This document shows, in pieces, positions 1 to 64,000 of a stretch of DNA of 64,000 bases. The first letter of the stretch is position 1; each line of letters opens with the position of its first letter. The DNA lies in the NCBI RefSeq assembly GCF_029309905.1, contig NZ_JARBJP010000005.1:62001-126000 (forward strand), in the 5' to 3' direction. Both the position numbers and the translations under genes were made by a program. The notes beneath the pieces are model-generated. The model did no database searches, was not told the origin of the DNA, and saw only the letters and a list, made by a program, of their open reading frames with translations. The DNA is from Brytella acorum. Its GTDB lineage: Bacteria; Pseudomonadota; Alphaproteobacteria; Acetobacterales; Acetobacteraceae.

Positions 1-1230
1 GCGGCGCTGGGGGGCGATGCGCCAGCGGGGCCGCTCCATGGCGTGCCGGTCGTCATCAAGGACATGACGCCGACGCAGGGCGATGTCTGGACCGAGGGTT
101 CGCGCCTGTTCGCGGGGCGCGTGGCGGAGCGCGACGCGCTGATCGTCGAGCGTCTGCGCCGCGCGGGCGCGATTGTCATCGGCAAGACGACGACGCCCGA
201 ATTCGCATGGGCGGGGCGGACGGACAGCGCGCTCTGGGGCATCACGCGCAATCCGTGGAATCCGGCCCATAGCTGTGGCGGCAGTTCCGGTGGTTCGGCG
301 GTGGCCGTCGCGACGGGTTGCGCGCCGCTTGGCGAAGGCTCGGACATGGGGGGCTCGATCCGCATTCCGGCGAGCGCCTGCGGGATCGTCGGGTTGAAGC
401 CCGGCCTCGGGCGCATTCCGTTCGACGGGAGCGCCAACCGTTTCGATCCGCTGGCGCATTGGGGGCCGTTGAGCCGCTCGTGTCGCGATGCCGCCCTGTT
501 TCTCGACGTCACGCAGTCGCGCTACTGGCACGACATCGCGGGCGCGCCCCCGCCCGAAGATTTTCTCGGCGCCCTGTCGGAAAGCGGCGCGGCATCTCCG
601 CTCCGGGTGGCGCTGTCGGTCGATCTCGGCTGTTTCACGGTCGATCCGGCCATCGAGGCCAATCTGCGGGCGGTGGCCGCGCGGCTCGAGGGCCAGGGCG
701 TTGTTGTCGAGGAGGTGGCGCTGGCTTTCCCCGCCGAGGCGTCCGCCGCCTGGGATCGTGAATGGGATGTCTGGCAGGCGTTCATGTATGGCGATGCCGT
801 GCCCGGATGCGGGGATCTTCTGACGCGTGATGTGCGCGGGCTGATCGAACGCGGGCGGGACGTGCGCGCCGTCAGCTATCGTCAGGGCGAGCATGTGCGC
901 ACGCGCATGGCGCAGGCCCTGCAACCGGTGCTGGAGCGCTGCGATGCGCTGCTATGTCCCACGCTGGCCCGGGATGTCCCGCCGGCCGAGGGGTTCTATG
1001 CCAGCGCCGCGCCTGTGGACAGGAAGCTCAATGACACCACCATGACGGGGGTTTTCAACCTGCTCGCGCGTCTGCCGGTTCTCTCGATGCCCAGCGGTTT
1101 CGCGCCGTCCGGTCTTCCGACGGGCGTGCAGATCGTCGGGAGACCGGGCCGTGAACTCGACGTGCTGCGGCTCGGCCAGAAGCTCGAGCCCTGCCCGCGA
1201 CCGCCGCTCCGAGTGGAGCGCGGGGCATGA
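1..1230 (+). CDS. Amidase signature family hydrolase (5' end cut by window edge)
   Basis: The reading frame is open from base 1, so the gene begins upstream; the GTG at 43 lies inside the conserved GPLHGVPVVIKD block and is not the start. The catalytic Ser-cisSer-Lys triad of amidase-signature enzymes is visible: Lys in VVIKD (about visible residue 20), the GGSSGGSA loop (about 92-99) and the nucleophile Ser in GSDMGGSIRIPA (about 114-125). About 409 residues are present against a usual 450-500, so roughly 50-80 are missing. The family hydrolyses carboxamides. The stop overlaps the downstream permease start by 4 bases (ATGA), so the amide is plausibly imported by the adjacent ABC system. The exact substrate is unknown. 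Confidence 0.93.
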   Translation, partial: AALGGDAPAGPLHGVPVVIKDMTPTQGDVWTEGSRLFAGRVAERDALIVERLRRAGAIVIGKTTTPEFAWAGRTDSALWGITRNPWNPAHSCGGSSGGSAVAVATGCAPLGEGSDMGGSIRIPASACGIVGLKPGLGRIPFDGSANRFDPLAHWGPLSRSCRDAALFLDVTQSRYWHDIAGAPPPEDFLGALSESGAASPLRVALSVDLGCFTVDPAIEANLRAVAARLEGQGVVVEEVALAFPAEASAAWDREWDVWQAFMYGDAVPGCGDLLTRDVRGLIERGRDVRAVSYRQGEHVRTRMAQALQPVLERCDALLCPTLARDVPPAEGFYASAAPVDRKLNDTTMTGVFNLLARLPVLSMPSGFAPSGLPTGVQIVGRPGRELDVLRLGQKLEPCPRPPLRVERGA

Positions 1231-2207
1231 GGGATGGTCCGTGGTCGCGGGTATGGCATGGGCTTGGCCAGCGGCGGGGTGCGATGGCGGCTCTCGGTCT
1301 GCTGGGGCTGATCGTCGCGGCGAGCCTTGCCGCGCCGTTCTATGCGGCCTGGGTGGGCGTCGATCCGTTCGTGTCCAACGTGGCGGGCACGACGCTGCGT
1401 CATGGGCAGGTCGTCGATCTCATGCAACCGAACGACAATCCGCTGCATCTCGGCCTGACGCCGCTCGGGCCGGACTGGCGGATCGGCGAAGCCTATGGGC
1501 TCGGGTCGGATGCGCAGGGGCGCGATGTGGCCGCCCGCGTGCTGTACGGGGGGCGCAATTCGCTGCTGATTTCGGCGGCGGCGGCGATCCTGTGCATGAT
1601 GACGGCCACGGCCATCGGGCTGTGCGCGGGGTATTTCGGCGGGTGGGTCGATATCGTGCTGAGCCGGATGCTCGACGTGCTGTGGGCGATTCCGGTCTAT
1701 CTGCTGGCGATCTCTCTTTCCATCGTGACCGTGGGCCATGGGCTGCGGCTCGGACCGGTGACGATCGGGGCGGATAACCTGCTCATTCCCGTCATCATCA
1801 TCGCGCTCGTGTATATCCCCTATGCCGCGCGGCCCCTGAGGGCGCGGGCGCTGAGCCTGTCGCGCGCCGAATTTGTCATGGTGTCGCGCGGTCTCGGCGC
1901 TTCGCACTGGCGCATCCTGACACGCGAGATCCTGCCCAACCTGGCCGATACGCTCGTCGTGCTCGCGCCGCTGCTCATGGCGCTGTGCCTGCTGGCGGAG
2001 TCCTCGCTCTCGTTCCTCTCGCTGGGCGTGCAGGCTCCGGCGGCCTCATGGGGGACGATCATCCAGGACGGCGAGGGGCTGCTCTATACGCGGCCCGCTG
2101 TCGCGATCCTGCCGGGGCTGATGATCGTCGCGACGGTACTGTCGCTGAACGTGCTGGGTGATGCGCTGCGCGACACGCTCGACCCGAAGCGGCGGGGGCG
2201 TTCGTGA
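1227..2207 (+). CDS. ABC transporter permease, DppC/OppC type
   Basis: A 326-residue inner-membrane permease of a peptide/nickel-type ABC importer. An N-terminal membrane segment (about residues 18-40) is followed by a periplasmic stretch, then the LGSDAQGRDVAARVLYG block typical of DppC/OppC, and several hydrophobic helices with the cytoplasmic EAA-like loop (SRGLGASHWRILTREILPN). The start overlaps the amidase stop by 4 bases, indicating translational coupling. In most dpp/opp operons the B-type permease precedes the C-type; here the order is reversed. The transported substrate cannot be read from the permease, but the amidase neighbour suggests an amide- or peptide-like compound. Confidence 0.93.
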   Translation: MRDGPWSRVWHGLGQRRGAMAALGLLGLIVAASLAAPFYAAWVGVDPFVSNVAGTTLRHGQVVDLMQPNDNPLHLGLTPLGPDWRIGEAYGLGSDAQGRDVAARVLYGGRNSLLISAAAAILCMMTATAIGLCAGYFGGWVDIVLSRMLDVLWAIPVYLLAISLSIVTVGHGLRLGPVTIGADNLLIPVIIIALVYIPYAARPLRARALSLSRAEFVMVSRGLGASHWRILTREILPNLADTLVVLAPLLMALCLLAESSLSFLSLGVQAPAASWGTIIQDGEGLLYTRPAVAILPGLMIVATVLSLNVLGDALRDTLDPKRRGRS

Positions 2208-3190
2208 TGCTGCGTATGCTCGCGGCCCGGCTGGGGCAGATGGTTTTCGTGCTGTTCGGCATTTCGGTGCTCGTCTTTGGCGTGTTCTTCGCCACGCCGG
2301 GCGCGGACCCGACGGCGCGGATCGCGGGGCGCGGGGCCAGCCCGGAAGTCATGGCCAGGGTGCGGAGCGCATATGGTTTCGATCGCCCGCTCCCCGTCCA
2401 GTATGCGCGGATGATGGAAAAGCTGTTCGTGTCGCGCGATCTGACGTCCTTCGTCGATCATGGCGCGCCGGTCGTGCCGGAAGTCATGGCAGCGGCGCCG
2501 GTGACTCTCTCGCTCGTGCTCTGGGCGTCGTTGTTCTGGGTCGTGTTTTCGCTGGCCATCGGCATCGTCTCGGCGGTGCTGCGCGATAGCTGGGTGGACC
2601 GCTTCTTCATGGGGATCGGGTTGCTGGGCCTGTCCATGCCGGTGTTCTGGCTGGGCGAGGTCGTCAACCTCGTCACGCAGAGCCGTTTTCACGACACATG
2701 GCTGTTTTCCTGGGTGCCGCCGCTCGGCTACGTGCCGTTCTCGGAAAGCCCGCTCGGCTGGGCCAGGGCCCTTCTCCTGCCCGCGCTGACGCTGTCGGTG
2801 GCGTTCATCGGGCTTTACGCGCGCGTGTTGCGGGCCGAGCTTCTGGCTGCGATGGGCGAGGACGCCATCCGCACCGCGCGCGCCAAGGGGGCGGGACCGG
2901 CGCGCGTCTGGCTGTGGCACGGGCTGCGTCTGTCGTGGCTGAGCTATGTTTCGCTGTTCGGCATGGATTTCGCCCAGCTCGTCGGCGGCGGCGCGTTGCT
3001 GACGGAAGTGGTGTTCGCTCTGCCGGGCGTGGGGCGGCTGACCTATCAGGGGCTGAACACGCTCGATCTGCCGCTGATCATGGCGACGGTGATGTATGCC
3101 GCCGTTTTCGTCGTGCTGGCCAATGCGGTGATCGACGGCGTGTATGCGCTGCTGGACCCCCGGATCGCGGAGGGTCGGCATGGACGCTGA
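2207..3190 (+). CDS. ABC transporter permease, DppB/OppB type
   Basis: A 327-residue partner permease from the ATG at 2207, which overlaps the preceding TGA by one base (a GTG at 2204 is also in frame). It has the B-type N-terminal helix with the FGISVLVFGVFF block, the GFDRPLPVQYARMM segment, and an EAA-like loop (RAKGAGPARVWLWHGLR) before the last helices, ending in VIDGVYALLDPRI, typical of DppB. It forms the heterodimeric channel with the upstream permease. No substrate-binding protein is present in the window; it probably lies upstream of the amidase. Confidence 0.93.
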   Translation: MLRMLAARLGQMVFVLFGISVLVFGVFFATPGADPTARIAGRGASPEVMARVRSAYGFDRPLPVQYARMMEKLFVSRDLTSFVDHGAPVVPEVMAAAPVTLSLVLWASLFWVVFSLAIGIVSAVLRDSWVDRFFMGIGLLGLSMPVFWLGEVVNLVTQSRFHDTWLFSWVPPLGYVPFSESPLGWARALLLPALTLSVAFIGLYARVLRAELLAAMGEDAIRTARAKGAGPARVWLWHGLRLSWLSYVSLFGMDFAQLVGGGALLTEVVFALPGVGRLTYQGLNTLDLPLIMATVMYAAVFVVLANAVIDGVYALLDPRIAEGRHGR

Positions 3191-4130
3191 GACGCTGCTC
3201 TCCATCGAGGATCTGCGTCTGGCCCTGCCGGATGGTCGCGTGCTGCTCGATGGCGTGTCGCTCTCGCTCGCACGTGGCGAAGCGCTGGGCGTCGTGGGCG
3301 AGTCCGGTTCCGGCAAGAGCCTGACGGCCATGACGGTCATGGGACTGCTGCCGGACGTGCGGTCCTCGGGAGCTGTGCGTTTCCGGGCGCGGGACCTGCT
3401 GATGCAGGACGCGCGGGCGTGGCGACGGCTGAGGGGCAAGGAAATCGCCATGATTTTCCAGGACCCCATGACGGCGTTTCTGCCGGTCCGGCGGGTCGGC
3501 GCGCAGATCGACGAGCAAATCCGCCTGCATGAGAAGCTGTCGCGTCGCGAAGCGCGGGCGCGCACGGTGCGTCTGCTGGGCGAGATGGGCGTGCCGGACC
3601 CCGCAGCGGCGGCGGAACGTTTCCCGCATCAGCTTTCGGGCGGCCTGCGCCAGCGCGCCATGATCGCCATGGCGCTGTCCTGCGCGCCCGCCCTGCTCAT
3701 TGCCGACGAGCCCACGACGGCGCTGGATGTGACCGTTCAGGCGCAGATTCTCGTGCTTCTGACGCGATTGCGCGAAACGGGCGCGGGGCTGATGCTGATC
3801 ACCCACGACATGGGCGTGGTCGCGCAGGCCTGCACGCATGTGGCCGTGCTTTATGCCGGTGTCGTGGTCGAGCGCGGTCCGGTCCGTGCCGTGCTCGATG
3901 CGCCGCTGCATCCTTATACGCGCGCGCTGCTGGCCGCGATGCCACCGCTCGACGGGCCACGTCCGGCGCATCTGCCCGCCATTGCCGGTCAGCCGCCAGC
4001 GCCGGATGCGCGACCACCGGGGTGTGTGTTCGCGCCGCGCTGTCCGCAGGTGCGCCCGGACTGCGCGATCCGGCCGCCCGTCGTGAGAATGGGCGAACAG
4101 GAGGTGGTCTGCGTGCTGTATGCGTCATGA
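3180..4130 (+). CDS. ABC transporter ATP-binding protein, DppD/OppD type
   Basis: A 316-residue ATPase from the ATG at 3180, which overlaps the permease stop by 11 bases; an earlier in-frame start at 3144 would add unconserved sequence. Walker A GESGSGKS is near residues 40-47, the signature LSGGLRQR near 152 and Walker [14 protein letters not shown] near 171. The C-terminal oligopeptide-transporter extension contains the Cys-rich GCVFAPRCP segment seen in Opp/Dpp ATPases. It powers the importer together with the next gene. The stop overlaps the next ATG (ATGA). Confidence 0.93.
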
Positions 4131-5086
4131 GCGCGCTGCTGGAAGCGAAGGATCTGGAGCGGCGCTACAGGTTGCGGGATGGTCGGGAATTGCAGGCCGT
4201 CGCGGGCGTTTCGCTGACGATCGCGCCCGGCGAAGCTCTGGCGCTCGTCGGTGAATCCGGTTGCGGCAAGTCCACGCTGGGGCGGCTGCTCCTGCGGCTG
4301 GACGATCCGACTTCCGGCACGCTGCGCTTCGATGGGGAAGAGATCACGACCCTGTCCGAACGTCGGCTGCGGGCGCTGCGGCCACGCATGCAGATGGTGT
4401 TTCAGGACTCCTATGCGTCTCTCAATCCGCGCCGGACGGCGGGAGACGCGCTGGCCGAGCCGCTACGCATTCATCGCCGACCGGGCGTGGCGGCGCGGGT
4501 TCGCGAACTGCTCGGGCTGGTGGGGCTGCCGGAAGCGGCGGCGGCGAAGTTTCCGCATGAATTTTCGGGTGGCCAGCGTCAAAGGCTGAACATCGCCCGC
4601 GCCATCGCGCTCGGTCCGGCGCTGATCGTGGCCGATGAGCCGGTTTCGGCGCTCGATGTTTCCGTGCAGGCGCAGATCATCAATCTGTTCCGCGATCTAC
4701 AGGCCCGGCTTGGGCTGGCCTGCGTGTTCATTTCGCATGATCTGGCCGTGGTACGGCAGATGGCGGACCGGATCGCGGTCATGTATCTCGGCGCGATTGT
4801 CGAGGAAGGCGAGGGCATGGCGGTTCTGGCGGCGCCCGCCCATCCCTATACCCGAGCACTCCTCGACGCGGTCCCGCGTGCCGACCGCCCGTTGCCGCCG
4901 CCGCTTTCAGGCGAGGTTCCCAGCCCGATCTCGCCGCCGTCCGGCTGTCGTTTCCATCCGCGCTGCCCGATCGCGCGGGATCGCTGCGGCATCGAAACGC
5001 CAGCTCTCCGCATGACAGGAACGGGGCGTGCGGTGGCGTGTCATTTTCCGCTGGTGTCGGAAGCGGGGAGCGGTTTTTCCTCCTGA
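4127..5086 (+). CDS. ABC transporter ATP-binding protein, DppF/OppF type
   Basis: A 319-residue second ATPase. The ATG at 4127 overlaps the previous TGA by 4 bases; the longer frame from 4022 is read-through into the upstream gene. Walker A GESGCGKST is near residue 41, FSGGQRQR near 146 and Walker B IVADEPVSALD near 167. The C-terminal oligo_HPY extension has the FHPRCP motif. It is the last gene of the amidase/ABC operon. Its final 46 bases overlap the 3' end of the convergent small gene on the minus strand, so the two transcripts share an antisense tail. Confidence 0.93.
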   Translation: MSALLEAKDLERRYRLRDGRELQAVAGVSLTIAPGEALALVGESGCGKSTLGRLLLRLDDPTSGTLRFDGEEITTLSERRLRALRPRMQMVFQDSYASLNPRRTAGDALAEPLRIHRRPGVAARVRELLGLVGLPEAAAAKFPHEFSGGQRQRLNIARAIALGPALIVADEPVSALDVSVQAQIINLFRDLQARLGLACVFISHDLAVVRQMADRIAVMYLGAIVEEGEGMAVLAAPAHPYTRALLDAVPRADRPLPPPLSGEVPSPISPPSGCRFHPRCPIARDRCGIETPALRMTGTGRAVACHFPLVSEAGSGFSS

Positions 5087-5418
5087 AACGCTTTTGGCAG
5101 GCGGTTCCGCGGCACGATGGCACCTGGCGTTCGCAGGGGCAGTTCGGCGGGGCGGATATGTGTGGGTGTGGGGAGTATGATGGCGCGCTCCGGAGGGATG
5201 GGCTCGCCGGGATGATAATAGGGGCCTTGATAATTGGCGTTGATCTGCGCGTCGTTCAGGCGGTCCACGGCGGAGTCTCCCGTGCCATCGGGATAGGTGG
5301 ATGTCGGTTTTGCCGCTGGTGACGCGACGGTTACGGGTGTTTTTGTTTCACGGGCGAGAGGAGGCGTGACGGTTGCCAGAACCGCGCCTGTCAGGGCGAA
5401 GATCAGTGTTCTTTTCAT
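5041..5418 (-). CDS. Small exported hypothetical protein
   Basis: Unrecognised 125-residue protein. The start at 5418 is preferred because it gives a clean Sec-type signal (MKRTLIFALTGAVLATV, cleavage probably after PPLA) and has GGAAAGG upstream; a longer frame reaches 5574. The mature part is Pro-rich with a QINANYQGPYYHPGEP segment and no catalytic motif that I recognise. Its 3' end overlaps the convergent ABC ATPase gene by 46 bases. Probably periplasmic; function unknown. Confidence 0.6.
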   Translation of the reverse strand: MKRTLIFALTGAVLATVTPPLARETKTPVTVASPAAKPTSTYPDGTGDSAVDRLNDAQINANYQGPYYHPGEPIPPERAIILPTPTHIRPAELPLRTPGAIVPRNRLPKAFQEEKPLPASDTSGK

Positions 5419-5602
5419 GGCTCGAAGACCTTTCCGCCGACATATGGGTCCACCGACACATGGGAGCGGAAGGGGGGCTTTCGCAAGTGGGGACCATGCT
5501 TTCCGATGAGCCGTGCGGACAGCTGAAAGGCTCCACTCATAAAAAATTAAGACTTTCATGCGAGATTGGGGCAATCGTCCTCAGAAGGAAGGTCTCGGTC
5601 CT

Positions 5603-5884
5603 ATGTCAGGCAGCATTTCCTCCATGTCCGGCGCATCGGCCGTCAGCAGACTCTATGGCAGCCAGGGCGCATCATCATCCGCGTCGTCGTCTGCTAGCTC
5701 GTCTTCCTCGTCTTCGAGCAACACCACGACCACAACCCGCATGAACGCCAACGGCTCCATCACCACCATCGTGACGGACGGCTCGGGCAATATCGTTTCT
5801 GAAACGACAAGCGGCGGAAGCAGCAACAGCAACGGTAGCAACAGTTCATCGAACAGTCAGAGCCGTCTCGATCTGTTCGCCTGA
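5603..5884 (+). CDS. Ser/Thr/Asn-rich low-complexity small protein
   Basis: A 93-residue protein. The ATG at 5603 has a strong AGAAGGAAGG site 10 bases upstream; a longer frame from 5558 lacks one. The N-terminus (MSGSISSMSGASAVSRLYG) is followed by long runs of Ser (about residues 25-40), then Thr, then a segment with TRMNANGSITTIVTDGSGNIVSET that looks like a two-strand repeat, then Ser/Asn runs. There is no signal peptide or membrane segment. Such composition suggests a disordered or surface/secreted protein, but no family is recognised. It is convergent with sdaA across a perfect hairpin. Confidence 0.5.
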   Translation: MSGSISSMSGASAVSRLYGSQGASSSASSSASSSSSSSSNTTTTTRMNANGSITTIVTDGSGNIVSETTSGGSSNSNGSNSSSNSQSRLDLFA

Positions 5885-5914
5885 CCGGGCGGGTTTAAGA
5901 ACCGGACGGGTTCA

Positions 5915-5941
5915 GGAGGAGAAACCCCGCGTTTCTCCTCC
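5915..5941. terminator. Bidirectional hairpin between convergent genes
   Basis: An 11-bp perfect stem (GGAGGAGAAAC / GTTTCTCCTCC) with a 5-base loop lies between the stop of the Ser-rich gene and the 3' end of sdaA. There is no long T-tract on either side, so termination may be weak or the hairpin may protect 3' ends. Confidence 0.5.
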
Positions 5942-5995
5942 ATGTCCGTTCTTTTCAGCGCCCGTTCGCTCCAGTGTCTGTCAGCATTCGGTCTG

Positions 5996-7354
<1,359 letters not shown>

Positions 7355-7371
7355 TCCGTCCGGGACTCACA

Positions 7372-7407
7372 AAAAGCAGAAACACACGCAGCGTAACATG
7401 CCGCGTG
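7372..7407 (-). terminator. Probable terminator after the sugar ABC operon
   Basis: On the minus strand an 8-bp stem (CACGCGGC / GCTGCGTG, one G-U pair) with a 7-base loop is followed by a T-rich stretch. It sits between the binding-protein stop at 7451 and the sdaA start at 7354. Confidence 0.4.
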
Positions 7408-7450
7408 CGTTTCCAGGAAAGCTTTCGGTTCGCCCGATGGACGGGAAATA

Positions 7451-8404
7451 TCAGTGGTCGGTCCAGCCTTTGTACTGGCCGACATTGTCGCGCGTGATGA
7501 GAGCGGGCGCGATCAGCTTGACGGAACCCTTCTTGAGCTTGCCATCCATGATGTCCTGCCCAGCGGTCACCGCATCGATGCCCATCTGGTAGGGGTCCTG
7601 GCTGGCCGAGGCGACGACGGAGGAGTTCGGGTCTTTCAGCGCGGCGACGATATCCGGCGCGCCGTCGACCGACGTGATGACGATGCCTTTTCGATGGGCC
7701 TGGCGGATGGCGAGGTCACTGCCGACGGCCTGCGGGTCGTTGATGGTGAAGACGCCGCTCAGGTTGGGGAAGCGGACGAGGTAGCCCTGCATGACCTGGA
7801 AGCCGATATCACGCGCCCCTTCGCCGCTCTGATCATCGCTGACGATCTTGATGCCGGGGAACTTGGCCAGGGCCTCCTTGCATCCTTTCACGCGCTCGAT
7901 GATGGACGTAACCTGCTGCCCGTTCTGGATGGCGACTTCGCCTTTCCCGTTGAGTTTCTGGGCGAGATATTCGCAGGAGAGACGCCCTGCGGCGGTATTG
8001 TCGGTCTGGACGGTGGCATCGACGCCGGTGGCGCCCACGTCCACGGCGACCACGGTGGCTCCGCCTTTCTGGGCGCGGCGAATGGCGGGCAGCGTCGCCT
8101 GCGGGTCGACGGCATTGAGTAGGATCAGCTTGGCGCCGGACGACATGAAACTGTCCATCTGGGAGAACTGCTTGTTGAGGTCCCAGTCCGCCGAAAGCGC
8201 GTTGACGCGGGCGTCAGGGGCCGTCTTGTGGATGGCGGTCGTCGCGCCTTTGACGAGGGTGACGAAATACGGGTTGCCGAGCGAGCCGACGGAGATTCCG
8301 ACGCTGGAGATATCGGCTGCCGTGGCGCTTGTGGCCCCCGTGGTGGCTCCCATGGTGGCGACGAGAGCGAGAGCGCTGACGAGCAGAGTGGATTTGAAGG
8401 TCAT
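7451..8404 (-). CDS. Periplasmic sugar-binding protein, RbsB-like
   Basis: A 317-residue periplasmic binding protein of the type 1 (ribose/galactose) fold. A Sec signal occupies about residues 1-29, ending in TSATAADIS. The mature protein starts with the VGISVGSLGNPYFVTLVKGA block that forms the first strand and helix of RbsB-like proteins; QTDNTAAGRLSCEYLAQKL and VFTINDPQAVGSDLAIRQA are also characteristic. It is the last gene of the ATPase-permease-binding protein operon. The ligand (ribose or another pentose or polyol) cannot be fixed from sequence alone. Confidence 0.92.
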   Translation of the reverse strand: MTFKSTLLVSALALVATMGATTGATSATAADISSVGISVGSLGNPYFVTLVKGATTAIHKTAPDARVNALSADWDLNKQFSQMDSFMSSGAKLILLNAVDPQATLPAIRRAQKGGATVVAVDVGATGVDATVQTDNTAAGRLSCEYLAQKLNGKGEVAIQNGQQVTSIIERVKGCKEALAKFPGIKIVSDDQSGEGARDIGFQVMQGYLVRFPNLSGVFTINDPQAVGSDLAIRQAHRKGIVITSVDGAPDIVAALKDPNSSVVASASQDPYQMGIDAVTAGQDIMDGKLKKGSVKLIAPALITRDNVGQYKGWTDH

Positions 8405-8470
8405 GAAACGATGTCCGAAACAGTGAGGAAAGATAAAATCGGCAGGTGAGGTGAAAAGATTGCCCGCGCG

Positions 8471-9490
8471 TCAGGTGCGCGTGGCGGGCTGGCGGAAACG
8501 GTCAAGAGCGACGGCGATGATGATGACCAGTCCCTTGACGATGAACTGCCAGATGTCGGAGACGCCGATGAGGATCAGTCCGTTGGTCAGCACGGCGATC
8601 ATCAGCGCGCCGACCAGCGTGCCCCAGATCGATCCCACGCCGCCGACGAAGGATGTGCCGCCGAGAATGACCGCTGCGATGGCGTCGAGTTCGTAGGACT
8701 GGCCGAGCTGGAGGCCGTTGGCCGCGTAGAGGCGCGCCGATGACATCACGCTGCCCAACCCGGCCAGGAAGCCGGAAGCGGCGTAGACGAACAGCAGCAC
8801 CGCACCGACGCGGATGCCCGCCAGACGCGCGGCGGCGGGATTGCCGCCAATGGCGTAGATGTGGACGCCGAGCACGGTGCGCCGCAGGATGAACCAGCTT
8901 GCGGCCACGACGGCGAGCGCGATGACCGCGAGCCAGGGAATGGTCAGGGTCGATGTCACCGCAATGCCGTCATTGCCGATCCAGGCAAAGGACAGATCGG
9001 GATTGAAGATGGTCCTGTCTCCGCCCATCAGCCTCGCGAGGCCGCGCACGGCCGTCAGCGTGCCGAGCGTCACGATGAACGGGGGGATTTTGATGCCCGC
9101 GATCAGCACGCCGTTGAACAGGCCGATGAGCAGTCCGGCGCCGAGGCACGCCGGAACGGCGAGCCATCCCACCGATGGCAGGAGCGAAACGCTCAGCCCG
9201 CACATCGCGGCGAAGGCGAGCGTGGAGCCGACGGAGAGGTCGATGCCTCCGGTCAGGATGACGAAGGTCATGCCGGAGGCAAGGACGGTATTGATCGAGG
9301 CCTGCTGGGCGACGATCGAGAGATTCTGACCCGTCAGGAAACGGTGGCCGCCAAAGAAATGAAAGCCGAGCGCGATCAGGATCAGGACCGGCAGCATGCC
9401 CGCAGCCTGAAGGATGCTGCGCGTGCGTTCACGCGCACCGATCTGTTGCGAGGGGGTCGGCAGGGCGGCCGGTGTGAGTGTGCTGGACAT
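8471..9490 (-). CDS. Sugar ABC transporter permease, RbsC-like
   Basis: A 339-residue inner-membrane permease. The start at 9490 is chosen because AGGAAG precedes it and it falls 13 bases after the ATPase stop; the frame continues to 9586 but that would overlap the ATPase. About 8-10 hydrophobic helices are visible, with the family blocks FVILTGGIDLSVGS, GNPAAARLAGI and GSIWGTLVGALMIAVLTNGL. It forms the homodimeric channel of a ribose-family importer. Confidence 0.92.
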   Translation of the reverse strand: MSSTLTPAALPTPSQQIGARERTRSILQAAGMLPVLILIALGFHFFGGHRFLTGQNLSIVAQQASINTVLASGMTFVILTGGIDLSVGSTLAFAAMCGLSVSLLPSVGWLAVPACLGAGLLIGLFNGVLIAGIKIPPFIVTLGTLTAVRGLARLMGGDRTIFNPDLSFAWIGNDGIAVTSTLTIPWLAVIALAVVAASWFILRRTVLGVHIYAIGGNPAAARLAGIRVGAVLLFVYAASGFLAGLGSVMSSARLYAANGLQLGQSYELDAIAAVILGGTSFVGGVGSIWGTLVGALMIAVLTNGLILIGVSDIWQFIVKGLVIIIAVALDRFRQPATRT

Positions 9491-9503
9491 GGCGAGGACT
9501 TCC

Positions 9504-11057
9504 TCAGGCCGCGATGGAAGAAGGACCGATTCCGGCGGCAAGAGCCATGATGGCCTCCTGCGTGATCTCGGAACCGTTGAGTTCACCGGTGACGACGCCT
9601 TCGCGCATGACGAGCACGCGATCGCTGACGCCGATGATTTCGGGCATCTCGCTGGAGATCACGATGATCCCGAGACCCTTGGCCGCGAGTTCGCCGATGA
9701 TCCGGTAGATTTCCGATTTTGCGCCGATATCGACGCCGCGCGTCGGTTCATCGAGAATGATGACGCGCGGGCCGGTTTCGAGAAGACGCCCCAGCAGGAC
9801 CTTCTGCTGGTTGCCGCCCGACAGGCCGCCGACATTGACGAGCGTGCTGGCCGCGCGCACGCGCAGCGTCGAAAAGGCTCCGGTGGCGCGCTGGCGGCCC
9901 TTGGCCCTGTCGAGCACGCCGCCACGGGCGTCCTTGCCGAGCACGCCAAGATTGAGATTGCCCGCGCACGACATGTCGAGGAACAGCCCCAGGGCCTTGC
10001 GGTCTTCGGTCAGATAGGCGATCCCGGCGGCGAGCGCGTCGCGCGGCGTACGGATATCCAGAGCTTTGCCGTCGAGCCGAATGGCGCCCCCGGTGCGGAC
10101 GTCGGCCCCATAAATGAGGCGGGCCAGTTCGGTGCGGCCGGCGCCGACCAGCCCCGCGATGCCGAGAACTTCCCCGCGCCGCAGGGCGAAGCTTACGGGC
10201 TGCACGCGGGCACCGTCGGTCAGGCCGTCCACTTCGAGGACGGCTTCTTCCTCGGGCTGGGCGTGACTGCGGTCTTTCACGTAAAAGCCCGAAAGGTCGC
10301 GGCCGACCATCATGCGGACGATCTGCGCGGATGAGAGTTCGCCTTTTTCGAGTGTGCCGACATAGGCGCCGTCGCGCAGGACCGAGACGCGATCCGCGAG
10401 TTCATCCACTTCGGCCATGCGATGGCTGATATAGATCAGGGCAATGCCTTCGGCGCGAAGCTGGCGGATGAGCTTGAACAGTTGTTCGGTTTCGCGGTTC
10501 GACAGTGCGGTCGTCGGTTCGTCGAGAACCAGGATACGCGCCTTGCGGTGCAGCGCGCGCGCGATCTCGACGAGCTGCTGCTCCGCGACCGAAAGGGAGC
10601 CGACGATGGCTTCGGGTCCGAAGGGCGTGCCGAGCCGTTGCAGGAGAGGACGGCAGGCATCGTCCATGGCGGCGCGGTTGATCATTCCGGCCCGACGGAT
10701 TTCCGCCCCGAGATGAATATTCTCCGAAACCGTCAGGTTCGGCGCGAGCGCCAGTTCCTGATAGATGATCGCGATTCCGGCCTCACGCGCCGCCGACGGA
10801 CTGCCCATTCTGGCGAGTTCGCCATGGATGCGAATTTCCCCGCCGGGGTCTGCCGTATAGGCGCCGGAAAGGATTTTCATCAGCGTGGATTTCCCCGCGC
10901 CGTTTTCACCCATCAAGGCCAGGATTTCGCCGCCATAGGCCTGGAGCGAAACGTCCCGCAGGGCCTTGACGCCCGGGAAAGTCTTGGAAATTCCAGACAT
11001 TTCCAGGATCGGCCTGGGGTCATGAACCTGTGAGTCTTCTGAATGAGGCATCGTCAT
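9504..11057 (-). CDS. Sugar ABC transporter duplicated ATPase, RbsA-like
   Basis: A 517-residue fused tandem ATPase typical of carbohydrate uptake transporter 2 systems. The first domain has Walker [10 protein letters not shown] near residue 53, the signature [15 protein letters not shown] and Walker [12 protein letters not shown]. The second has the degenerate Walker A (GLVGAGRTE) usual for RbsA, followed by [13 protein letters not shown] and [12 protein letters not shown]. It is the first gene of the operon, with a short gap to the permease. The promoter region is shared with divergent dinB and contains operator-like palindromes at 11174-11199. Confidence 0.94.
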
Positions 11058-11173
11058 GGAGCCTGCGCCCTGATTGAAACGAGGGAGTGCCGGAACCCGT
11101 CTTTTCAGGGGCGCGTTCCGGAACCTTACAGAGCATATGGCACATTAAAAATCTATAATAATAACCCAATAAA

Positions 11174-11187
11174 GTGACGATTATCAC
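11174..11187. promoter_or_regulatory. CRP-like site GTGA-N6-TCAC
   Basis: A perfect GTGA-N6-TCAC inverted repeat lies in the AT-rich divergent promoter between the sugar ABC operon and dinB, about 117 bases upstream of the RbsA-like start. The core matches the CRP/FNR-family half-site; the binding protein is inferred. Confidence 0.4.
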
Positions 11188-11188
11188 G

Positions 11189-11199
11189 TAACAGTGTTA
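11189..11199. promoter_or_regulatory. 11-bp palindrome TAACAGTGTTA
   Basis: A perfect 11-base palindrome lies two bases after the GTGA-N6-TCAC site in the same divergent promoter. It is a candidate operator for a repressor of the sugar operon; no cognate regulator gene is adjacent. Confidence 0.35.
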
Positions 11200-11211
11200 A
11201 TCGTTCGATTT

Positions 11212-11226
11212 GATCTTGTTTTGTTC
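11212..11226 (+). promoter_or_regulatory. Possible LexA-like box before dinB
   Basis: GATC-N7-GTTC lies 26 bases upstream of the dinB ATG. The alphaproteobacterial LexA box is GTTC-N7-GTTC, so there is one mismatch in the first half. Suggestive because dinB is a common SOS gene, but weak on its own. Confidence 0.3.
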
Positions 11227-11252
11227 TTTGGGGCGCATTAGGCTGCGCGGCC

Positions 11253-12350
11253 ATGACGGGTCTTTCGCCCGCGCCGGAGCTCCGGCGCATTCTCCATATC
11301 GATATGGATGCGTTCTATGCGTCCGTGGAGCAGCGCGATGATCCGGCCCTGCGTGGCCGTCCGGTCGCGGTCGGCCATGCCAGGGCGCGCGGCGTGGTGG
11401 CCGCCGCCAGTTATGAGGCGCGCCGTTACGGCGTCCGGTCGGCGATGCCCTCTGCGGTGGCGTCCCGGCGGTGTCCGGAACTGGTGTTCGTCCCGCCGCG
11501 CTTTGACGTCTATCGTGCTGTGTCAGGTCAGATTCACGAGATTTTCTCGCGTTATACGCCGCTGATCCAGCCGCTCTCCCTGGACGAAGCCTATCTCGAT
11601 GTGACGGAGACCGTGTCCCAGTACGGCTCCGCCACCGTCATCGCGGAGCGAATCCGCGCTGAGATTCACCGCGAAACCGGACTTACGGCATCGGCGGGCG
11701 TGTCCTACAACCGGTTTCTGGCCAAACTCGCCTCCGATCAGAACAAGCCGGACGGGATCTTCGTCGTGCCGCCTCAACGCGGCGCGGCCTTCGTTGCCGC
11801 CCTGCCGATAGAGCGTTTCCATGGGATCGGTCCGGCGAGAGCCGCGCGGATGCACGCGCTCGGAATTCGCACCGGCGCTGACCTGCGGGGGTGGGACATC
11901 GAGACCCTCCGGCGGCATTTCGGCAAAGCCGCCGCGTTTTATTACGGGGTTTCGCGCGGGATCGACGAGCGGCCGGTCGAGCCCCATCGCGTCCGCAAGT
12001 CCATCGGTACCGAGACGACGCTCGCGCGGGACCTGCATACCGAAATGGATGCGCGCACGGTTCTGGAACCCCTGGCCGCCAAATTATGGGAGTCCTGCCA
12101 TCGGCGTGGTCTGACCGGTCGCACGGTGACGCTCAAGGTGAAATATGCCGATTTTCGCATTGTCACCCGTGCGCGCTCCCTGCCGGAACCCGTGACGGGC
12201 GCGGAAGAGATCCTCATCGCGATGACGCCGTTCCTGAAAGCGCTGTTTCCAGCCCGTGAGGGGGTGAGATTGCTGGGCGTGACCCTGTCCGCGCTCCTGT
12301 CCCTGGAGGGTGCGCATGGCTCCGGGCAACTGGCGCTTTTTGAAAGTTGA
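11253..12350 (+). CDS. dinB: DNA polymerase IV (Y-family translesion polymerase)
   Basis: A 365-residue error-prone DNA polymerase. The palm catalytic motifs are present: HIDMDAFYASVEQRD near residue 15 (first metal-binding Asp) and PLSLDEAYLDVT near 108 (second Asp/Glu pair). The steric-gate region, the HhH-type thumb (FHGIGPARAARMHALGI) and a little-finger domain with LKVKYADFRIVTRARSL follow. Length is usual for DinB. It acts in lesion bypass and may be SOS-controlled (see the upstream site). It is divergent from the sugar ABC operon. Confidence 0.96.
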   Translation: MTGLSPAPELRRILHIDMDAFYASVEQRDDPALRGRPVAVGHARARGVVAAASYEARRYGVRSAMPSAVASRRCPELVFVPPRFDVYRAVSGQIHEIFSRYTPLIQPLSLDEAYLDVTETVSQYGSATVIAERIRAEIHRETGLTASAGVSYNRFLAKLASDQNKPDGIFVVPPQRGAAFVAALPIERFHGIGPARAARMHALGIRTGADLRGWDIETLRRHFGKAAAFYYGVSRGIDERPVEPHRVRKSIGTETTLARDLHTEMDARTVLEPLAAKLWESCHRRGLTGRTVTLKVKYADFRIVTRARSLPEPVTGAEEILIAMTPFLKALFPAREGVRLLGVTLSALLSLEGAHGSGQLALFES

Positions 12351-12484
12351 TGGCGGCTTCGTGAAGGGATCGAGCCGTGCCTCGGCCCCTGAAAGACGCC
12401 AAGGTCTCATGACGATGGACTGAGGGTCCGCTATACCCATGAGGCGGCTCAGGGCCGTGTGAGCGAAAGAGGACTGCGGACGTC

Positions 12485-13699
12485 ATGGATCAGGAGCACG
12501 ACCCGGTGATCGAGTCACCGACCCGGCGCATCTTGCCTGTCGTGCTTCTCAACCTGCTTGTCTATCTCGACATCGGCATGCCCATGGCCGTGATACCGGT
12601 CTTTGTGCATGGCGGCATGCACCTCAATGTCATTCTCGCGGGTTTTGCCGTTTCGCTTCAGTATTTCGCGACGTTCGCCTCGCGTGCCTCCGCCGGTCAT
12701 CGCATCGATTCCGGCGGTCCGAAACCCGTGGCCCTCGATGGTCTTCTGCTCTGCGCCTTCTCGGGTGTGCTCCTGACCGGCGCGGGGTTGGCCAAGGGGA
12801 ATGCCGCGCTGGCGCTCCTGCTTCTGCTGGCCAGCCGTCTGGCGCTGGGCTGGTCCGAAAGCTGGGCCTCGACCGCCGCGATCATGTGGAACATCCGTCG
12901 TGTCGGCGTGCGCAACACCGCCCAGGTCATTTCCTGGAACGGCATCACGTCCTATGGCGGAATCGCCTTGGGCGCGACGATCGGAGAAATGCTGTCGCAT
13001 GTGCCCGGGCCGCTCGGAGGGCTGACGCTCGTCGGGCTGCTGTCGCTGCTGCTGCCTCTGGGGGGGTGGTGTCTGGCCCGCAGCTATCCCGCCGTCGAGA
13101 CCATGCGGGGGACCGCCCCGCTGATGCCGTTTCGCAAGGTTTTCATGCGTGTGCTGCCTCACGGTAGCGCCCTGGCCTGCGGATCGGTCGGATTCGGAGC
13201 GATTTCCTCGTGTCTGTCCCTGTATTTCGCAGCCCATGGCTGGTCCGGCGCCGCGCGGGCGCTTTTCGCGTTCGGCGTGGTGTTTGTCATCGTGCGTTTC
13301 ATGTTCGCACGACAGATCGTCCGGCTCGGCGGGCTGAACGTCGCCATGGCGTCCCTTCTGATCGAGGGGCTGGGATTGTTCGTCCTCGCGGTGTTGCCGA
13401 CACCGGCGGGGGCCATGCTCGGGGCCGCCCTGACCGGGGCGGGCTTCTCGCTGGTTTTCCCGGCGCTGGGCGTCTTGGCCGTCGAACGTGCCGGGCCGGA
13501 AAACCGGGGGGCCGCTCTGGGTGCGTTTTCAGTGTTTCTGGATCTGGCCATCGGCATATCCGGTCCGCTGCTGGGCTTGATCATTCATCTGTCCGGCTAT
13601 GCCGCCCTGTTCCTTTTTTCTGCCGCCGTGACATTGATTGGCGCGGCTCTCGGGGCGATGCTGGGGCGAAAGCGGTCTGCGGCGAGCGGGTCGCGCTGA
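12485..13699 (+). CDS. MFS transporter, YhhS/YfcJ-like
   Basis: A 404-residue major facilitator protein with 12 predicted membrane helices. The N-terminus (RILPVVLLNLLVYLDIGMPMAVIPVFVH) and the FAVSLQYFATFASRASAGHRID loop, an MFS motif-A variant between helices 2 and 3, resemble the YhhS/YfcJ (UPF0226) group of putative exporters. GAGG lies upstream of the ATG. The substrate is unknown; efflux is more likely than uptake for this group. The next gene, a LOG-family hydrolase, starts 83 bases downstream and may be co-transcribed. Confidence 0.82.
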   Translation: MDQEHDPVIESPTRRILPVVLLNLLVYLDIGMPMAVIPVFVHGGMHLNVILAGFAVSLQYFATFASRASAGHRIDSGGPKPVALDGLLLCAFSGVLLTGAGLAKGNAALALLLLLASRLALGWSESWASTAAIMWNIRRVGVRNTAQVISWNGITSYGGIALGATIGEMLSHVPGPLGGLTLVGLLSLLLPLGGWCLARSYPAVETMRGTAPLMPFRKVFMRVLPHGSALACGSVGFGAISSCLSLYFAAHGWSGAARALFAFGVVFVIVRFMFARQIVRLGGLNVAMASLLIEGLGLFVLAVLPTPAGAMLGAALTGAGFSLVFPALGVLAVERAGPENRGAALGAFSVFLDLAIGISGPLLGLIIHLSGYAALFLFSAAVTLIGAALGAMLGRKRSAASGSR

Positions 13700-13782
13700 G
13701 CGGCGCGCGCTGAGCCTGGCCTGAGGCATGATATGACGCACGTCGACACGGACTGACGGGGCACTGAAGGAGAGAGATTTCG

Positions 13783-14364
13783 ATGACCATTGCTGCTGCG
13801 GCTGTTTTCTGCGGCTCCCGTCACGGGAACGCGTCGGTCTATAGGGAAGCCGCCCGTATGCTCGGGCGCGGTATGGCGCAGGCGGGCATCCGTCTCGTCT
13901 ACGGAGGTGGCGCCGTCGGTCTGATGGGAGAGGTCGCGGACGCGGTGATTGGTGCGGGCGGCGCCGTGAGCGGGATTATTCCCTCATTCCTGCATGACCG
14001 CGAAGTGATGCATCGCGGCGTCGACGACCTCGTGATCACGGAGTCGATGCATGATCGCAAGGCGCTGATGTTCGCGCGCGCCGAGGCGTTCATCGTGCTG
14101 CCGGGCGGTCTGGGCACATTTGACGAGTTGATGGAAATCCTCACATGGCGTCAACTCGGGCTTCACGACAAGCCGATCCTGATCGTCGATGTGAATGGCT
14201 GGGCGCATGGCGTGAAGCTGATGTTGGAGAACGCTGTCGCGCAGGGCTTCGCGGCTCCCCAGACCCGGAATCTTTATGAGGTTGTGGACGATGTGCCAGC
14301 GGCGCTGGACCGTCTGCGCACGCTGGTTCCGTCTCGGGCCGAAATGGATGCCGCGCGCATTTAA
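13783..14364 (+). CDS. LOG family protein (TIGR00730; nucleoside 5'-monophosphate phosphoribohydrolase)
   Basis: A 193-residue Rossmann-like protein with the diagnostic PGGLGTFDELMEILTW motif (about residues 106-121) and the N-terminal VFCGSRHGN and YGGGAVGLMG loops. LOG enzymes release a free base (cytokinin or adenine) from a nucleoside 5'-monophosphate; many bacterial members are annotated as lysine decarboxylase-like, which is misleading. The AAGGAGAGAG ribosome site is strong. Role in this organism unknown, possibly nucleotide salvage. Confidence 0.9.
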   Translation: MTIAAAAVFCGSRHGNASVYREAARMLGRGMAQAGIRLVYGGGAVGLMGEVADAVIGAGGAVSGIIPSFLHDREVMHRGVDDLVITESMHDRKALMFARAEAFIVLPGGLGTFDELMEILTWRQLGLHDKPILIVDVNGWAHGVKLMLENAVAQGFAAPQTRNLYEVVDDVPAALDRLRTLVPSRAEMDAARI

Positions 14365-14422
14365 TTTGCGATCAGCTACTTGCGGACGCTGCGTGCGGGC
14401 GTTATAGCCGCATCCGTCGGTT

Positions 14423-14499
14423 CGGAGTGTAGCTCAGCCTGGTAGAGCACTGTGTTCGGGACGCAGGGGCCGGAGGTTCGAATCCTCTCACTCCGACCA
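14423..14499 (+). tRNA. tRNA-Pro (anticodon CGG)
   Basis: A 77-nt cloverleaf with encoded CCA. Acceptor CGGAGTG pairs with CACTCCG; the D-arm is GCTC..GAGC; the anticodon stem CTGTG/CGCAG encloses loop TTCGGGA with anticodon CGG; the T-arm contains GGTTCGAATCC. The anticodon decodes CCG proline codons. tRNA 3' ends are common integration targets, but I found no second copy of its 3' end nearby by eye. Confidence 0.97.
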
Positions 14500-14875
14500 G
14501 ACTTTTCAATGAGTTGGGTCTAATCGACGCATTGACTCGGGTGTTCCTATGAGCACAATGCCCTGTCTTCTCCCCGATATTCCCCTGTACACCGCCCCGG
14601 AACATGCGCTTCTGGCCAAGCTGCGGTGGCGTGAATGGATACGCGGAAGAGGGTTCTCTCCAAGCGGGATCAAACGGATCTCCTGTCCAGATCAAGCGTC
14701 ATAACCGCCTGAGACGCCGCGTGCAGGTCAGGCCCTAGATTTCCCTGATTGCATTTCGGCTGGGTTGACCATCCTTGAAGCGCGAGCCGATCATGCGTGA
14801 CGCGCCGACGGGAAGGGACAATTGTCATGCATCTCGCCCGAGCCATTCTGCTGCAAAGAGCCTGAAGGGCGGACA
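14500..14875. other. Gap after tRNA-Pro, no supported gene
   Basis: About 375 bases with no convincing gene. A 51-codon plus-strand frame (14549-14704) lacks a ribosome site, and the minus-strand frame running through the tRNA complement is a known tRNA-antisense artefact. The stretch could be a decayed tRNA-adjacent insertion. Confidence 0.4.
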
Positions 14876-15808
14876 ATGATCGAAAGACGAAGGCTTATGG
14901 CCGGAACGTTCGCTGCGGCATTCTGTGCAGGAGGTTCATCCGCCGACGCGCGCAGTGAAATTCCGTGGAGAGTTCCGGTTTGGCCGGGTCAGCCGCCAGG
15001 CGGTGGCGGTCCAGAGGGGCAGGAGCGGGTCTCTCGGAAAGGATCGGTCACAAATGTCGTTGTCCCAACCTTGACGGTCCTGCGTCCCATGAACCCCACG
15101 GGGTCTGCGATCCTCATCGCTGGAGGCGGCGGATATAAACATATCGAGAATGGGACCGAAGCGATGCCCTCGGCCCGATGGCTGGCGTCGATCGGGATAA
15201 CGGCTTTTGTGCTAACTTATCGCCTGCCTCGGGAGGGCTGGCGAGCCGGCGCGCGTGCCCCTCTTCAGGATGCTGAACGCGCTATTCGGGTCATTCGCGG
15301 TCAGTCGGCTAGTTTAGGCATCGATCCGCGTAAAGTGGGCGTTCTCGGTTTTTCCGCCGGGGGGCATCTGCTCGGAATGGAAACCGTTCTTGCCAGTCGG
15401 CTCAGCTACCAGCCCGTGGATGCGCTTGACCGGATATCGGGCAATCCGGACTTTTCGCTTCTTATATACCCCATCGTGACTCTCGAGCCCCCCTTTCAGG
15501 ATACGTCAACACGGCGCGTGCTGATTGGCGAAGATCCCAACCCGGTTGAGAGCGTGGAGTGGTCTGTCCAGACCCATGTTCATCCCGGTTTGGCGCCGTT
15601 CTTTCTCGTGCAGGCCGCAGACGATCCCATATCCAACCCCGCGAATACCGCGATTTTGCAAGCGGCGTGTGAACGCAACGGAGTTGACGTCGACCGTCAT
15701 CTGTTTCCGACAGGAGGGCATGGTTTTGGTCTGGGAAGACCGGGAACCGAGACCGTGGACTGGCCCCGTATGGCGGAAGCCTGGATGGCGAAACGTCATT
15801 TTCTATAA
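14876..15808 (+). CDS. Exported alpha/beta hydrolase, acetylxylan-esterase/BD-FAE-like
   Basis: A 310-residue alpha/beta hydrolase. The ATG at 14876 follows GAAGGGCGGA and gives MIERRRLMAG plus a hydrophobic Ala-rich stretch, an apparent Tat- or Sec-type signal. The oxyanion-hole region AGGGGYKHI, the nucleophile elbow GFSAGGH (about residue 160), a late Asp in QAADDPI and the catalytic His in GGHGFGLG are all present. The family de-esterifies acylated polysaccharides or small esters. It stands alone between the tRNA and the DUF1800 gene. Confidence 0.85.
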   Translation: MIERRRLMAGTFAAAFCAGGSSADARSEIPWRVPVWPGQPPGGGGPEGQERVSRKGSVTNVVVPTLTVLRPMNPTGSAILIAGGGGYKHIENGTEAMPSARWLASIGITAFVLTYRLPREGWRAGARAPLQDAERAIRVIRGQSASLGIDPRKVGVLGFSAGGHLLGMETVLASRLSYQPVDALDRISGNPDFSLLIYPIVTLEPPFQDTSTRRVLIGEDPNPVESVEWSVQTHVHPGLAPFFLVQAADDPISNPANTAILQAACERNGVDVDRHLFPTGGHGFGLGRPGTETVDWPRMAEAWMAKRHFL

Positions 15809-16001
15809 TCCGTTCCTGCCTTACATCTATGACGAGACGTCCGTGACGGGTTTTATGAAGCGCGGCGCCTCAAGCCAGCCTGGCAGGCGGCATCGACGGA
15901 CGAGTCGTCGTGATTTCGCCATATAGGCGTTTCAGTCTGTCCTCGGGGCCGGAGATTTTCGGGACCAGAACTTTCTGCGTGTCGACCATCGTGAGGATGC
16001 C

Positions 16002-17309
16002 ATGCTGCTTTCCTGTGTCGTCAACAGGTTCGGGTTGGGTGAGCGCGGCGGTATGAATGCCGTTGTGCCGTCGCGGGACTGGCTTTCGAACCAGTTGAGA
16101 CAGCCCGATGCCGCGAATTTCGTGAATGTCGGCGATACGGCCGACGGCCTGATTGCCTTGCGCGAGCAGCGCCGCGCGAAAATGCAGGGGGATCCTCTGG
16201 TCAAGCCGATTTTCCAGGCGGAAGTCGCGACCCAGCTCGACAATCTGCTCCTGACCGAACAGCCTTTTCGCGAACGTCTCGTCTGGTTCTGGTTCAACCA
16301 TTTCACGGTCAGTCTGCGGCAGGGCGGCACGCGCGGCGTCGTAGGCGCCTATATGCGCGAGGCGATCCGACCTCATGTGACCGGACGTTTCGTCGATATG
16401 CTGATGGCGGTCATGCATCACCCCGCGATGTTGATGTATCTCGACAACGCATCCTCCATCGGTCCGAACAGTCCCGCGGGGCAGCATGGCCGACATGGCC
16501 TGAACGAAAATCTCGCGCGTGAATGCCTGGAGTTGCACACCGTCTCTCCCGCCGCGGGCTATACTCAGGCGGACGTCACGGCCTTTGCGTCCATTCTCAC
16601 CGGCTGGGGCCTCGACATGAAGGCGGAGCGTCCCGGTTTCGCATTTCGCGACAGGGCGCATGAGCCTGGTCCGAAAACCATGATGGGACAGGTCTTTCCC
16701 GCGGGCGTGGAAGGCGGGCAGCAGGCCCTGCATTTCCTCGGCACCCATCCTGCGACGTATCAGCACATCGCAAGGCAGATGGTCACTCATTTCATCTCCG
16801 ACACGCCATCGCCGCAGGACGTCGGACATATCGCAGGAGTTCTGCGGGAGAACGAAGGCGATCTCGCCGCCGCGGCTCTTGCCCTGGCCGATCTTGCGGA
16901 TGCCGGGCAGCCCGGACGCAAATTCCGCTCACCGTTCGACTACGTGACCGCCATCATGCGCGCGCTTTCCCTGGGCGGTGCGCCGAGCGCGCCTGACGAT
17001 CCCCATTCCGCCGCTCATGGTCTTTTCGCGGGGATGGCGGCGCTCGGCCAGCCGCTCTGGACGGCGCCTCTGCCCAATGGCTGGAGCGATCGCGCGGCGG
17101 ACTGGTCCGCGCCCGCGGACATGCTGGCGCGGGCCGATCTGGCGTGGCGCATGTCCGCCCATGTCCGCGTCGACGATCCCCTGGAGATCGCGCGGGCGTC
17201 CCTGGGGCCCGCGTTGCGCAAGACGACCATGACGGCCATGCGTCACGCCGGTTCACGGCAGGATGCCCTGACCCTGCTGTTTTCCTCCCCCGAATTTCAG
17301 AGGCGCTGA
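16002..17309 (+). CDS. DUF1800 family protein
   Basis: A 435-residue DUF1800 protein. An in-frame stop near 15926 and no other ATG or GTG fix the start at 16002, which follows GAGGA. The RFGLG block at the N-terminus, RERLVWFWFNHFTVS, NENLARECLELHTVSPAAGYTQADV and the late TAMRHAGSRQDALTLLFSSPEFQRR are family hallmarks. DUF1800 genes are nearly always followed by DUF1501, as here, 3 bases downstream. The biochemical role is unknown; the pair is thought to act in the periplasm or envelope. No strong signal peptide is visible in this start. Confidence 0.9.
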   Translation: MLLSCVVNRFGLGERGGMNAVVPSRDWLSNQLRQPDAANFVNVGDTADGLIALREQRRAKMQGDPLVKPIFQAEVATQLDNLLLTEQPFRERLVWFWFNHFTVSLRQGGTRGVVGAYMREAIRPHVTGRFVDMLMAVMHHPAMLMYLDNASSIGPNSPAGQHGRHGLNENLARECLELHTVSPAAGYTQADVTAFASILTGWGLDMKAERPGFAFRDRAHEPGPKTMMGQVFPAGVEGGQQALHFLGTHPATYQHIARQMVTHFISDTPSPQDVGHIAGVLRENEGDLAAAALALADLADAGQPGRKFRSPFDYVTAIMRALSLGGAPSAPDDPHSAAHGLFAGMAALGQPLWTAPLPNGWSDRAADWSAPADMLARADLAWRMSAHVRVDDPLEIARASLGPALRKTTMTAMRHAGSRQDALTLLFSSPEFQRR

Positions 17310-17312
17310 ATC

Positions 17313-18518
17313 ATGATGATACGCCGTCGTTCCGCTCTTCTGGGGCTGGCCGCAAGCTGGACTCTGGGCCGTTCATCCGTCGCGTTCGCGGTGCCTGCCC
17401 GGGGCGCGACCGATCCCAGACTGGTTGTCATCATCCTGCGGGGAGCACTTGATGGACTGGCCGCCGTCACGCCTTATGGCGACCGAAATATCGTCGCGCA
17501 TCGAAAGGACCTGCTGCTCGCCGAGCCGGGGCAGGAACATGGGCTGCTGGATCTGGGGGGATTTTACGGGCTGCATCCCGCGCTCGGAGGCATGCATGAT
17601 CTTTACGCGGCGGGTCAGTTGCTGCCCATTCACGCCGTCGCCGGTCATTATCGCAGCCGCTCGCATTTCGATGCGCAGGATTATCTTGAAAGCGGCGCCG
17701 ACGAACGCCTGAACAGCGGCTGGCTGAACCGTGCCGTCGCGGCCTTGCCCGCCCGTGGCGGACGACCGGACGGGTTCGGTCTGGCCATGGGCCTGACCGT
17801 TCCCCTTCTGCTGCGGGGTTCAGAAAGGGTCGGCAGTTATGCTCCCGCAGGTAGCCAGCACCCTGATGCGGGGCTTTATACGCAGATCGCCGCGCTCAAT
17901 GCGTCCGATCCCCTGACGGGGCCGGCGTTCCGGGACGGCCTGAAAGCCAGGGGTTTTTCTGACGCGCTCATGGAAGGTCGCCCGGTTTCCCCTTCGACTC
18001 AGGGGCGAAAACCCGATGCTTTCACCACCCTTTCCACGGCGGCGGGAGAAATGCTCGCCGATCCGCGTGGTCCGCGCGTGGCGGCGCTGGAGATCGGCGG
18101 CTGGGACACGCATGCCGGACAGGTGGGACGTCTCAATGGACCGCTCGCCCAACTGGATCGTGGCGTTCTGGCGCTGCGTCAGTCCATGGGCGCGGCATGG
18201 GAAAAAACGGTCGTGTTGGCCATGACCGAGTTCGGGCGCACAGTTCGGATGAACGGCACGGGTGGGACGGATCATGGCACGGGGACGGTGGCTTTTCTGG
18301 CTGGAGGCGCTGTTCAGGGCGGTCGTGTCGGAGGAACATGGCCCGGACTGGCCGCCGGGCAGCTTTTCGAGAACCGTGATCTCGCGCCGACGACGGACCT
18401 CCGTGGCGTGGCGGCCGGAATTCTCTGCGATCATCTTCATCTGCCGCATAGTGCGATCGCACGCGTTTTTCCGGGCGCCACGCCGACGCCAATCCAGGGG
18501 CTGGTCCGTTCGGTGTAG
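17313..18518 (+). CDS. DUF1501 family protein, Tat-like signal
   Basis: A 401-residue DUF1501 protein, alkaline-phosphatase/sulfatase-like in fold. The N-terminus MMIRRRSALLGLAASWTLG is a twin-arginine-type signal with cleavage near AFAVPA. Recognisable blocks are VVIILRGALDGLAAVTPYGD, HFDAQDYLESG, ALEIGGWDTHAGQ and TEFGRTVRMNGTGGTDHGTG, the last two carrying conserved Asp/His residues that could bind metal. It follows the DUF1800 gene directly, almost certainly as a two-gene operon. Confidence 0.92.
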   Translation: MMIRRRSALLGLAASWTLGRSSVAFAVPARGATDPRLVVIILRGALDGLAAVTPYGDRNIVAHRKDLLLAEPGQEHGLLDLGGFYGLHPALGGMHDLYAAGQLLPIHAVAGHYRSRSHFDAQDYLESGADERLNSGWLNRAVAALPARGGRPDGFGLAMGLTVPLLLRGSERVGSYAPAGSQHPDAGLYTQIAALNASDPLTGPAFRDGLKARGFSDALMEGRPVSPSTQGRKPDAFTTLSTAAGEMLADPRGPRVAALEIGGWDTHAGQVGRLNGPLAQLDRGVLALRQSMGAAWEKTVVLAMTEFGRTVRMNGTGGTDHGTGTVAFLAGGAVQGGRVGGTWPGLAAGQLFENRDLAPTTDLRGVAAGILCDHLHLPHSAIARVFPGATPTPIQGLVRSV

Positions 18519-18584
18519 TCCATCGGCATGGAGGCGGCGCGACGTTTCGATTACACGCCGCAGTCCTGCCGAACGGACAGGCGA

Positions 18585-19148
18585 TCACATAAGGCCGTGC
18601 CTTGATTTGATCGCCTCGATGCGGGTCATGCGTGCGTTCGCGGCGGTCATCCCTTCGCCGGCACCCGTGGTCGCCGTGACGATGCTGGCGAGGATCGATG
18701 CGACATTGGCGACGTCCGCGGCGACGGCTTCGACCCTGGACATGACGCCACCGTTCATGGCCGCGCTCTCGGAGGTTGCGATGGCCGAGAGATTGGCGCT
18801 GACCGTCTGGACATCATGGATCAGACTCTGGATGGCGGCTGGTACGTTCCGTGTGTCAAAGGTCAGGGAAATATCGGATCCGGCATAGGTCTTGAACGCC
18901 GTGATACCCGTCTGAAGCAGCGAAATGGCTTCATTGACAACCGTTACGATGGTCGCGGGGATCGGCGCGAACCCCAATGCCGTTTTAACCACGGAGAGAG
19001 CGATATTCGCGTCATAGGCGAACTCCGCGACATTCAGCGTGATGGTCGTCACACCATGGGTCGTCGTGAGCGTGCAGGCCGCCAGACCAGCGAGCGCCGA
19101 ACCCGCGCCAAGGGCGCGCAGGAGCGAACGGCGGGAGAAATCAGCCAT
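18585..19148 (-). CDS. Putative lipoprotein/Tat-type exported protein, unknown
   Basis: Unrecognised 187-residue protein. MADFSRRSLLRALGAGSALAGLAACTL contains a twin-arginine-like motif (SRRSLL) and a lipobox-like LAAC, so an exported lipoprotein is likely. The rest is Ala/Thr/Val-rich and predominantly helical, with a heptad-like stretch (about residues 110-170) suggesting a coiled coil. Its start overlaps the stop of the preceding 92-residue gene by 8 bases. Such small helical genes are common in phage-derived segments of this family of bacteria; function unknown. Confidence 0.6.
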   Translation of the reverse strand: MADFSRRSLLRALGAGSALAGLAACTLTTTHGVTTITLNVAEFAYDANIALSVVKTALGFAPIPATIVTVVNEAISLLQTGITAFKTYAGSDISLTFDTRNVPAAIQSLIHDVQTVSANLSAIATSESAAMNGGVMSRVEAVAADVANVASILASIVTATTGAGEGMTAANARMTRIEAIKSRHGLM

Positions 19149-19419
19149 TTGTGATGGTCTCCGATGTCTTGGCCTGCGCGATGGCCGTCTCGACGCCCTT
19201 ATAGGCCGTGTCGATGCCCGAAAGGCCCGTCGCCAGGGCGGTTTCGAGGGTCGCCCAGTCGATCCTGCCGTTGATCTCGGGAAGGATCGCGTTCATCGCC
19301 GAGCCCAGAATGCCCGTGTAAAGCGCGATTTTCGCCTTGGCATCCGTGCTCATGGCGTTTCCGGCCGCCTCCTCGATCAGAGTGACGAGGCCGGTTAGCA
19401 GTGTGTTGGCGTCAGCCAT
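19141..19419 (-). CDS. Small helical hypothetical protein
   Basis: A 92-residue acidic, helical protein (MADANTLLTGLVTLIEEAAG...). The ATG at 19419 has GGAG 6 bases upstream; a longer frame to 19482 would run through a terminator hairpin and is rejected. The start codon lies about 12 bases after the T-tract of that terminator, so a promoter must lie within or beyond the hairpin, or read-through is needed. It is coupled to the lipoprotein gene downstream. No family recognised. Confidence 0.55.
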   Translation of the reverse strand: MADANTLLTGLVTLIEEAAGNAMSTDAKAKIALYTGILGSAMNAILPEINGRIDWATLETALATGLSGIDTAYKGVETAIAQAKTSETITNG

Positions 19420-19431
19420 TTCGGGCTCCAA

Positions 19432-19458
19432 TAAAAAAGCCGCCTCGGACGAGGCGGC
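19432..19458 (-). terminator. Rho-independent terminator
   Basis: On the minus strand an 8-bp GC-rich stem (GCCGCCTC / GAGGCGGC) with a 4-base loop is followed by six T. It terminates the 98-residue gene upstream (19501-19797) and directly abuts the next start codon. Confidence 0.85.
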
Positions 19459-19500
19459 GTGTGTGTGGTGAAAAATGGGCAAATTCTGGACCGCGTGCAG

Positions 19501-19797
19501 TCATGTGTCGGGCTTCTTCGGAAGAAGTACCTTCACACCGGAGGCGGTCAGGGCGGTTTTGGCGGTTTCAGCATCGTTGCGAGCCACCATGATGCCTGTC
19601 CGACCAACCTGCAGGCGGTTCGCGGCCCAGCCGATATTCAGCGCAATGGTCGAGATGATTTCGTAAGGAACGGCCCAGAACGACGATTTGGCGGGCGGTC
19701 TTACGAAAACGGTCACGATCTTGCAGCCAATGACCAGCAATGCCGTGCAGAGCGTGTACTGCGCCGGCAAGGCCGCGAGCAGGAGAGAGGGGTCCAT
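19501..19797 (-). CDS. Small membrane protein, phage-like hypothetical
   Basis: A 98-residue protein with one clear hydrophobic segment near the N-terminus (about residues 10-30, LPAQYTLCTALLVIGCKIV) and a second moderately hydrophobic stretch (about 42-58). The C-terminus is soluble (NDAETAKTALTASGVKVLLPKK). Size and topology resemble small phage membrane proteins such as holin-like factors, but no homology is recognised. It is followed by a strong terminator and is a single-gene unit. Confidence 0.5.
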   Translation of the reverse strand: MDPSLLLAALPAQYTLCTALLVIGCKIVTVFVRPPAKSSFWAVPYEIISTIALNIGWAANRLQVGRTGIMVARNDAETAKTALTASGVKVLLPKKPDT

Positions 19798-19873
19798 AAA
19801 AATTTCCCGATTGTTTGAGATTGAATAGGGTGGGGCCGTAGGCTCGGAACTCTTTCCGCCTGGAAAGAAATGA

Positions 19874-20521
<648 letters not shown>

Positions 20522-20533
20522 ACGGCCGACCGA

Positions 20534-20561
20534 CCCGATGCGTCTTTGGACGCATCGGGTT
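20534..20561. terminator. Bidirectional terminator between gst and peptidase genes
   Basis: An 11-bp perfect stem (CCCGATGCGTC / GACGCATCGGG) with loop TTTG lies between the gst stop and the convergent peptidase stop. There is only a short T stretch. Confidence 0.7.
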
Positions 20562-21307
20562 CAGCTCTGTCGGATTTCCGCGATCAGATCCTCGACGTCC
20601 TCGCCGAAAGGGGAGAGGCCCTCGACCTCCAGCCAGTTCTGACGGCTGACAAGCCCCCAGCACTCGTCGACGATCCGGTCCCAAAGAGCCCATTCCATGT
20701 GACGCGTGCCGCCCCAGGTCATGAAACGGATCCCCGCGTCGTCATAGCCGACGGCGGCGACGCAATGACCGCCGACAGGCGTCCAGTCGGCCTCGGCTTC
20801 GAACGTCCAGTCACCCTCGATCTGCATGATGTAACGCGGTACCTGGAGACCGACATAGAGACCGCCCAGTGCGCAGATTCCGCGCCGTACGGCTCCATGA
20901 TCCTGCGGTGTCACGGCTCCAAACGCGGTAAGATAGTCCCGCCCAGGCTGTCCCGGACGCACGAAACCCGTGCGTCGCCACATATTCAGTGCGTCGAGCA
21001 GAACAGTACCGTTATCATTGGCCCCGGTGTCCGGATCGAAGCCGGTGGCCTGGGCATAATTTTCCAGAACCTGCTGTTCAGACAGGCGGATCGGAGCCTG
21101 CGCATGCGTTGTCATGGTCAGGATCAACGCGGCCTGACTGGCAAAAGCACAATTCCCGAACCGGTCATTGCCGTTCATGTCGTAAGTAATGGCATGCGAC
21201 CAATCCATGGTCGGGGGGACATGGATAAGGCTGTGATGCAGTGTGTTGTCGAGCCGGTACGTACGCGGATCATGCCGCGCCGGCTGTTTGCCGAGCTTGT
21301 AAGTCAC
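20561..21307 (-). CDS. C1-like (papain-fold) cysteine peptidase
   Basis: A 248-residue papain-like protein if started at the GTG at 21307 (VTYKLGKQPARHDPRT...). An in-frame ATG at 21382 abuts the T-tract of a terminator and lacks a ribosome site; the frame is open to 21463. The catalytic Cys lies in the DRFGNCAFAS motif, the His in VGGHCVAAVGYDD and a papain-like Trp-Gly after TWGG. The amino-terminal YxLG..PARHDPRT segment is typical of bacterial and phage C1-like peptidases that act without a pro-domain. Role unknown; no signal peptide. Confidence 0.72.
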   Translation of the reverse strand: MTYKLGKQPARHDPRTYRLDNTLHHSLIHVPPTMDWSHAITYDMNGNDRFGNCAFASQAALILTMTTHAQAPIRLSEQQVLENYAQATGFDPDTGANDNGTVLLDALNMWRRTGFVRPGQPGRDYLTAFGAVTPQDHGAVRRGICALGGLYVGLQVPRYIMQIEGDWTFEAEADWTPVGGHCVAAVGYDDAGIRFMTWGGTRHMEWALWDRIVDECWGLVSRQNWLEVEGLSPFGEDVEDLIAEIRQS

Positions 21308-21382
21308 GTCGTCGATGTCCTGAAAACGGTGCAGCGATCGGAGCTCCGCTGACGCGGATAAAGACTCCGATGGCCTGGGCAT

Positions 21383-21407
21383 AAAAAAAGCCGCCCCGAA
21401 GGACGGC
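21383..21407 (-). terminator. Rho-independent terminator after regulator gene
   Basis: On the minus strand a 7-bp stem (GCCGTCC / GGGCGGC, one G-U) with a TTCG loop is followed by seven T. It lies 80 bases downstream of the GAF/Fis regulator and immediately before a possible peptidase start. Confidence 0.85.
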
Positions 21408-21484
21408 GCATTCTGCCTTGGTGGCATTGTGCCACAGATAGGCGATTTCCGACGTTCATGCAAGACCTCCGTCGAGGATCTTCG

Positions 21485-22396
21485 TCAGGAAATCCCGAAG
21501 GCCCTCATCTTGCGATACAGCGTGGCACGACTGATCCCGAGGCTTTTGGCTGTGACGGTGACATTGCCCTGGAGAGCCGCCAGGGCGGAACGCACGACAC
21601 TCTCTTCGGCCTTCTGAAAGCTGATCTCGTTACTGTCCTGCAATTCGGCGAGGAGATGCGGCTGTTCGAGCAGAGTGGCATCCGTCCATCCCATCAGGCA
21701 CCGTGCGGCATGCGTCGCCCCTATGACCTGCCCGTTGTCATCCACGCCTACGAGGGGAGAAGAGCAGCCTTCCGCCGTTCCGAGTGTCAAAATCCTGTAA
21801 CCCGCATAACGTTTTCGGAATAGCTCTTCCTCGATGCGGCGACATGACTGCATGATCGTATCGATGAGCAAAGGCGCCGCCTTGCGCGTCATGCAGCCAT
21901 TGGGCGTCGAAAGCGCCAGTGCTCCCGACAGGCCGCCCCGCGCGTCGAAAATCGGGGCCGCATAGCTGGCGATCATCGAAAAACAGTAGCGCCAGTGTTC
22001 GCCCTGGTTGAGGGCGACAGGCGCCTCGTCCATGAGCGCCGTGCCCAGACCATTCGTACCGGCGGCCGTTTCGCTCCACATGGCACCTTCCTGCAGATGA
22101 ATGCGACGGCATATGGACACATGGCTCTCGTCGAAGCACCGCGTCAGAACGGTGGCCTCATGGTCCGCAAGCACGACCATGAGGCCAAGCCCGCGGACGA
22201 GTTCAAAGAGGCGACGGGTTTCCGGAATGGCGGTGCGGAGCAGCAGGGCGGACTGCATGCTGACATGGCGGAATTCGGCGCCGCTCAGGACGTCCGCCGA
22301 CCATTCCTGAGCCGGATCCAGATGGTAGCTGTCCACGCATCTCTGCCAAGATTTTTCCAGGGGAGCAGCGCTCAGCGGGAGACTGGAATGCATCAT
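21485..22396 (-). CDS. GAF/Fis-type transcriptional regulator lacking the AAA+ domain
   Basis: A 303-residue regulator related to AcoR-type activators. It has an N-terminal GAF-like sensor (SWQRCVDSYHLDP, ETAAGTNGLGTALMDEAPV, ASYAAPIFDARGGLSGALALS), a PAS-like middle part, and a C-terminal Fis helix-turn-helix (ALQGNVTVTAKSLGISRATLYRKM). The sigma-54-activating AAA+ domain (GAFTGA, Walker A) is absent, so it probably works with sigma-70. The start is uncertain (22396 or 22453; neither has a good ribosome site). It lies downstream of the glucose dehydrogenase/outer-membrane protein genes on the same strand and may control them. Confidence 0.85.
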   Translation of the reverse strand: MMHSSLPLSAAPLEKSWQRCVDSYHLDPAQEWSADVLSGAEFRHVSMQSALLLRTAIPETRRLFELVRGLGLMVVLADHEATVLTRCFDESHVSICRRIHLQEGAMWSETAAGTNGLGTALMDEAPVALNQGEHWRYCFSMIASYAAPIFDARGGLSGALALSTPNGCMTRKAAPLLIDTIMQSCRRIEEELFRKRYAGYRILTLGTAEGCSSPLVGVDDNGQVIGATHAARCLMGWTDATLLEQPHLLAELQDSNEISFQKAEESVVRSALAALQGNVTVTAKSLGISRATLYRKMRAFGIS

Positions 22397-22603
22397 CGAA
22401 GAAAAGTTGAGTCCGTTCCAGAAGTAAGCCCATACGCCGAATGGCCCATGCACCGGGAACAGAGGGTTTCCATCGGTAGCTAAGCGGAAGTATTTAACAC
22501 AAATTGCCGGGACATTTCTTCACGTTAATGCGATATGGAGAAGGTCCGGCGCGACGGCACGCACTCACGCGCCTTCATGATTCCGCCGTTGAAGGAACGC
22601 TGC

Positions 22604-23494
22604 TTACCAGAGATAGACGAATTTGATGTAGTAGGCATTGCTTTCAGGTGTGTTGCGGCCTTCGACAGAATGCGAATAACGCACCGTGAAAGAATAGTGT
22701 TTTGAAATATTGAACATGATGCCTGTGCCGAGCGCCACTTCACGACTGTTGGAATCGTCAATGTAATGGCGCTTCGTGTTGTTGTAGGTTCCGGTCGCGT
22801 TCTGCCAGTCCAGCGCGAAGAAGGGTTCGATCAGCTTCGTGGCTTTCCAGCTGAAACGCAGGTTCGTGTAAAAATTGACACCCGGCCGAAAGCTGTCATC
22901 GCCCCTGACGTGCTTGGTCGATCCCGTGACGGCGCCCGCATCCCCATCGAAGCTGAAATGGTCCCATTCGTAATCGAAGATGAAGCTCGAGATATTCAGC
23001 CAGTAATTGGTGGCGATGTTGGCCTGCGTGGCCGTTGGCGTCTGCATGAAAGTCTGAAAACCGAACGTGCTGTGCTTGTTGGGTTTGAACCATGCCGCCG
23101 GTCCGACGATCGTGCCGCCCAGACCACCAAAATTCGTCCCGTTCGCCAGTGTGAAGCTTTCGGTCTGAATTAATTCAAAAGCGAAGCCGACATGCGGGAT
23201 GGCATCGAAGCTGCGAAAATGGACATATTTGGTCATGCCCGACCATGTATGACTCCCTCCCGTGGGACGTCGGGCGCCGCCGCTGTCATAGGTGTTGCCC
23301 GCCGCGTTGCCGTCGCCATATTGTACGAGGACGTTGAACGGGCTGAAATCCACCGGCAGATCATATTCGTGTGGCCCGATGATGCCGAGGGTGACATCCG
23401 AGGCCCTGGCCCCGTGAATGCACGCAAAGGCGAGGCCGGGAACGCAGAAGCGCAATAGAGAACAGACTCGTTTTGGCCATTCCGTCATACGCAT
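22604..23494 (-). CDS. Outer-membrane beta-barrel protein, SphA/MetA-pathway-like
   Basis: A 296-residue protein with a signal peptide (cleavage near HGARAS, residue 32) and a chain of alternating amphipathic strands ending in the aromatic terminus YIKFVYLW, the C-terminal signature of outer-membrane barrels. Overall pattern (GPHEYDLP..., FNVLVQYGDGN, FEPFFALDWQNATGTYNN) fits the phenol-degradation MetA/SphA-like transporter family. It lies between the GAF/Fis regulator and the glucose dehydrogenase gene on the same strand, separated from the latter by a hairpin. The substrate is unknown. Confidence 0.72.
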   Translation of the reverse strand: MRMTEWPKRVCSLLRFCVPGLAFACIHGARASDVTLGIIGPHEYDLPVDFSPFNVLVQYGDGNAAGNTYDSGGARRPTGGSHTWSGMTKYVHFRSFDAIPHVGFAFELIQTESFTLANGTNFGGLGGTIVGPAAWFKPNKHSTFGFQTFMQTPTATQANIATNYWLNISSFIFDYEWDHFSFDGDAGAVTGSTKHVRGDDSFRPGVNFYTNLRFSWKATKLIEPFFALDWQNATGTYNNTKRHYIDDSNSREVALGTGIMFNISKHYSFTVRYSHSVEGRNTPESNAYYIKFVYLW

Positions 23495-23520
23495 GAGGAT
23501 ATTTTTCCGTTGAAGGAGTT

Positions 23521-23547
23521 TGGCGCACCGGAAAATCCGATGCGCCA
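23521..23547 (-). terminator. Hairpin after glucose dehydrogenase gene
   Basis: A TGGCGCA / TGCGCCA stem with an inner GGA/TCC pairing lies 33 bases downstream of the gcd stop on the minus strand, before the outer-membrane protein gene. There is no strong T-tract, so termination may be partial. Confidence 0.5.
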
Positions 23548-23579
23548 GACCTGTTGTTCAGCTGAATTCAGGACACGGA

Positions 23580-26036
23580 TCAGTGCGTCGGTGAATCCTG
23601 CTGACCGTCGAGGGCATAGGCGACAATCGCGTCGCCACTGCGCGTTCCGAGACCGCCATGGCCACCGGCGGCGATCAGGACATACTGCTTGCCGTTGATC
23701 TCGTAGGACATCGGCGTGGCCTGTCCGCCCGCGGGAAGGCGGTCTCTCCAGATCACGTCGCCCGTCCTGAGATCGAAGGCGCGCAGATAGTCGTCGGCCG
23801 TGGCCCCCATGAACACCAGACCGCCCTTGGTCACGATGTTGCCGCCCACGTTATACATGCCCGTCGGAAGCGGGATGTTGTTGTGCGTGCGGAACGGCCC
23901 CGTGTCGCGCGTGGTGCCGACGGGATGCTGCCAGACGATTTTCTTCGTCACGAGGTCGATCGCCGTGATCGTGCCCCAGACCGGGCCCTTGCAGGGAATC
24001 TGCAGCGGGTTCAGCCACGGGTTCGTATAGGCGATATAGGGCGTGCCGTAGTCCGGCGAGATCGAAAGCGCGTCACCCTTGGCGGCGGGCTCTTCGCCCT
24101 GTCCATTCCATTTCGGCAGCGTTCCGCTGGCTTCGAGCTTGTTGCGGTGATCGAGCTTGATGCGGAAAGGCAGATAGCTCGCATTCGCCAGCAGCAGTTT
24201 GCGCTGCGGGTCGATCGTGATGCCCTGCCAGTCGACGATGCCATAGAACGCCGGATAGACGACCGTGGTCTTGCCGACATGCGGCGGCGTAAACTGCCCC
24301 TCATAGGCTGACTGACGATACTCGATGCGACAGATCATCTGATCCAGCAGCGTCGCGCCCCACATGTCGCGTTCCTTCAGATCCGGCGGCGTCAGGCTCG
24401 GCATCGCGGCCGGGTAAGGCTGGGTCGGGCTCACATGGTCGTCGGGCGCCACACCAGCCGTCGGAACAGCGCGTTCCTCGACAGGATAGCCCGGAACCGG
24501 CGTGCCGGTGCGACGGTCGAGCACAAAGAACTCGCCACGCTTGGTGCTCTGCACGAGCGCGGGGACGGTTTCGCCATGCGCTCCCGGAAGATCGACCATC
24601 GACGGGCCGGACGGAATATCCATGTCCCACAGATCGTGATGAACGGTCTGATAGGTCCAGCGACGCTCGCCCGTCTCGATGTCCAGCGCGATCGTGGCCG
24701 ACGACGTGGCGTCGTCGAACGGACGGCGTGTGCCGCCCCAGTTGTCCGGCGGCGAATTGCCCGTCGGGATATAGACGAGGCCGAGATTGAGGTCCGCCGT
24801 GTAAACGCCCCAGGCATTCGGTGTGTCGCGCGTCAGTTCGTCCGTCGGACCCGGCTTCCAGGTCTCGGGCTGGTGACCCGCATCCCACACCCAGGCAATT
24901 TCGCCCGTCGTGGCGTCGAACGCGCGGATCGCGCCGGATGGCTCGAAATTCGCCTGGTTGTCGAAGATCCAGCCACCCGTGATGACGCGGTTCTTCGCCA
25001 CCATCGGCGGCGACGTTACGAAATGGAACCCGTGAGGCACGCTGCCGAGATACTGGCGCAGCGAAATGAAGCCATGATCGCCGAAGTCGTCGCAGGGTTT
25101 GCCGGTTTCGGCATCGAGCGCGACCATGCGCACATCGGCGACGGGCGAGTAGATGCGATTGCGGCAGGTCGTCTGGATGTCGTCGGGGATATGGTAGTAG
25201 CTGACGCCACGGCAGGCCAGATAGACGTTCTTGTCCAGATCCGCGGTCGCGGGTTTCGGATCGAACTTCCATTTGACCTTGCCGGTCGCGGCGTCGAGCG
25301 CCATGACCCAGCTATGCGGCGTGCAGATATATAGCGTATCGCCCACCTTGATCGGTGTGAGTTCGAGATTGAACTCATGGCCCTGATCGGGACCAGCCAC
25401 AGTGCCTTCCCCGACCTGCTGCACGTCGCCCGTATGGGTCAGCCAGGCGCGCGTCAGATGAGAGACGTTGGCGGGGGTGATCTGTCCGAGCGGCGAGTAA
25501 CGGTCGCCGGCAGCGGTGCGGCCATAGGCCTGCCAGTCGCCATCGGGCATGTCGACCGACGCCGTGTCGGACTGCCCCTGAGCGCTCATGCGCTCTTCCG
25601 GCACTTTTCCGTCGATCGAATAGGACGTGAAGCAGCTGATCAGCAATGCAAGGCTGCTCATCCCGACGGCGCCGAGGATGTCGCGCTTGTCCGCGAACCA
25701 GGCCCCGTTTGTCCGCCAGACCCATGGCAGCAGCATCCAGACGCCGATGCCGACAAGAGTGAGGAGACGAACTTCAAGGCCCCAGATGTCGAAGCCGACT
25801 TCGAACAGCGACCAGATCGTCGCCAGCACCAGGAAGGCCGCGTAGATCCGCACGGCCCGTCCGGGATTCCGGAAGCCGATCGCGGCCGCGCCGAGCATGA
25901 CGCCACCGGCAAGGATGTAGAACCACGATCCTCCCAGAAACATCAGCTGTGCGCCGCCGATGAAAAGGAAAAGCCCGACCAGGGCCAGTAATACGGAGGT
26001 TACGATCGAGAGTAACCTCGGACCACTCTCTTGCAT
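23580..26036 (-). CDS. gcd: Membrane-bound PQQ-dependent glucose dehydrogenase
   Basis: An 818-residue quinoprotein from the ATG at 26036 (frame open to 26075). Five hydrophobic helices in residues 1-130 form the membrane anchor; from about residue 165 the eight-bladed PQQ propeller begins (DWQAYGRTAAGDRYSPLGQI). Quinoprotein blocks such as CTPHSWVMALDAATGKVKWKF, LGLVYIPTGNSPPDNWGG, TVHHDLWDMDIPSGPSM and the C-terminal GLVFMGATADDYLRAFD plus GGHGGLGTRSGD match the family. It oxidises D-glucose to gluconolactone in the periplasm and passes electrons to ubiquinone. PQQ synthesis genes are not in the window. Confidence 0.97.
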   Translation of the reverse strand: MQESGPRLLSIVTSVLLALVGLFLFIGGAQLMFLGGSWFYILAGGVMLGAAAIGFRNPGRAVRIYAAFLVLATIWSLFEVGFDIWGLEVRLLTLVGIGVWMLLPWVWRTNGAWFADKRDILGAVGMSSLALLISCFTSYSIDGKVPEERMSAQGQSDTASVDMPDGDWQAYGRTAAGDRYSPLGQITPANVSHLTRAWLTHTGDVQQVGEGTVAGPDQGHEFNLELTPIKVGDTLYICTPHSWVMALDAATGKVKWKFDPKPATADLDKNVYLACRGVSYYHIPDDIQTTCRNRIYSPVADVRMVALDAETGKPCDDFGDHGFISLRQYLGSVPHGFHFVTSPPMVAKNRVITGGWIFDNQANFEPSGAIRAFDATTGEIAWVWDAGHQPETWKPGPTDELTRDTPNAWGVYTADLNLGLVYIPTGNSPPDNWGGTRRPFDDATSSATIALDIETGERRWTYQTVHHDLWDMDIPSGPSMVDLPGAHGETVPALVQSTKRGEFFVLDRRTGTPVPGYPVEERAVPTAGVAPDDHVSPTQPYPAAMPSLTPPDLKERDMWGATLLDQMICRIEYRQSAYEGQFTPPHVGKTTVVYPAFYGIVDWQGITIDPQRKLLLANASYLPFRIKLDHRNKLEASGTLPKWNGQGEEPAAKGDALSISPDYGTPYIAYTNPWLNPLQIPCKGPVWGTITAIDLVTKKIVWQHPVGTTRDTGPFRTHNNIPLPTGMYNVGGNIVTKGGLVFMGATADDYLRAFDLRTGDVIWRDRLPAGGQATPMSYEINGKQYVLIAAGGHGGLGTRSGDAIVAYALDGQQDSPTH

Positions 26037-26186
26037 GCTCCACGTCTTTCTTGATGTTGCGGGTCCCGACCGCACCTTCGGAGCATTCCGGCAGGGATAT
26101 CGGGTGTGGAGGCTTCACAGCATGCGCCCTTCGGCAACGGCCAGAGAGCGCATGCTTCCCTTCACGCGAACGTGTCTCGACGCCGC

Positions 26187-26214
26187 GCAACTGTCTCAGG
26201 GATGAGACAGTTGC
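26187..26214. repeat. Perfect 11-bp inverted repeat between gcd and arsR
   Basis: GCAACTGTCTC and GAGACAGTTGC flank a 6-base spacer. It lies 41 bases beyond the arsR stop (minus strand) and 151 bases upstream of the gcd start, so it could terminate the peroxiredoxin/arsR transcript or act as an operator for gcd. There is no T-tract. Confidence 0.6.
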
Positions 26215-26255
26215 GGGCTTTCCGACGTGGTTTTGAGGGCTCGTCGGAGCCTGGT

Positions 26256-26669
26256 TTAGATCCCGTTGTTGCGAGGAATTCGCATGACGCGTGCGAACTG
26301 AGCACCGGTTTCCGTCAAGGAGCGGCCGTCAAACACGTGCGCAGGGGACCTCACCGGAACTGAGCGTGCACCCGCGGCCTTCAGACCGAGAACGGCGAAC
26401 AGGGCGCGTGTGGTGTCCGTCGCCTTCCCATCGGCCATGCTGTAGAAAATGGCGCGCGATTCACGCCGTGCCGCAACGAGATTGGCCCGGCGCAAGGCGC
26501 CGAGCTGCTGACTGAGGGTCGGTTGCGTGATCCCCGTCTCGTTTTCCAGTTCACTGACCGCCCGAGGCCCATCCAGTAAAAGGGAGAGAATGAGAAGCCG
26601 CTGAGGTTGAGCGAAAAGCTTCAGACGCTCGGTCAGTTCCCGGGCCTCATCCAATGTCATGCGGGTCAT
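26256..26669 (-). CDS. ArsR-family transcriptional repressor (cysteine-free)
   Basis: A 137-residue winged-helix repressor. The helix-turn-helix reads VSELENETGITQPTLSQQLGALRRANLV (about residues 38-65) followed by a wing with RRESRAIFYSM. The SQPTLSQHL-like recognition helix resembles BigR/SqrR, the persulfide-responsive ArsR group, and the divergent persulfide dioxygenase supports that role; however, the protein contains no cysteine, so the dithiol sensor of BigR/SqrR is missing. The ATG follows the peroxiredoxin TAG without a gap, so the two are co-translated. Confidence 0.9.
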   Translation of the reverse strand: MTRMTLDEARELTERLKLFAQPQRLLILSLLLDGPRAVSELENETGITQPTLSQQLGALRRANLVAARRESRAIFYSMADGKATDTTRALFAVLGLKAAGARSVPVRSPAHVFDGRSLTETGAQFARVMRIPRNNGI

Positions 26670-27326
26670 CTAGTCAGTCGCCTTTGGATGGGCCAGTTGC
26701 ATGAACCATGCCCCCTCGGTGCGGGCGAGAGCATCCTGGGTCTGCGGCGGCGGCGCGAATGTCGGCTCTCCTGGCATCCATCCTTCCGGCGTCAGCGCTT
26801 CGCCGTCAGCGGCGGCCTGAAGAGCGGCGACAAGACGGAGCAGTTCGGCGACGGAACGCCCGACGGACATGGGATACCACGTCATGGCCCGGATCACGCC
26901 GCCGGGATCAATGACGTGGACGGTGCGGACAGTGGCGCTGTTTTCGGAGGCGGCGTCGAGCGTGCCATAGGCGCGCGCGATGGCCATGGTCGGGTCTTCG
27001 ACGATCGGGAATGGCACAGTGACACCGAACTGCGTGCGGATCGTCTCCACCCACGCAAGATGCGAAGGCAGACTGTCGACCGAAATGCCGACAAGGGCAC
27101 AGTCGAGTTTTTCGAAATCTTCCGCCGCCCGGGACAGCGCAATGAACTCACTCGTGCAGACCGGTGTGAAGTCGGCGGGATGAGCAAACAGCATGACCCA
27201 GTGGCCACGCAATGCGCTCAGGGTCAGGGGGCCCTGGGTCGTCCGGGCGCTGAAATCGGGAGCGGGCTCGCCGATCTTGGGTGCGGTCTGCATGGCGGGT
27301 GAGGGGGGCTCGACGATGTCGTTCAT
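26670..27326 (-). CDS. Peroxiredoxin, 1-Cys (Prx6) type
   Basis: A 218-residue thiol peroxidase. The active-site block HPADFTPVCTSEF places the peroxidatic Cys near residue 57, and the C-terminal extension with GWMPGEPTFAPPP is typical of Prx6-type enzymes. Only one further Cys (KLDCALVGIS) is seen. It reduces peroxides, or in this setting possibly polysulfide/persulfide species. It heads an operon with the ArsR repressor and is divergent from the persulfide dioxygenase; both promoters lie in the 99-base AT-rich gap. Confidence 0.93.
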   Translation of the reverse strand: MNDIVEPPSPAMQTAPKIGEPAPDFSARTTQGPLTLSALRGHWVMLFAHPADFTPVCTSEFIALSRAAEDFEKLDCALVGISVDSLPSHLAWVETIRTQFGVTVPFPIVEDPTMAIARAYGTLDAASENSATVRTVHVIDPGGVIRAMTWYPMSVGRSVAELLRLVAALQAAADGEALTPEGWMPGEPTFAPPPQTQDALARTEGAWFMQLAHPKATD

Positions 27327-27368
27327 GAGGCTTCATTAGGCCACGAACTTCACCTTGACGCAAGAAGG

Positions 27369-27381
27369 TTTAATCATTAAA
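27369..27381. promoter_or_regulatory. Palindromic operator candidate TTTAATCATTAAA
   Basis: A 13-base perfect palindrome lies in the AT-rich divergent promoter between the peroxiredoxin/arsR operon and the persulfide dioxygenase. AT-rich dyads of this kind are typical ArsR-family operators, and the adjacent repressor is the natural candidate. Confidence 0.5.
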
Positions 27382-27425
27382 TAAAACGAGAAATTATAGT
27401 TAATTTAAAAATGTAAAGGTGTGCC

Positions 27426-28352
27426 ATGAGCGATCCCGCGATTGAAGCTGCCACGGCTCAGGTTTTGGAGGTGGTGCATCATACCCTGTCCCGCCCGGTC
27501 GTGCGGACCTTCTTTGACGCCGCGACCTTCACCGCGACGCACGTGGTCCACGATCCTGCGACCCGGCAGGCCGCGATCGTCGACAGCGTGCTGGGCTACG
27601 ATCAGGCCTCGGGCCGGACCGACCATGTCGCGGCAGAGGCCGTCATGGCCTATGTCCAGGCGGAAAATCTTCACGTGCAGTGGCTGCTGGAAACCCATGC
27701 GCATGCCGATCACCTTTCCGCCGCTCCCTGGCTGCAAAGCCAGCTGGGCGGCCAGATCGGCATCGGGCGGCAGATCATCCACGTTCAGGATGTATTCGGA
27801 AAGATCTTCAACGCGGGAACGGAATTCGCGCGTGACGGATCGCAGTTCGATCGCCTGTTCGACGACGGCGACCGATTTACACTGGGATCGATTCCGGTCG
27901 TCGCGCTGCATGTGCCGGGGCATACACCGGCCGATATGGCGTTTGTCATCGGCGATGCCGCATTCATCGGCGACACGCTGTTCATGCCGGATTATGGAAC
28001 GGCACGCGCGGATTTTCCGGGCGGGGATGCGGCTCAGCTCTTTCGTTCGATCCGCCGCCTTCTGACTTTGCCCGGTGCGACACGACTTTTTCTATGTCAT
28101 GATTACAAAGCGCCGGGACGGGACGAATTTGCGTGGGAAACCTCGGTGGGAGCCGAAAAGACAGGCAATATCCACGCCCATGACGGCGTCACTCAGGAAG
28201 ACTTCGTTGCCATGCGCACGGCGCGGGATGCGACGTTGTCCCTGCCCAATCTCATTATGCCATCGGTGCAGGTGAATATTCGTGGCGGTCGCCTTCCAGA
28301 GCCGGAATCCAACGGGACGCGCTACATCAAAATTCCGATCGATAAACTGTGA
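27426..28352 (+). CDS. Persulfide dioxygenase-like MBL-fold protein (ETHE1/Blh type)
   Basis: A 308-residue metallo-beta-lactamase-fold protein with the metal-binding THAHADH motif at residues 90-96, a later His in VPGHTPADM, the Asp in IGDTLFMPDYGTARADFPGG and the terminal His in CHDYKAPGRDE. The pattern is that of ETHE1/Blh mono-iron persulfide dioxygenases, which oxidise glutathione persulfide to sulfite. It is divergent from an ArsR repressor and followed by a TauE/SafE permease, the arrangement of the bigR-blh sulfur detoxification operon. Cytoplasmic. Confidence 0.92.
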   Translation: MSDPAIEAATAQVLEVVHHTLSRPVVRTFFDAATFTATHVVHDPATRQAAIVDSVLGYDQASGRTDHVAAEAVMAYVQAENLHVQWLLETHAHADHLSAAPWLQSQLGGQIGIGRQIIHVQDVFGKIFNAGTEFARDGSQFDRLFDDGDRFTLGSIPVVALHVPGHTPADMAFVIGDAAFIGDTLFMPDYGTARADFPGGDAAQLFRSIRRLLTLPGATRLFLCHDYKAPGRDEFAWETSVGAEKTGNIHAHDGVTQEDFVAMRTARDATLSLPNLIMPSVQVNIRGGRLPEPESNGTRYIKIPIDKL

Positions 28353-28394
28353 TGTCGACGTCCGTCTTCAATCTGGCTGGCAAGGGGCTGCGCC

Positions 28395-29162
28395 GTGTTC
28401 GGACACGTTCTGCTTGAGATCTTCTGCGGGTGCCTGATCGGCTTCACGCTGGGGCTGATCGGCGGTGGCGGCTCGATCCTCGCGGTGCCGCTGATGGTTT
28501 ACGTCGTCGGTGTCGAGAACCCGCACGTCGCGATCGGCACGAGTGCGCTGGCCGTCGCGGTTAACGCTTTGGCCGGGCTGGCGCAACATGCGCGGCTGGG
28601 GACGGTCAAGTGGCGCTGTGCGGCCATTTTTGCCGGATGTGGCGTCGCGGGGGCTTTTGGCGGGGCCGCGCTGGGCAAAGCCGTGGACGGACAGAAGCTG
28701 CTGACGCTGTTCGCGCTGCTCATGGTGCTCGTCGGCGTGCTCATGCTGCGAGGCCGTCGGAATCCGGGCTGTGAAGGGGCCGCCTGTCATCGCGGGAATG
28801 TCGGGCGGGTCATGGGATGCGGCCTGGGCGCGGGCGTTTTGTCCGGGTTCTTCGGAATCGGTGGCGGATTTCTGATCGTCCCGGGTCTCGTGGCTTCCAC
28901 CGGCATGCCGATCCTCAACGCCATTGGAACCTCCCTCGTGGCCGTGGCGGCCTTCGGAGCCAGCACCGCGCTCAGCTATACGATGTCCGGCTACGTCGAC
29001 TGGGGGATGGCAATGGCCTTTATTGCAGGCGGCATTATAGGAAGTGCCGGAGGGATGCGCATGGCCCGACGCATGGCCGGTTCCCAAGGCCGGTTGACCA
29101 CATTTTTCGCGGTCATTATTTTCCTGGTCGCCGGATATATGCTGGCGCGTATTTTCTGGTGA
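28395..29162 (+). CDS. TauE/SafE family sulfite/anion permease
   Basis: A 255-residue membrane protein with about eight hydrophobic helices in two repeated halves; both halves begin with a Gly-rich motif (GLIGGGGSILAVPL near residue 17 and GFFGIGGGFLIVPGL near 151), diagnostic of TauE/SafE. The start is GTG at 28395 after AGGGG. The family exports sulfite or sulfonates, which fits disposal of sulfite made by the persulfide dioxygenase immediately upstream. Probably co-transcribed with it. Confidence 0.92.
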   Translation: MFGHVLLEIFCGCLIGFTLGLIGGGGSILAVPLMVYVVGVENPHVAIGTSALAVAVNALAGLAQHARLGTVKWRCAAIFAGCGVAGAFGGAALGKAVDGQKLLTLFALLMVLVGVLMLRGRRNPGCEGAACHRGNVGRVMGCGLGAGVLSGFFGIGGGFLIVPGLVASTGMPILNAIGTSLVAVAAFGASTALSYTMSGYVDWGMAMAFIAGGIIGSAGGMRMARRMAGSQGRLTTFFAVIIFLVAGYMLARIFW

Positions 29163-29178
29163 GGACGCCAACGCGCGC

Positions 29179-30639
29179 ATGACAACGGCTTTTGCTGGAC
29201 GATTTTCGCGAGATCATGCACGTGGTCCGGTCATGTTGATGCTTCGGGATGGCGGGCGCGATGTACGCGGGAACGGAGCGTCCGGTTTCCGGCGGACGCG
29301 CGCGGCTCGCGTGTTACGTCTGATCATGGTGGTGCTGGTCTCGGGCAGTGGCTGCGGCGCCTCCGCGGCTTTGGCGGGAGGCAGATCCTGTCTGCCCATG
29401 CCCGACGGGAGCAATCCATGTCCCGTGACGTTGCGTCGCCCGGCGATTGGCCCTCTCTCGGCGATGGCAAAGATTGGCGAACAACTGTTTTACGATCGGG
29501 AACTGTCAGGTTCCGGCCGGCTGTCCTGCGCATCATGTCACGTCCCGTCCGCGCATTATGCGTCGGTGGACGCGCAGGCCTTCGTGCCTGGCGGCCAGGA
29601 GATGGAGCGCCGGGGTCGTCGCGCGGTCCCGTCGCTCATGTATCTGGAACGCGAGCCCCCGTTGAGCATCGGGCCGGACAATCCCGTCAATGAAGGAGAG
29701 GCCGCGCCGACGCCTGCCCCGGCGGCATCGGGGCATGTGAGCAAAACCGCGGGAAATGGCGCGGTCAATGCCGTGCAGCTCGTGCCGCAGGGGGGGCTGT
29801 TCTGGGATGGTCGGGCGGATACACTTCAGGAGCAGGCCCACGGCCCCTTGTTTGACCCGGCGGAAATGGCATCCAGCCGGGAGATCGTGATCCGTCGGTT
29901 GCGACATGCGCCGTATACGGCGGAGCTGATGAAGCTGGCAGGCCCGTCGGCGGATCGGTTTTCTGATTTCCTGGTGTCGGAGGCCCTGTTTGCCCTGGCG
30001 CGGTATCAGATCGAGAATCCGGCTTTCCATCCCTATGCCAGCCGTTTCGATGCCTGGCTCGAAGGGCGAATTCGTTTCACGACGGCGGAGCGGAAGGGGT
30101 ATCTCGCCTTCAACGACCCGCTCAAGGGCAATTGCGCCGCATGTCACACGGATACGGTCGGGGTGGGCAGTCTGCCGCCCCTGTTGACGGACGGGCAATA
30201 TGAAGCCCTTGCCGTGCCGCGGCACACTTTGTCCGGCGAGAAGAGTTTTGATCTCGGCTTATGTCGTGCGCCACGGGCAGATATTGCGCTCACGGATGAT
30301 TATTGCGGCATGTTCCGCACGCCAGGACTGCGCAATACCGCTGATCGACGCTTCTATTTTCACAACGGCGCCTATGACAATCTTGCGGGTGTGCTCGATT
30401 TCTATCGGTTTCGTGAGACGAAGCCCGAAGCCGTCTATCCGGTGGACCGTCAGGGGCGGCTCAGACCCTACGACGATATTCCCCTTCAATATCGCCGCAA
30501 TATCGATGTCACGGATGGACCGTTCGATCGGCATCGGGGAGATCCGCCGGCTTTCGACGACGAGGAGAGGGACGATATCGCCGCCTTCCTTCGCATGTTG
30601 ACGGATACGCCCCAAAAAGACGGTGTCGCATCACCCTAA
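29179..30639 (+). CDS. Di-heme cytochrome c peroxidase / MauG family protein
   Basis: A 486-residue protein with two c-type heme sites, CASCH at residues 117-121 and CAACH at 319-323, and the FRTPGLRN block of the CCP/MauG family. The N-terminus holds a basic region then a hydrophobic signal (about residues 46-66), so the true start may be ATG 29233 or later. It would act in the periplasm, reducing hydrogen peroxide or oxidising a partner. It begins 16 bases after the TauE/SafE stop, so it likely shares that operon. Confidence 0.9.
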   Translation: MTTAFAGRFSRDHARGPVMLMLRDGGRDVRGNGASGFRRTRAARVLRLIMVVLVSGSGCGASAALAGGRSCLPMPDGSNPCPVTLRRPAIGPLSAMAKIGEQLFYDRELSGSGRLSCASCHVPSAHYASVDAQAFVPGGQEMERRGRRAVPSLMYLEREPPLSIGPDNPVNEGEAAPTPAPAASGHVSKTAGNGAVNAVQLVPQGGLFWDGRADTLQEQAHGPLFDPAEMASSREIVIRRLRHAPYTAELMKLAGPSADRFSDFLVSEALFALARYQIENPAFHPYASRFDAWLEGRIRFTTAERKGYLAFNDPLKGNCAACHTDTVGVGSLPPLLTDGQYEALAVPRHTLSGEKSFDLGLCRAPRADIALTDDYCGMFRTPGLRNTADRRFYFHNGAYDNLAGVLDFYRFRETKPEAVYPVDRQGRLRPYDDIPLQYRRNIDVTDGPFDRHRGDPPAFDDEERDDIAAFLRMLTDTPQKDGVASP

Positions 30640-30911
30640 CGTGAGGCAGGCGCCGGAATCCGACTTCCCGGAAAAGTTTTAGGCTGTCAGTGCGCCGCCG
30701 CTAGAGGAAGAAAAAATGCACAAAACAAGAACAAAAACATTTTTCCTTTCTTGACTCATGGTCGAGGCTTTATGCGAATCGATATTCTGACGGGACACGG
30801 AACTCTGGATGGCCGGAAGATTCACCCTATGTTGCGATTCCAGGTGTTCTTGGAGCGTGCCTTTCGCAGTTAAAAACCTCTGCAAAGCATACCATCTCCC
30901 CGGATATGCCT

Positions 30912-30930
30912 CCTGTTAGCGAGTAACAGG
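30912..30930. repeat. Dyad CCTGTTA-N5-TAACAGG
   Basis: A perfect 7-bp inverted repeat with a 5-base spacer in the long non-coding gap. Possible operator or small hairpin; no associated gene known. Confidence 0.35.
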
Positions 30931-31111
30931 GTGGGAATCGGCCGAACAGAAGGGGGATATTGTTTCGAAAGTTTTCATGGAGGGTTATCCTGTTTTTATG
31001 GAAATACATTGCGTATGGGTGTAATTTTTGGACGACCTCAGGTGAAGATAAGGCGGTTAAATGTAAATACTTTGAAAATATTTTTTTTAAAAACAAAAAA
31101 ATAAAATTTCA

Positions 31112-31134
31112 GTATATTCTCATAATAAATATAC
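31112..31134. repeat. Dyad GTATATT-N9-AATATAC in AT-rich leader
   Basis: A perfect 7-bp inverted repeat 137 bases upstream of the repeat-protein start, within the AT-rich stretch. Candidate regulator-binding site. Confidence 0.35.
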
Positions 31135-31270
31135 GAGAACTACATAAATCTGCATGGCGCCTGTGCAAAAATTCGGCGTTTGCGGAGGCGATTATTTGTC
31201 TACATTTCCCTCAACGCCAACTGGTCAACCCGAAGCGGGCTTCCAGACCGGATACAAAGGAAATGATTCA

Positions 31271-31534
31271 ATGAGCATCATCAAGACATTCGCCGCTGTC
31301 GCCACTTTCGGCTCCATGATCGTTGCGGGTCACGCAATGGCCGCGGAGCACCGCTCGATGGGCAATCCTGTTCCGCAGGTCGAGCACCGTTCGATGGGCA
31401 ACCCCGTTCCGCAGATCGGACATCGTTCGATGGGCAATCCCGTTCCGCAGATCGGACACCGCTCGATGGGCAATCCCGTTCCGCAGATCGGACATCGTTC
31501 GATGGGCAATCCCGTTCCGCAGGTGGCTGTCTGA
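31271..31534 (+). CDS. Small secreted protein of five 12-residue tandem repeats
   Basis: An 87-residue protein. The ATG at 31271 has AAAGGA upstream. Residues 1-24 or 25 form a Sec signal (MSIIKTFAAVATFGSMIVAG, cleavage near AMAA). The whole mature chain is five copies of HRSMGNPVPQ followed by a two-residue linker (VE, IG, IG, IG, VA), plus a final Val. There is no Cys or acidic cluster; the repeat is His/Arg/Pro-rich and basic. No family is recognised. The reading frame from 31154 is longer but has no supporting start. It stands alone between the AT-rich gap and the convergent SulP gene. Confidence 0.75.
   Translation: MSIIKTFAAVATFGSMIVAGHAMAAEHRSMGNPVPQVEHRSMGNPVPQIGHRSMGNPVPQIGHRSMGNPVPQIGHRSMGNPVPQVAV
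31349..31528 (+). repeat. Five tandem 36-bp coding repeats
   Basis: Five 36-base units encode the HRSMGNPVPQ-xx peptide. Units 3-5 are nearly identical at DNA level, with synonymous differences (CAC/CAT, CCC/CCT) between others, consistent with recent expansion by slippage or recombination under protein-level constraint. Confidence 0.95.
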
Positions 31535-31605
31535 AGCTTCCTTTGACGGCCTCGGGTTGATCGTCGGATCCCGATCGCCCTGCCATGTAATTTTCTTCGG
31601 TGTGG

Positions 31606-31633
31606 CCTGACGCGGATTTTTTTCGCGTTCAGG
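31606..31633. terminator. Hairpin CCTGACGCG / CGCGTTCAGG between convergent genes
   Basis: A near-perfect stem with one bulge and a T-rich loop lies 71 bases after the repeat-protein stop and 65 bases beyond the convergent SulP stop. Possible bidirectional terminator. Confidence 0.45.
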
Positions 31634-31698
31634 TCTTCCGATGGAAAATGACCTGAAATGTGTCGGACGTCACTCCGCCCATCGGAAGTTGTCGGGCG

Positions 31699-33393
31699 TC
31701 ACAAAGAAGCAAAATGGTGGAACGCGGCCTTGGCCGTGTGCATCTTCCAGAAAATATTATTCTCGCCGACGGTCTCAATGATGCCGTGACGCGCCATGTC
31801 GGCGTGCAGGAACGGCGATACTCTTGCAAACATCATTGTGATGCCGCCTTTGCCGCAGTCCTCAATGACGCCGCGCACAAGCCGCGCTGCCGAATAGTCA
31901 AGATCGGTGATTGCACTGCAATCGACGATAATACACCGTACAGGCACCTTGGCGTCGCGCGTGAGGGTATGGATATCGGCTGAAAACAGTCGGCAATTCG
32001 CGTAAAACAGATCCGCACCGAAGCGATAGACGACAAGCCCGGGTTCTATTTCTCCATCGGGGTGAACAGTCTCGACTTCAGGTTCCCCATCCGATGCCAG
32101 AACGACGATGCCTGTATGCGGTCGATAACTGTGACGTACGTGATGCAGGAGGGACAAACCAATCGCAATCAGAATGCCCTGCTCCACGCCGATCCCGATG
32201 ACGGTCGCCGCCGTCACGATGGCCAGCCGAAATTCCCCCGGGCTCTCTTTGCGGATGTCGCGCAATGTCTGGATCCGTATCATCCCTGCGGCGACGCAGA
32301 AAACAATGGCGCCCAGCACGCAACGCGGCAGGTAACGCAGCGGTCCGCTCAGAAAAAGCAGCACGCAGAGCGTGACGGCAGCATAAACGATCTGGGTGGT
32401 CTGGGTGCGCGCGCCAGCCTGCACCGCGAAGGCGGACTGGGTGAGACTGCCATTGACGGTGAAAGTTCCGGTCATTCCTGCGGCCGCGTTCGCCGCGGCC
32501 AGCCCCAGAAGGTCGGCATTCTCGTCGAGGGGCTCGCCGAACATGTCGGCGAAGGTGCGTGATGCGGCGGCGCTCTGCGCAATGATGACAAACACGCATG
32601 AGCCGACGACCGGCATCAGCAGCAGCATTTCATGCCAGGATATGATGGGAATGGAGAACGAGGGGAGGCCTCCGACGAAGGGACCGATGACGGCGACCCC
32701 TCTCGCTTCGAGTCCGGTCGCCCAGCTCAGCAGGATGCTGCCCGATACGGCGACCAGAGCAATCGGGAACATCGGCATCACACGGCGCGTCAGATATGTC
32801 GCTACGCATGTTCCAACGGAAATCGCCGTTGCGATTGCTCCGAGGGAGGAGATGTGGGTGAGGATGGTGAAGGCTTGCGCAAGTGTCGCGTGCGCCTTCA
32901 CCGGTATGGACAGCATGTCCCCCAGCATGGCCACGCCGATCTGTACCCCCACGCCAGCCATGAATCCGACAAGAACGGTGCGCGACAGGAAATCCGCCAG
33001 AAAACCGAGTTTACAAACGCGCGCGATCAGAAGCAGCGCCGCATTCAAAAGGGCGATAGCGCTGACGAGCGTGATGTAATGCTGACCAGCGGCAGGATCG
33101 CTCAGCGATAATCCGTTGGAAAAAATGGCCGCGGTGGCGGAATCGGCGCCAACCATGAGATGACGCGAGGAGCCGAGCAGAGCAAAGGCGACAGGCGGAA
33201 ACAGAATGGTATAGAGCGCCGTCAGGGGCGGTACATTGGCGATGCGGGCATATCCCATGACGGAGGGTATGCTCATGGCCGCCACGGACAGCCCGGCCCA
33301 GATGTCGCTTGAACGCGATGCGATGGCTCGGACTGCGGTTGCGGGGACAAGGCGCTCTGGCAGCGCTCGTATCGTTTCCAGAAACCGGGACAT
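31699..33393 (-). CDS. SulP family anion (sulfate) permease with STAS domain
   Basis: A 564-residue SulP transporter. The membrane domain (about residues 30-430) starts with DIWAGLSVAAMSIPSVMGYARIANVPPLTALYT and includes the GADSATAAIFSNGL segment and the conserved NAAAGMTGTFTVNGSLTQSA block. The C-terminal cytoplasmic STAS domain (about 455-560) contains IIVDCSAITDLDYSAARLV. SulP proteins carry sulfate, bicarbonate or dicarboxylates; the sulfur genes nearby favour sulfate, but this is inference. Confidence 0.92.
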   Translation of the reverse strand: MSRFLETIRALPERLVPATAVRAIASRSSDIWAGLSVAAMSIPSVMGYARIANVPPLTALYTILFPPVAFALLGSSRHLMVGADSATAAIFSNGLSLSDPAAGQHYITLVSAIALLNAALLLIARVCKLGFLADFLSRTVLVGFMAGVGVQIGVAMLGDMLSIPVKAHATLAQAFTILTHISSLGAIATAISVGTCVATYLTRRVMPMFPIALVAVSGSILLSWATGLEARGVAVIGPFVGGLPSFSIPIISWHEMLLLMPVVGSCVFVIIAQSAAASRTFADMFGEPLDENADLLGLAAANAAAGMTGTFTVNGSLTQSAFAVQAGARTQTTQIVYAAVTLCVLLFLSGPLRYLPRCVLGAIVFCVAAGMIRIQTLRDIRKESPGEFRLAIVTAATVIGIGVEQGILIAIGLSLLHHVRHSYRPHTGIVVLASDGEPEVETVHPDGEIEPGLVVYRFGADLFYANCRLFSADIHTLTRDAKVPVRCIIVDCSAITDLDYSAARLVRGVIEDCGKGGITMMFARVSPFLHADMARHGIIETVGENNIFWKMHTAKAAFHHFASL

Positions 33394-33447
33394 CCCTCCG
33401 CCTCTCCTGTTCGGACTCCGGTTCGCTCTCTCGAATCGAGCGTGTCG

Positions 33448-34950
33448 TCAAGATGGCTGTAACGGAAATGACACGGATGCAACGTCCTCGGCGCGGAAGG
33501 AGACGTTTGCCGTGAAACGGGCGGTCGATGGGTCGCAGCGATACAGTGCGGCTTTTTCGGATGCCTCGCTGGCCAGCGTATTCACAGCCTTGATGATGGC
33601 ATCAACTTTGCCATCGTCCATCAGGACGCTGAAATTCAGACGTACCCAGCCTGGCTTTTCAATTTCCTCGCCCGAGAGAATGGCCGTGCGCATCGCGTCC
33701 GATCCAGCCGCATCGATGCCCAGAAGAGCATGCGCGTAAGGGCCTGCGCAGGCGCAGCCGCCACGGGCCTGAATGCCGTAAAGGTCCGAGAGCATGCGGG
33801 TGAACATCTGCTGATGGATCAGGCCACCGGCGGCGTCGCGAACGCGGAACGAAAAGATGGGAAGGTGGCGCTTCGCCGTTGGAGAACCGAGCAGTTCGAT
33901 ATGGGGATTTCGTGACCATACATGGTGCGCACGGTCATAAAGTTCGGTGTTGCGTTGGGCCATGACACGATCGCCGATGGCGTCTTTGACGACGAAGCAC
34001 AGAGCCGCACGGATATCACCAATGCCGTTCGGGGTTCCGGCTTCCTCGCGGGCCTCGACCGAAGTGCTGTAATCATGCCCCCATGGAGAGACGAAGCGCA
34101 CGGTCCCGCCACCTGCCAGCGAGGGCGACGTCGTCATGACCGCGGCCTTGCGCACGATCAGAACACCTGACGCTCCCGGCCCGCCAATGAATTTGTGGGT
34201 CGAGATGACCACGGCATCTTTCTCGCAGTCGGTTCCCGCTTTCATATCGATCGGAAGATAGGGGCCGCCGCCCGCATAGTCCCAGACAGACCGGGCGCCG
34301 TAATGCCGGAGAAGACGCGTGACGGCATCGGTGTCGGTGATGATGCCGGTAACGTTCGACGCGGCGGAGAAGGCGCCGATGACGGGCCGACCCGCTGCCG
34401 CTTTCAGTTGCTCTTCGAGCGCCGTGAGGTCCGGGCCGCCCTGTGGCGCTTCGGGAATTGTGATGATTTCGGCGCCGCTTTCGCGCCAGGGGAGAATGTT
34501 GGAGTGATGTTCGTACGGGCCGATCAGGACAAGCGGCTTTTCCCCGGACTGGACGGCCTGGGGCACGCCCAGCAACCAGACGAGGCGGTTCAGCCCCGCT
34601 GTCGCCCCGTTGCCCGCGAAAATCGTGGCATATCCGTCATCGGCCTTGCACGACCGCGCGATCGTGGCGCGCGCGGCGTGACGGAGCCTGTTCATCACCT
34701 GTCCACAATAGGACGCCTCGGTATGGCTGTTGGCGTAATAGGGCAGCACTTCGCTGGTGATGGCCTCTTCGATGCAGCGCAGGGCGCGACCCGAGGCCAC
34801 GTAGTCGGCATAGATGAGGGGTTTGGAGCCGAAAGGACCGGGAACGTCGAATCCTTCTCCCACGAGATCCCGACTTAATGAACCAAGCGGGTCATGTTCC
34901 TGCAGGCGCTGTGCGAAGCGGGCGATAAGCGTTTCAGGATCATGGGCCAC
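33448..34950 (-). CDS. Class V aminotransferase, cysteine-desulfurase (NifS/Csd)-like
   Basis: A 500-residue PLP enzyme. The Schiff-base Lys is in STHKFIGGPGASGVLI, the cofactor-binding Asp in SVWDYAGGGPYLPID, with SHTEASYCGQVMNRLR upstream. A RGGCACAGPYAHALLG motif near residue 405 provides Cys residues where desulfurases hold their catalytic loop. The chain is longer than IscS/SufS (about 400) by an extra C-terminal part. It may release sulfur from cysteine or a related amino acid. It is divergent from an Lrp-type regulator that probably controls it. Confidence 0.85.
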   Translation of the reverse strand: MAHDPETLIARFAQRLQEHDPLGSLSRDLVGEGFDVPGPFGSKPLIYADYVASGRALRCIEEAITSEVLPYYANSHTEASYCGQVMNRLRHAARATIARSCKADDGYATIFAGNGATAGLNRLVWLLGVPQAVQSGEKPLVLIGPYEHHSNILPWRESGAEIITIPEAPQGGPDLTALEEQLKAAAGRPVIGAFSAASNVTGIITDTDAVTRLLRHYGARSVWDYAGGGPYLPIDMKAGTDCEKDAVVISTHKFIGGPGASGVLIVRKAAVMTTSPSLAGGGTVRFVSPWGHDYSTSVEAREEAGTPNGIGDIRAALCFVVKDAIGDRVMAQRNTELYDRAHHVWSRNPHIELLGSPTAKRHLPIFSFRVRDAAGGLIHQQMFTRMLSDLYGIQARGGCACAGPYAHALLGIDAAGSDAMRTAILSGEEIEKPGWVRLNFSVLMDDGKVDAIIKAVNTLASEASEKAALYRCDPSTARFTANVSFRAEDVASVSFPLQPS

Positions 34951-35046
34951 GGGCGATCTCCAGTTCGGGGGGCGCCGAAACGCTAGCGAAACTCCTGATG
35001 AAAAAACTTTCCTATTTTTGCGTCGTTTGTCTTAAATTCCGATCGT

Positions 35047-35517
35047 ATGAACGAAAAAACGGAAAAAATTGATCATATCGATCGACGCATCATCCGAACG
35101 CTTCAGAAGGATGCGTCTCTGTCCCAGCGTGAACTGGCCGAACGGGTCGGTTTGTCCCAGAATGCGTGCTGGAGACGGCTTCAGCAGTTGCGTGAAAGCG
35201 GCATCCTCGCCGGAAGCCGGGCGCGTGTCGATCGCAAGGCGGTCGGCCTGGATCTCACGGTTCTGATGCTCGTACGCACGCGTAAGCACTCGCAGGAATG
35301 GCTCGGTGATTTCCGCAGGATCGTCCTGGCCGATCCCCATGTGATCGATTTCTTCCGGGTCGCGGGGGAATATGATTACATGCTGAAAGTCGTTGCCGCG
35401 GACATGAACGCTTTTGACGCCATCTATCGGCGCATGATCGAGAAGATCGATCTCGATACCGTGACGTCCTATATTGCGATGGAAGCGATTGCCGACGGCA
35501 GAGACCTGCCCGTCTGA
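35047..35517 (+). CDS. Lrp/AsnC family transcriptional regulator
   Basis: A 156-residue leucine-responsive-type regulator. The N-terminal AsnC helix-turn-helix (IDRRIIRTLQKDASLSQRELAERVGLSQNACWRRLQQL) is followed by the RAM ligand-binding domain (about residues 75-145, with FFRVAGEYDYMLKVVAADM). It lies divergently, 96 bases from the class V aminotransferase, typical for an amino-acid-responsive local activator. The intergenic gap is AT-rich. Confidence 0.94.
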   Translation: MNEKTEKIDHIDRRIIRTLQKDASLSQRELAERVGLSQNACWRRLQQLRESGILAGSRARVDRKAVGLDLTVLMLVRTRKHSQEWLGDFRRIVLADPHVIDFFRVAGEYDYMLKVVAADMNAFDAIYRRMIEKIDLDTVTSYIAMEAIADGRDLPV

Positions 35518-35556
35518 CAGGTCGGGTGGCCGTCGATTTCAGGAGGAGAGAGCAAG

Positions 35557-35769
35557 ATGACGGAAACAGCGTATCTGAAAGTCGAGGGCATGCATTGCGA
35601 CGGCTGCTCCAGCAAGCTCAGGAAGGCGCTCGAAGCCGAGCCGGGGGTCAGGGAGGCCGATGTTCTCCTCGAAGGTGGCAAGGTTACGGTCTATTTCGAT
35701 CCTGCCGTTGCCGACCCCAGGAAGTTCGTGGGCGTCGTCGAGGAACTGGGATTCGACGTCGTTCCATAA
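35557..35769 (+). CDS. Heavy-metal-associated (CopZ-like) small protein
   Basis: A 70-residue HMA domain with the metal-binding GMHCDGC motif (Cys14 and Cys17) and the terminal GFDVVP strand. Such proteins chaperone Cu(I) or related soft metals. AGGAGAG precedes the ATG. No P-type ATPase or Cu regulator is adjacent, so the partner is outside the window. Its last 79 bases overlap the 3' end of the convergent LysR gene. Confidence 0.9.
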   Translation: MTETAYLKVEGMHCDGCSSKLRKALEAEPGVREADVLLEGGKVTVYFDPAVADPRKFVGVVEELGFDVVP

Positions 35770-36704
35770 ACGTCGTCCTTGACGCTGCGATGTTCGTGAA
35801 ATTCATGGCGAAAGACCTGGAAAAGCGTTTCACGCAGCCAGCGATGCACCGGGTCGGCGTCCTTGCGGGGATGCCAGGCCTGAAACGCCTCGATCGCCGG
35901 AAGCACGAGCGGAAACTCGAAGGTCGCAAGGCCCAGCGCCTCGACCGAAATATGATCGAGCACGATCCCGGGCAGCGGCAGCACCAGATCGGTGTGTCGC
36001 ATGCTCTCGACCATGGCATGGTAATTCGGAACGACCATGACGACCCGTCGCTTCAGCCCGTGATGATCGCGCAAGGCATCGTCGATCGGGCCGAAGGCCC
36101 GGCCACGGCGTGAGACGCTGATATAATCGTAGCGCGTCATGCTTTCCGGCGTGATGGGCTCGTCGAAAATCGGGTGGTCGCGGCGGACGAGCCCGATCAT
36201 GCGGTCGCGCATGAGAGTCTGGCGCCGGATCTCCGGCTTCATCATGTCGGTCGCGCCGATATAAAGATCGGCGGCTTCATGACGTAACGCGTCATAGACG
36301 AGATCATCCCACTCGGCGGTGAAAACAAGTTCGCAGCGTGGACAGTCCTTGCGCAGCGCCCTGAGAAGCGGCAGGCCGATGGCCGCGACGATCAGGTCAT
36401 TGGCGCGGATGGTAAATTTTGGCGCGATATTGCGCAGGTCCATCAGCGCGCGGGTCTTGATCAGCGTGTCGGCCGAGCGCACGACATCCTGAACGCGGTC
36501 GAGCACACCTTGCGCGAAGGATGAGGCGCGCAGACGTCGGCCTTCCGGCACCAGAATGGGATCGTTGAAGACGGAACGCAGCTTGCCGAGATGGCGGCTC
36601 ATGGCCGGTTCGCTGACGCGCATGCGCCGGGCCGCCGCCGAAACGCTTTCCTCTTCGATCAGAACCTGCAGATAGCGCAGCAGGTCGAGGTCATATCCGC
36701 GCAT
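35691..36704 (-). CDS. LysR family transcriptional regulator
   Basis: A 337-residue LysR regulator. The winged helix-turn-helix (LDLLRYLQVLIEEESVSAAARRMRVSEPAMSRHLGKLR) opens the protein; the periplasmic-binding-like effector domain spans about residues 90-300. The start at 36704 has GGAGAG 4-5 bases upstream; 36716 is also possible. The C-terminal tail (about 35 residues, Ser/Thr-rich) overlaps the HMA gene on the opposite strand by 79 bases and may be a late read-through extension. It is divergent from the efflux operon and is its likely regulator. Confidence 0.92.
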   Translation of the reverse strand: MRGYDLDLLRYLQVLIEEESVSAAARRMRVSEPAMSRHLGKLRSVFNDPILVPEGRRLRASSFAQGVLDRVQDVVRSADTLIKTRALMDLRNIAPKFTIRANDLIVAAIGLPLLRALRKDCPRCELVFTAEWDDLVYDALRHEAADLYIGATDMMKPEIRRQTLMRDRMIGLVRRDHPIFDEPITPESMTRYDYISVSRRGRAFGPIDDALRDHHGLKRRVVMVVPNYHAMVESMRHTDLVLPLPGIVLDHISVEALGLATFEFPLVLPAIEAFQAWHPRKDADPVHRWLRETLFQVFRHEFHEHRSVKDDVYGTTSNPSSSTTPTNFLGSATAGSK

Positions 36705-36814
36705 GCCGCTCTCCATAGGTCACGCCAGTCGCAGATACCATGCGCGACAATTCCGGAAAGTGGAATCGTTGACTGTCGGTAATGTGGGTTTTCTGCGTCC
36801 GGTTTCTGGAGAAC

Positions 36815-38506
36815 ATGCCTCCCATGAGCGCTGTCATCCATCCACCGATGTCTCCCGAAACCGCGAGTCCACGCGCCGTCGATCCGGGAGGGAGCCCCGT
36901 CGCGCCCGTCATCCATGCTTCGCCACCTCTGCCGTCCTACATCCCTCCATTCGGGCTGCGGACGGTCATCGGCTGCGTCGGGATGCTGCTCGCCGTTCAC
37001 GTGGCGGGCTTCAACGAGCACGTGACGCAGATCGGCCTGTCCGATATCCGGGGCGCGCTCCATATCGGGCATGACGAAGGCACCTGGCTGGTCACGAGCT
37101 ACGAGGCCTTCAACATCGCGGCCATGGCCTTCACGCCATGGTTTTACATGACGTTCTCGATCTACCGTTTCTCGATCTTCATGACGGCCATGCTGGCGCT
37201 CCTGTCGATCCCGGCCCCCTTCATGCCGGATGTGACCTCTCTCTGCGTGCTCAGCGCTTTCCAGGGCATGGCGGCCGGATGCCTGCCGCCGGTCCTGATG
37301 ACGGTCATGCTCAAATATCTGCCCCCTGAACTCCGGGTGTTCGGCATCGCGGGCTATGCGATGAGCGCGACATTCGGACCCAATCTGGGATTGCCGCTGG
37401 AAGCCTTCTGGTTCGAGCATGTCGGCTGGCACTGGCTGTACTGGGAGGTGATTCCGCTCGCAGTCCTTTCGATTGCGATGATGGCCTACGGCCTGCCCCG
37501 CGATCCGGTGCACATGGAACGTTTCAAAAGCTTCAACTGGCTTGGCATCACGGTGGGTCTGCCCGCGATCGTATCACTTGTCACCGTGCTCTATCAGGGT
37601 GATCGCCTGGACTGGTTCCGCTCGCCCGTCATCACGAACCTGACGTTCTGGGGCGGGGCGGCGTTTCTGGTATTCGTCGTCAACGAGGCGCTTCATCCCA
37701 GCCCGTATTTCCGGATTCAGTACTGGCGGTCGCGCAACATCCAGGCCGCGCTCCTGTCCCTGGTCGGCATTCTCGCGATCTGCGCGCTGATGGCGGAAAT
37801 CCCGGCGACCTATCTCGAAGAGGTGCGCGGCTATCGCCCGATCCAGACCGTGCCGGTATCCCTCATCGTGGCGCTGCCGCAGCTCGTCATGCTGCCGCTG
37901 ATCGCCGCGATCTGCAACAGCGCCAGAGTGGACTGCCGTTATGTTTTGGCGGGGGGCATGCTGTGTCTGGCGGCCGCCGCGTGGCTCGGCACATGGCTCA
38001 CGCCGGACTGGGTGCGCGACAATTTCTATGCCCTGCAGATCCTTCAGGTCTTCGGCCAGCCGATGACCGTCATCCCGACGCTGATGCTGGCCACCCTGGC
38101 CATGGGACCGGCGGACGGTCCGTTCATTTCGGGGATGGTGAACATGCTCAAAGGGCTGGCCAACGCCGTGGCCTTTGCCCTGTTCTCCGCCCTGACGCGT
38201 CGCCGGGAACAGTATCATTCGAGCATGCTTCTCGATCATCACGGCACGCACGGCCTCGCGTTGCAGGGCATGGACAACCCGATCGACCGGCAGCTTTCGG
38301 GCCTCTCGCCCGATCTGGGCCGCATGGCCCGCAACACGCTCGAGGTGTTCCACACCTATGTGCGCGAGCAGTCCATCGTGCTCGCGCTGGCCGACATCTA
38401 CTTCATCCTGATCTTCGTCTGCGTCGGCTACGCGATCATGAATCTCATCCTTCCCCGGCGGGTCTTCCCGCCGCGCGCTCCTTCTCCCAGCGCCCCTGCA
38501 CGCTGA
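36815..38506 (+). CDS. MFS drug efflux permease, EmrB/QacA (DHA2) type
   Basis: A 563-residue DHA2 family transporter with about 14 helices. The start at 36815 has GGAG just upstream; ATG 36824 or 36782 are alternatives. The N-terminal 40 residues are Pro/Ser-rich and cytoplasmic. Typical blocks are DEGTWLVTSYEAFNIAAMAF (helix 2), FQGMAAGCLPPVLMTVML and the conserved GNxxGPxxGG-like region (YAMSATFGPNLGLPLEAFWFEHVGWHWLYW). It would pump toxic organics across the inner membrane with the next two genes as adaptor and outer-membrane channel. Confidence 0.93.
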   Translation: MPPMSAVIHPPMSPETASPRAVDPGGSPVAPVIHASPPLPSYIPPFGLRTVIGCVGMLLAVHVAGFNEHVTQIGLSDIRGALHIGHDEGTWLVTSYEAFNIAAMAFTPWFYMTFSIYRFSIFMTAMLALLSIPAPFMPDVTSLCVLSAFQGMAAGCLPPVLMTVMLKYLPPELRVFGIAGYAMSATFGPNLGLPLEAFWFEHVGWHWLYWEVIPLAVLSIAMMAYGLPRDPVHMERFKSFNWLGITVGLPAIVSLVTVLYQGDRLDWFRSPVITNLTFWGGAAFLVFVVNEALHPSPYFRIQYWRSRNIQAALLSLVGILAICALMAEIPATYLEEVRGYRPIQTVPVSLIVALPQLVMLPLIAAICNSARVDCRYVLAGGMLCLAAAAWLGTWLTPDWVRDNFYALQILQVFGQPMTVIPTLMLATLAMGPADGPFISGMVNMLKGLANAVAFALFSALTRRREQYHSSMLLDHHGTHGLALQGMDNPIDRQLSGLSPDLGRMARNTLEVFHTYVREQSIVLALADIYFILIFVCVGYAIMNLILPRRVFPPRAPSPSAPAR

Positions 38507-38524
38507 AGCCGGAAACGTCTCACC

Positions 38525-39601
38525 ATGATCTACAAGAAACCTCTCCTCTATGCCGGTTGCGCGGCCATCGTACTGACGGCGGTCGCGTGGGGCGCAACGC
38601 GCCTCGTGAACGGCAACGGCGTGGACCAGTACACCAACGACGCCTATGTCACCGCCGATTTCACGACCGTGGCCCCGAAGGTCCCGGGCCGTATCGATCG
38701 TGTGCTGGCCGAGGATAACGAGCACGTCCATGTCGGCGAGGAACTCGCCCATATCGAGGATGACGACTATCGCGCAGGCCTTGATGTGGCGCGGGGAAAC
38801 GTGCTCGCGGCCCAGGGCGACGTGGATAATCTGGGCGCTGAAATCGAACGTCAAGATTCCGTGATCGCGCAGGAACGCGCCGCGCTGGACTCCACGAGGG
38901 CGGCGCTTCTGTTCGCGCATGAAAATGCCGTGCGCTACAGGAATCTCTCCTCCGGCGGCGCCGGGACGATCGAGCAGCAGCAGAACTCGGCCGCGAAGGA
39001 AAAGGAGGAAACGGCGGATGTCGCCCATGCGCAGGCTTCGGTCGACGCGGCCATCCGGCAGGTGGCGGTTCTCAAGGCGCAGCTTTCCCGCGCCCGTGGC
39101 GTGCTGGCCCGCGCGCAGGGCGACGAGAAACAGGCCGAACTGAACCTGTCCTACTGCACCATCCCCGCGCCGGTCGAAGGCGTGGTCGGCGAGCGCGGCG
39201 TGCGCGTCGGGGCCTATGTTCACCCGGGCACGGGCATCCTGGCCGTCGTGCCCACGCAGGCGGCCTATGTTCTGGCGAATTTTCAGGAAACGCAGCTGAC
39301 GAAGGTCCAGACGGGTCAGAGCGCGACCATCTGGGTGGACACGTTCCCCGGCCATCCGCTCAAGGCGCATGTGGACTCTCTGGCGCCCGCTACCGGCGTG
39401 GCTTTTGCGCCGATCCAGCCGGACAACGCGACGGGCAACTTCACCAAGGTCGTGCAGCGCGTGCCGGTCAAGCTGACCTTCGATCCGGGCCAGCCGCTGG
39501 CCTCGAAGGTGCGCGTGGGCATGTCCGTCGAGGTCAGCATCGACACCGCGTCGCATCCGTCGGGCCCGCATGCGGGGGATGAGCGTTATGTCTGGCGCTG
39601 A
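38525..39601 (+). CDS. Efflux membrane fusion protein, EmrA/HlyD type
   Basis: A 358-residue adaptor. One N-terminal transmembrane helix (about residues 6-25) anchors a periplasmic chain: lipoyl-half (VAPKVPGRIDRVLAEDNEHVHVGEELAHIEDDDY), a coiled-coil hairpin rich in Gln/Ala/Glu (about 85-205), the second lipoyl-half (LNLSYCTIPAPVEGVVGERGVRVGAYV) and a beta-barrel domain. It bridges the EmrB-type pump and the NodT-type channel. It lies 18 bases after the pump and overlaps the next gene. Confidence 0.94.
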   Translation: MIYKKPLLYAGCAAIVLTAVAWGATRLVNGNGVDQYTNDAYVTADFTTVAPKVPGRIDRVLAEDNEHVHVGEELAHIEDDDYRAGLDVARGNVLAAQGDVDNLGAEIERQDSVIAQERAALDSTRAALLFAHENAVRYRNLSSGGAGTIEQQQNSAAKEKEETADVAHAQASVDAAIRQVAVLKAQLSRARGVLARAQGDEKQAELNLSYCTIPAPVEGVVGERGVRVGAYVHPGTGILAVVPTQAAYVLANFQETQLTKVQTGQSATIWVDTFPGHPLKAHVDSLAPATGVAFAPIQPDNATGNFTKVVQRVPVKLTFDPGQPLASKVRVGMSVEVSIDTASHPSGPHAGDERYVWR

Positions 39602-41153
39602 AATTCCCCGCATGAGCCGCAGGCCGTTCGTCTGGCTGTTGCCGCTGCTGGCGGGAGCCTGCACGGTCGGGCCGGACTACCATAAGTCGAACATCGCGGC
39701 GCCCCAGGCATGGCATGAGAGCCTGCCTGCGGCGGAGAGCCGCGTGACGGCGGCGGCGGCCGATCCGCAATGGTGGCATCTCTTCAACGATCCCGTGCTG
39801 ACGCAGCTTGAGAAGGATGTGGCGGATGCCAGTCTCGATCTGCAAGCCGCCTCGTTCCGTCTGGCCGAGAGCACGGCGGAGCGTCGGATCGCCAGCGCCG
39901 CGCAGTTTCCGCACATGGAAGGCAATGCCTCCTATGCCCGCGAGCGCGCCAGCACGAACGGCATCCTCGGCCTGCTCGGCAGCATGGAGCGAAACGGCGA
40001 AAATCCCGGCAGCATCGCCAGCGGCGCGCAGGGCTTCGGCCCCACCGCGATGCCGGGCAGTGTCGGCAATCCTTCGTTCAATCTGCCGCAATACGGCATG
40101 AGCGCCTCATGGGAAGTCGATTTCTGGGGACATGTACGCCGTCAGGTCGAAGCCGCGACGGCGGCGATGCGCGCCACCGAGGAAGAGCGCCGGGGCATTC
40201 TCGTCTCGCTGATGGCGGAAACGGCGCAGGACTATATCAATCTGCGCGGCGTTCAGGCGCAGAAGGCGATCGTCAGCCATAACATCGACATCGCCCGTCG
40301 CAGCGTGAAGCTGACGACGCTGCGCTTTCAGGAAGGTGCCGCGACGCGGCTCGATGTCGCGGATTCGACCGGGCAGCTTCATACGTTCGAGGCCCGTCTT
40401 CCGGCGCTGGAAAGCCAGGAAGTTCACCTGCTGAACGCGCTCAGCTTCCTCGTGGCGCAGCAGCCCGGCGCGCTGAACGCCCGGCTCGGGCCGCCGAAGC
40501 CCATTCCGCCCGTGCCCGAAAACGTGCCGACGGGCCTGCCGTCCCAGCTCGCCGAACGACGGCCCGATATCCGCATGGCGGAAGAAAGGCTGCATGCGGC
40601 GACAGCCAGCATCGGCGTGGCGGTGGCGGATTTCTTCCCGCGCGTCACGCTGTCGGGCAGCCTCGATATCCAGGCGCTTCAGTTCAGCGGTCTCGGTTCA
40701 TGGGCGTCGCGCCAATATGGCTTCGGGCCGACGGCGACATTGCCGCTGTTCGAAGGCGGACGGCTGACGGGGCAACTGCACCTGCGCAAGGACCAGCAGC
40801 GGGAAGCCGCCGTGCTGCTCCAGCGGACGGTTCTCCACGCCTGGCAGGAGATCGACGACGCGATGGCGGATTTCACGGCGGCCCAGCGCGAGCGGGACCG
40901 GCTGGAGGAAGCCGTGCATGAAAACGAGATCGCCGTGCAAACGGCTCAGGCGCAATATGTTCAGGGATCGTCGGACTTTCTCAATGTGCTGACATTGCAG
41001 AACGCGCTTTTGAACGCGCAGAGTTCGCTCATCACGGCGCGCACGCAGGTCTCGCGTTCCGTGACGCAGATTTACCGGGCGCTGGGCGGCGGCTGGGAGA
41101 CGCGCTATCCGCGCGAAATCGCGGATCGGGATGTCCCGGCGCGGCATGGCTGA
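39588..41153 (+). CDS. Outer-membrane efflux lipoprotein, NodT/OprM type
   Basis: A 521-residue outer-membrane factor. The ATG at 39588 (after GGGGGATGAG) overlaps the adaptor stop; a short signal with lipobox LLAGAC (about residue 25) makes it a lipoprotein. Two repeated OEP domains follow, with DPQWWHLFNDPVLTQLEKDV at the start and QYGMSASWEVDFWGHVRRQVEAA mid-protein, then LAERRPDIRMAEERLHAATASIGVA and the second barrel strands. It completes the tripartite efflux operon regulated by the divergent LysR. Confidence 0.94.
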   Translation: MSGAEIPRMSRRPFVWLLPLLAGACTVGPDYHKSNIAAPQAWHESLPAAESRVTAAAADPQWWHLFNDPVLTQLEKDVADASLDLQAASFRLAESTAERRIASAAQFPHMEGNASYARERASTNGILGLLGSMERNGENPGSIASGAQGFGPTAMPGSVGNPSFNLPQYGMSASWEVDFWGHVRRQVEAATAAMRATEEERRGILVSLMAETAQDYINLRGVQAQKAIVSHNIDIARRSVKLTTLRFQEGAATRLDVADSTGQLHTFEARLPALESQEVHLLNALSFLVAQQPGALNARLGPPKPIPPVPENVPTGLPSQLAERRPDIRMAEERLHAATASIGVAVADFFPRVTLSGSLDIQALQFSGLGSWASRQYGFGPTATLPLFEGGRLTGQLHLRKDQQREAAVLLQRTVLHAWQEIDDAMADFTAAQRERDRLEEAVHENEIAVQTAQAQYVQGSSDFLNVLTLQNALLNAQSSLITARTQVSRSVTQIYRALGGGWETRYPREIADRDVPARHG

Positions 41154-41168
41154 GGAAAGGACGCGCGC

Positions 41169-41903
41169 ATGACGATCACAATACGCCGCGCCTCGTCTCT
41201 GGGCGAGACGAAGCTGGGAGACGCCGCCTTGCGCTGCCATTTTTCCTTTCGCGACGCGCTGGACGGCCGTCATGTTCATGACGGGCGGCTGCGTGTCGTC
41301 AATGCCGGCGTTCTGCCTGAAGGGGGCGCGTTCGCCCTCGGCCCGGAAGAGAATATCGACATTCTCACATGGTGCGGGCATGGGGACCTGTCGGCCACGG
41401 TCGAGGGTTTCGAGCCTCAGACGCTGGAGGCCGGATCGCTGCATGCGGTGAGCACCGCGAGCGGCGTCTCGAAGCTGGTATGGGCCAGCGAAGCCGGAGC
41501 GACGTTCCTGCAATTCTGGTTCCTGCCCGATCTTGAAGGCGGCGAGCCAACCCAGGAAACCCGTCCGGCCTTTCCCGCGCTTGAAGATGGCGCGTTCCGG
41601 GTTCTGGCGTCCGGTTTTCCGGAGGACAATTCCGAAGATGGCGAGATCGTCCGTGATGGCGCGCCAGTGCCGCTGCGGGGGAATGCAAGGCTCCTCCATG
41701 CCGATATCCGGGCTGGAGAAGGAGCGGCCTACGGCACGCGACCGGACCGCGATCTCTATCTCGTGGTCGTTGCGGGCACCGTCTCTCTTGGCGCTACGGC
41801 CCTGTCCGCCGGTGACGCGGCGGCCATCGCAGGCGTGACCGAGATCATCGTCATGGCGACCGCCACGGCCTGCGTTTTCCTGACGGATACGAGCGCCACC
41901 TGA
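41169..41903 (+). CDS. Pirin-like cupin protein lacking the metal ligands
   Basis: A 244-residue pirin-family bicupin. The overall pattern fits YhaK/pirin (RVVNAGVLPEGGAFALGPEENIDILTW..., GSLHAVSTASGVSKLVW), but the positions that in metal-binding pirins read HPHRGFE and the paired His/Glu are replaced (ALGPEENIDI, HAVSTASG), so iron binding and quercetinase-type activity are unlikely. It starts 15 bases after the efflux operon and may be the last gene of it or the first of the following group. Role probably regulatory or sensory; not established. Confidence 0.75.
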   Translation: MTITIRRASSLGETKLGDAALRCHFSFRDALDGRHVHDGRLRVVNAGVLPEGGAFALGPEENIDILTWCGHGDLSATVEGFEPQTLEAGSLHAVSTASGVSKLVWASEAGATFLQFWFLPDLEGGEPTQETRPAFPALEDGAFRVLASGFPEDNSEDGEIVRDGAPVPLRGNARLLHADIRAGEGAAYGTRPDRDLYLVVVAGTVSLGATALSAGDAAAIAGVTEIIVMATATACVFLTDTSAT

Positions 41904-42020
41904 TGAAGAGTTGAAGAAAACAGACGAACCTCGGGCTTTCCCAACTGTTTCCCCCCCGACGTATCACGCTCATAGTGTCGAACCATGTCGCCATGACTGA
42001 TGCCCGGAGGGAAGAAGACC

Positions 42021-43403
42021 ATGAAGAAACGCACCGTCCGCCTCTCGCGCCCTTCATCCTGTCTCCTCGGCGGGGTGCTGGTGTTTGCTTCGGGCTTCTC
42101 CGTCGCCGAGGCCGCCCCGATCGCCCTGACCCATGTCCGGGTGATCGACGGACGTGGCGCAGCGCCCGTGGAGGATGCCACGATCATTATGGATCAGGGG
42201 CATATTCTCGCCTTCGGTCGTGACGTGAGTGTTCCGGCTGGTGCGACCATCCGCGATCTGAGCGGCGATACGGTCTTGCCGGGGCTGATTTCCGATCACA
42301 GCCATGTCGGTCAGGTCGGAGGCGCGAAATCGGGGCCGGAGAATTACACACGCGAAACCATCACCGCCGAACTGGCCCAGTTCCGGCGGTATGGCGTCAC
42401 CACCGTGACGGCGCTCGGCAATAACGGACCGCTTTTCGACACGCTTCGGATCGAGGCGCATGAAGGGCGTCTGCCCGCCGATCTGTTCGGCGTGGATCAG
42501 GGGATCGGGGTGCCGCGCGGTGCGCCGCCGGTGAAGGTCGCGGCCGATCAGCTTTTCCGCCCCTCCACGGTCGAGGAAGCGCGCGCCGATGTCGACAGGA
42601 TGGCGGACGAACACACCGATCTCGTCAAGATCTGGGTGGATGATTTCGACGGCACCCTGAAAGTGAAGATGGACCCCGCGATCATCCGGGCGGTCGTCGA
42701 TGAGAGTCACAGGCGCGGTCTGCGCGTCGCGGCGCATATTCACGACCTCGAGGATGCCGAGCATGTCGTCGAAGCCGGTGTGGATATCGTCGCTCACGGC
42801 GTGCGCGACAAGCCCGTCCCTCCGGCGTTCGTTCAGGCGCTTCATGACAGGCATATCTGGTATATCGCAACGCTTGAACTCGATGAATCAACGACCGCCT
42901 GGGCCGATCGGGCACCATGGACGCTGACACCTTTCGCACAGGCGGGATTGTCGCCCGCGCTGAAAGCGGAATTCGCCGATCCGAAATGGCGCGCTGAGAA
43001 CCGGACGGGCCGCAAGGCGCAGGATGCGCGGCGCTCTCTGGCGATGAACCTCCGCAATCTCAAGACGCTTTATGACGCGGGCGTCCGGATCGGCTTTGGC
43101 ACGGATAGCGGGGCGACGCCCCTGCGCATTCCGGGACTGGCTGAGCACAGGGAACTGGCCCTGAGTGTGCAGGCCGGTCTGACGCCGCTGGATGCGATCC
43201 ATATTGCGACCGGCAATGCCGCCGCGCTGCTGGATCTTCATGATCGCGGCGTTATCGCGCCCGGCAGAAGGGCGGATCTTCTGGTCGTGCGCGGAAACCC
43301 GCTGCGCGACATTACCGCAGTCGACGATGTGGTCGAGACCTGGGAGAACGGTGATGCCGTCTCCGGTCCGCTCGTGGCTGCCGCGGAAAAAGGAACGAAC
43401 TGA
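42021..43403 (+). CDS. Exported amidohydrolase family protein
   Basis: A 460-residue metal-dependent hydrolase of the imidazolonepropionase/prolidase-like group. The start at 42021 has GGAGGG and GAAGAAG upstream and gives a Sec signal (cleavage near AEAAP). Metal ligands: HSH after PGLISD (residues about 93-95), the Lys candidate in DLVKIWVDD, then AAHIHDLEDAEH and VDIVAHGVRD (His ligands), and the late Asp in GTDSGATPL. Its substrate is unknown (cyclic amide or dipeptide type). It is directly coupled to the aldo/keto reductase by overlapping stop/start. Confidence 0.88.
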   Translation: MKKRTVRLSRPSSCLLGGVLVFASGFSVAEAAPIALTHVRVIDGRGAAPVEDATIIMDQGHILAFGRDVSVPAGATIRDLSGDTVLPGLISDHSHVGQVGGAKSGPENYTRETITAELAQFRRYGVTTVTALGNNGPLFDTLRIEAHEGRLPADLFGVDQGIGVPRGAPPVKVAADQLFRPSTVEEARADVDRMADEHTDLVKIWVDDFDGTLKVKMDPAIIRAVVDESHRRGLRVAAHIHDLEDAEHVVEAGVDIVAHGVRDKPVPPAFVQALHDRHIWYIATLELDESTTAWADRAPWTLTPFAQAGLSPALKAEFADPKWRAENRTGRKAQDARRSLAMNLRNLKTLYDAGVRIGFGTDSGATPLRIPGLAEHRELALSVQAGLTPLDAIHIATGNAAALLDLHDRGVIAPGRRADLLVVRGNPLRDITAVDDVVETWENGDAVSGPLVAAAEKGTN

Positions 43404-44467
43404 TGGACTATCGTCTTCTGGGCCGCTCGGGCCTGAAAATCTCGACGCTGATTCTCGGGACCATGACATTCGGCGGCAAAGGAGCCTTCGCCAAGACGGG
43501 GGACACCAATGCTGACGGCGCGCGTCGGCAGATCGATATGGCGCTGGATGCGGGCGTTAACATGCTCGACACGGCGGATATTTATTCCGACGGGGCTTCG
43601 GAAGAGATCATCGGCGAGGTTCTGGACGATGCGCGCCGCAACCGCCTGATGCTGGCGAGCAAGGTGCGTTTCCCGACCGGCACGAAAGGTCCGAACGAGC
43701 GTGGCCTGTCGCGGCATCATATCATCAAGGCCTGTGAGGCGAGCCTCAAGCGCCTGAAGACCGATCATATCGATCTCTACTGGTGCCATGAATGGGATGG
43801 CGTCACGCCGGTCGAGGAAACGCTCGCGGCACTGGACGATCTCCGGCGTTCAGGGAAGATCGGCTATGTCGGCGTGTCGAACTATTCCGGCTGGCATATC
43901 ATGAAGACGCTGGCTGCCGCCGAGAAAGACGGTTTCGTACGTCCCGTCGCGCAGCAGATTCATTACACGCTTCAGGCCCGCGAGGCGGAATACGAACTCC
44001 TTCCGATCGCTGTCGATCAGGGCGTGGACGCCGTGATCTGGTCGCCGCTCGCCGGTGGTCTGCTCTCGGGGAAATATCGTCGCGGCAAGCCCGAGCCGGA
44101 AGGCACGCGCAAGGCGGCGCAGTGGAACGAGCCGCCGGTTTACGACATCGAAAAGCTCTACGACATCATCGAAGTCGTCGTCGCGGTCGCTGACGCGCAT
44201 GAAGGCGTCACACCCGCGCAGGTCGCGCTCGCCTGGCTGCTGACACGCCCTGGCGTGGCCAGCGTGGTCGTCGGCGCGCGGACCGATGCTCAACTCGCCG
44301 ACAACCTCAAGGCCGCCTCGGTCGAACTGACGCCCGAAGATCTGAAGAAGCTCGAGGAAGTCAGTCGGCCGCCGCTGCTTTATCCGTACTGGCACCAGCA
44401 ATCGACGGCGGCCGATCGGCTCTCGACGGCGGATCTCGTCCTTCTCGCGCCGTTCCTCGACGCATGA
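43403..44467 (+). CDS. Aldo/keto reductase
   Basis: A 354-residue NADPH-dependent TIM-barrel reductase. The catalytic tetrad is visible: Asp in LDTADIYSDG, Tyr in the same motif, Lys in MLASKVRFP and His in DLYWCHEWDG. The cofactor loop PLAGGLLSGKY and the C-terminal SVVVGARTDAQLADNL, with the R/N phosphate-binding pattern, follow. Its ATG overlaps the previous TGA by one base and its stop overlaps the next start, indicating a tight operon with the amidohydrolase and propeller protein. Substrate not known. Confidence 0.92.
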   Translation: MDYRLLGRSGLKISTLILGTMTFGGKGAFAKTGDTNADGARRQIDMALDAGVNMLDTADIYSDGASEEIIGEVLDDARRNRLMLASKVRFPTGTKGPNERGLSRHHIIKACEASLKRLKTDHIDLYWCHEWDGVTPVEETLAALDDLRRSGKIGYVGVSNYSGWHIMKTLAAAEKDGFVRPVAQQIHYTLQAREAEYELLPIAVDQGVDAVIWSPLAGGLLSGKYRRGKPEPEGTRKAAQWNEPPVYDIEKLYDIIEVVVAVADAHEGVTPAQVALAWLLTRPGVASVVVGARTDAQLADNLKAASVELTPEDLKKLEEVSRPPLLYPYWHQQSTAADRLSTADLVLLAPFLDA

Positions 44468-45630
44468 GGCGGTCCGTTCTGATGGCATGCGCGGCGCTCG
44501 CCGCCATGCCGGTTTTTCCCGCCCGCGCCCAGTCTGGCGCTCCGACGATCACCGACAATACCGATCCCGGTTTCGGCGCGCGCGGGACGGTCGAAATCGT
44601 CGCCAGCATTTCAGATTTCAATCTCGGTCCTTCGGGAATCGTGGTGACGGCAGGACGGACGTTCCTCAGCTTTCCGAGACATGACGTCGATCATCCCGGC
44701 CCGACGCTGGGCGTGTGGGAAAACGGCAAGGTCGTGCCTTTTCCCTCCGAAGCGATGGCATCGCGCCGGAGTGGCGCGCCAGGCGATCGTCTGGTGTCGG
44801 TTCACGGGCTGACGCTCGACGCGAAAGGGCGTGTCTGGGCCATTGATGACGGCAAGGTCAAAGGTCATGACATCCCCAGGGGCGGGGCCAAGGTCATAGG
44901 TTTCGATCCGCGGACGGGCGCCGTGATCGGGAAGGTCATTCTCGACGCGGCTCTTTTGCCGGACAGTCACATGAACGACCTGCGCATCGATTTGACTCAC
45001 GGAGTGCAGGGGACCGCCTATGTCGCCGATAGCTCGTTCGGTGGTCATCCCGCTCTGGTCGTCGTCGATCTCGCCACAGGCCGTCAGCGTCGCGTGCTGG
45101 CTGGCGATCGTTCGACCTCGCCCGATCCGGGCTACCAGACGGTTCTGGACGGGCGCGTGCTGCATGTCGATCCAAAACATCCGCAGTTTCCGGGCGGGGG
45201 CGCGGACGGCATCACCCTCTCCAGGGACAGCGGCACGCTCTATTATTCGCCGCTCTCCAGTCGTCGGCTCTACAGTCTTCCCACCGCTCTGCTCTCGGAT
45301 TTCTCCAAAGATGATGCCGCGCTCGCGGCGGCGGTGAAGGATGAGGGCGAAAAAGGTTCGGCCGACGGTCTGGCGAGCGACGCCTGGGGGCGGATCTACA
45401 CGACCGCCGCCGATCACGACGCCGTCTTCCGGCGCAATCCCGATGGCTCGTTCGATCTGATCGCGACCGATCCACGTTTCGTCTGGCCGGACGGCATTTT
45501 CGCCGATGATCGGTTCGTTTACGTCGTGCTCGGCCAGTGGACGCGGCTGCCGCGCTTTCATGACGGCAAGGATCTGCGCAAGACACCCTTTCTTGTGGCG
45601 CGCATGCCGATTCAGCCGCCGCAAAACTGA
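44464..45630 (+). CDS. Exported major royal jelly/yellow-like beta-propeller protein
   Basis: A 388-residue MRJP/yellow-family propeller. Residues 1-22 are a Sec signal (cleavage after ARAQ). Repeated propeller strands are seen, e.g. LTLDAKGRVWAIDDGK, AKVIGFDPRTGAVIGKVILD, HMNDLRIDLTHGVQGTAYVADSS, GADGITLSRDSGTLYYSPLSSRRLY and GSADGLASDAWGRIYTTA. Bacterial members are mostly uncharacterised; some are gluconolactonase-like. It ends the coupled 42.0-45.6 kb operon and would act in the periplasm. Confidence 0.88.
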   Translation: MRRSVLMACAALAAMPVFPARAQSGAPTITDNTDPGFGARGTVEIVASISDFNLGPSGIVVTAGRTFLSFPRHDVDHPGPTLGVWENGKVVPFPSEAMASRRSGAPGDRLVSVHGLTLDAKGRVWAIDDGKVKGHDIPRGGAKVIGFDPRTGAVIGKVILDAALLPDSHMNDLRIDLTHGVQGTAYVADSSFGGHPALVVVDLATGRQRRVLAGDRSTSPDPGYQTVLDGRVLHVDPKHPQFPGGGADGITLSRDSGTLYYSPLSSRRLYSLPTALLSDFSKDDAALAAAVKDEGEKGSADGLASDAWGRIYTTAADHDAVFRRNPDGSFDLIATDPRFVWPDGIFADDRFVYVVLGQWTRLPRFHDGKDLRKTPFLVARMPIQPPQN

Positions 45631-45699
45631 AATTCAGCCCGCAACGTCATGCCTCCCTGTCCGGCGCGCTGCTCGGCAGGGAAGCACCCGCTTGGTCAG

Positions 45700-45720
45700 G
45701 CTTCGCGGGAAGCGTCTTTT
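45700..45720 (+). terminator. Weak terminator-like hairpin
   Basis: A 5-bp stem GCTTC/GAAGC with a 4-base loop is followed by GTCTTTT, 69 bases after the propeller gene stop. Confidence 0.3.
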
Positions 45721-46049
45721 CGGGGCCGTCCCCAGACGCCTGATGATGCCGTGGCAGAACAAATCTTCGCCGACATCGGGTCGTGAAATGACTTTCCCCG
45801 CTCCTCGTCACAACATTGCCTGCGATCCGCCTATGGGTTGGAGCCCTGAGAAAAGCATTGTCTTTTGCCTGGAGGTCCGGTTCTCCCATCCGGCTGGAGC
45901 AAAGCGCGGGACATAAGGGGCGGGAGAGCATCACCCCGTCGCGCACCATGGGATGGTGTGTTTTTGGAACGCGCCTCCTCGTGGAGGAGATGTAACCTTA
46001 TCGTGTGAATAAAATGATATAAAAAACGTTCTTCATCGTGGACTCCTGC

Positions 46050-46063
46050 GGAATTAATGTTCT
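46050..46063. promoter_or_regulatory. RGAA-N6-TTCY palindrome before sugar porter (IolR-like site)
   Basis: GGAA-TTAATG-TTCT lies 254 bases upstream of the porter ATG in AT-rich DNA. It resembles the GGAA-N6-TTCC site of rhizobial RpiR-type IolR. A second GTTCT lies 31 bases earlier (46028), matching the spacing of the two sites before iolC. Confidence 0.5.
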
Positions 46064-46316
46064 ACATACTCCCATAGTAACGTTATGGATGTGAGATATG
46101 GCATCCGACACGAACATTCCGATTTCGTTCCCGGCATCTCAGAATTGCCGGGTGGCGGAAGGAAAGTGCCTGTGTCGGACTCAATTCTCAAGGAACGCCG
46201 GGCCAAGGATCTCTCCCGATGCCAGGCCCGAGCGGGCGACATCCTGACCATTCGCTCATCAGCCCAGGCCCAGAACTCCGCGTCTGACGCTGGAGATGCG
46301 TGGGGGAGAAAAAGAC

Positions 46317-47807
46317 ATGAACACGATTTCGGACGTGATTATGGTGAAGTCCGAGCGGCATGACGTCGCTTACGTGCTGAGAATATGCTCTGTCGCGGCA
46401 CTCGGAGGTATTCTTTTCGGCTATGATACGTCCGTCATATCGGGCGCGATCGGGCCGTTGCAGACGTTTTTCCACCTCTCTCCGGCAGCGACGGGATGGG
46501 CTGTCTCGAACGTGGTGGTGGGCTGCATATTCGGCGCCCTGGCATCGGGATGGCTCGCCCATCATCTCGGGCGTCGCATGACGCTCTTCGTCTGTGCGCT
46601 GCTGTTTTCGATTCAGTCCATAGGTGCGGCGCTGGCGCCGGATTTTTTCTGGTTCGTCCTTTATCGCATGCTGGGCGGCGTGGCCGTAGGCATCGCCTCG
46701 GCCGTATCTCCGATGTACATGTCCGAAGTTTCGCCCAAGGATATGCGCGGCCGGGCCTTGAGCATGGAGCAGTTCGCGATTGTTTTCGGGCAGGTCGTCG
46801 TTTTTATCGTCAACTACTTCATCGCGCGCACGGCTTCGACCGAGTGGTTGCAGACGATGGGTTGGCGCTGGATGTTCGCATCTGAAATCCTTCCCTGCAT
46901 CCTGTTCTGCGCCACGATTTTCCTGATCCCAGAATCTCCGCGCTGGCACATGCTCAAAGGCCGCGAGGAAGATGCGCGCAAGACTCTGACTCGCATTTCC
47001 AACGAACGTCATGCCGGAAGCCTGATGAACGAAATTCGCGAATCGATCGGATCTGAAGAAGGGCGGTCCAGTTTCGGTCTCGCCGGGCTTCTCCGCGATC
47101 GCAATGCGCGCTGGATTGTCTTCGTCGGTGCTGCCGTGGCCGCGCTTCAGCAGGTCACCGGTATCAACGTAATGATGTATTATGCACCGATGGTGCTGAA
47201 GACGACCAGTGGCAGCATTCAGGAAGCTCTTTTCCAGACCATTTGGATCGGCGTCTCCATGCTGGTGGGCTGCATTGTCGGCGCATGGATCGTCGATCGC
47301 AAAGGACGTCGGCCGCTGATTCAGTATGGATCGATCATTATGATGGTCAGCCTTCTGGTTGTTTCGTGGGCCCTTTATTCCCAGAGTACGGGTTTGCTTG
47401 CCCTTATTGGTATGCTTGGCTTCATGTTCGCCTTCGGATTTTCCTGGGGGCCGGTAGCGTGGATTCTGGTTTCTGAAATTTTCCCCAATCGCTTTCGTGC
47501 GATCGGCATGAGTGTGGCTGTGGCCTCCAACTGGGCGGCCAATTTCATGGTGGCGCAGGGTTTCCCGATGATCAGCCAGAACGCGTGGCTGAACGCGCAT
47601 TTTCATGGTGCTTTTTCGATGTGGCTCTTCGCGGCGCTGGGTGCCGTGGCGATGTGGTTCGTGATGCGATATGTGCCTGAAACGAAGGGTATTTCTCTCG
47701 AAAAAATCGAAGCGACCATGATGAGTCTGGCACCGGTGCGTCATGCGCCGATCCCCGATGAGATCGACACAGATGGCGTCAAGTCTCCGCTCACGCCGTC
47801 TCGCTGA
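46317..47807 (+). CDS. MFS sugar porter, candidate inositol/inosose transporter
   Basis: A 496-residue sugar-porter MFS protein from the ATG at 46317 (GGGGGAG upstream; 46296 is a poorer start). Family motifs: GGILFGYDTSVISGA (helix 1), GRRMTLF after helix 2, PESPRWHM at the central loop, QQVTGINVMMYYAP in helix 7, DRKGRRPLI after helix 8 and PETKGISLEKIE at the C-terminus. Twelve helices. The class carries xylose, glucose or myo-inositol. An IolR-like site upstream and the following dehydrogenase and iol genes make an inositol or inosose the likely substrate. Confidence 0.9.
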   Translation: MNTISDVIMVKSERHDVAYVLRICSVAALGGILFGYDTSVISGAIGPLQTFFHLSPAATGWAVSNVVVGCIFGALASGWLAHHLGRRMTLFVCALLFSIQSIGAALAPDFFWFVLYRMLGGVAVGIASAVSPMYMSEVSPKDMRGRALSMEQFAIVFGQVVVFIVNYFIARTASTEWLQTMGWRWMFASEILPCILFCATIFLIPESPRWHMLKGREEDARKTLTRISNERHAGSLMNEIRESIGSEEGRSSFGLAGLLRDRNARWIVFVGAAVAALQQVTGINVMMYYAPMVLKTTSGSIQEALFQTIWIGVSMLVGCIVGAWIVDRKGRRPLIQYGSIIMMVSLLVVSWALYSQSTGLLALIGMLGFMFAFGFSWGPVAWILVSEIFPNRFRAIGMSVAVASNWAANFMVAQGFPMISQNAWLNAHFHGAFSMWLFAALGAVAMWFVMRYVPETKGISLEKIEATMMSLAPVRHAPIPDEIDTDGVKSPLTPSR

Positions 47808-47945
47808 AACTTCGCGCGATAGTGACAGACCCCGGATCGGTGTCTGTCACTATCGTCACGAAACGACGGTATGAAACCATCCGCAACGCGCGAGGATGTG
47901 AGCGGCTGGAGCGCCTTATGTCTCTTTTGTATCGTGACATATACC

Positions 47946-47959
47946 GGAACATATGTTCT
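47946..47959. promoter_or_regulatory. RGAA-N6-TTCY palindrome before FAD dehydrogenase operon
   Basis: GGAA-CATATG-TTCT, with a perfect 12-base inner palindrome GAACATATGTTC, lies 72 bases upstream of the small-subunit ATG and 138 bases after the porter stop. Candidate binding site for the RpiR regulator at 51708. Confidence 0.6.
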
Positions 47960-48030
47960 CTCTTGCTCTGACGGATGGAATGCCGGTTGCCATCCAGGCA
48001 TGGATGTGGATCGGCTTCAGGAGGACGGGC

Positions 48031-48582
48031 ATGACGATGTCGAAGATGTTGCGTGAGGCGTGGCGTGCCGTTTCGAGCGGGGCTCGTCGGAGCGCGGGTC
48101 ACGTCGCAGGGACGCCGGAGCGGGATGCAGCACTCTCACCGATCGCACTTCCGGTGGACGGACATAAATTCTCGGATTTTTTGGCGCTTTCACAATTTCT
48201 GACGGAAAAGTCTGATCTCGATCCCGCCGTCGCAACACGTGCTTTTCTGGCGTTGACCGAAGCGGACGAGGCGTTCGAGGGGCATGCAAACCGCCTTTTG
48301 GCCGCGATCCAGGATGGTCGGCTTGCGGATATGGACGGGTTCGACAGCTTCATGGCCGCGCATCCCGCTCTCAGGTCCACGGCCATGCGCATCATTTCCG
48401 CCTGGTATCTCGGCTATACCGGAACGCCCGCTCCCCTCGACACAGAGGACGATGCGCGGTTCGTCGCTTATGAAAGCGCGCTCATGTTCCGGCCCACGGC
48501 GGACGCCACCGCCGTGCCATCCTATACGCGCGGCAGGACGGATTATTGGCGCCATCCGCCCGCGTCGCTTGCGACTGACTGA
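48031..48582 (+). CDS. FAD-dependent dehydrogenase small subunit (sorbitol/sugar dehydrogenase type)
   Basis: A 183-residue small subunit of the FAD-SLDH/gluconate dehydrogenase family. The ATG at 48031 follows AGGAGGA. The family core is present: DFLALSQFLTEKSDLDPAVATRAFLAL and MRIISAWYLGYTG with RFVAYESALMF before the WRHPP terminus. Family members usually start with a Tat signal that also exports the catalytic subunit; here residues 1-40 (MTMSKMLREAWRAVSSGARRSAGH) have no hydrophobic core. It precedes the GMC subunit by 29 bases. Confidence 0.85.
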   Translation: MTMSKMLREAWRAVSSGARRSAGHVAGTPERDAALSPIALPVDGHKFSDFLALSQFLTEKSDLDPAVATRAFLALTEADEAFEGHANRLLAAIQDGRLADMDGFDSFMAAHPALRSTAMRIISAWYLGYTGTPAPLDTEDDARFVAYESALMFRPTADATAVPSYTRGRTDYWRHPPASLATD

Positions 48583-48611
48583 AAACGTTCCGCGTTCGAC
48601 CAGAGAACATA

Positions 48612-50207
48612 ATGATGCCTATTCAATATGACGCCGACGTCATTGTCGTCGGTTCCGGCGCCGTAGGCAGCAATCTCGCCTATGAACTCGCAAAACAGGG
48701 AAAATCCGTCCTCATTCTGGAGGCGGGCGTATGGGTGCCGCGCTGGAAAATCGTGGAGAATTTTCGCACTTCGCCGCGCAAGGTCAATCGTAACGATCCC
48801 TATCCCAACGCCCCATGGGCGCCGAATTCCTATACGCCCGGCTATATTGAAAATACGGGAGAATTCGATTTCCGGCCCGGTATGTTGCGCCTTGTCGGTG
48901 GTACCACCTGGCATTGGGGCGGTGCTACGTGGCGTTTCCTGCCCAATGACATGAAGCTGCGCACGCTCTACGGCGTGGGCCGTGACTGGCCGCTTTCCTA
49001 TGATGAATTGGAGCCGTATTACACGCGGGCCGAATATAATCTCGGCGTTTCCGGTTCCGATACGCAGGACCAGTCCGGTCAGCGGCGCGGCGCGGCCTAT
49101 CCGCCGCGCTCCGCGCCATATCCTGTGCACAACGAGGAAGAAACCTACTATTTCCAGCGTTTGAAGGAACGCATCGGCGCGGAAGGATACGAGTTTCTGC
49201 ATGAGCCGCATGTGCGGACCAACAGGCCGTATGACGGTCGGCCCGCGTGCTGCGGGAACAATAACTGCATGCCGGTTTGTCCGATCGGCGCCATGTATTC
49301 CGGCGAAGTCCACGCGAAACATGCGCAGGCGCAGGGCGCGCGCGTCATTCCCGACGCCACGGTATTCAGGATCGAAAAAGGCGACGGCGGGAAAATCGCC
49401 GCCGTGCATTATCGTACGTCCCTGGGGAATGATGCGCGCCTGACAGCACGCTATTTCGTCATGGCCTGTAACGGGCTGGAAACGCCCAAACTTCTGTTGA
49501 TGTCCGACGTCGCCAATTCTTCGGACCAGGTCGGACGCAATCTGATGGATCACACCGGCATCGGCTTGCAGTTCCTGGCGGATGAACCGCTATGGACCGG
49601 ACGCGGCCCCATCCAGCAAGGTGGCGTGTTCAACTGGCGGGACGGCGCGTTTCGAAGCGAGCATGCGGCGATCAAGCATGCGATCAACAATGCCGTGCCC
49701 AATCAGGAAGTGACGCGCATTCTGCTGGAACGTGGCGTGGTCGGAAAAAAACTCGATGAACAGATCCGGCATATGTCCGCGCGATGGGTCGAATTTTCAA
49801 CAACGTTCGAAATGCTGCCCCATGCCCATAACAGGGTGCAGCCCTCCACGATCCGCACAGATGCACTCGGCATTCCCACCCTGAAAGTCCATTACGAAAC
49901 GGATGACTATATCGCGAGAGGCGCGGCCAGGGCGCGGGAAGATTTCGCCCGCTTCGTCGCCATCATGGGCGGCACCGTTATCGAGGATCATACCGGCTGG
50001 CAAAACCGCGATCATCTGATGGGCACGGTACTCATGGGCGACGATCCGCGCGATTCCGTCGTCAATCACGAGTGTCGGAGCTGGGATCACAGCAATCTCT
50101 TCATGGCGACTACGGGCGTGATCCCGGCCAGCGGGGTGGTCAATCCCACGCTTGCGGCGATCGCTCTTGCAATCCGTTCCGCTGATATTATCGCGAAAGA
50201 GATCTGA
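48612..50207 (+). CDS. FAD-dependent dehydrogenase catalytic (GMC) subunit
   Basis: A 531-residue flavoprotein. The N-terminal dinucleotide fold GSGAVGSNLAYELAKQG with LILEAG binds FAD. The GGTTWHWGGATWRFLPNDM block and the Cys cluster CCGNNNCMPVCPIGA (about residues 213-227), which in FAD glucose dehydrogenase holds a 3Fe-4S cluster, place it in the membrane-bound sugar/polyol dehydrogenase group. The C-terminal HLMGTVLMGDDP and GVVNPTLAAIALAIRSAD blocks contain the active-site His/Asn region. It would oxidise a polyol or cyclitol and pass electrons through the cluster to the cytochrome subunit. In context an inositol is likely. Confidence 0.93.
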   Translation: MMPIQYDADVIVVGSGAVGSNLAYELAKQGKSVLILEAGVWVPRWKIVENFRTSPRKVNRNDPYPNAPWAPNSYTPGYIENTGEFDFRPGMLRLVGGTTWHWGGATWRFLPNDMKLRTLYGVGRDWPLSYDELEPYYTRAEYNLGVSGSDTQDQSGQRRGAAYPPRSAPYPVHNEEETYYFQRLKERIGAEGYEFLHEPHVRTNRPYDGRPACCGNNNCMPVCPIGAMYSGEVHAKHAQAQGARVIPDATVFRIEKGDGGKIAAVHYRTSLGNDARLTARYFVMACNGLETPKLLLMSDVANSSDQVGRNLMDHTGIGLQFLADEPLWTGRGPIQQGGVFNWRDGAFRSEHAAIKHAINNAVPNQEVTRILLERGVVGKKLDEQIRHMSARWVEFSTTFEMLPHAHNRVQPSTIRTDALGIPTLKVHYETDDYIARGAARAREDFARFVAIMGGTVIEDHTGWQNRDHLMGTVLMGDDPRDSVVNHECRSWDHSNLFMATTGVIPASGVVNPTLAAIALAIRSADIIAKEI

Positions 50208-50210
50208 TCC

Positions 50211-51692
50211 ATGACCGTCCGTAAAATTGCGGGTCTGGTGCTTTGCGGGATCCTTATGGGCAGCGGGCCGGCGAAGGCGTCGGAAAGCGCTTCGATTTTT
50301 TCGTCGCAGACGGGGCCTGGAGAAAACCTGGCGCAGCTTATCGCGCGCGGCGCATATGTAGCGCGGACAGCCGATTGCGCGGCCTGTCACGTCGGCGCGG
50401 ATGGCGCGCCCTATGCGGGCGGGTATGAAATCGCATCGCCACTAGGCACGATCATTGCCACGAATATTTCTCCCTCGCGCACGTTCGGAATAGGCGGCTG
50501 GTCGGAAGAGGTTTTCGCGCGTGCTCTTCGCATGGGCGTCACGCCGCACGGAAACCTGTATCCGGCCATGCCTTATCCATCCTATGCCGGAATGTCGGAC
50601 GAGGACGTCCACGCGCTTTATATCTATCTCACCCACGCCGTGAAACCGGTGGAGCGGGGGCCGACTGTGGGCACCAGATTGTCGTTTCCTTTCAATCTGC
50701 GCACGCTCATGACAGGCTGGAACGCTGTTTTCTCACGTCAGAAGCCCATGGCTCATGCGGCGACGGCGCCCGGAGGGATCGAGCGCGGGCGTTATCTGGT
50801 CGAGGTGGTCGGGCACTGTTCGAGTTGTCATACGCCGCGCAATTTCGCCATGGCGGAGGATCGGTCGCAATTCCTGGGCGGTGCCGCAGTGGGCGGATGG
50901 TTCGCGCCCAACATCACGTCTGATCCGATCAGCGGCATCGGGGGATGGAGCGAGGACGAACTGGTCACCTATCTGCGCACCGGTGCGGTTGCGGGGAAAA
51001 GCCAGGCGGCCGGTGGCATGGCGGAAGCGATCGAGCATGGTCTGCGACATCTCGCGGATGACGATCTGAGAGCGATCGCCCGCTACCTGAAATCGGTACC
51101 GCCGATCCGTGAAGCGGGCCAGAGAGAACCGGCCTACGGCGTCGCCTTCGCCCAGCCCTCCAATTTCGAAGCGCTCAATCTCGGTCATGATCGCTCGCCG
51201 GCCGCCATGAGGGACGGCGCGAGCACGCAGGGCGAGCAGATTTACGTGGCGGCCTGCGCGGCCTGTCATCAACTGCATGGCGAAGGGACGTCGGACCAGT
51301 TCTATCCCTCCCTGTATGCCAATACGGCGACGGGCGGAACGTCGCCCCGCAATCTCGTCATGGCGATCGTCAAGGGCGTGCATCGTGAAACGAATGACGG
51401 CACGGTGGTCATGCCCGCTTTTGGAGCCGAGTTGAACGACGCGCAGATCGCGGCGGTCTCCAATTACGTGCTCAGCCGCTTCGGCAATCCGCATCTGAGT
51501 GTCTCGGCCGCGGAGGTGGCGGGATACAGGATCGGGCGGGAAGAGCCGCTTGTCGTCAAACTCTTCGGCCCGGCCGGTGTCGTGGCCGCGCTTGGCGGCT
51601 TGGCGGCGGGGCTGGCGGGCATGTCTCTTGCGCGGAGAAGGCGAGGCGATGGATCCGACGGGGCCGTTGCGAAAATGAGGATCGAGGATTGA
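50211..51692 (+). CDS. Tri-heme cytochrome c subunit of FAD dehydrogenase
   Basis: A 493-residue cytochrome with a Sec signal (residues 1-25) and three heme c sites: CAACH at 56-60, CSSCH at 203-207 and CAACH at 349-353. Each lies in a class I cytochrome domain; repeated GGWSEEVFARALRMG-like segments follow the first two hemes. A C-terminal hydrophobic helix (about 455-477) followed by Arg residues anchors it to the membrane. It accepts electrons from the FAD/3Fe-4S subunit and reduces ubiquinone. It begins 3 bases after the GMC stop. Confidence 0.94.
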   Translation: MTVRKIAGLVLCGILMGSGPAKASESASIFSSQTGPGENLAQLIARGAYVARTADCAACHVGADGAPYAGGYEIASPLGTIIATNISPSRTFGIGGWSEEVFARALRMGVTPHGNLYPAMPYPSYAGMSDEDVHALYIYLTHAVKPVERGPTVGTRLSFPFNLRTLMTGWNAVFSRQKPMAHAATAPGGIERGRYLVEVVGHCSSCHTPRNFAMAEDRSQFLGGAAVGGWFAPNITSDPISGIGGWSEDELVTYLRTGAVAGKSQAAGGMAEAIEHGLRHLADDDLRAIARYLKSVPPIREAGQREPAYGVAFAQPSNFEALNLGHDRSPAAMRDGASTQGEQIYVAACAACHQLHGEGTSDQFYPSLYANTATGGTSPRNLVMAIVKGVHRETNDGTVVMPAFGAELNDAQIAAVSNYVLSRFGNPHLSVSAAEVAGYRIGREEPLVVKLFGPAGVVAALGGLAAGLAGMSLARRRRGDGSDGAVAKMRIED

Positions 51693-51707
51693 GGCGTGTG
51701 TCGAATG

Positions 51708-52571
51708 CTATTTCCGGCGTTCGGCGATGGCGGTCGCGAGCGTCATGATCAGCACCATCGTCGCGGCATTGGAGCGGAAGCCCTGGAAATCGGCTTCCAT
51801 GACGTCGAGCCACAATCCCGTCGATGGAATGACCGGACTGGCCGGGCTGTCGGTGACGGCGACGATCGGCACGCACCGACGCTCAAGTTCCTTGAACAGT
51901 TCAACCGTGCGCGGCGCATAGGCGGCGAAACTGATGACGATCGCCGCGTCGCGCGGTCCGGCGGACAGCATGGCTTCCTCCTCCATGCCGGATTCCAGTC
52001 CGATCACCTGATGGAGGATTTCCATTTTTGTCAGCAGATAGGAAAGGTAGCGCGTGACGGGCATGGAACGACGCAGACCCAGGATGTAAATACGTTGCGC
52101 GCCAACGAGACGGGTGATCGCTTTTTCGAGCTTTTTCCGGTCGAGATGGTGGTGCAATGCGTCCAGAGATGCGATCGCGGCGTGGTAAAATCCGTCCAGG
52201 ACGGCCACGGATGTGGCGGGTCCGCCATCCTCGCCATGCAGGGCATGCAGCCGTTCACCATAAGACGTGGATCGGCTGCGAATACGCTCGCGAAAAATTG
52301 CCTGCATTTCCGAAAAGCCGTTCAGGCCGAATGTGCGGGCGAACCGGATGACCGTGGAGGGCTGCACCTGGGCATCCGCAGCCAGACTGCTTACGGTTCC
52401 CAAGGCGATATCGTCCGGCTTTTTCAGGATGGTATCCGCGATCTGACGCAGACGGGTCGGCAGGGTCGCATAGCGTGCCCGCAATTTCTGATGGAACGCG
52501 TCGTAGCCGTCTGAGACGAGGTCGGGCTCGTGAGTCGCGGGCTGTGCTGTGCGGACATGCGTGGACGACAT
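51708..52571 (-). CDS. RpiR family transcriptional regulator (IolR-like)
   Basis: A 287-residue RpiR regulator. The start at 52571 (MSSTHVRT) has GGAG 9 bases upstream; the frame continues to 52688. The N-terminal helix-turn-helix (GTVSSLAADAQVQPSTVIRFARTFGLNGFSEMQAIFRERI) is followed by a SIS domain (about residues 120-265, with IYILGLRRSMPVTRYLSYLL and VISFAAYAPRT) that senses a sugar phosphate. RpiR proteins named IolR repress inositol genes in rhizobia. It lies between the dehydrogenase operon (convergent) and iolC (divergent), the classical position for the local regulator. Confidence 0.92.
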   Translation of the reverse strand: MSSTHVRTAQPATHEPDLVSDGYDAFHQKLRARYATLPTRLRQIADTILKKPDDIALGTVSSLAADAQVQPSTVIRFARTFGLNGFSEMQAIFRERIRSRSTSYGERLHALHGEDGGPATSVAVLDGFYHAAIASLDALHHHLDRKKLEKAITRLVGAQRIYILGLRRSMPVTRYLSYLLTKMEILHQVIGLESGMEEEAMLSAGPRDAAIVISFAAYAPRTVELFKELERRCVPIVAVTDSPASPVIPSTGLWLDVMEADFQGFRSNAATMVLIMTLATAIAERRK

Positions 52572-52648
52572 GGGCAGTGGCTCCGATCTGAAATGTCCCT
52601 TTTTGAAGGGAAGGCCCAAGCCAATGCGGCTTCTGAGACGTTGCAATA

Positions 52649-52662
52649 TCACCATACGGTGA
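52649..52662. promoter_or_regulatory. Inverted repeat TCACC-N4-GGTGA
   Basis: A perfect 5-bp inverted repeat lies in the rpiR/iolC divergent promoter, 31 bases before the first RGAA-N6-TTCY site. Possible second operator or CRP-like element. Confidence 0.35.
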
Positions 52663-52679
52663 AATGAGTGAAAAAGAAA

Positions 52680-52693
52680 AGAAAGCACGTTCT
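52680..52693. promoter_or_regulatory. RGAA-N6-TTCY site 1 before iolC
   Basis: AGAA-AGCACG-TTCT, followed by ATATG. Its TTCT half is 31 bases from the TTCT half of site 2, about three helical turns. GTTCTATATG is exactly repeated in both sites. Confidence 0.6.
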
Positions 52694-52710
52694 ATATGAT
52701 GACAAATAAC

Positions 52711-52724
52711 AGAACGTGTGTTCT
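52711..52724. promoter_or_regulatory. RGAA-N6-TTCY site 2 before iolC
   Basis: AGAA-CGTGTG-TTCT lies 36 bases before the iolC ATG. Together with site 1 it forms a tandem operator in the divergent rpiR/iolC promoter. Confidence 0.6.
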
Positions 52725-52760
52725 ATATGGCCGACAGATCAACCTCAGGGGTTACAAGAG

Positions 52761-54674
52761 ATGGAATCGTCTGATTTGGACGTCATCGCGATAGGCCGCT
52801 CCTCCATTGATATCTACGGTCAGCAGATCGGTGGCCGTCTTGAAGATATGGCCAGCTTCAGCAAGGGCGTGGGCGGTTGCCCCGCCAATATCGCGATCGG
52901 CACGTCGCGCCTCGGTCTGCGTTCCGGTCTTGTGACCCGCGTGGGCAATGAAAATTTCGGCCGTTTCATTCGTGAGCAGCTGGGTCGTGAAGGCGTCGTC
53001 ACGGATGGTATCGTCACAGATCCGGAACGTCTTACGGCGCTGGCCATTCTCGGCGTGCGTGACCAGAACAGTTTTCCGCTCCTGTTCTATCGGACGGATT
53101 GCGCGGACGCGGCCCTGAACGAAGAGGACATCGATCCTGCTTTTATGCGGAGGGCGAACGTCGTCGTCGTCAGCGGGACGCATTTTTCGCGCCCACACAG
53201 CGCGGCGGCCCAGCGCAAGGCCATGAAGATCGTCCATGAAAATGGCGGCAAGGTCGCGTTCGATATCGATTACCGTCCCAATCTGTGGGGCCTCGCGGCG
53301 ATCGGCGAAGGGGAGTCACGATATGTCCGCTCCGATGAGGTCACGGATCACCTGATGACCATCCTCCCCGAATGCGATCTGATCGTGGGGACGGAAGAGG
53401 AGTTGCACATCGCGGGCGGAAGCGAGGATACGCTGACCGCAATCCGCAATATTCGCGCGGTTTCCAAAGGTACGATCGTCTGCAAGCGTGGCCCGATGGG
53501 CTGCGTGGTGTTCGAGGACGAAATTCCCGACGACCTTCAGGACGGCATCAAAGGGGCGGGCTTCCCGATTGAAGTCTACAACACGCTCGGCGCCGGGGAT
53601 GCCTTCATGTCCGGTTTCCTGCGGGGATGGGTTCGCGGCGAACCGCTGGCCGATTGCTGCACCTACGCCAATGCCTGTGGGGCTTTTGCGGTATCGCGCC
53701 TGCTTTGCTCGTCGGAAATCCCGACCTGGGAAGAATTGCAGTATTTTCTGAAAAACGGCAGCGAACATCGCGCGCTGCGTCACGATGCGGAGCTTAATCA
53801 TCTCCATTGGGTGACGACGCGCCGTCATCAGCCGACGCCGATCATGGCGTTTGCATGCGATCATCGTCTGCAACTTGAAGACATCGCCCGCGAAGCGGGT
53901 GCTTCGTTTGAAAAAATTCCGGAATTCAAGAAGCTGGTGATCGCGGCGGCCACGCGCGTGGCTCAGGGACGTCCCGGCTTCGGCGTATTCATGGACGGTA
54001 TTTACGGACAGGAAGCCCTGTTCGCGGCGTCGCATGAAAAACTGTGGATTGCGCGACCGATCGAAAAGACGGGTTCACGCCCTCTGGAATTCGAATGCGG
54101 CGGCAGCCTTGGCGCGCATCTGACGGAATGGCCGACGGAACAGACCGTCAAATGCCTTGCCTTCTATCATCCGGACGATCCGGAAGATTTGAAGCTCCGA
54201 CAGGAGCGCGAGCTTTTCCGCGCCTATGACGCCTGTCGCAGGATGGGTCGCGAAATCCTTATCGAGATTATCGCGGGCAAAAATGGTCCGCTCGGGCCGG
54301 ACAGCGTCGCGCAGGTTCTTGACCGGCTCTACGACATCGGCATCAAACCGGACTGGTGGAAACTCGAAGGGCAGAAAAATCCGGCGGCGTGGCAGGCCAT
54401 CGCCCGCGTGATCGAGGCGCGGGATCCTCATTGCCGTGGCGTGGTGATTCTTGGTCTCGATGCGCCGATCGAAGATCTGCTTGAGGCTTTCGAAGCGGCG
54501 GCCGTGACGCCCTGGGTCAAGGGTTTCGCGATCGGCCGCACGATTTTCGGCCCGTCGGCACGGGCATGGCTCGCCGGTAAACTGGATGACGAAAGCGTGG
54601 TTGCGGAAATGGCTCGGCGCTTCGCGACGTTCGTCGAAGCCTGGACGGCCATCGAAAAGCGTCGGGCGGTCTGA
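52761..54674 (+). CDS. iolC: 5-dehydro-2-deoxygluconokinase fused to DUF2090 (IolC-IolJ-like)
   Basis: A 637-residue two-domain protein from the ATG at 52761. Residues 1-330 are a PfkB kinase (DVIAIGRSSIDIYGQQIGGRLEDM..., VGGCPANIAIG, and TLGAGDAFMSGFLRG near 275 with the catalytic Asp) that phosphorylates 5-dehydro-2-deoxy-D-gluconate. Residues about 345-637 are DUF2090 (PIMAFACDHRLQLEDIA, GREILIEIIAGKNGP), a barrel suspected to be the 6-phospho-5-dehydro-2-deoxygluconate aldolase. The fusion is common in proteobacterial inositol operons and would join two consecutive steps. It is the first gene of the iol operon. Confidence 0.95.
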   Translation: MESSDLDVIAIGRSSIDIYGQQIGGRLEDMASFSKGVGGCPANIAIGTSRLGLRSGLVTRVGNENFGRFIREQLGREGVVTDGIVTDPERLTALAILGVRDQNSFPLLFYRTDCADAALNEEDIDPAFMRRANVVVVSGTHFSRPHSAAAQRKAMKIVHENGGKVAFDIDYRPNLWGLAAIGEGESRYVRSDEVTDHLMTILPECDLIVGTEEELHIAGGSEDTLTAIRNIRAVSKGTIVCKRGPMGCVVFEDEIPDDLQDGIKGAGFPIEVYNTLGAGDAFMSGFLRGWVRGEPLADCCTYANACGAFAVSRLLCSSEIPTWEELQYFLKNGSEHRALRHDAELNHLHWVTTRRHQPTPIMAFACDHRLQLEDIAREAGASFEKIPEFKKLVIAAATRVAQGRPGFGVFMDGIYGQEALFAASHEKLWIARPIEKTGSRPLEFECGGSLGAHLTEWPTEQTVKCLAFYHPDDPEDLKLRQERELFRAYDACRRMGREILIEIIAGKNGPLGPDSVAQVLDRLYDIGIKPDWWKLEGQKNPAAWQAIARVIEARDPHCRGVVILGLDAPIEDLLEAFEAAAVTPWVKGFAIGRTIFGPSARAWLAGKLDDESVVAEMARRFATFVEAWTAIEKRRAV

Positions 54675-54715
54675 GGCCGGACGCTTCCAGATCGGGATTT
54701 TTGAGGATCATGACG

Positions 54716-56572
54716 ATGAAAACGATCCGTTTAACCATGGCTCAGGCGCTGGTGCGCGCCATAATCGCGCAGAAGACGGAGATTGACGGGACGATCCGAC
54801 CGTTCTTTCCCGGCATATGGGCGATTTTCGGGCATGGCAACGTGGCTGGTCTCGGTGAGGCGCTTCAGGAGAAGCGCGACGCCTTGCCGACCTATCGCGG
54901 ACATAACGAGCAGGGCATGGCTTTTGCCGCGACGGCCTTTTCCAAGGCGGTGCGGCGTCGTCAGGTGATGGCCGTGACCAGTTCGATCGGACCCGGCGCC
55001 CTTAACATGGTGACGGCGGCGGGTGTGGCGCATGTCAATCGCATTCCGCTGCTCCTGCTGCCCGGCGATGTGTTCGCCAACCGGATTCCAGACCCCGTCC
55101 TGCAACAGATCGAGGATTTCGGAGATGGCACGATCAGCGCCAACGACGCCTTCCGGCCGGTTTCGCGCTATTTCGACCGTATCGCGCGTCCGGAGCAGTT
55201 GATTCCGGCCTTCCAGCAGGCCATGCGTGTATTGACCGATCCCGCTGATTGCGGACCGGTCACACTCGCATTGTGTCAGGATACGCAGGCCGAGGCCTTC
55301 GATTATCCCGAGAGCTTTTTTGCCGAGCGCATTCACCGTCTGCGTCGTATCGCGCCGGATCAGCAGGAACTCGAAGAGGCAGCGGCGCTGCTTCGCGCCG
55401 CGAAAAACCCGCTCGTCATCGCAGGCGGTGGCGTGCTGTATTCGGGTGCCGAAGCGGAACTCGCGGCGTTTTGCGCCGCGAGAGGAATACCGCTCGGCGA
55501 GACGCAGGCCGGCCGTTCGTCCGTTGCGACGTCGCATCCCATGAATATGGGCGGCATCGGCGTCAGCGGTAGTTCGGCGGCAAACGCCATGGCGGAGGAC
55601 GCCGATCTCGTGATCGCGATCGGCACGCGTCTACAGGATTTCACCACGGGTTCCTGGGGACTGTTCAGGAACGCCGACGCCCGGATTCTGGCGTTGAACG
55701 TGCAGCCTTTCGACGTGGCCAAACATGCATCCGTCCCGCTGGTGGCGGATGCCAGGACGTCTCTGGCGGCGCTGGATGCAAAGCTCGGCGCATGGAAGGC
55801 GGACGCGGCATGGACGGCCAAGGCCGAGCGTGAGCGCAGGGCGTGGCTTGAAATGTCGGCGCGGTATCAGGACGCGCCAGCGGCGAGCCAGACCGGCCTT
55901 CCGACGGACGCCCAGGTGATCGGTGCGGTGCAGCGCGCGACGCGGCCGACCGATACGGTCGTGTGCGCGGCGGGCGGTCTGCCAGCCGAATTGCAGAAGC
56001 ACTGGCGCGCGGAGCAGCCGGGCGGCTATCATATGGAATATGGTTTTTCCTGCATGGGTTACGAGCTGGCCGGCGCGCTTGGCGTGAAAATGGCCACGCC
56101 CGAGCGCGAAGTCGTCGTGATGCTCGGGGATGGTTCGTTCCTGATGCTCAATGCCGAAATCGCGACCTCCGTCATGCTGGGGCGGAAACTGATCATCGTG
56201 CTGCTCGACAATCATGGTTACGGCTGCATCAACCGCCTTCAGAACCATACGGGCGGCGCGCCGTTCAATAATCTCTGGCAGGACTGCAAGCAGGAGATTT
56301 TCCCGGAAATCGACTTCGTGCAGATTGCCCGTGGCCTCGGCGCGCGCGCGGAGAAGGTGGCGACTGTCGAGGAACTGACCAAGGCCGTGACCCGCGCCCG
56401 TAGCGCCGATCGCACCAGCGTTATTCTGATCGACACGGACCCCAAACCCACGACGGAAGACGGTGGCGCATGGTGGGACGTGGCGGTGCCGGAAGTGTCC
56501 ACGCGTGAGCCGGTCCGCGAAGCGCGCTCGACCTATGAGCGTCTGCGCGGCATGCAGCGTCTGGCGAACTGA
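54716..56572 (+). CDS. iolD: 3D-(3,5/4)-trihydroxycyclohexane-1,2-dione hydrolase
   Basis: A 618-residue ThDP enzyme. The start at 54716 has GAGG 9 bases upstream; 54710 is also possible. ThDP-family domains run in order: N-terminal Pyr domain (YRGHNEQGMAFAATAFSK with the catalytic Glu), middle domain (LVIAGGGVLYSGAEAEL, IGTRLQDFTTGSWGLF) and C-terminal PP domain with the GDGSFLMLNAEI...DNHGYG metal/ThDP motif. It hydrolyses the ring dione to 5-deoxyglucuronate, the ring-opening step of inositol degradation. It lies 41 bases after iolC. Confidence 0.97.
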   Translation: MKTIRLTMAQALVRAIIAQKTEIDGTIRPFFPGIWAIFGHGNVAGLGEALQEKRDALPTYRGHNEQGMAFAATAFSKAVRRRQVMAVTSSIGPGALNMVTAAGVAHVNRIPLLLLPGDVFANRIPDPVLQQIEDFGDGTISANDAFRPVSRYFDRIARPEQLIPAFQQAMRVLTDPADCGPVTLALCQDTQAEAFDYPESFFAERIHRLRRIAPDQQELEEAAALLRAAKNPLVIAGGGVLYSGAEAELAAFCAARGIPLGETQAGRSSVATSHPMNMGGIGVSGSSAANAMAEDADLVIAIGTRLQDFTTGSWGLFRNADARILALNVQPFDVAKHASVPLVADARTSLAALDAKLGAWKADAAWTAKAERERRAWLEMSARYQDAPAASQTGLPTDAQVIGAVQRATRPTDTVVCAAGGLPAELQKHWRAEQPGGYHMEYGFSCMGYELAGALGVKMATPEREVVVMLGDGSFLMLNAEIATSVMLGRKLIIVLLDNHGYGCINRLQNHTGGAPFNNLWQDCKQEIFPEIDFVQIARGLGARAEKVATVEELTKAVTRARSADRTSVILIDTDPKPTTEDGGAWWDVAVPEVSTREPVREARSTYERLRGMQRLAN

Positions 56573-56579
56573 GGTTCGT

Positions 56580-57494
56580 ATGATGGAGCCAATCATGCCG
56601 CAGCAGAAAAAAAAGGTCAGGATCGGCGCCAACCCGATCATCTGGAGCAGCGACGACCTGCCTTCCATCGGGGGCACAACATCGCTTGCGACATGTCTGG
56701 ACCAGGCCCGTCGTGCCGGGATCGAGGGGATGGAGCTTGGGCACAAGTTTCCGACCGATGTGGAGGGTATGCGCGCGGCGCTCGCGCCCTATGGACTGGC
56801 TTTCATCTCCGGCTGGTGGTCGCTCAATCTGCTGACGCGCAGTGCGGAAGCGGAAATCGAGGCGCTTCAGCCACGGCTCGCCTTGCTCAAGGGCATGGGA
56901 TGCAAGGTCTGCATCGCATGCGAGACCTCCAATGCGATCCATTCGGATTTCGACAAACCCCTATCGGAACGGCCGGTCCTGAGCGAACACGAATGGACGA
57001 CGTTCACGCAACGTCTGACAGCGGTAGCAGAGTATCTGCAAAGCGAGGGGATCGATCTCGTCTATCATCATCACATGGGCACGATCGTGCAGTCCCGTGA
57101 GGATATCGGACGGCTGATGGATCTCACCGGCCCGGCCGTCAAGCTTCTGCTCGATACGGGACACGCTCTGTGGGGCGGGTCCGATCCCGCCGAACTGGCG
57201 CGCACCTATCATGCACGTATTCGTCATCTGCATGGAAAGGATATCCGCCCGATCAACCGGGCGAGGGCCGATGTCAACGACTGGAGTTTCCTGCGTGCGG
57301 TCCTTTCGGGTGTGTTTACGGTGCCTGGAGACGGCTGCATCGATTACGTGCGTATTTTAAACCAACTGCCGGATTATTCAGGCTGGATCGTTCTGGAAGC
57401 CGAGCAGGATCCGGATATTGCGGACCCGCTGATTTATGCACGGATGGGCCGTAATTATCTGGTCGATGTTCTCACACAGACGGGGCACAGATAA
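56580..57494 (+). CDS. iolE: 2-keto-myo-inositol (inosose) dehydratase
   Basis: A 304-residue TIM-barrel dehydratase from the ATG at 56580 (GAGG 5 bases upstream); the frame extends upstream into iolD. Signature blocks: GANPIIWSSDDLPSIGG at the start, GIEGMELGHKFPTD, YHHHMGTIVQSREDI and LLLDTGHALWGG, whose His, Glu and Asp residues bind the divalent metal. It removes water from 2-keto-myo-inositol to give the substrate of IolD. The stop overlaps the iolB start (TAATG). Confidence 0.97.
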   Translation: MMEPIMPQQKKKVRIGANPIIWSSDDLPSIGGTTSLATCLDQARRAGIEGMELGHKFPTDVEGMRAALAPYGLAFISGWWSLNLLTRSAEAEIEALQPRLALLKGMGCKVCIACETSNAIHSDFDKPLSERPVLSEHEWTTFTQRLTAVAEYLQSEGIDLVYHHHMGTIVQSREDIGRLMDLTGPAVKLLLDTGHALWGGSDPAELARTYHARIRHLHGKDIRPINRARADVNDWSFLRAVLSGVFTVPGDGCIDYVRILNQLPDYSGWIVLEAEQDPDIADPLIYARMGRNYLVDVLTQTGHR

Positions 57495-58294
57495 TGTCTT
57501 CAGAACTACGCGTTCATTCGCATGCCCGCGATGAGGCCAAACGGACAGTGAAGATCACCCCGCAGAGTGCGGGCTGGAAGTTCATTGATTTCGAAGTGCG
57601 CAGGCTGGAGCCGGGAGAGTCGACCGAGGGGAACACGGAAGGCACGGAAGCCTGTCTCGTTCTCGTCAGCGGCAAGGCGCGGATCGCGGGCGCGGGCCAG
57701 GATTTCGGTCTGATGGGCGAGCGGATGAATCCGTTCGACGGTCTGCCGTGGTCGGTTTACCTGCCGCCACGGAGCACCTGGACGATCGAGGCCGAAACGC
57801 CGGTCGAGGTTGCCATCTGCCGCTCTCCGGCGACGGGCAAGTTTCCCGCGCGCGCGATCCTTCCCGACGAGGTCGGTGAAGTCGCGCGGGGGGAGGGTAC
57901 CAATCAGCGTTTCATCCGCAACATTCTTCCTGATAACGCACCAGGCGAGACGCTGCTGGTCGTTGAAGTTATAACCCCGGGCGGTCACTGGTCGAGTTAT
58001 CCGCCTCACAAGCACGATACGGACGACTTCCCCAACGAGACCTATCTCGAGGAGACGTATTATCACCGTCTCAAACGGGGCAGCGGTTTCGCCCTCCAGC
58101 GCGTTTATACAAAGGATGGGTCTCTCGACGAGACCATGGCCGTGTCGGATGGGGACGTCGTGCTCGTGCCCCGGGGCTATCACCCGGTCGGCGCACCGCA
58201 CGGGTTTGATCTTTATTATCTGAACGTGATGGCGGGTCCGCGCCGTGTCTGGAAGTTTTCCATGGACCCGGATCAGGCTCATCTGCCGTATTGA
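57494..58294 (+). CDS. iolB: 5-deoxy-glucuronate isomerase
   Basis: A 266-residue bicupin isomerase, coupled to iolE by an overlapping start. The second cupin carries the metal ligands in SSYPPHKHDTDDFPNETYLEETYYHR and the late His in VPRGYHPVGAPHGFDLYYLNVMAG. It converts 5-deoxy-D-glucuronate to 5-dehydro-2-deoxy-D-gluconate, which IolC then phosphorylates. Length fits the family. It is the fourth and last canonical gene of the operon before an intergenic gap with two IolR-like sites. Confidence 0.97.
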   Translation: MSSELRVHSHARDEAKRTVKITPQSAGWKFIDFEVRRLEPGESTEGNTEGTEACLVLVSGKARIAGAGQDFGLMGERMNPFDGLPWSVYLPPRSTWTIEAETPVEVAICRSPATGKFPARAILPDEVGEVARGEGTNQRFIRNILPDNAPGETLLVVEVITPGGHWSSYPPHKHDTDDFPNETYLEETYYHRLKRGSGFALQRVYTKDGSLDETMAVSDGDVVLVPRGYHPVGAPHGFDLYYLNVMAGPRRVWKFSMDPDQAHLPY

Positions 58295-58307
58295 GAACCG
58301 GGTTTCT
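58294..58307. promoter_or_regulatory. RGAA-N6-TTCY palindrome after iolB
   Basis: AGAA-CCGGGT-TTCT begins on the last base of the iolB stop codon and may drive control of the downstream accessory genes from 58397. It is followed by a TTCTC/GAGAA hairpin (58320-58333). Confidence 0.4.
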
Positions 58308-58329
58308 TAAGAGACGGGCTTCTCGCAAG

Positions 58330-58343
58330 AGAATACGGCTTCC
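58330..58343. promoter_or_regulatory. RGAA-N6-TTCY palindrome before tautomerase gene
   Basis: AGAA-TACGGC-TTCC, 36 bases after the previous site and 54 bases before the tautomerase ATG. Its second half matches the rhizobial TTCC form exactly. Confidence 0.4.
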
Positions 58344-58396
58344 ATTTTTCCGATCGTCGATTTTCGGATCGCCGATTTTTCTGAAGGATATTTCCC

Positions 58397-58804
58397 ATGC
58401 CTCTTCTGCATTTCCATATTCTCGAAGGCCGCAACGAGGCCGAAATCAGGAAGCTCCTCGACACGGCGCATGAAGCCATGCTCGAGGTCTTTCAGGTCCC
58501 GCGTCGCGACCGGTATCAGCTCGTCTCCGAGCACAAGCCGTCTCACATGATCGTGGAAGATACCGGTCTCGACATTCCGCGTACGGAAAAGGTCGTGCTG
58601 CTCCAGATGTTCAGCCGCCCGCGTGGACCGGAAAAGACAGCCGAATTCTACAAGCTGTTGACGGATCGGCTCAAAGCGGAATGCGGCATCGAGCCCTCTG
58701 ACGTCATGGTGTCCGTGGTCGAGAACGAAGATGCGCACTGGTCTTTCGGCAATGGTCGGGCGCAGTTCCTGACGGGCGAACTGGGCGGCAAGCCCAAGGG
58801 CTGA
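58397..58804 (+). CDS. Tautomerase family protein
   Basis: A 135-residue protein of the two-domain-like Tautomerase_2 group (4-oxalocrotonate tautomerase superfamily). Mature proteins use Pro as the N-terminal base after Met removal; here MPLLHFHILEGR supplies Pro2. The block FQVPRRDRYQLVSEHKPSHMIV is characteristic, and VVENEDAHWSFGNGRAQFLTGEL closes it. AGGAT is upstream of the ATG. In this operon it may isomerise an inosose or keto-sugar; that is inference from position only. Confidence 0.9.
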   Translation: MPLLHFHILEGRNEAEIRKLLDTAHEAMLEVFQVPRRDRYQLVSEHKPSHMIVEDTGLDIPRTEKVVLLQMFSRPRGPEKTAEFYKLLTDRLKAECGIEPSDVMVSVVENEDAHWSFGNGRAQFLTGELGGKPKG

Positions 58805-58905
58805 CAGGGCCAACCACACGGCTCGGGCTCCTCTTCGGGCCGTGTGCCGGGAACAGTGCCGACGCGGCAGGCGGGAGGCGTCAGGCGCCATAGGGATAGA
58901 GTTCA

Positions 58906-59694
58906 ATGACAGAAGAAAACGGTTTCACTCTGGCCGTCTGCGCCGAGATGGTTTTCCGCGACCTTCCCATGACCGACCGTGTGCGTGAAATTTCCGCACG
59001 CGGGTTTTCCGTCGAGATATGGGACTGGACGCGTCACGATATCGATGCGCTGGCCGCGACGGGCGCCGATTTTACGTCGATGACCGGCTATATTCGCGGC
59101 ACGCTGGCGGATGATGTGGGCGCCGATGAACTCCTGGCGACAGCGGCGGAGTCCATTCCCATCGCCAGGAAGCTCGGAATCCCACGCCTGAACCTGCATG
59201 GAACGGGGCTCGATCCCAACGGTTTGCCCCTCAAGCCGTCATGCGGCGAGACCGGCGCGATGTGGCTCAAGGCCTATGACACGCTGAGCCGCATCGCGGA
59301 ACTCGGTGAAAAGCATGACGTGATGTTCGTGCTGGAGAACCTCAATGCACAGGTGGATCATCCGGGTGTACCATTCGGCACGGCACAGGCATGTTACAGC
59401 CTGATCAAAGCTGTCGATCACCCTGCGCTGCGCATGATGCTGGATCTGTACCACGCCCAGATCGGGGAAGGAAACCTGATTGCGCTCCTGCGTGAGACCT
59501 TCCCTTATATCGGCGAAATTCAGGTGGCGGATGTTCCGGGGCGATGCGAGCCGGGGACCGGTGAGATCAATTATCCGGCCATTGCCCGTGAACTCCGTAA
59601 GCTCGGTTATCGGGGCACGATCGGCATGGAAGCCTGGGCATCGGAAGATGACGTGCTGGCGCTGGACCGTTTCAGGGCCGCGTTTACGGTATGA
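58906..59694 (+). CDS. Hydroxypyruvate isomerase-like TIM-barrel protein
   Basis: A 262-residue AP-endonuclease-2-type TIM barrel. The early CAEMVFRDLPMTDRV segment and GFSVEIWDW, the metal-site Glu in FVLENLNAQVDHPG, the RMMLDLYHAQIGEGNL block and the late Glu in GTIGMEAWASEDDV match Hyi/OtnI isomerases. IolI inosose isomerases share this fold, so it may interconvert inososes rather than hydroxypyruvate. It lies 101 bases after the tautomerase in the same direction. Confidence 0.88.
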   Translation: MTEENGFTLAVCAEMVFRDLPMTDRVREISARGFSVEIWDWTRHDIDALAATGADFTSMTGYIRGTLADDVGADELLATAAESIPIARKLGIPRLNLHGTGLDPNGLPLKPSCGETGAMWLKAYDTLSRIAELGEKHDVMFVLENLNAQVDHPGVPFGTAQACYSLIKAVDHPALRMMLDLYHAQIGEGNLIALLRETFPYIGEIQVADVPGRCEPGTGEINYPAIARELRKLGYRGTIGMEAWASEDDVLALDRFRAAFTV

Positions 59695-59843
59695 TTTTTC
59701 CAGTGCGGCAATCCGTGAACGTCTCGTGGCCTTTATCTTAGACTTGTGCATGGGTCGTGCGTGTTCCCGGCTCGCCTGAATATGGCCGCACCGCACGCGT
59801 GAGCCGTTTTATCGTCGGTCTCGGTATGGAATGGAGAGATTTT

Positions 59844-60338
59844 ATGACCCTTGCACAAAATCTTGGCGCCATTATCGCGCAGGAAAAAGGACTCGTATTT
59901 TCCAGTTTCGATGAAAATATCGCCTGGAAAATCGGATGTATGCTGCATGAGCGGGCCGTGACGGAAACTCTTCCCCTGGCGATTGACATACGTTTTTTCG
60001 ACCGGCAGCTTTTCTTCGCGGCGACGCATGGCGTGGTCGCGGATAATCACGACTGGGTGCGACGCAAGGCGAGGACGGTGCAGCGCTTTCTTTGCAGTTC
60101 CTATCGCGTGGCGCACGAACTGGCCCTCGAAGAGACCAATATCGAGCAACGGTATTTTCTGTCTCCGGTGGAATACGCCGCATGCGGCGGCGGCTTCCCT
60201 ATTACGATCAGGAACGTTGGTGTCATCGGCAGCGTCGTCGTTTCCGGTCTGCCGGATCGGCGGGATCATGAACTCGTCGTGGATGCGCTGTGTGACGCGC
60301 TGGGAAAGGCGCGGGCTGATTTCCTCCTGCCGACCTGA
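59844..60338 (+). CDS. UPF0303 / HbpS-like (GlcG-type) protein
   Basis: A 164-residue UPF0303 protein. The ATG at 59844 has GGAGAG 6 bases upstream; longer frames lack this. Family blocks are KGLVFSSFDENIAWKIG, PLAIDIRFFDRQLFFAA, DNHDWVRRKARTVQRF and GGGFPITIRNVGVIGSVVVSGLPDRRDHELVV. The fold is shared with HbpS/GlcG; the function is unknown, though such genes often sit in sugar or polyol catabolic operons as here. Confidence 0.87.
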   Translation: MTLAQNLGAIIAQEKGLVFSSFDENIAWKIGCMLHERAVTETLPLAIDIRFFDRQLFFAATHGVVADNHDWVRRKARTVQRFLCSSYRVAHELALEETNIEQRYFLSPVEYAACGGGFPITIRNVGVIGSVVVSGLPDRRDHELVVDALCDALGKARADFLLPT

Positions 60339-60392
60339 TCGCCGATCACGGGATCTCCGCGGGTGAACTGTAAATTGAAGGACATGAGGGAT

Positions 60393-61478
60393 ATGGCGGG
60401 ATCTGGTATCCGTGTCGGGCTGATCGGCTATGGTTTTGTCGGAAAAACCTTCCATGGACCGATGATTGCGGCGACGTCGGGCATGACGCTTGTGGCCGTG
60501 GCGTCGTCTCGTCCCCGGGAGGTCGGGCGGGATTATCCGGATGTGGAAGTGGTTCCGACGCCGGAGGATCTGATCGCCCGTGATGATCTGGATCTCGTCG
60601 TGATCGCCTCACCCAATGAGACTCACCGTCTCCTCGCGGAGGCGGCACTGCGGTCCGGAAAAAACGTCCTTGTCGACAAGCCTTTCATGCTGTCCCTGTC
60701 GGACGCACGATCTGTCGTCGAAACCGCGCGGCTCTGTGGAAAGAGTGTCTCCGTTTTCCAGAATCGCCGATGGGATAGTGATTTCCTGGGCGTGAAGTCA
60801 GTCATCGATTCAGGTCGGCTCGGGCGGATCGCTCATTTCGAGTCGCATATCGAGAAATTTGACCCTGTTCCCGGCCCGGGCTGGCGCGACGCTTTTGTGC
60901 CCGGCGCGGGTATGTGGTTTGATCTGGCGCCTCACATGGTGGATCAGGCGCTTCTGCTGTTCGGATTGCCAACAGCGGTCATGGCGGAGATTGCCGTCAT
61001 TCGTCCGGAGAGTGAGGTCGATGACTGGTTCGAGGTCATCCTTCGATATCCGACCCACCGCGTCACGCTTCATGGCAGCATGGTCGTTGCGGGCGGGACA
61101 TCCCGCTTCAGCGTGCATGGTGCCGCGGGATCGCTGATCAAACACGGCGCGGATCGTCAGGAGGATCGTCTCAAACAGGGATGCATTCCCGGTTCGCCAG
61201 GTTTCGGTGACGATGACGATGCCATGATGTTCCATAAAAGCGACGGAGAGACCGAAACTCTGCCGACGCCGCCGGGCGATCAGATGGCGTTTTACCGGGC
61301 CCTTGCGGCCGCCCTGCGTGGAGAAAAGCCCAATCCCGTCTCGACGAACCAGGCGCTGGGCGTCATGGCCGTGATTGAAACGGCGATCGAAGCCTCAAAA
61401 CAGGGGCGCACCTTGCCTCTGCCCCTCAGCGCGGAAGAACGGGCTGGCTGGGCGCGTGCCGAAGAGGCGCTGACATAA
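60393..61478 (+). CDS. Gfo/Idh/MocA oxidoreductase, IolW-like (scyllo-inositol dehydrogenase type)
   Basis: A 361-residue NAD(P)-dependent dehydrogenase. The start at 60393 has AAGGA 10 bases upstream; GTG 60363 and ATG 60384 are alternatives. The Rossmann motif GLIGYGFVGKTFHGPMI, VAVASSRPREVG, the DKPFMLS motif with the Gfo/Idh Lys, and SVFQNRRWDSDFLGVK match IolW-type (NADP-dependent scyllo-inositol) and YdgJ-type proteins more than IolG. It could interconvert an inosose and an inositol. It is the last gene of the island; pntAB follows. Confidence 0.88.
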   Translation: MAGSGIRVGLIGYGFVGKTFHGPMIAATSGMTLVAVASSRPREVGRDYPDVEVVPTPEDLIARDDLDLVVIASPNETHRLLAEAALRSGKNVLVDKPFMLSLSDARSVVETARLCGKSVSVFQNRRWDSDFLGVKSVIDSGRLGRIAHFESHIEKFDPVPGPGWRDAFVPGAGMWFDLAPHMVDQALLLFGLPTAVMAEIAVIRPESEVDDWFEVILRYPTHRVTLHGSMVVAGGTSRFSVHGAAGSLIKHGADRQEDRLKQGCIPGSPGFGDDDDAMMFHKSDGETETLPTPPGDQMAFYRALAAALRGEKPNPVSTNQALGVMAVIETAIEASKQGRTLPLPLSAEERAGWARAEEALT

Positions 61479-61515
61479 AATTTTCATGGGCGCCCGACCC
61501 TGACGAATGTCTTTT

Positions 61516-61529
61516 TTGACGCATGTCAA
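61516..61529. promoter_or_regulatory. FNR/FixK-type site TTGA-N6-TCAA before pntA
   Basis: A perfect TTGA-N6-TCAA (inner TTGAC/GTCAA) lies 149 bases upstream of the pntA1 ATG. It fits the CRP/FNR-family consensus. A lone FNR-type regulator (GoxR) is known in Gluconobacter; whether its counterpart binds here is inference. Confidence 0.55.
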
Positions 61530-61552
61530 GGTACGGAACGCCCATTCATGAT

Positions 61553-61603
61553 CTAAGGAACTCTGGCTCCGGGCATGACCCGGATGGCCGGAGTACTCCT
61601 TAG
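61553..61603 (+). ncRNA. Structured leader element of pntA1
   Basis: A 51-base element folds into a long interrupted hairpin. CTAAGGA (61553-61559) pairs with TCCTTAG (61597-61603), ACTC (61560-61563) with GAGT (61591-61594) leaving a 2-base bulge, then TCCGGG (61568-61573) with CCCGGA (61579-61584) around a CATGA loop, with TGGC and TGGCCG in the internal loop. It lies 74 bases upstream of the pntA1 ATG. No T-tract follows, so it is not a simple terminator. I do not recognise it as a known riboswitch. Confidence 0.45.
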
Positions 61604-61677
61604 GGGCGATCGCTGCCGCCCGCGCGTAGATAAGGAGTGTTTCGCGCTCGACACTCAATACGACGCGGGGATCAAAC

Positions 61678-62850
61678 ATGGCCTTGAAAATAGCGGCACT
61701 TAAGGAGACAGACGCGGGAGAGCGGCGCGTCGCGCTTGTTCCCGACGTGGCGGCCCGGATATCCAAGCTGGGTTGTGATCTGGCGATCGAAGCCGGCGCG
61801 GGCACGGCCTCGTCCTACGTCGACGCGGCTTACAAGGGCGTATCCGTCGAGGCGTCCCAGGCGGCCATGATCGCTTCGGCGGATATCGTGCTCTCGGTCA
61901 ATCCCCCGTCGGTCGCTGCGATTTCGGCCATGAAGCCGGGGTCGATTCTCATTTCCCTCATCTACGGTCGCAATCATCCCGAGCTGGTCGAAGCGCTTCG
62001 CGACGGGAAGATATCATGCTTCGCGATGGAGCAGGTGCCTCGTATCAGTCGTGCGCAGGCGATGGACGTGCTGTCGAGCCAGGCCACTCTGGCCGGTTAT
62101 TACGCCGTCCTGCTCGGCGCGACGCACATGCAGAAGATCCTTCCGATGATGACGACGGCGGTCGGCTCCCTGCGGGCGGCCCAGGTTCTGGTCATGGGTC
62201 TGGGCGTGGCCGGGCTTCAGGCGCTTGCCACCGCGCATCGTCTGGGCGCCGTGACCGAAGGTTATGACGTCCGCCCCGAGACAAAGGAGGAGGCGCATTC
62301 CCTTGGCGCCAAATTCGTCGATACGGGCGTGGACGCAACGGGTCAGGGCGGATATGCGCGCGAACTGACCGACGACGAAAAGGCCAAGGTGCGTGCGGTT
62401 CTGACCGATCATATCGCCAGGGCCGATCTCATCTTGACCACGGCGGCCGTTCCGGGACGCCGCGCGCCGCGCCTGATTGACGCGGACCAGATCGCGAAAA
62501 TGAAACAGGGCGCGGTGATCGTCGACATGGCGGCTGAGGGTGGCGGCAACTGCGAAGGCACGAAGGCGGGTGAAACCGTCCAGGTCGGTCCTGCCGTGAT
62601 CGTCGGCCCGGTCAATCTGCCATCCTGCCTCGCCGAGCAGGCGAGCGAGCTTTACGCCAAAAACGTTCTCAACCTGCTTCAGCAGATCGTCAAGGACGGC
62701 AAGCTTTCGCTCGACATGACCGATGAGGTCATTGCGAAAACGCTCGTGACGCATGACGGCAAGATCACCAATGACGGCGTGCGGCAGGCTGTCGAGGGGC
62801 CAGCGTCCCCTCCTGCCGCTTCCGCCACCGCGCCTGCGGCGAAAGGATAA
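61678..62850 (+). CDS. pntA1: NAD(P) transhydrogenase subunit alpha, part 1 (NAD-binding)
   Basis: A 390-residue soluble domain I of proton-translocating transhydrogenase. The alanine-dehydrogenase/PNT N-domain (MALKIAALKETDAGERRVALVPD) and the Rossmann block VLVMGLGVAGLQALATAHRLGA are present, with the mobile-loop region VDATGQGGYARELTDDEKAKV and AAVPGRRAPRLI. It binds NAD(H) on the cytoplasmic face. The Ala/Pro-rich C-terminus ends the soluble domain; the membrane part is a separate gene, the split typical of alphaproteobacteria. Confidence 0.96.
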   Translation: MALKIAALKETDAGERRVALVPDVAARISKLGCDLAIEAGAGTASSYVDAAYKGVSVEASQAAMIASADIVLSVNPPSVAAISAMKPGSILISLIYGRNHPELVEALRDGKISCFAMEQVPRISRAQAMDVLSSQATLAGYYAVLLGATHMQKILPMMTTAVGSLRAAQVLVMGLGVAGLQALATAHRLGAVTEGYDVRPETKEEAHSLGAKFVDTGVDATGQGGYARELTDDEKAKVRAVLTDHIARADLILTTAAVPGRRAPRLIDADQIAKMKQGAVIVDMAAEGGGNCEGTKAGETVQVGPAVIVGPVNLPSCLAEQASELYAKNVLNLLQQIVKDGKLSLDMTDEVIAKTLVTHDGKITNDGVRQAVEGPASPPAASATAPAAKG

Positions 62851-62854
62851 TCCG

Positions 62855-63193
62855 ATGGCCATTACCTCAATGACCTTCGTCATCGCCCTCTACATCTTCA
62901 TGCTTGCGGCCTTCACCGGCTACGTGGTTATCAGCCGCGTGCCGTCGATCCTGCATACACCGCTGATGTCCGGCTCCAATTTCATTCACGGCATCGTGGT
63001 CGTGGGCGCGCTTTCGGCGCTGTTCTCCGCGACCACGGTTCCCGAGCAGATCATCGGTTTCGTCGGCGTCCTGTTCGGGGCCGGTAACGTCATGGGCGGT
63101 TATGTCGTAACGGATCGCATGCTGGCCATGTTCAAGCCCAGCGCCGCGACCACGACCGCGAAAAATGCGGCGAACCAGAAGGCGGCGTCATGA
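62855..63193 (+). CDS. pntA2: NAD(P) transhydrogenase subunit alpha, part 2 (membrane)
   Basis: A 112-residue membrane protein from the ATG at 62855, 4 bases after the pntA1 stop. Three to four hydrophobic helices are visible (FVIALYIFMLAAFTGYVVISRVP, GSNFIHGIVVVGALSALFSA, IIGFVGVLFGAGNVMGGYVVTDRML). The VPSILHTPLMSGSN loop between helices is diagnostic. It forms half of the proton channel with PntB. The stop overlaps the pntB start (ATGA). Confidence 0.95.
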   Translation: MAITSMTFVIALYIFMLAAFTGYVVISRVPSILHTPLMSGSNFIHGIVVVGALSALFSATTVPEQIIGFVGVLFGAGNVMGGYVVTDRMLAMFKPSAATTTAKNAANQKAAS

Positions 63194-64000
63194 CTGTCAT
63201 CGAATATATCATCGGCCTGAGCGGCCTTATCGCCTCGGCGCTGTTCATCTACGGTCTGAAGGGGATGTCGTCTCCGGTGACGGCCGTGCGCGGCATCGTC
63301 ATCGCGGGCTGGGGCATGGCGTTCGTCGTGCTCGTCAGCTTCCTCGGGATCGTGAATGTTTCCGACGACGTGCGCGCCCATCTGCCGGTCAATATCGGTC
63401 TGGCCGTGCTCGCGCTGCTGATCGGCGGCCTCTGGGCGGGCCGTCAGGGACGCACCGTTCCGATGACGGCGATGCCGGAGATGGTCGCGCTCTTCAACGG
63501 CATGGGCGGTGGCTCGGCATCCGCCGTGGCCGCCGTCGCGCTGCTGCGTCATCAGGAGAGTTCGGCGTTACACCTCGGCGTGACGGTCGCGGGCGGCCTC
63601 ATCGGCTGTATCTCGTTGACGGGTTCCGTCATTGCGTGGGCCAAGCTTGCCGGGCACATGAAAAACCCGATGCGTTTTCCCGGTCAGCGTCCTTTCAACG
63701 CCCTCGTTTTCGTGGCGACGCTGGCGCTTGGCGTGATGACCGTCGTAACGGGCATGCAGGGCGCGGAGAATGCCGGGATCTATTCCGGTCTCTTCTTCGC
63801 GGGCGCGCTGTTCTTCGGTGTGTGCATGACCATGCCCATCGGTGGCGCGGACATGCCGGTCGTGATCTCGCTCTATAACGCTTTCACGGGGCTCGCCGTC
63901 GGACTCGAAGGGTACGTCATGGCCGATCCGGCGCTGATGATCGCCGGTATGGTCGTGGGTTCGGCGGGCACACTTCTGACGGTGCTGATGGCCAAGGCCA
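63190..64000 (+). CDS. pntB: NAD(P) transhydrogenase subunit beta (3' end cut by window edge)
   Basis: Open from the ATG at 63190 to the window end, about 270 residues of the usual 460. The translated start MTVIEYIIGLSGLIASALFIYGLKGM is the typical PntB N-terminus. The channel helices include the EMVALFNGMGGGSASAVAAVAL block and the GGADMPVVISLYNAFTGLAVGLEG block. The NADP-binding domain III lies beyond the edge. With PntA1/A2 it couples proton entry to hydride transfer between NAD(H) and NADP(H), supplying NADPH. Confidence 0.95.
   Translation, partial: MTVIEYIIGLSGLIASALFIYGLKGMSSPVTAVRGIVIAGWGMAFVVLVSFLGIVNVSDDVRAHLPVNIGLAVLALLIGGLWAGRQGRTVPMTAMPEMVALFNGMGGGSASAVAAVALLRHQESSALHLGVTVAGGLIGCISLTGSVIAWAKLAGHMKNPMRFPGQRPFNALVFVATLALGVMTVVTGMQGAENAGIYSGLFFAGALFFGVCMTMPIGGADMPVVISLYNAFTGLAVGLEGYVMADPALMIAGMVVGSAGTLLTVLMAKA

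Follow-up and report, generated by a model that had tools for sequence, protein, structure and literature searches.

The run of genes between 46,296 and 61,478 of the 64-kb stretch of Brytella acorum DNA analysed here (the window) appears to be an RpiR-controlled inositol regulon of acetic acid bacteria in which the usual first (IolG) and last (IolA) enzymes are both replaced, a reading to which we give somewhat better than even chances. The gene content, the failure of any gene to reach the curated cut-offs for iolG and iolA, the common predicted operators, the kept linkage of the genes and the active-site positions of a decarboxylase homologue were all computed. In the proposed pathway, a porter would import inositol (or inosose), and a GMC flavoprotein with its small subunit would oxidise inositol to inosose, the electrons passing via an iron-sulphur cluster to a tri-haem cytochrome and quinone. 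An IolW-like enzyme would convert this inosose to scyllo-inositol and back. From the inosose, IolE, IolD, IolB and IolC-DUF2090 would produce DHAP and malonic semialdehyde, and a decarboxylase would convert the latter to acetaldehyde and CO2. The substrate and membrane side of the FAD trio, the decarboxylase activity and all fluxes are what we infer in this scheme.

The source genome is 99.8% complete, and the genes of the island were confirmed as present by profile search; all lie on the plus strand except that of the regulator. The first encodes a sugar porter of the SP family (46296..47807; PF00083, 359 bits; TIGR00879, 367 vs 237.8), probably for uptake of inositol or inosose. The FAD trio forms a single run, composed of a PF12318 small subunit without a twin-arginine leader (47953..48582; 134 bits), the catalytic GMC flavoprotein (48612..50207; PF05199, PF00732) and a tri-haem cytochrome c subunit with three CxxCH motifs, PF00034, a leader and a C-terminal hydrophobic stretch (50211..51692). 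Another single run holds iolC, iolD, iolE and iolB, all four of which exceed their curated cut-offs: an iolC kinase-DUF2090 aldolase fusion (52716..54674, start probably 52761; NF047869, 711 bits, cut-off 600), iolD (54701..56572; TIGR04377, 934 bits, cut-off 715), iolE (56463..57494, true start probably more internal; TIGR04379, 359 bits, cut-off 290) and iolB (57494..58294; TIGR04378, 329 bits, cut-off 205). Besides the decarboxylase homologue and the IolW-like gene discussed below, the island contains a putative TIM-barrel isomerase or epimerase (58906..59694; PF01261), which falls under every NCBIfam cut-off and has weak PDB matches to epimerases, and an HbpS-like protein (59757..60338; PF03928; NF002696, 189 bits, cut-off 146). 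A first-pass annotation of the same DNA had listed the porter, the trio and iolC-DUF2090, D, E and B, and family profiles confirmed every one of them. The RpiR regulator that it also listed is present, but on the minus strand (51708..52571; PF01380, PF01418), in an ORF extending to 52688 whose start at about 52571 was picked by eye; the plus-strand ORF 51696-52514 gave no family match in profile searches.

The lack of a classical iolG and of iolA, which the first-pass annotation had noted for the island, holds across the whole genome by the curated cut-offs. It had also proposed a genome search for both genes, and neither was found over its family cut-off. The best of three iolG matches reached 131.8 of 355 bits, by a cut-off that is an imperfect divider, as an IolG-type gene of Asaia fails it too (191 bits; NF052679, 519 of 540); this best match scores higher with a UDP-GlcNAc dehydrogenase model. 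The best iolA match reached 303 of 448.5 bits and fits other aldehyde dehydrogenase models better. Compared with the bacterial iolBCDE pathway (B. subtilis) as given in the accessible part of a survey (PMC9430895), the island has the same IolC, IolD, IolE and IolB, the DUF2090 aldolase-kinase fusion and an RpiR regulator, while IolG and IolA are below cut-off and the FAD trio, the decarboxylase and the IolW-like gene are added.

The interval had been described as free of a classical iolG, which is correct, but it does hold a Gfo/Idh/MocA dehydrogenase gene of the YvaA/IolW type (60363..61478), which the first-pass annotation overlooked. Its product scores 86 bits with the iolG model (cut-off 355) and 373 bits with PRK11579 = NF008607 (cut-off 330); in the PDB it matches 3e82, 3kux and YvaA (3gfg/3gdo). 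The PDB match and the subfamily model place it in the same subgroup as IolW/YvaA of B. subtilis, from which it differs by lying inside an iol island. It could itself be the true replacement of IolG, as a cytoplasmic, NADP-linked inositol dehydrogenase, with the trio acting on another substrate that is useful under the same regulator. Such a role would suit a gene within the iol operon whose product needs no export. A search of 397 genomes gave 41 matches to it; the two closest relatives, in G116 (66%) and G363 (57%), both lie in islands, and a further relative (46%) adjoins the island of G046. However, homologues at 37-54% are scattered over genomes both with and without an IolG-like gene, and IolW of B. 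subtilis is described, in the part of the source at hand, as scyllo-inositol-specific, making scyllo-inositol from inosose (PMC3176187). We regard this alternative as doubtful, but worth taking seriously.

A common regulation of the trio and the inositol genes is suggested by the predicted RpiR-type operators. The operator matrix was trained on 15 sites, all taken from other genomes and deliberately none from the 64-kb window itself, and its four top sites in the window are the iolC pair, the small-subunit promoter and the porter promoter. Predicted tandem operators, 31 bp apart, lie between the RpiR gene and iolC (52680..52724) and are the second and the best in the window (20.8 and 24.3); the predicted site upstream of the FAD small subunit (47946..47959; 17.6) is the third best. 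Upstream of the porter, a predicted pair (46019..46063) combines a strong site at 46050 (16.2) with a weak one at 46019 (9.4), again 31 bp apart. In G363 and G116 the porter likewise has a predicted operator pair upstream, and a predicted site scoring 25.7 precedes the trio that lies separately in G046.

The linkage itself is conserved, as the trio adjoins RpiR-iolC in other genera. In G363 and G116 the same trio block is next to RpiR-iolC, and in G046 the block is present without its GMC gene; the broken GMC frame of G116 and the missing island GMC of G046, which has its separate trio elsewhere, weigh against the scheme. Among the 131 iolD-bearing genomes of the family, a close trio (at least 71%; a half-length 71% GMC match in G135 was left out of the count) was found in 3 of the 8 without an IolG-like gene vs 0 of the 123 with one, where "IolG-like" denotes a chosen threshold of E 1e-45 (the best match of the source genome has 2.6e-38). 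Also against the scheme, the iol cluster of G322 comes without the trio although this genome has no IolG-like gene. Judged by the operators and these comparisons, the trio seems to be part of the inositol regulon, and in the iolD-bearing genomes of the family its close clade is confined to a subset of those without an IolG-like gene.

Close trios were also found in genomes without detected iolD (G352, G338 and G213, as well as G116, where there is an assembly gap), and the matrix scan found no strong operator at the trio promoters of these genomes or of Asaia. Because of both observations, the general substrate of the trio need not be inositol. The trio could be a flavoprotein-cytochrome dehydrogenase of the ordinary kind, acting on sorbitol, 2-ketogluconate or some other polyol or sugar acid, which came to lie beside the iol genes by chance or through co-use. 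Orthologues at 62-78% in Gluconobacter, Commensalibacter, Erwinia, Tatumella, Pseudomonas, Rhizobium and others, whose fetched flanks hold no iol genes, are what this explanation would lead one to expect; no conspicuous pathway genes were common to trio neighbourhoods outside the acetic acid bacteria. We nevertheless consider it unlikely, as the iol linkage, the predicted operators and the pattern of co-occurrence with IolG argue against it, and FDH, GDH and KGDH lie elsewhere in the tree of GMC proteins. That tree compared the FDH, GDH and KGDH (2-ketogluconate) clades, FAD sorbitol dehydrogenase (SldL) not being among them, and the island GMC fell outside all three. An identification of the trio as 2-ketogluconate dehydrogenase in particular was rejected: KgdL, the GMC protein adjoining the published kgdS primer site, is only 43% identical and belongs to another clade. 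In the locus set examined first, the kgdS primers had no convincing match.

The island trio resembles the flavoprotein-cytochrome c complexes (FDH, FAD-GDH, 2-KGDH and gluconate dehydrogenase) in its small subunit (PF12318 or equivalent), its GMC subunit with a CC-N5-C motif, its tri-haem cytochrome and its gene order. In an alignment with FDH and GDH, the GMC protein shares the cysteines of the 3Fe-4S cluster (Cys213/214/219/223) and the His/Asn pair (His468, Asn511), and the closest solved structures are FAD glucose and fructose dehydrogenases. The trio differs from these complexes by its own clade, its iol neighbours, an Asp for Asn before the catalytic His (Asp467-His468) and its Tat-less island copies: a Tat signal was found on the small subunit in 0 of 4 island copies vs 55 of 57 others. 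The first-pass annotation had the trio make an inosose from an inositol and the porter import it, a scheme with oxidation in the periplasm. Regulon membership and the IolG-lacking pattern support the tie to inositol, but the periplasmic site with inosose import is unsupported and, by the missing Tat signals, partly contradicted. It is possible, though we put it forward only tentatively, that the catalytic dimer works in the cytoplasm or at the inner membrane face, its Tat leader exchanged for a short basic N-terminus, as a direct flavin-dependent replacement of IolG; together with the decarboxylase, this would give a pathway without an NAD-reducing step from inositol to DHAP and acetaldehyde.

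The loss of the Tat signal could also mean that the island trio is a decaying remnant and that the inosose comes from a membrane dehydrogenase of the PQQ type. The GMC gene is broken or missing in 2 of 4 islands, and the source genome has three TIGR03074-type PQQ loci, one of them in the window (23580-26075). However, dN values for GMC and porter (0.12-0.16 vs 0.11-0.18 for iolC and iolD, with dS saturated) are low, and on this evidence both are constrained like iol genes. A search of G046 with the window PQQ protein gave no match at E 1e-40. By similarity, the three PQQ loci group with three types, one of them present at 77-85% in 10 of the 17 other genomes that were searched, one glucose-dehydrogenase-like and one SldA-like. 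We find this explanation very unlikely. An assignment of the window PQQ protein as inositol dehydrogenase is unsupported, though possible; its orthologues at 77-85% are in those 10 genomes, and its length resembles that of a quinate dehydrogenase. Another PQQ group (L185, L191 and L192), not seen in the source genome, might be GOX1857, the PQQ inositol dehydrogenase of Gluconobacter oxydans 621H. As described in the available portions of the sources, GOX1857 carries out the reaction proposed here for the trio, from myo-inositol to 2-keto-myo-inositol with electrons to the respiratory chain, but it is a PQQ quinoprotein of an unrelated family (PMC8102297, PMC9171043).

At the other end of the pathway stands a gene (58397..58804) which had been labelled only as tautomerase family, and which was overlooked as what it is, a malonate semialdehyde decarboxylase homologue of the tautomerase superfamily. 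Its product matches 2aag (E 2.9e-45) at equal length and 57% identity, and is identical to it at 8 of 8 checked active-site positions, namely Pro1, Asp37, Arg73, Arg75, Trp114, Phe116, Phe123 and Leu128. 2aag comes from another pathway, haloalkene breakdown in Pseudomonas pavonaceae, whereas the present homologue lies in an iol operon and is a candidate substitute for IolA. None of the 17 decarboxylase-bearing genomes has iolA within 10 kb of iolD, and IolA and the decarboxylase show clean complementarity at the cluster level only (Fisher p 0.016, kinship ignored). The count omits G342 and G390, whose clusters had not been retrieved, as well as G116, G352, G338, G213 and G125 (iolD missing or broken), and scores G046 as positive although its iolD sits elsewhere. 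Complementarity over whole genomes was only partial and was dropped: 12 of the 17 keep MMSDH elsewhere, and 16 of the 56 genomes without the decarboxylase have MMSDH over the cut-off nowhere. Since some contigs are short and not every second iolD copy was retrieved, the absence of the decarboxylase is weak in some clusters.

In the part of a review of acetic acid bacteria available to us, the flavoprotein-cytochrome complexes tabulated are gluconate, 2-ketogluconate, fructose and sorbitol dehydrogenases, and inositol is assigned only to a PQQ enzyme (PMC9171043). If true, a flavin-dependent route would extend these complexes to a further class of substrates, and might be of use in making inososes and scyllo-inositol and in enzyme electrodes. 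The missing Tat signal of the small subunits raises a well-defined question of where such a complex works, and the decarboxylase, with its predicted product acetaldehyde, offers a concrete answer as to how an iol operon may run without iolA. If experiments confirm it, this would be a novel version of a familiar pathway, with a flavin-cytochrome dehydrogenase first and a small decarboxylase last.

The inositol island occupies 46317–61478 of the window, in a host genome of 3.32 Mb (42 contigs, 99.8% complete) whose kin are acetic acid bacteria. A sugar porter, a PF12318 small subunit, a GMC flavoprotein, a tri-haem cytochrome and an RpiR regulator (minus strand) are followed by iolC-DUF2090, iolD, iolE, iolB, a tautomerase-family protein (58397–58804), a TIM barrel, an HbpS-like protein (59757–60338) and a Gfo/Idh/MocA dehydrogenase (60363–61478). 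All four core iol genes passed curated cut-offs. The island claimed in the first-pass annotation is confirmed and extended. Just ahead of it, pirin-like, amidohydrolase, aldo-keto reductase and MRJP/gluconolactonase-like genes run in one direction (41169–45630). The transhydrogenase gene pntA and the genes after it (61678–64000) lie directly downstream of the Gfo gene and run off the window; this adjacency was not seen in Gluconacetobacter tumulicola LMG 27725 (G363). By eye, look-alikes of the HbpS-like protein occur near the trio of small subunit, GMC flavoprotein and cytochrome in five Gluconobacter loci (L051, L053, L071, L072, L073).

The earlier gene inventory was right that iolG and iolA are missing, since TIGR04380 and TIGR01722 stay below cut-off across the whole genome (best scores 131.8 against 355 bits and 303 against 448.5 bits, respectively); the best TIGR04380 match scores higher with a UDP-GlcNAc dehydrogenase model. 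The inventory had missed, within the island itself, an IolW-like dehydrogenase. This Gfo protein scores 86 bits with TIGR04380, passes the PRK11579 subfamily model, and has among its PDB matches B. subtilis YvaA, which we take to be IolW. It is the main rival to the trio as a stand-in for IolG, although a rather improbable one.

We searched 397 Acetobacteraceae genomes with the GMC protein, and 77 had a match at E 1e-60 or better. Copies at least 54% identical occur in 18 genomes, own included (that of G326 in two pieces), and in seven of these identity is at least 71% (the own genome G000, G363, G352, G046, G338, G213 and G116). The porter-small subunit-GMC-cytochrome block adjoins RpiR and iolC in G363 and G116. 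In G046, the porter, small subunit and cytochrome stand beside RpiR-iolC-iolB-decarboxylase without a GMC gene, and a complete trio (GMC 75%) is found elsewhere in the genome; at this island (L209, 6457–8219), the small subunit and cytochrome persist and the intervening GMC is gone. Asaia and Swaminathania carry a more distant trio (~57%) 14–19 kb from an iolD whose own cluster retains an IolG-type gene. Directly after this distant trio, Asaia loci L060 (13077–14261) and L058 (13553–17888) have another iolE (330 against a cut-off of 290 bits), and Asaia G285 also has an IolG there (356.1 against 355 bits); it is a second small inositol set. The own genome also has, on contig C2 (L007, 1474–3647), a distant GMC (31%) with a small protein next to it; inspection by eye showed no clear Tat leader on either.

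The distribution of the close trio (GMC at least 71%) was compared with that of IolG. iolD was detected at E 1e-150 in 131/397 genomes (124 over cut-off) and an IolG-like gene at E 1e-45, a threshold of our choice, in 142/397 (118 over cut-off); the own genome's best was 2.6e-38. Eight of the 131 iolD genomes have no IolG-like gene, and three of these (G000, G046, G363) possess the close trio, versus none of the 123 with an IolG-like gene (Fisher p 0.00015, kinship ignored). Among the other five, iolD of G125 is broken, G074, G166 and G393 are fragmented assemblies, and G322 (Gluconobacter) has iolD without an IolG-like gene or the trio. The 54–61% trio type is present in 7/123 iolD genomes with an IolG-like gene, and this wider definition gives p 0.015. 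Four further genomes have the close trio: searches detected no iolD in G352, G338 or G213, and a contig end truncates the island of G116. Locus L163 of G322 holds a complete iol cluster with the decarboxylase and lacks both IolG-like gene and trio; another PQQ dehydrogenase group of this genome (L191) might be its inosose source. The window encodes a PQQ membrane dehydrogenase (23580–26075, minus strand; TIGR03074, 945 against 832.65 bits), with orthologues at 77–85% in 10/17 other genomes searched; its length resembles that of quinate dehydrogenase, which it perhaps is.

Shared regulation also appears to tie the trio to the iol genes. Two RGAA-N6-TTCY palindromes, putative operators 31 bp apart (52680 and 52711), lie upstream of iolC, and a pair of this kind is present in G363, G116, three Asaia genomes and Swaminathania. 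The motif of a rhizobial IolR is GGAA-N6-TTCC. A weight matrix was built from 15 sites at eight loci, all from genomes other than that of the window. Across the 64 kb, the top four hits of this matrix were 52711 (24.3), 52680 (20.8), 47946 upstream of the small subunit (17.6) and 46050 upstream of the porter (16.2), the last with a 9.4 partner 31 bp off (46019); the fifth best scored 9.8. Maxima for ranks 1–4 in 200 shuffles (within 500-base blocks) were 21.7, 15.3, 14.3 and 13.1. Putative operator pairs also precede the porter in G363 (21.6 and 18.7) and G116 (22.8 and 16.3). G046 also has a 25.7 RpiR-type site upstream of its separate, Tat-bearing trio, which is ~1 Mb away from the island. 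No comparable site was found at trio promoters in the scanned Gluconobacter and Asaia loci, where maxima reached at most 14.4 and lay elsewhere.

In a 49-row GMC tree, the window, G363 and G116 proteins form one clade (100/100) with the G046 trio next (93/94), and fructose, glucose and 2-ketogluconate dehydrogenases lie across a 100/100 branch. The window GMC was rejected as a 2-ketogluconate dehydrogenase: it is 43% identical to, and in a different clade from, the GMC at the published kgdS primer site (exact match in two Gluconobacter genomes). In the Burkholderia enzyme, Asn475, just before the catalytic His, is inferred to recognise the sugar (PMC6719666). The fructose, glucose and 2-ketogluconate dehydrogenase rows have Asn before this His, whereas the window GMC has Asp467 at the Asn475 position, as do 51/105 rows, including the full-length rows of the close clade.

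A twin arginine ahead of a hydrophobic stretch was found in 55/57 distinct small subunits outside islands, but in 0/4 island ones; no GMC leader was seen. Island cytochromes keep their leader, and three of four have three haem motifs; the G116 sequence that was read shows two. With dS saturated, GMC dN between islands was 0.12–0.16, versus 0.11–0.18 for iolC and iolD; the cytochrome is faster (0.25–0.26, window against G116 and G363) and the small subunit fastest of the trio (0.41–0.55). The GMC is constrained despite the Tat-less small subunits. Either the dimer is cytoplasmic, or it is exported by an unseen route, or some lineages are losing the complex: the GMC frame is broken in the draft G116, and G046 has no island copy. 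In Asaia and Swaminathania, orthologues of the porter (70–73%) belong to clusters that include an IolG-type gene; the porter may therefore carry inositol rather than inosose, which fits a cytoplasmic dimer. The first-pass annotation proposed that the trio may replace iolG by making inosose in the periplasm for import; the trio as IolG stand-in is the best-supported reading and somewhat favoured by us, but the periplasmic scheme is doubtful given the missing Tat signals.

The missing iolA may have a counterpart in the tautomerase-family protein, which matches malonate semialdehyde decarboxylase 2aag (E 2.9e-45, 57% identity). All eight of the active-site residues compared are conserved in it, as they are in copies from 14 other loci wherever the alignment reaches. 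Among 73 iolD-bearing genomes, iolA lies within 10 kb of iolD in 0/17 with the decarboxylase versus 16/56 without (Fisher p 0.016). MMSDH is above cut-off elsewhere in the genome in 12 of the 17 and nowhere in five, own included. In G. tumulicola, the decarboxylase gene has its own putative tandem operator. Full-text searches of an open-access library gave no description of such a decarboxylase in inositol catabolism. Its likeliest role would be to convert malonic semialdehyde to acetaldehyde and CO2, replacing IolA.
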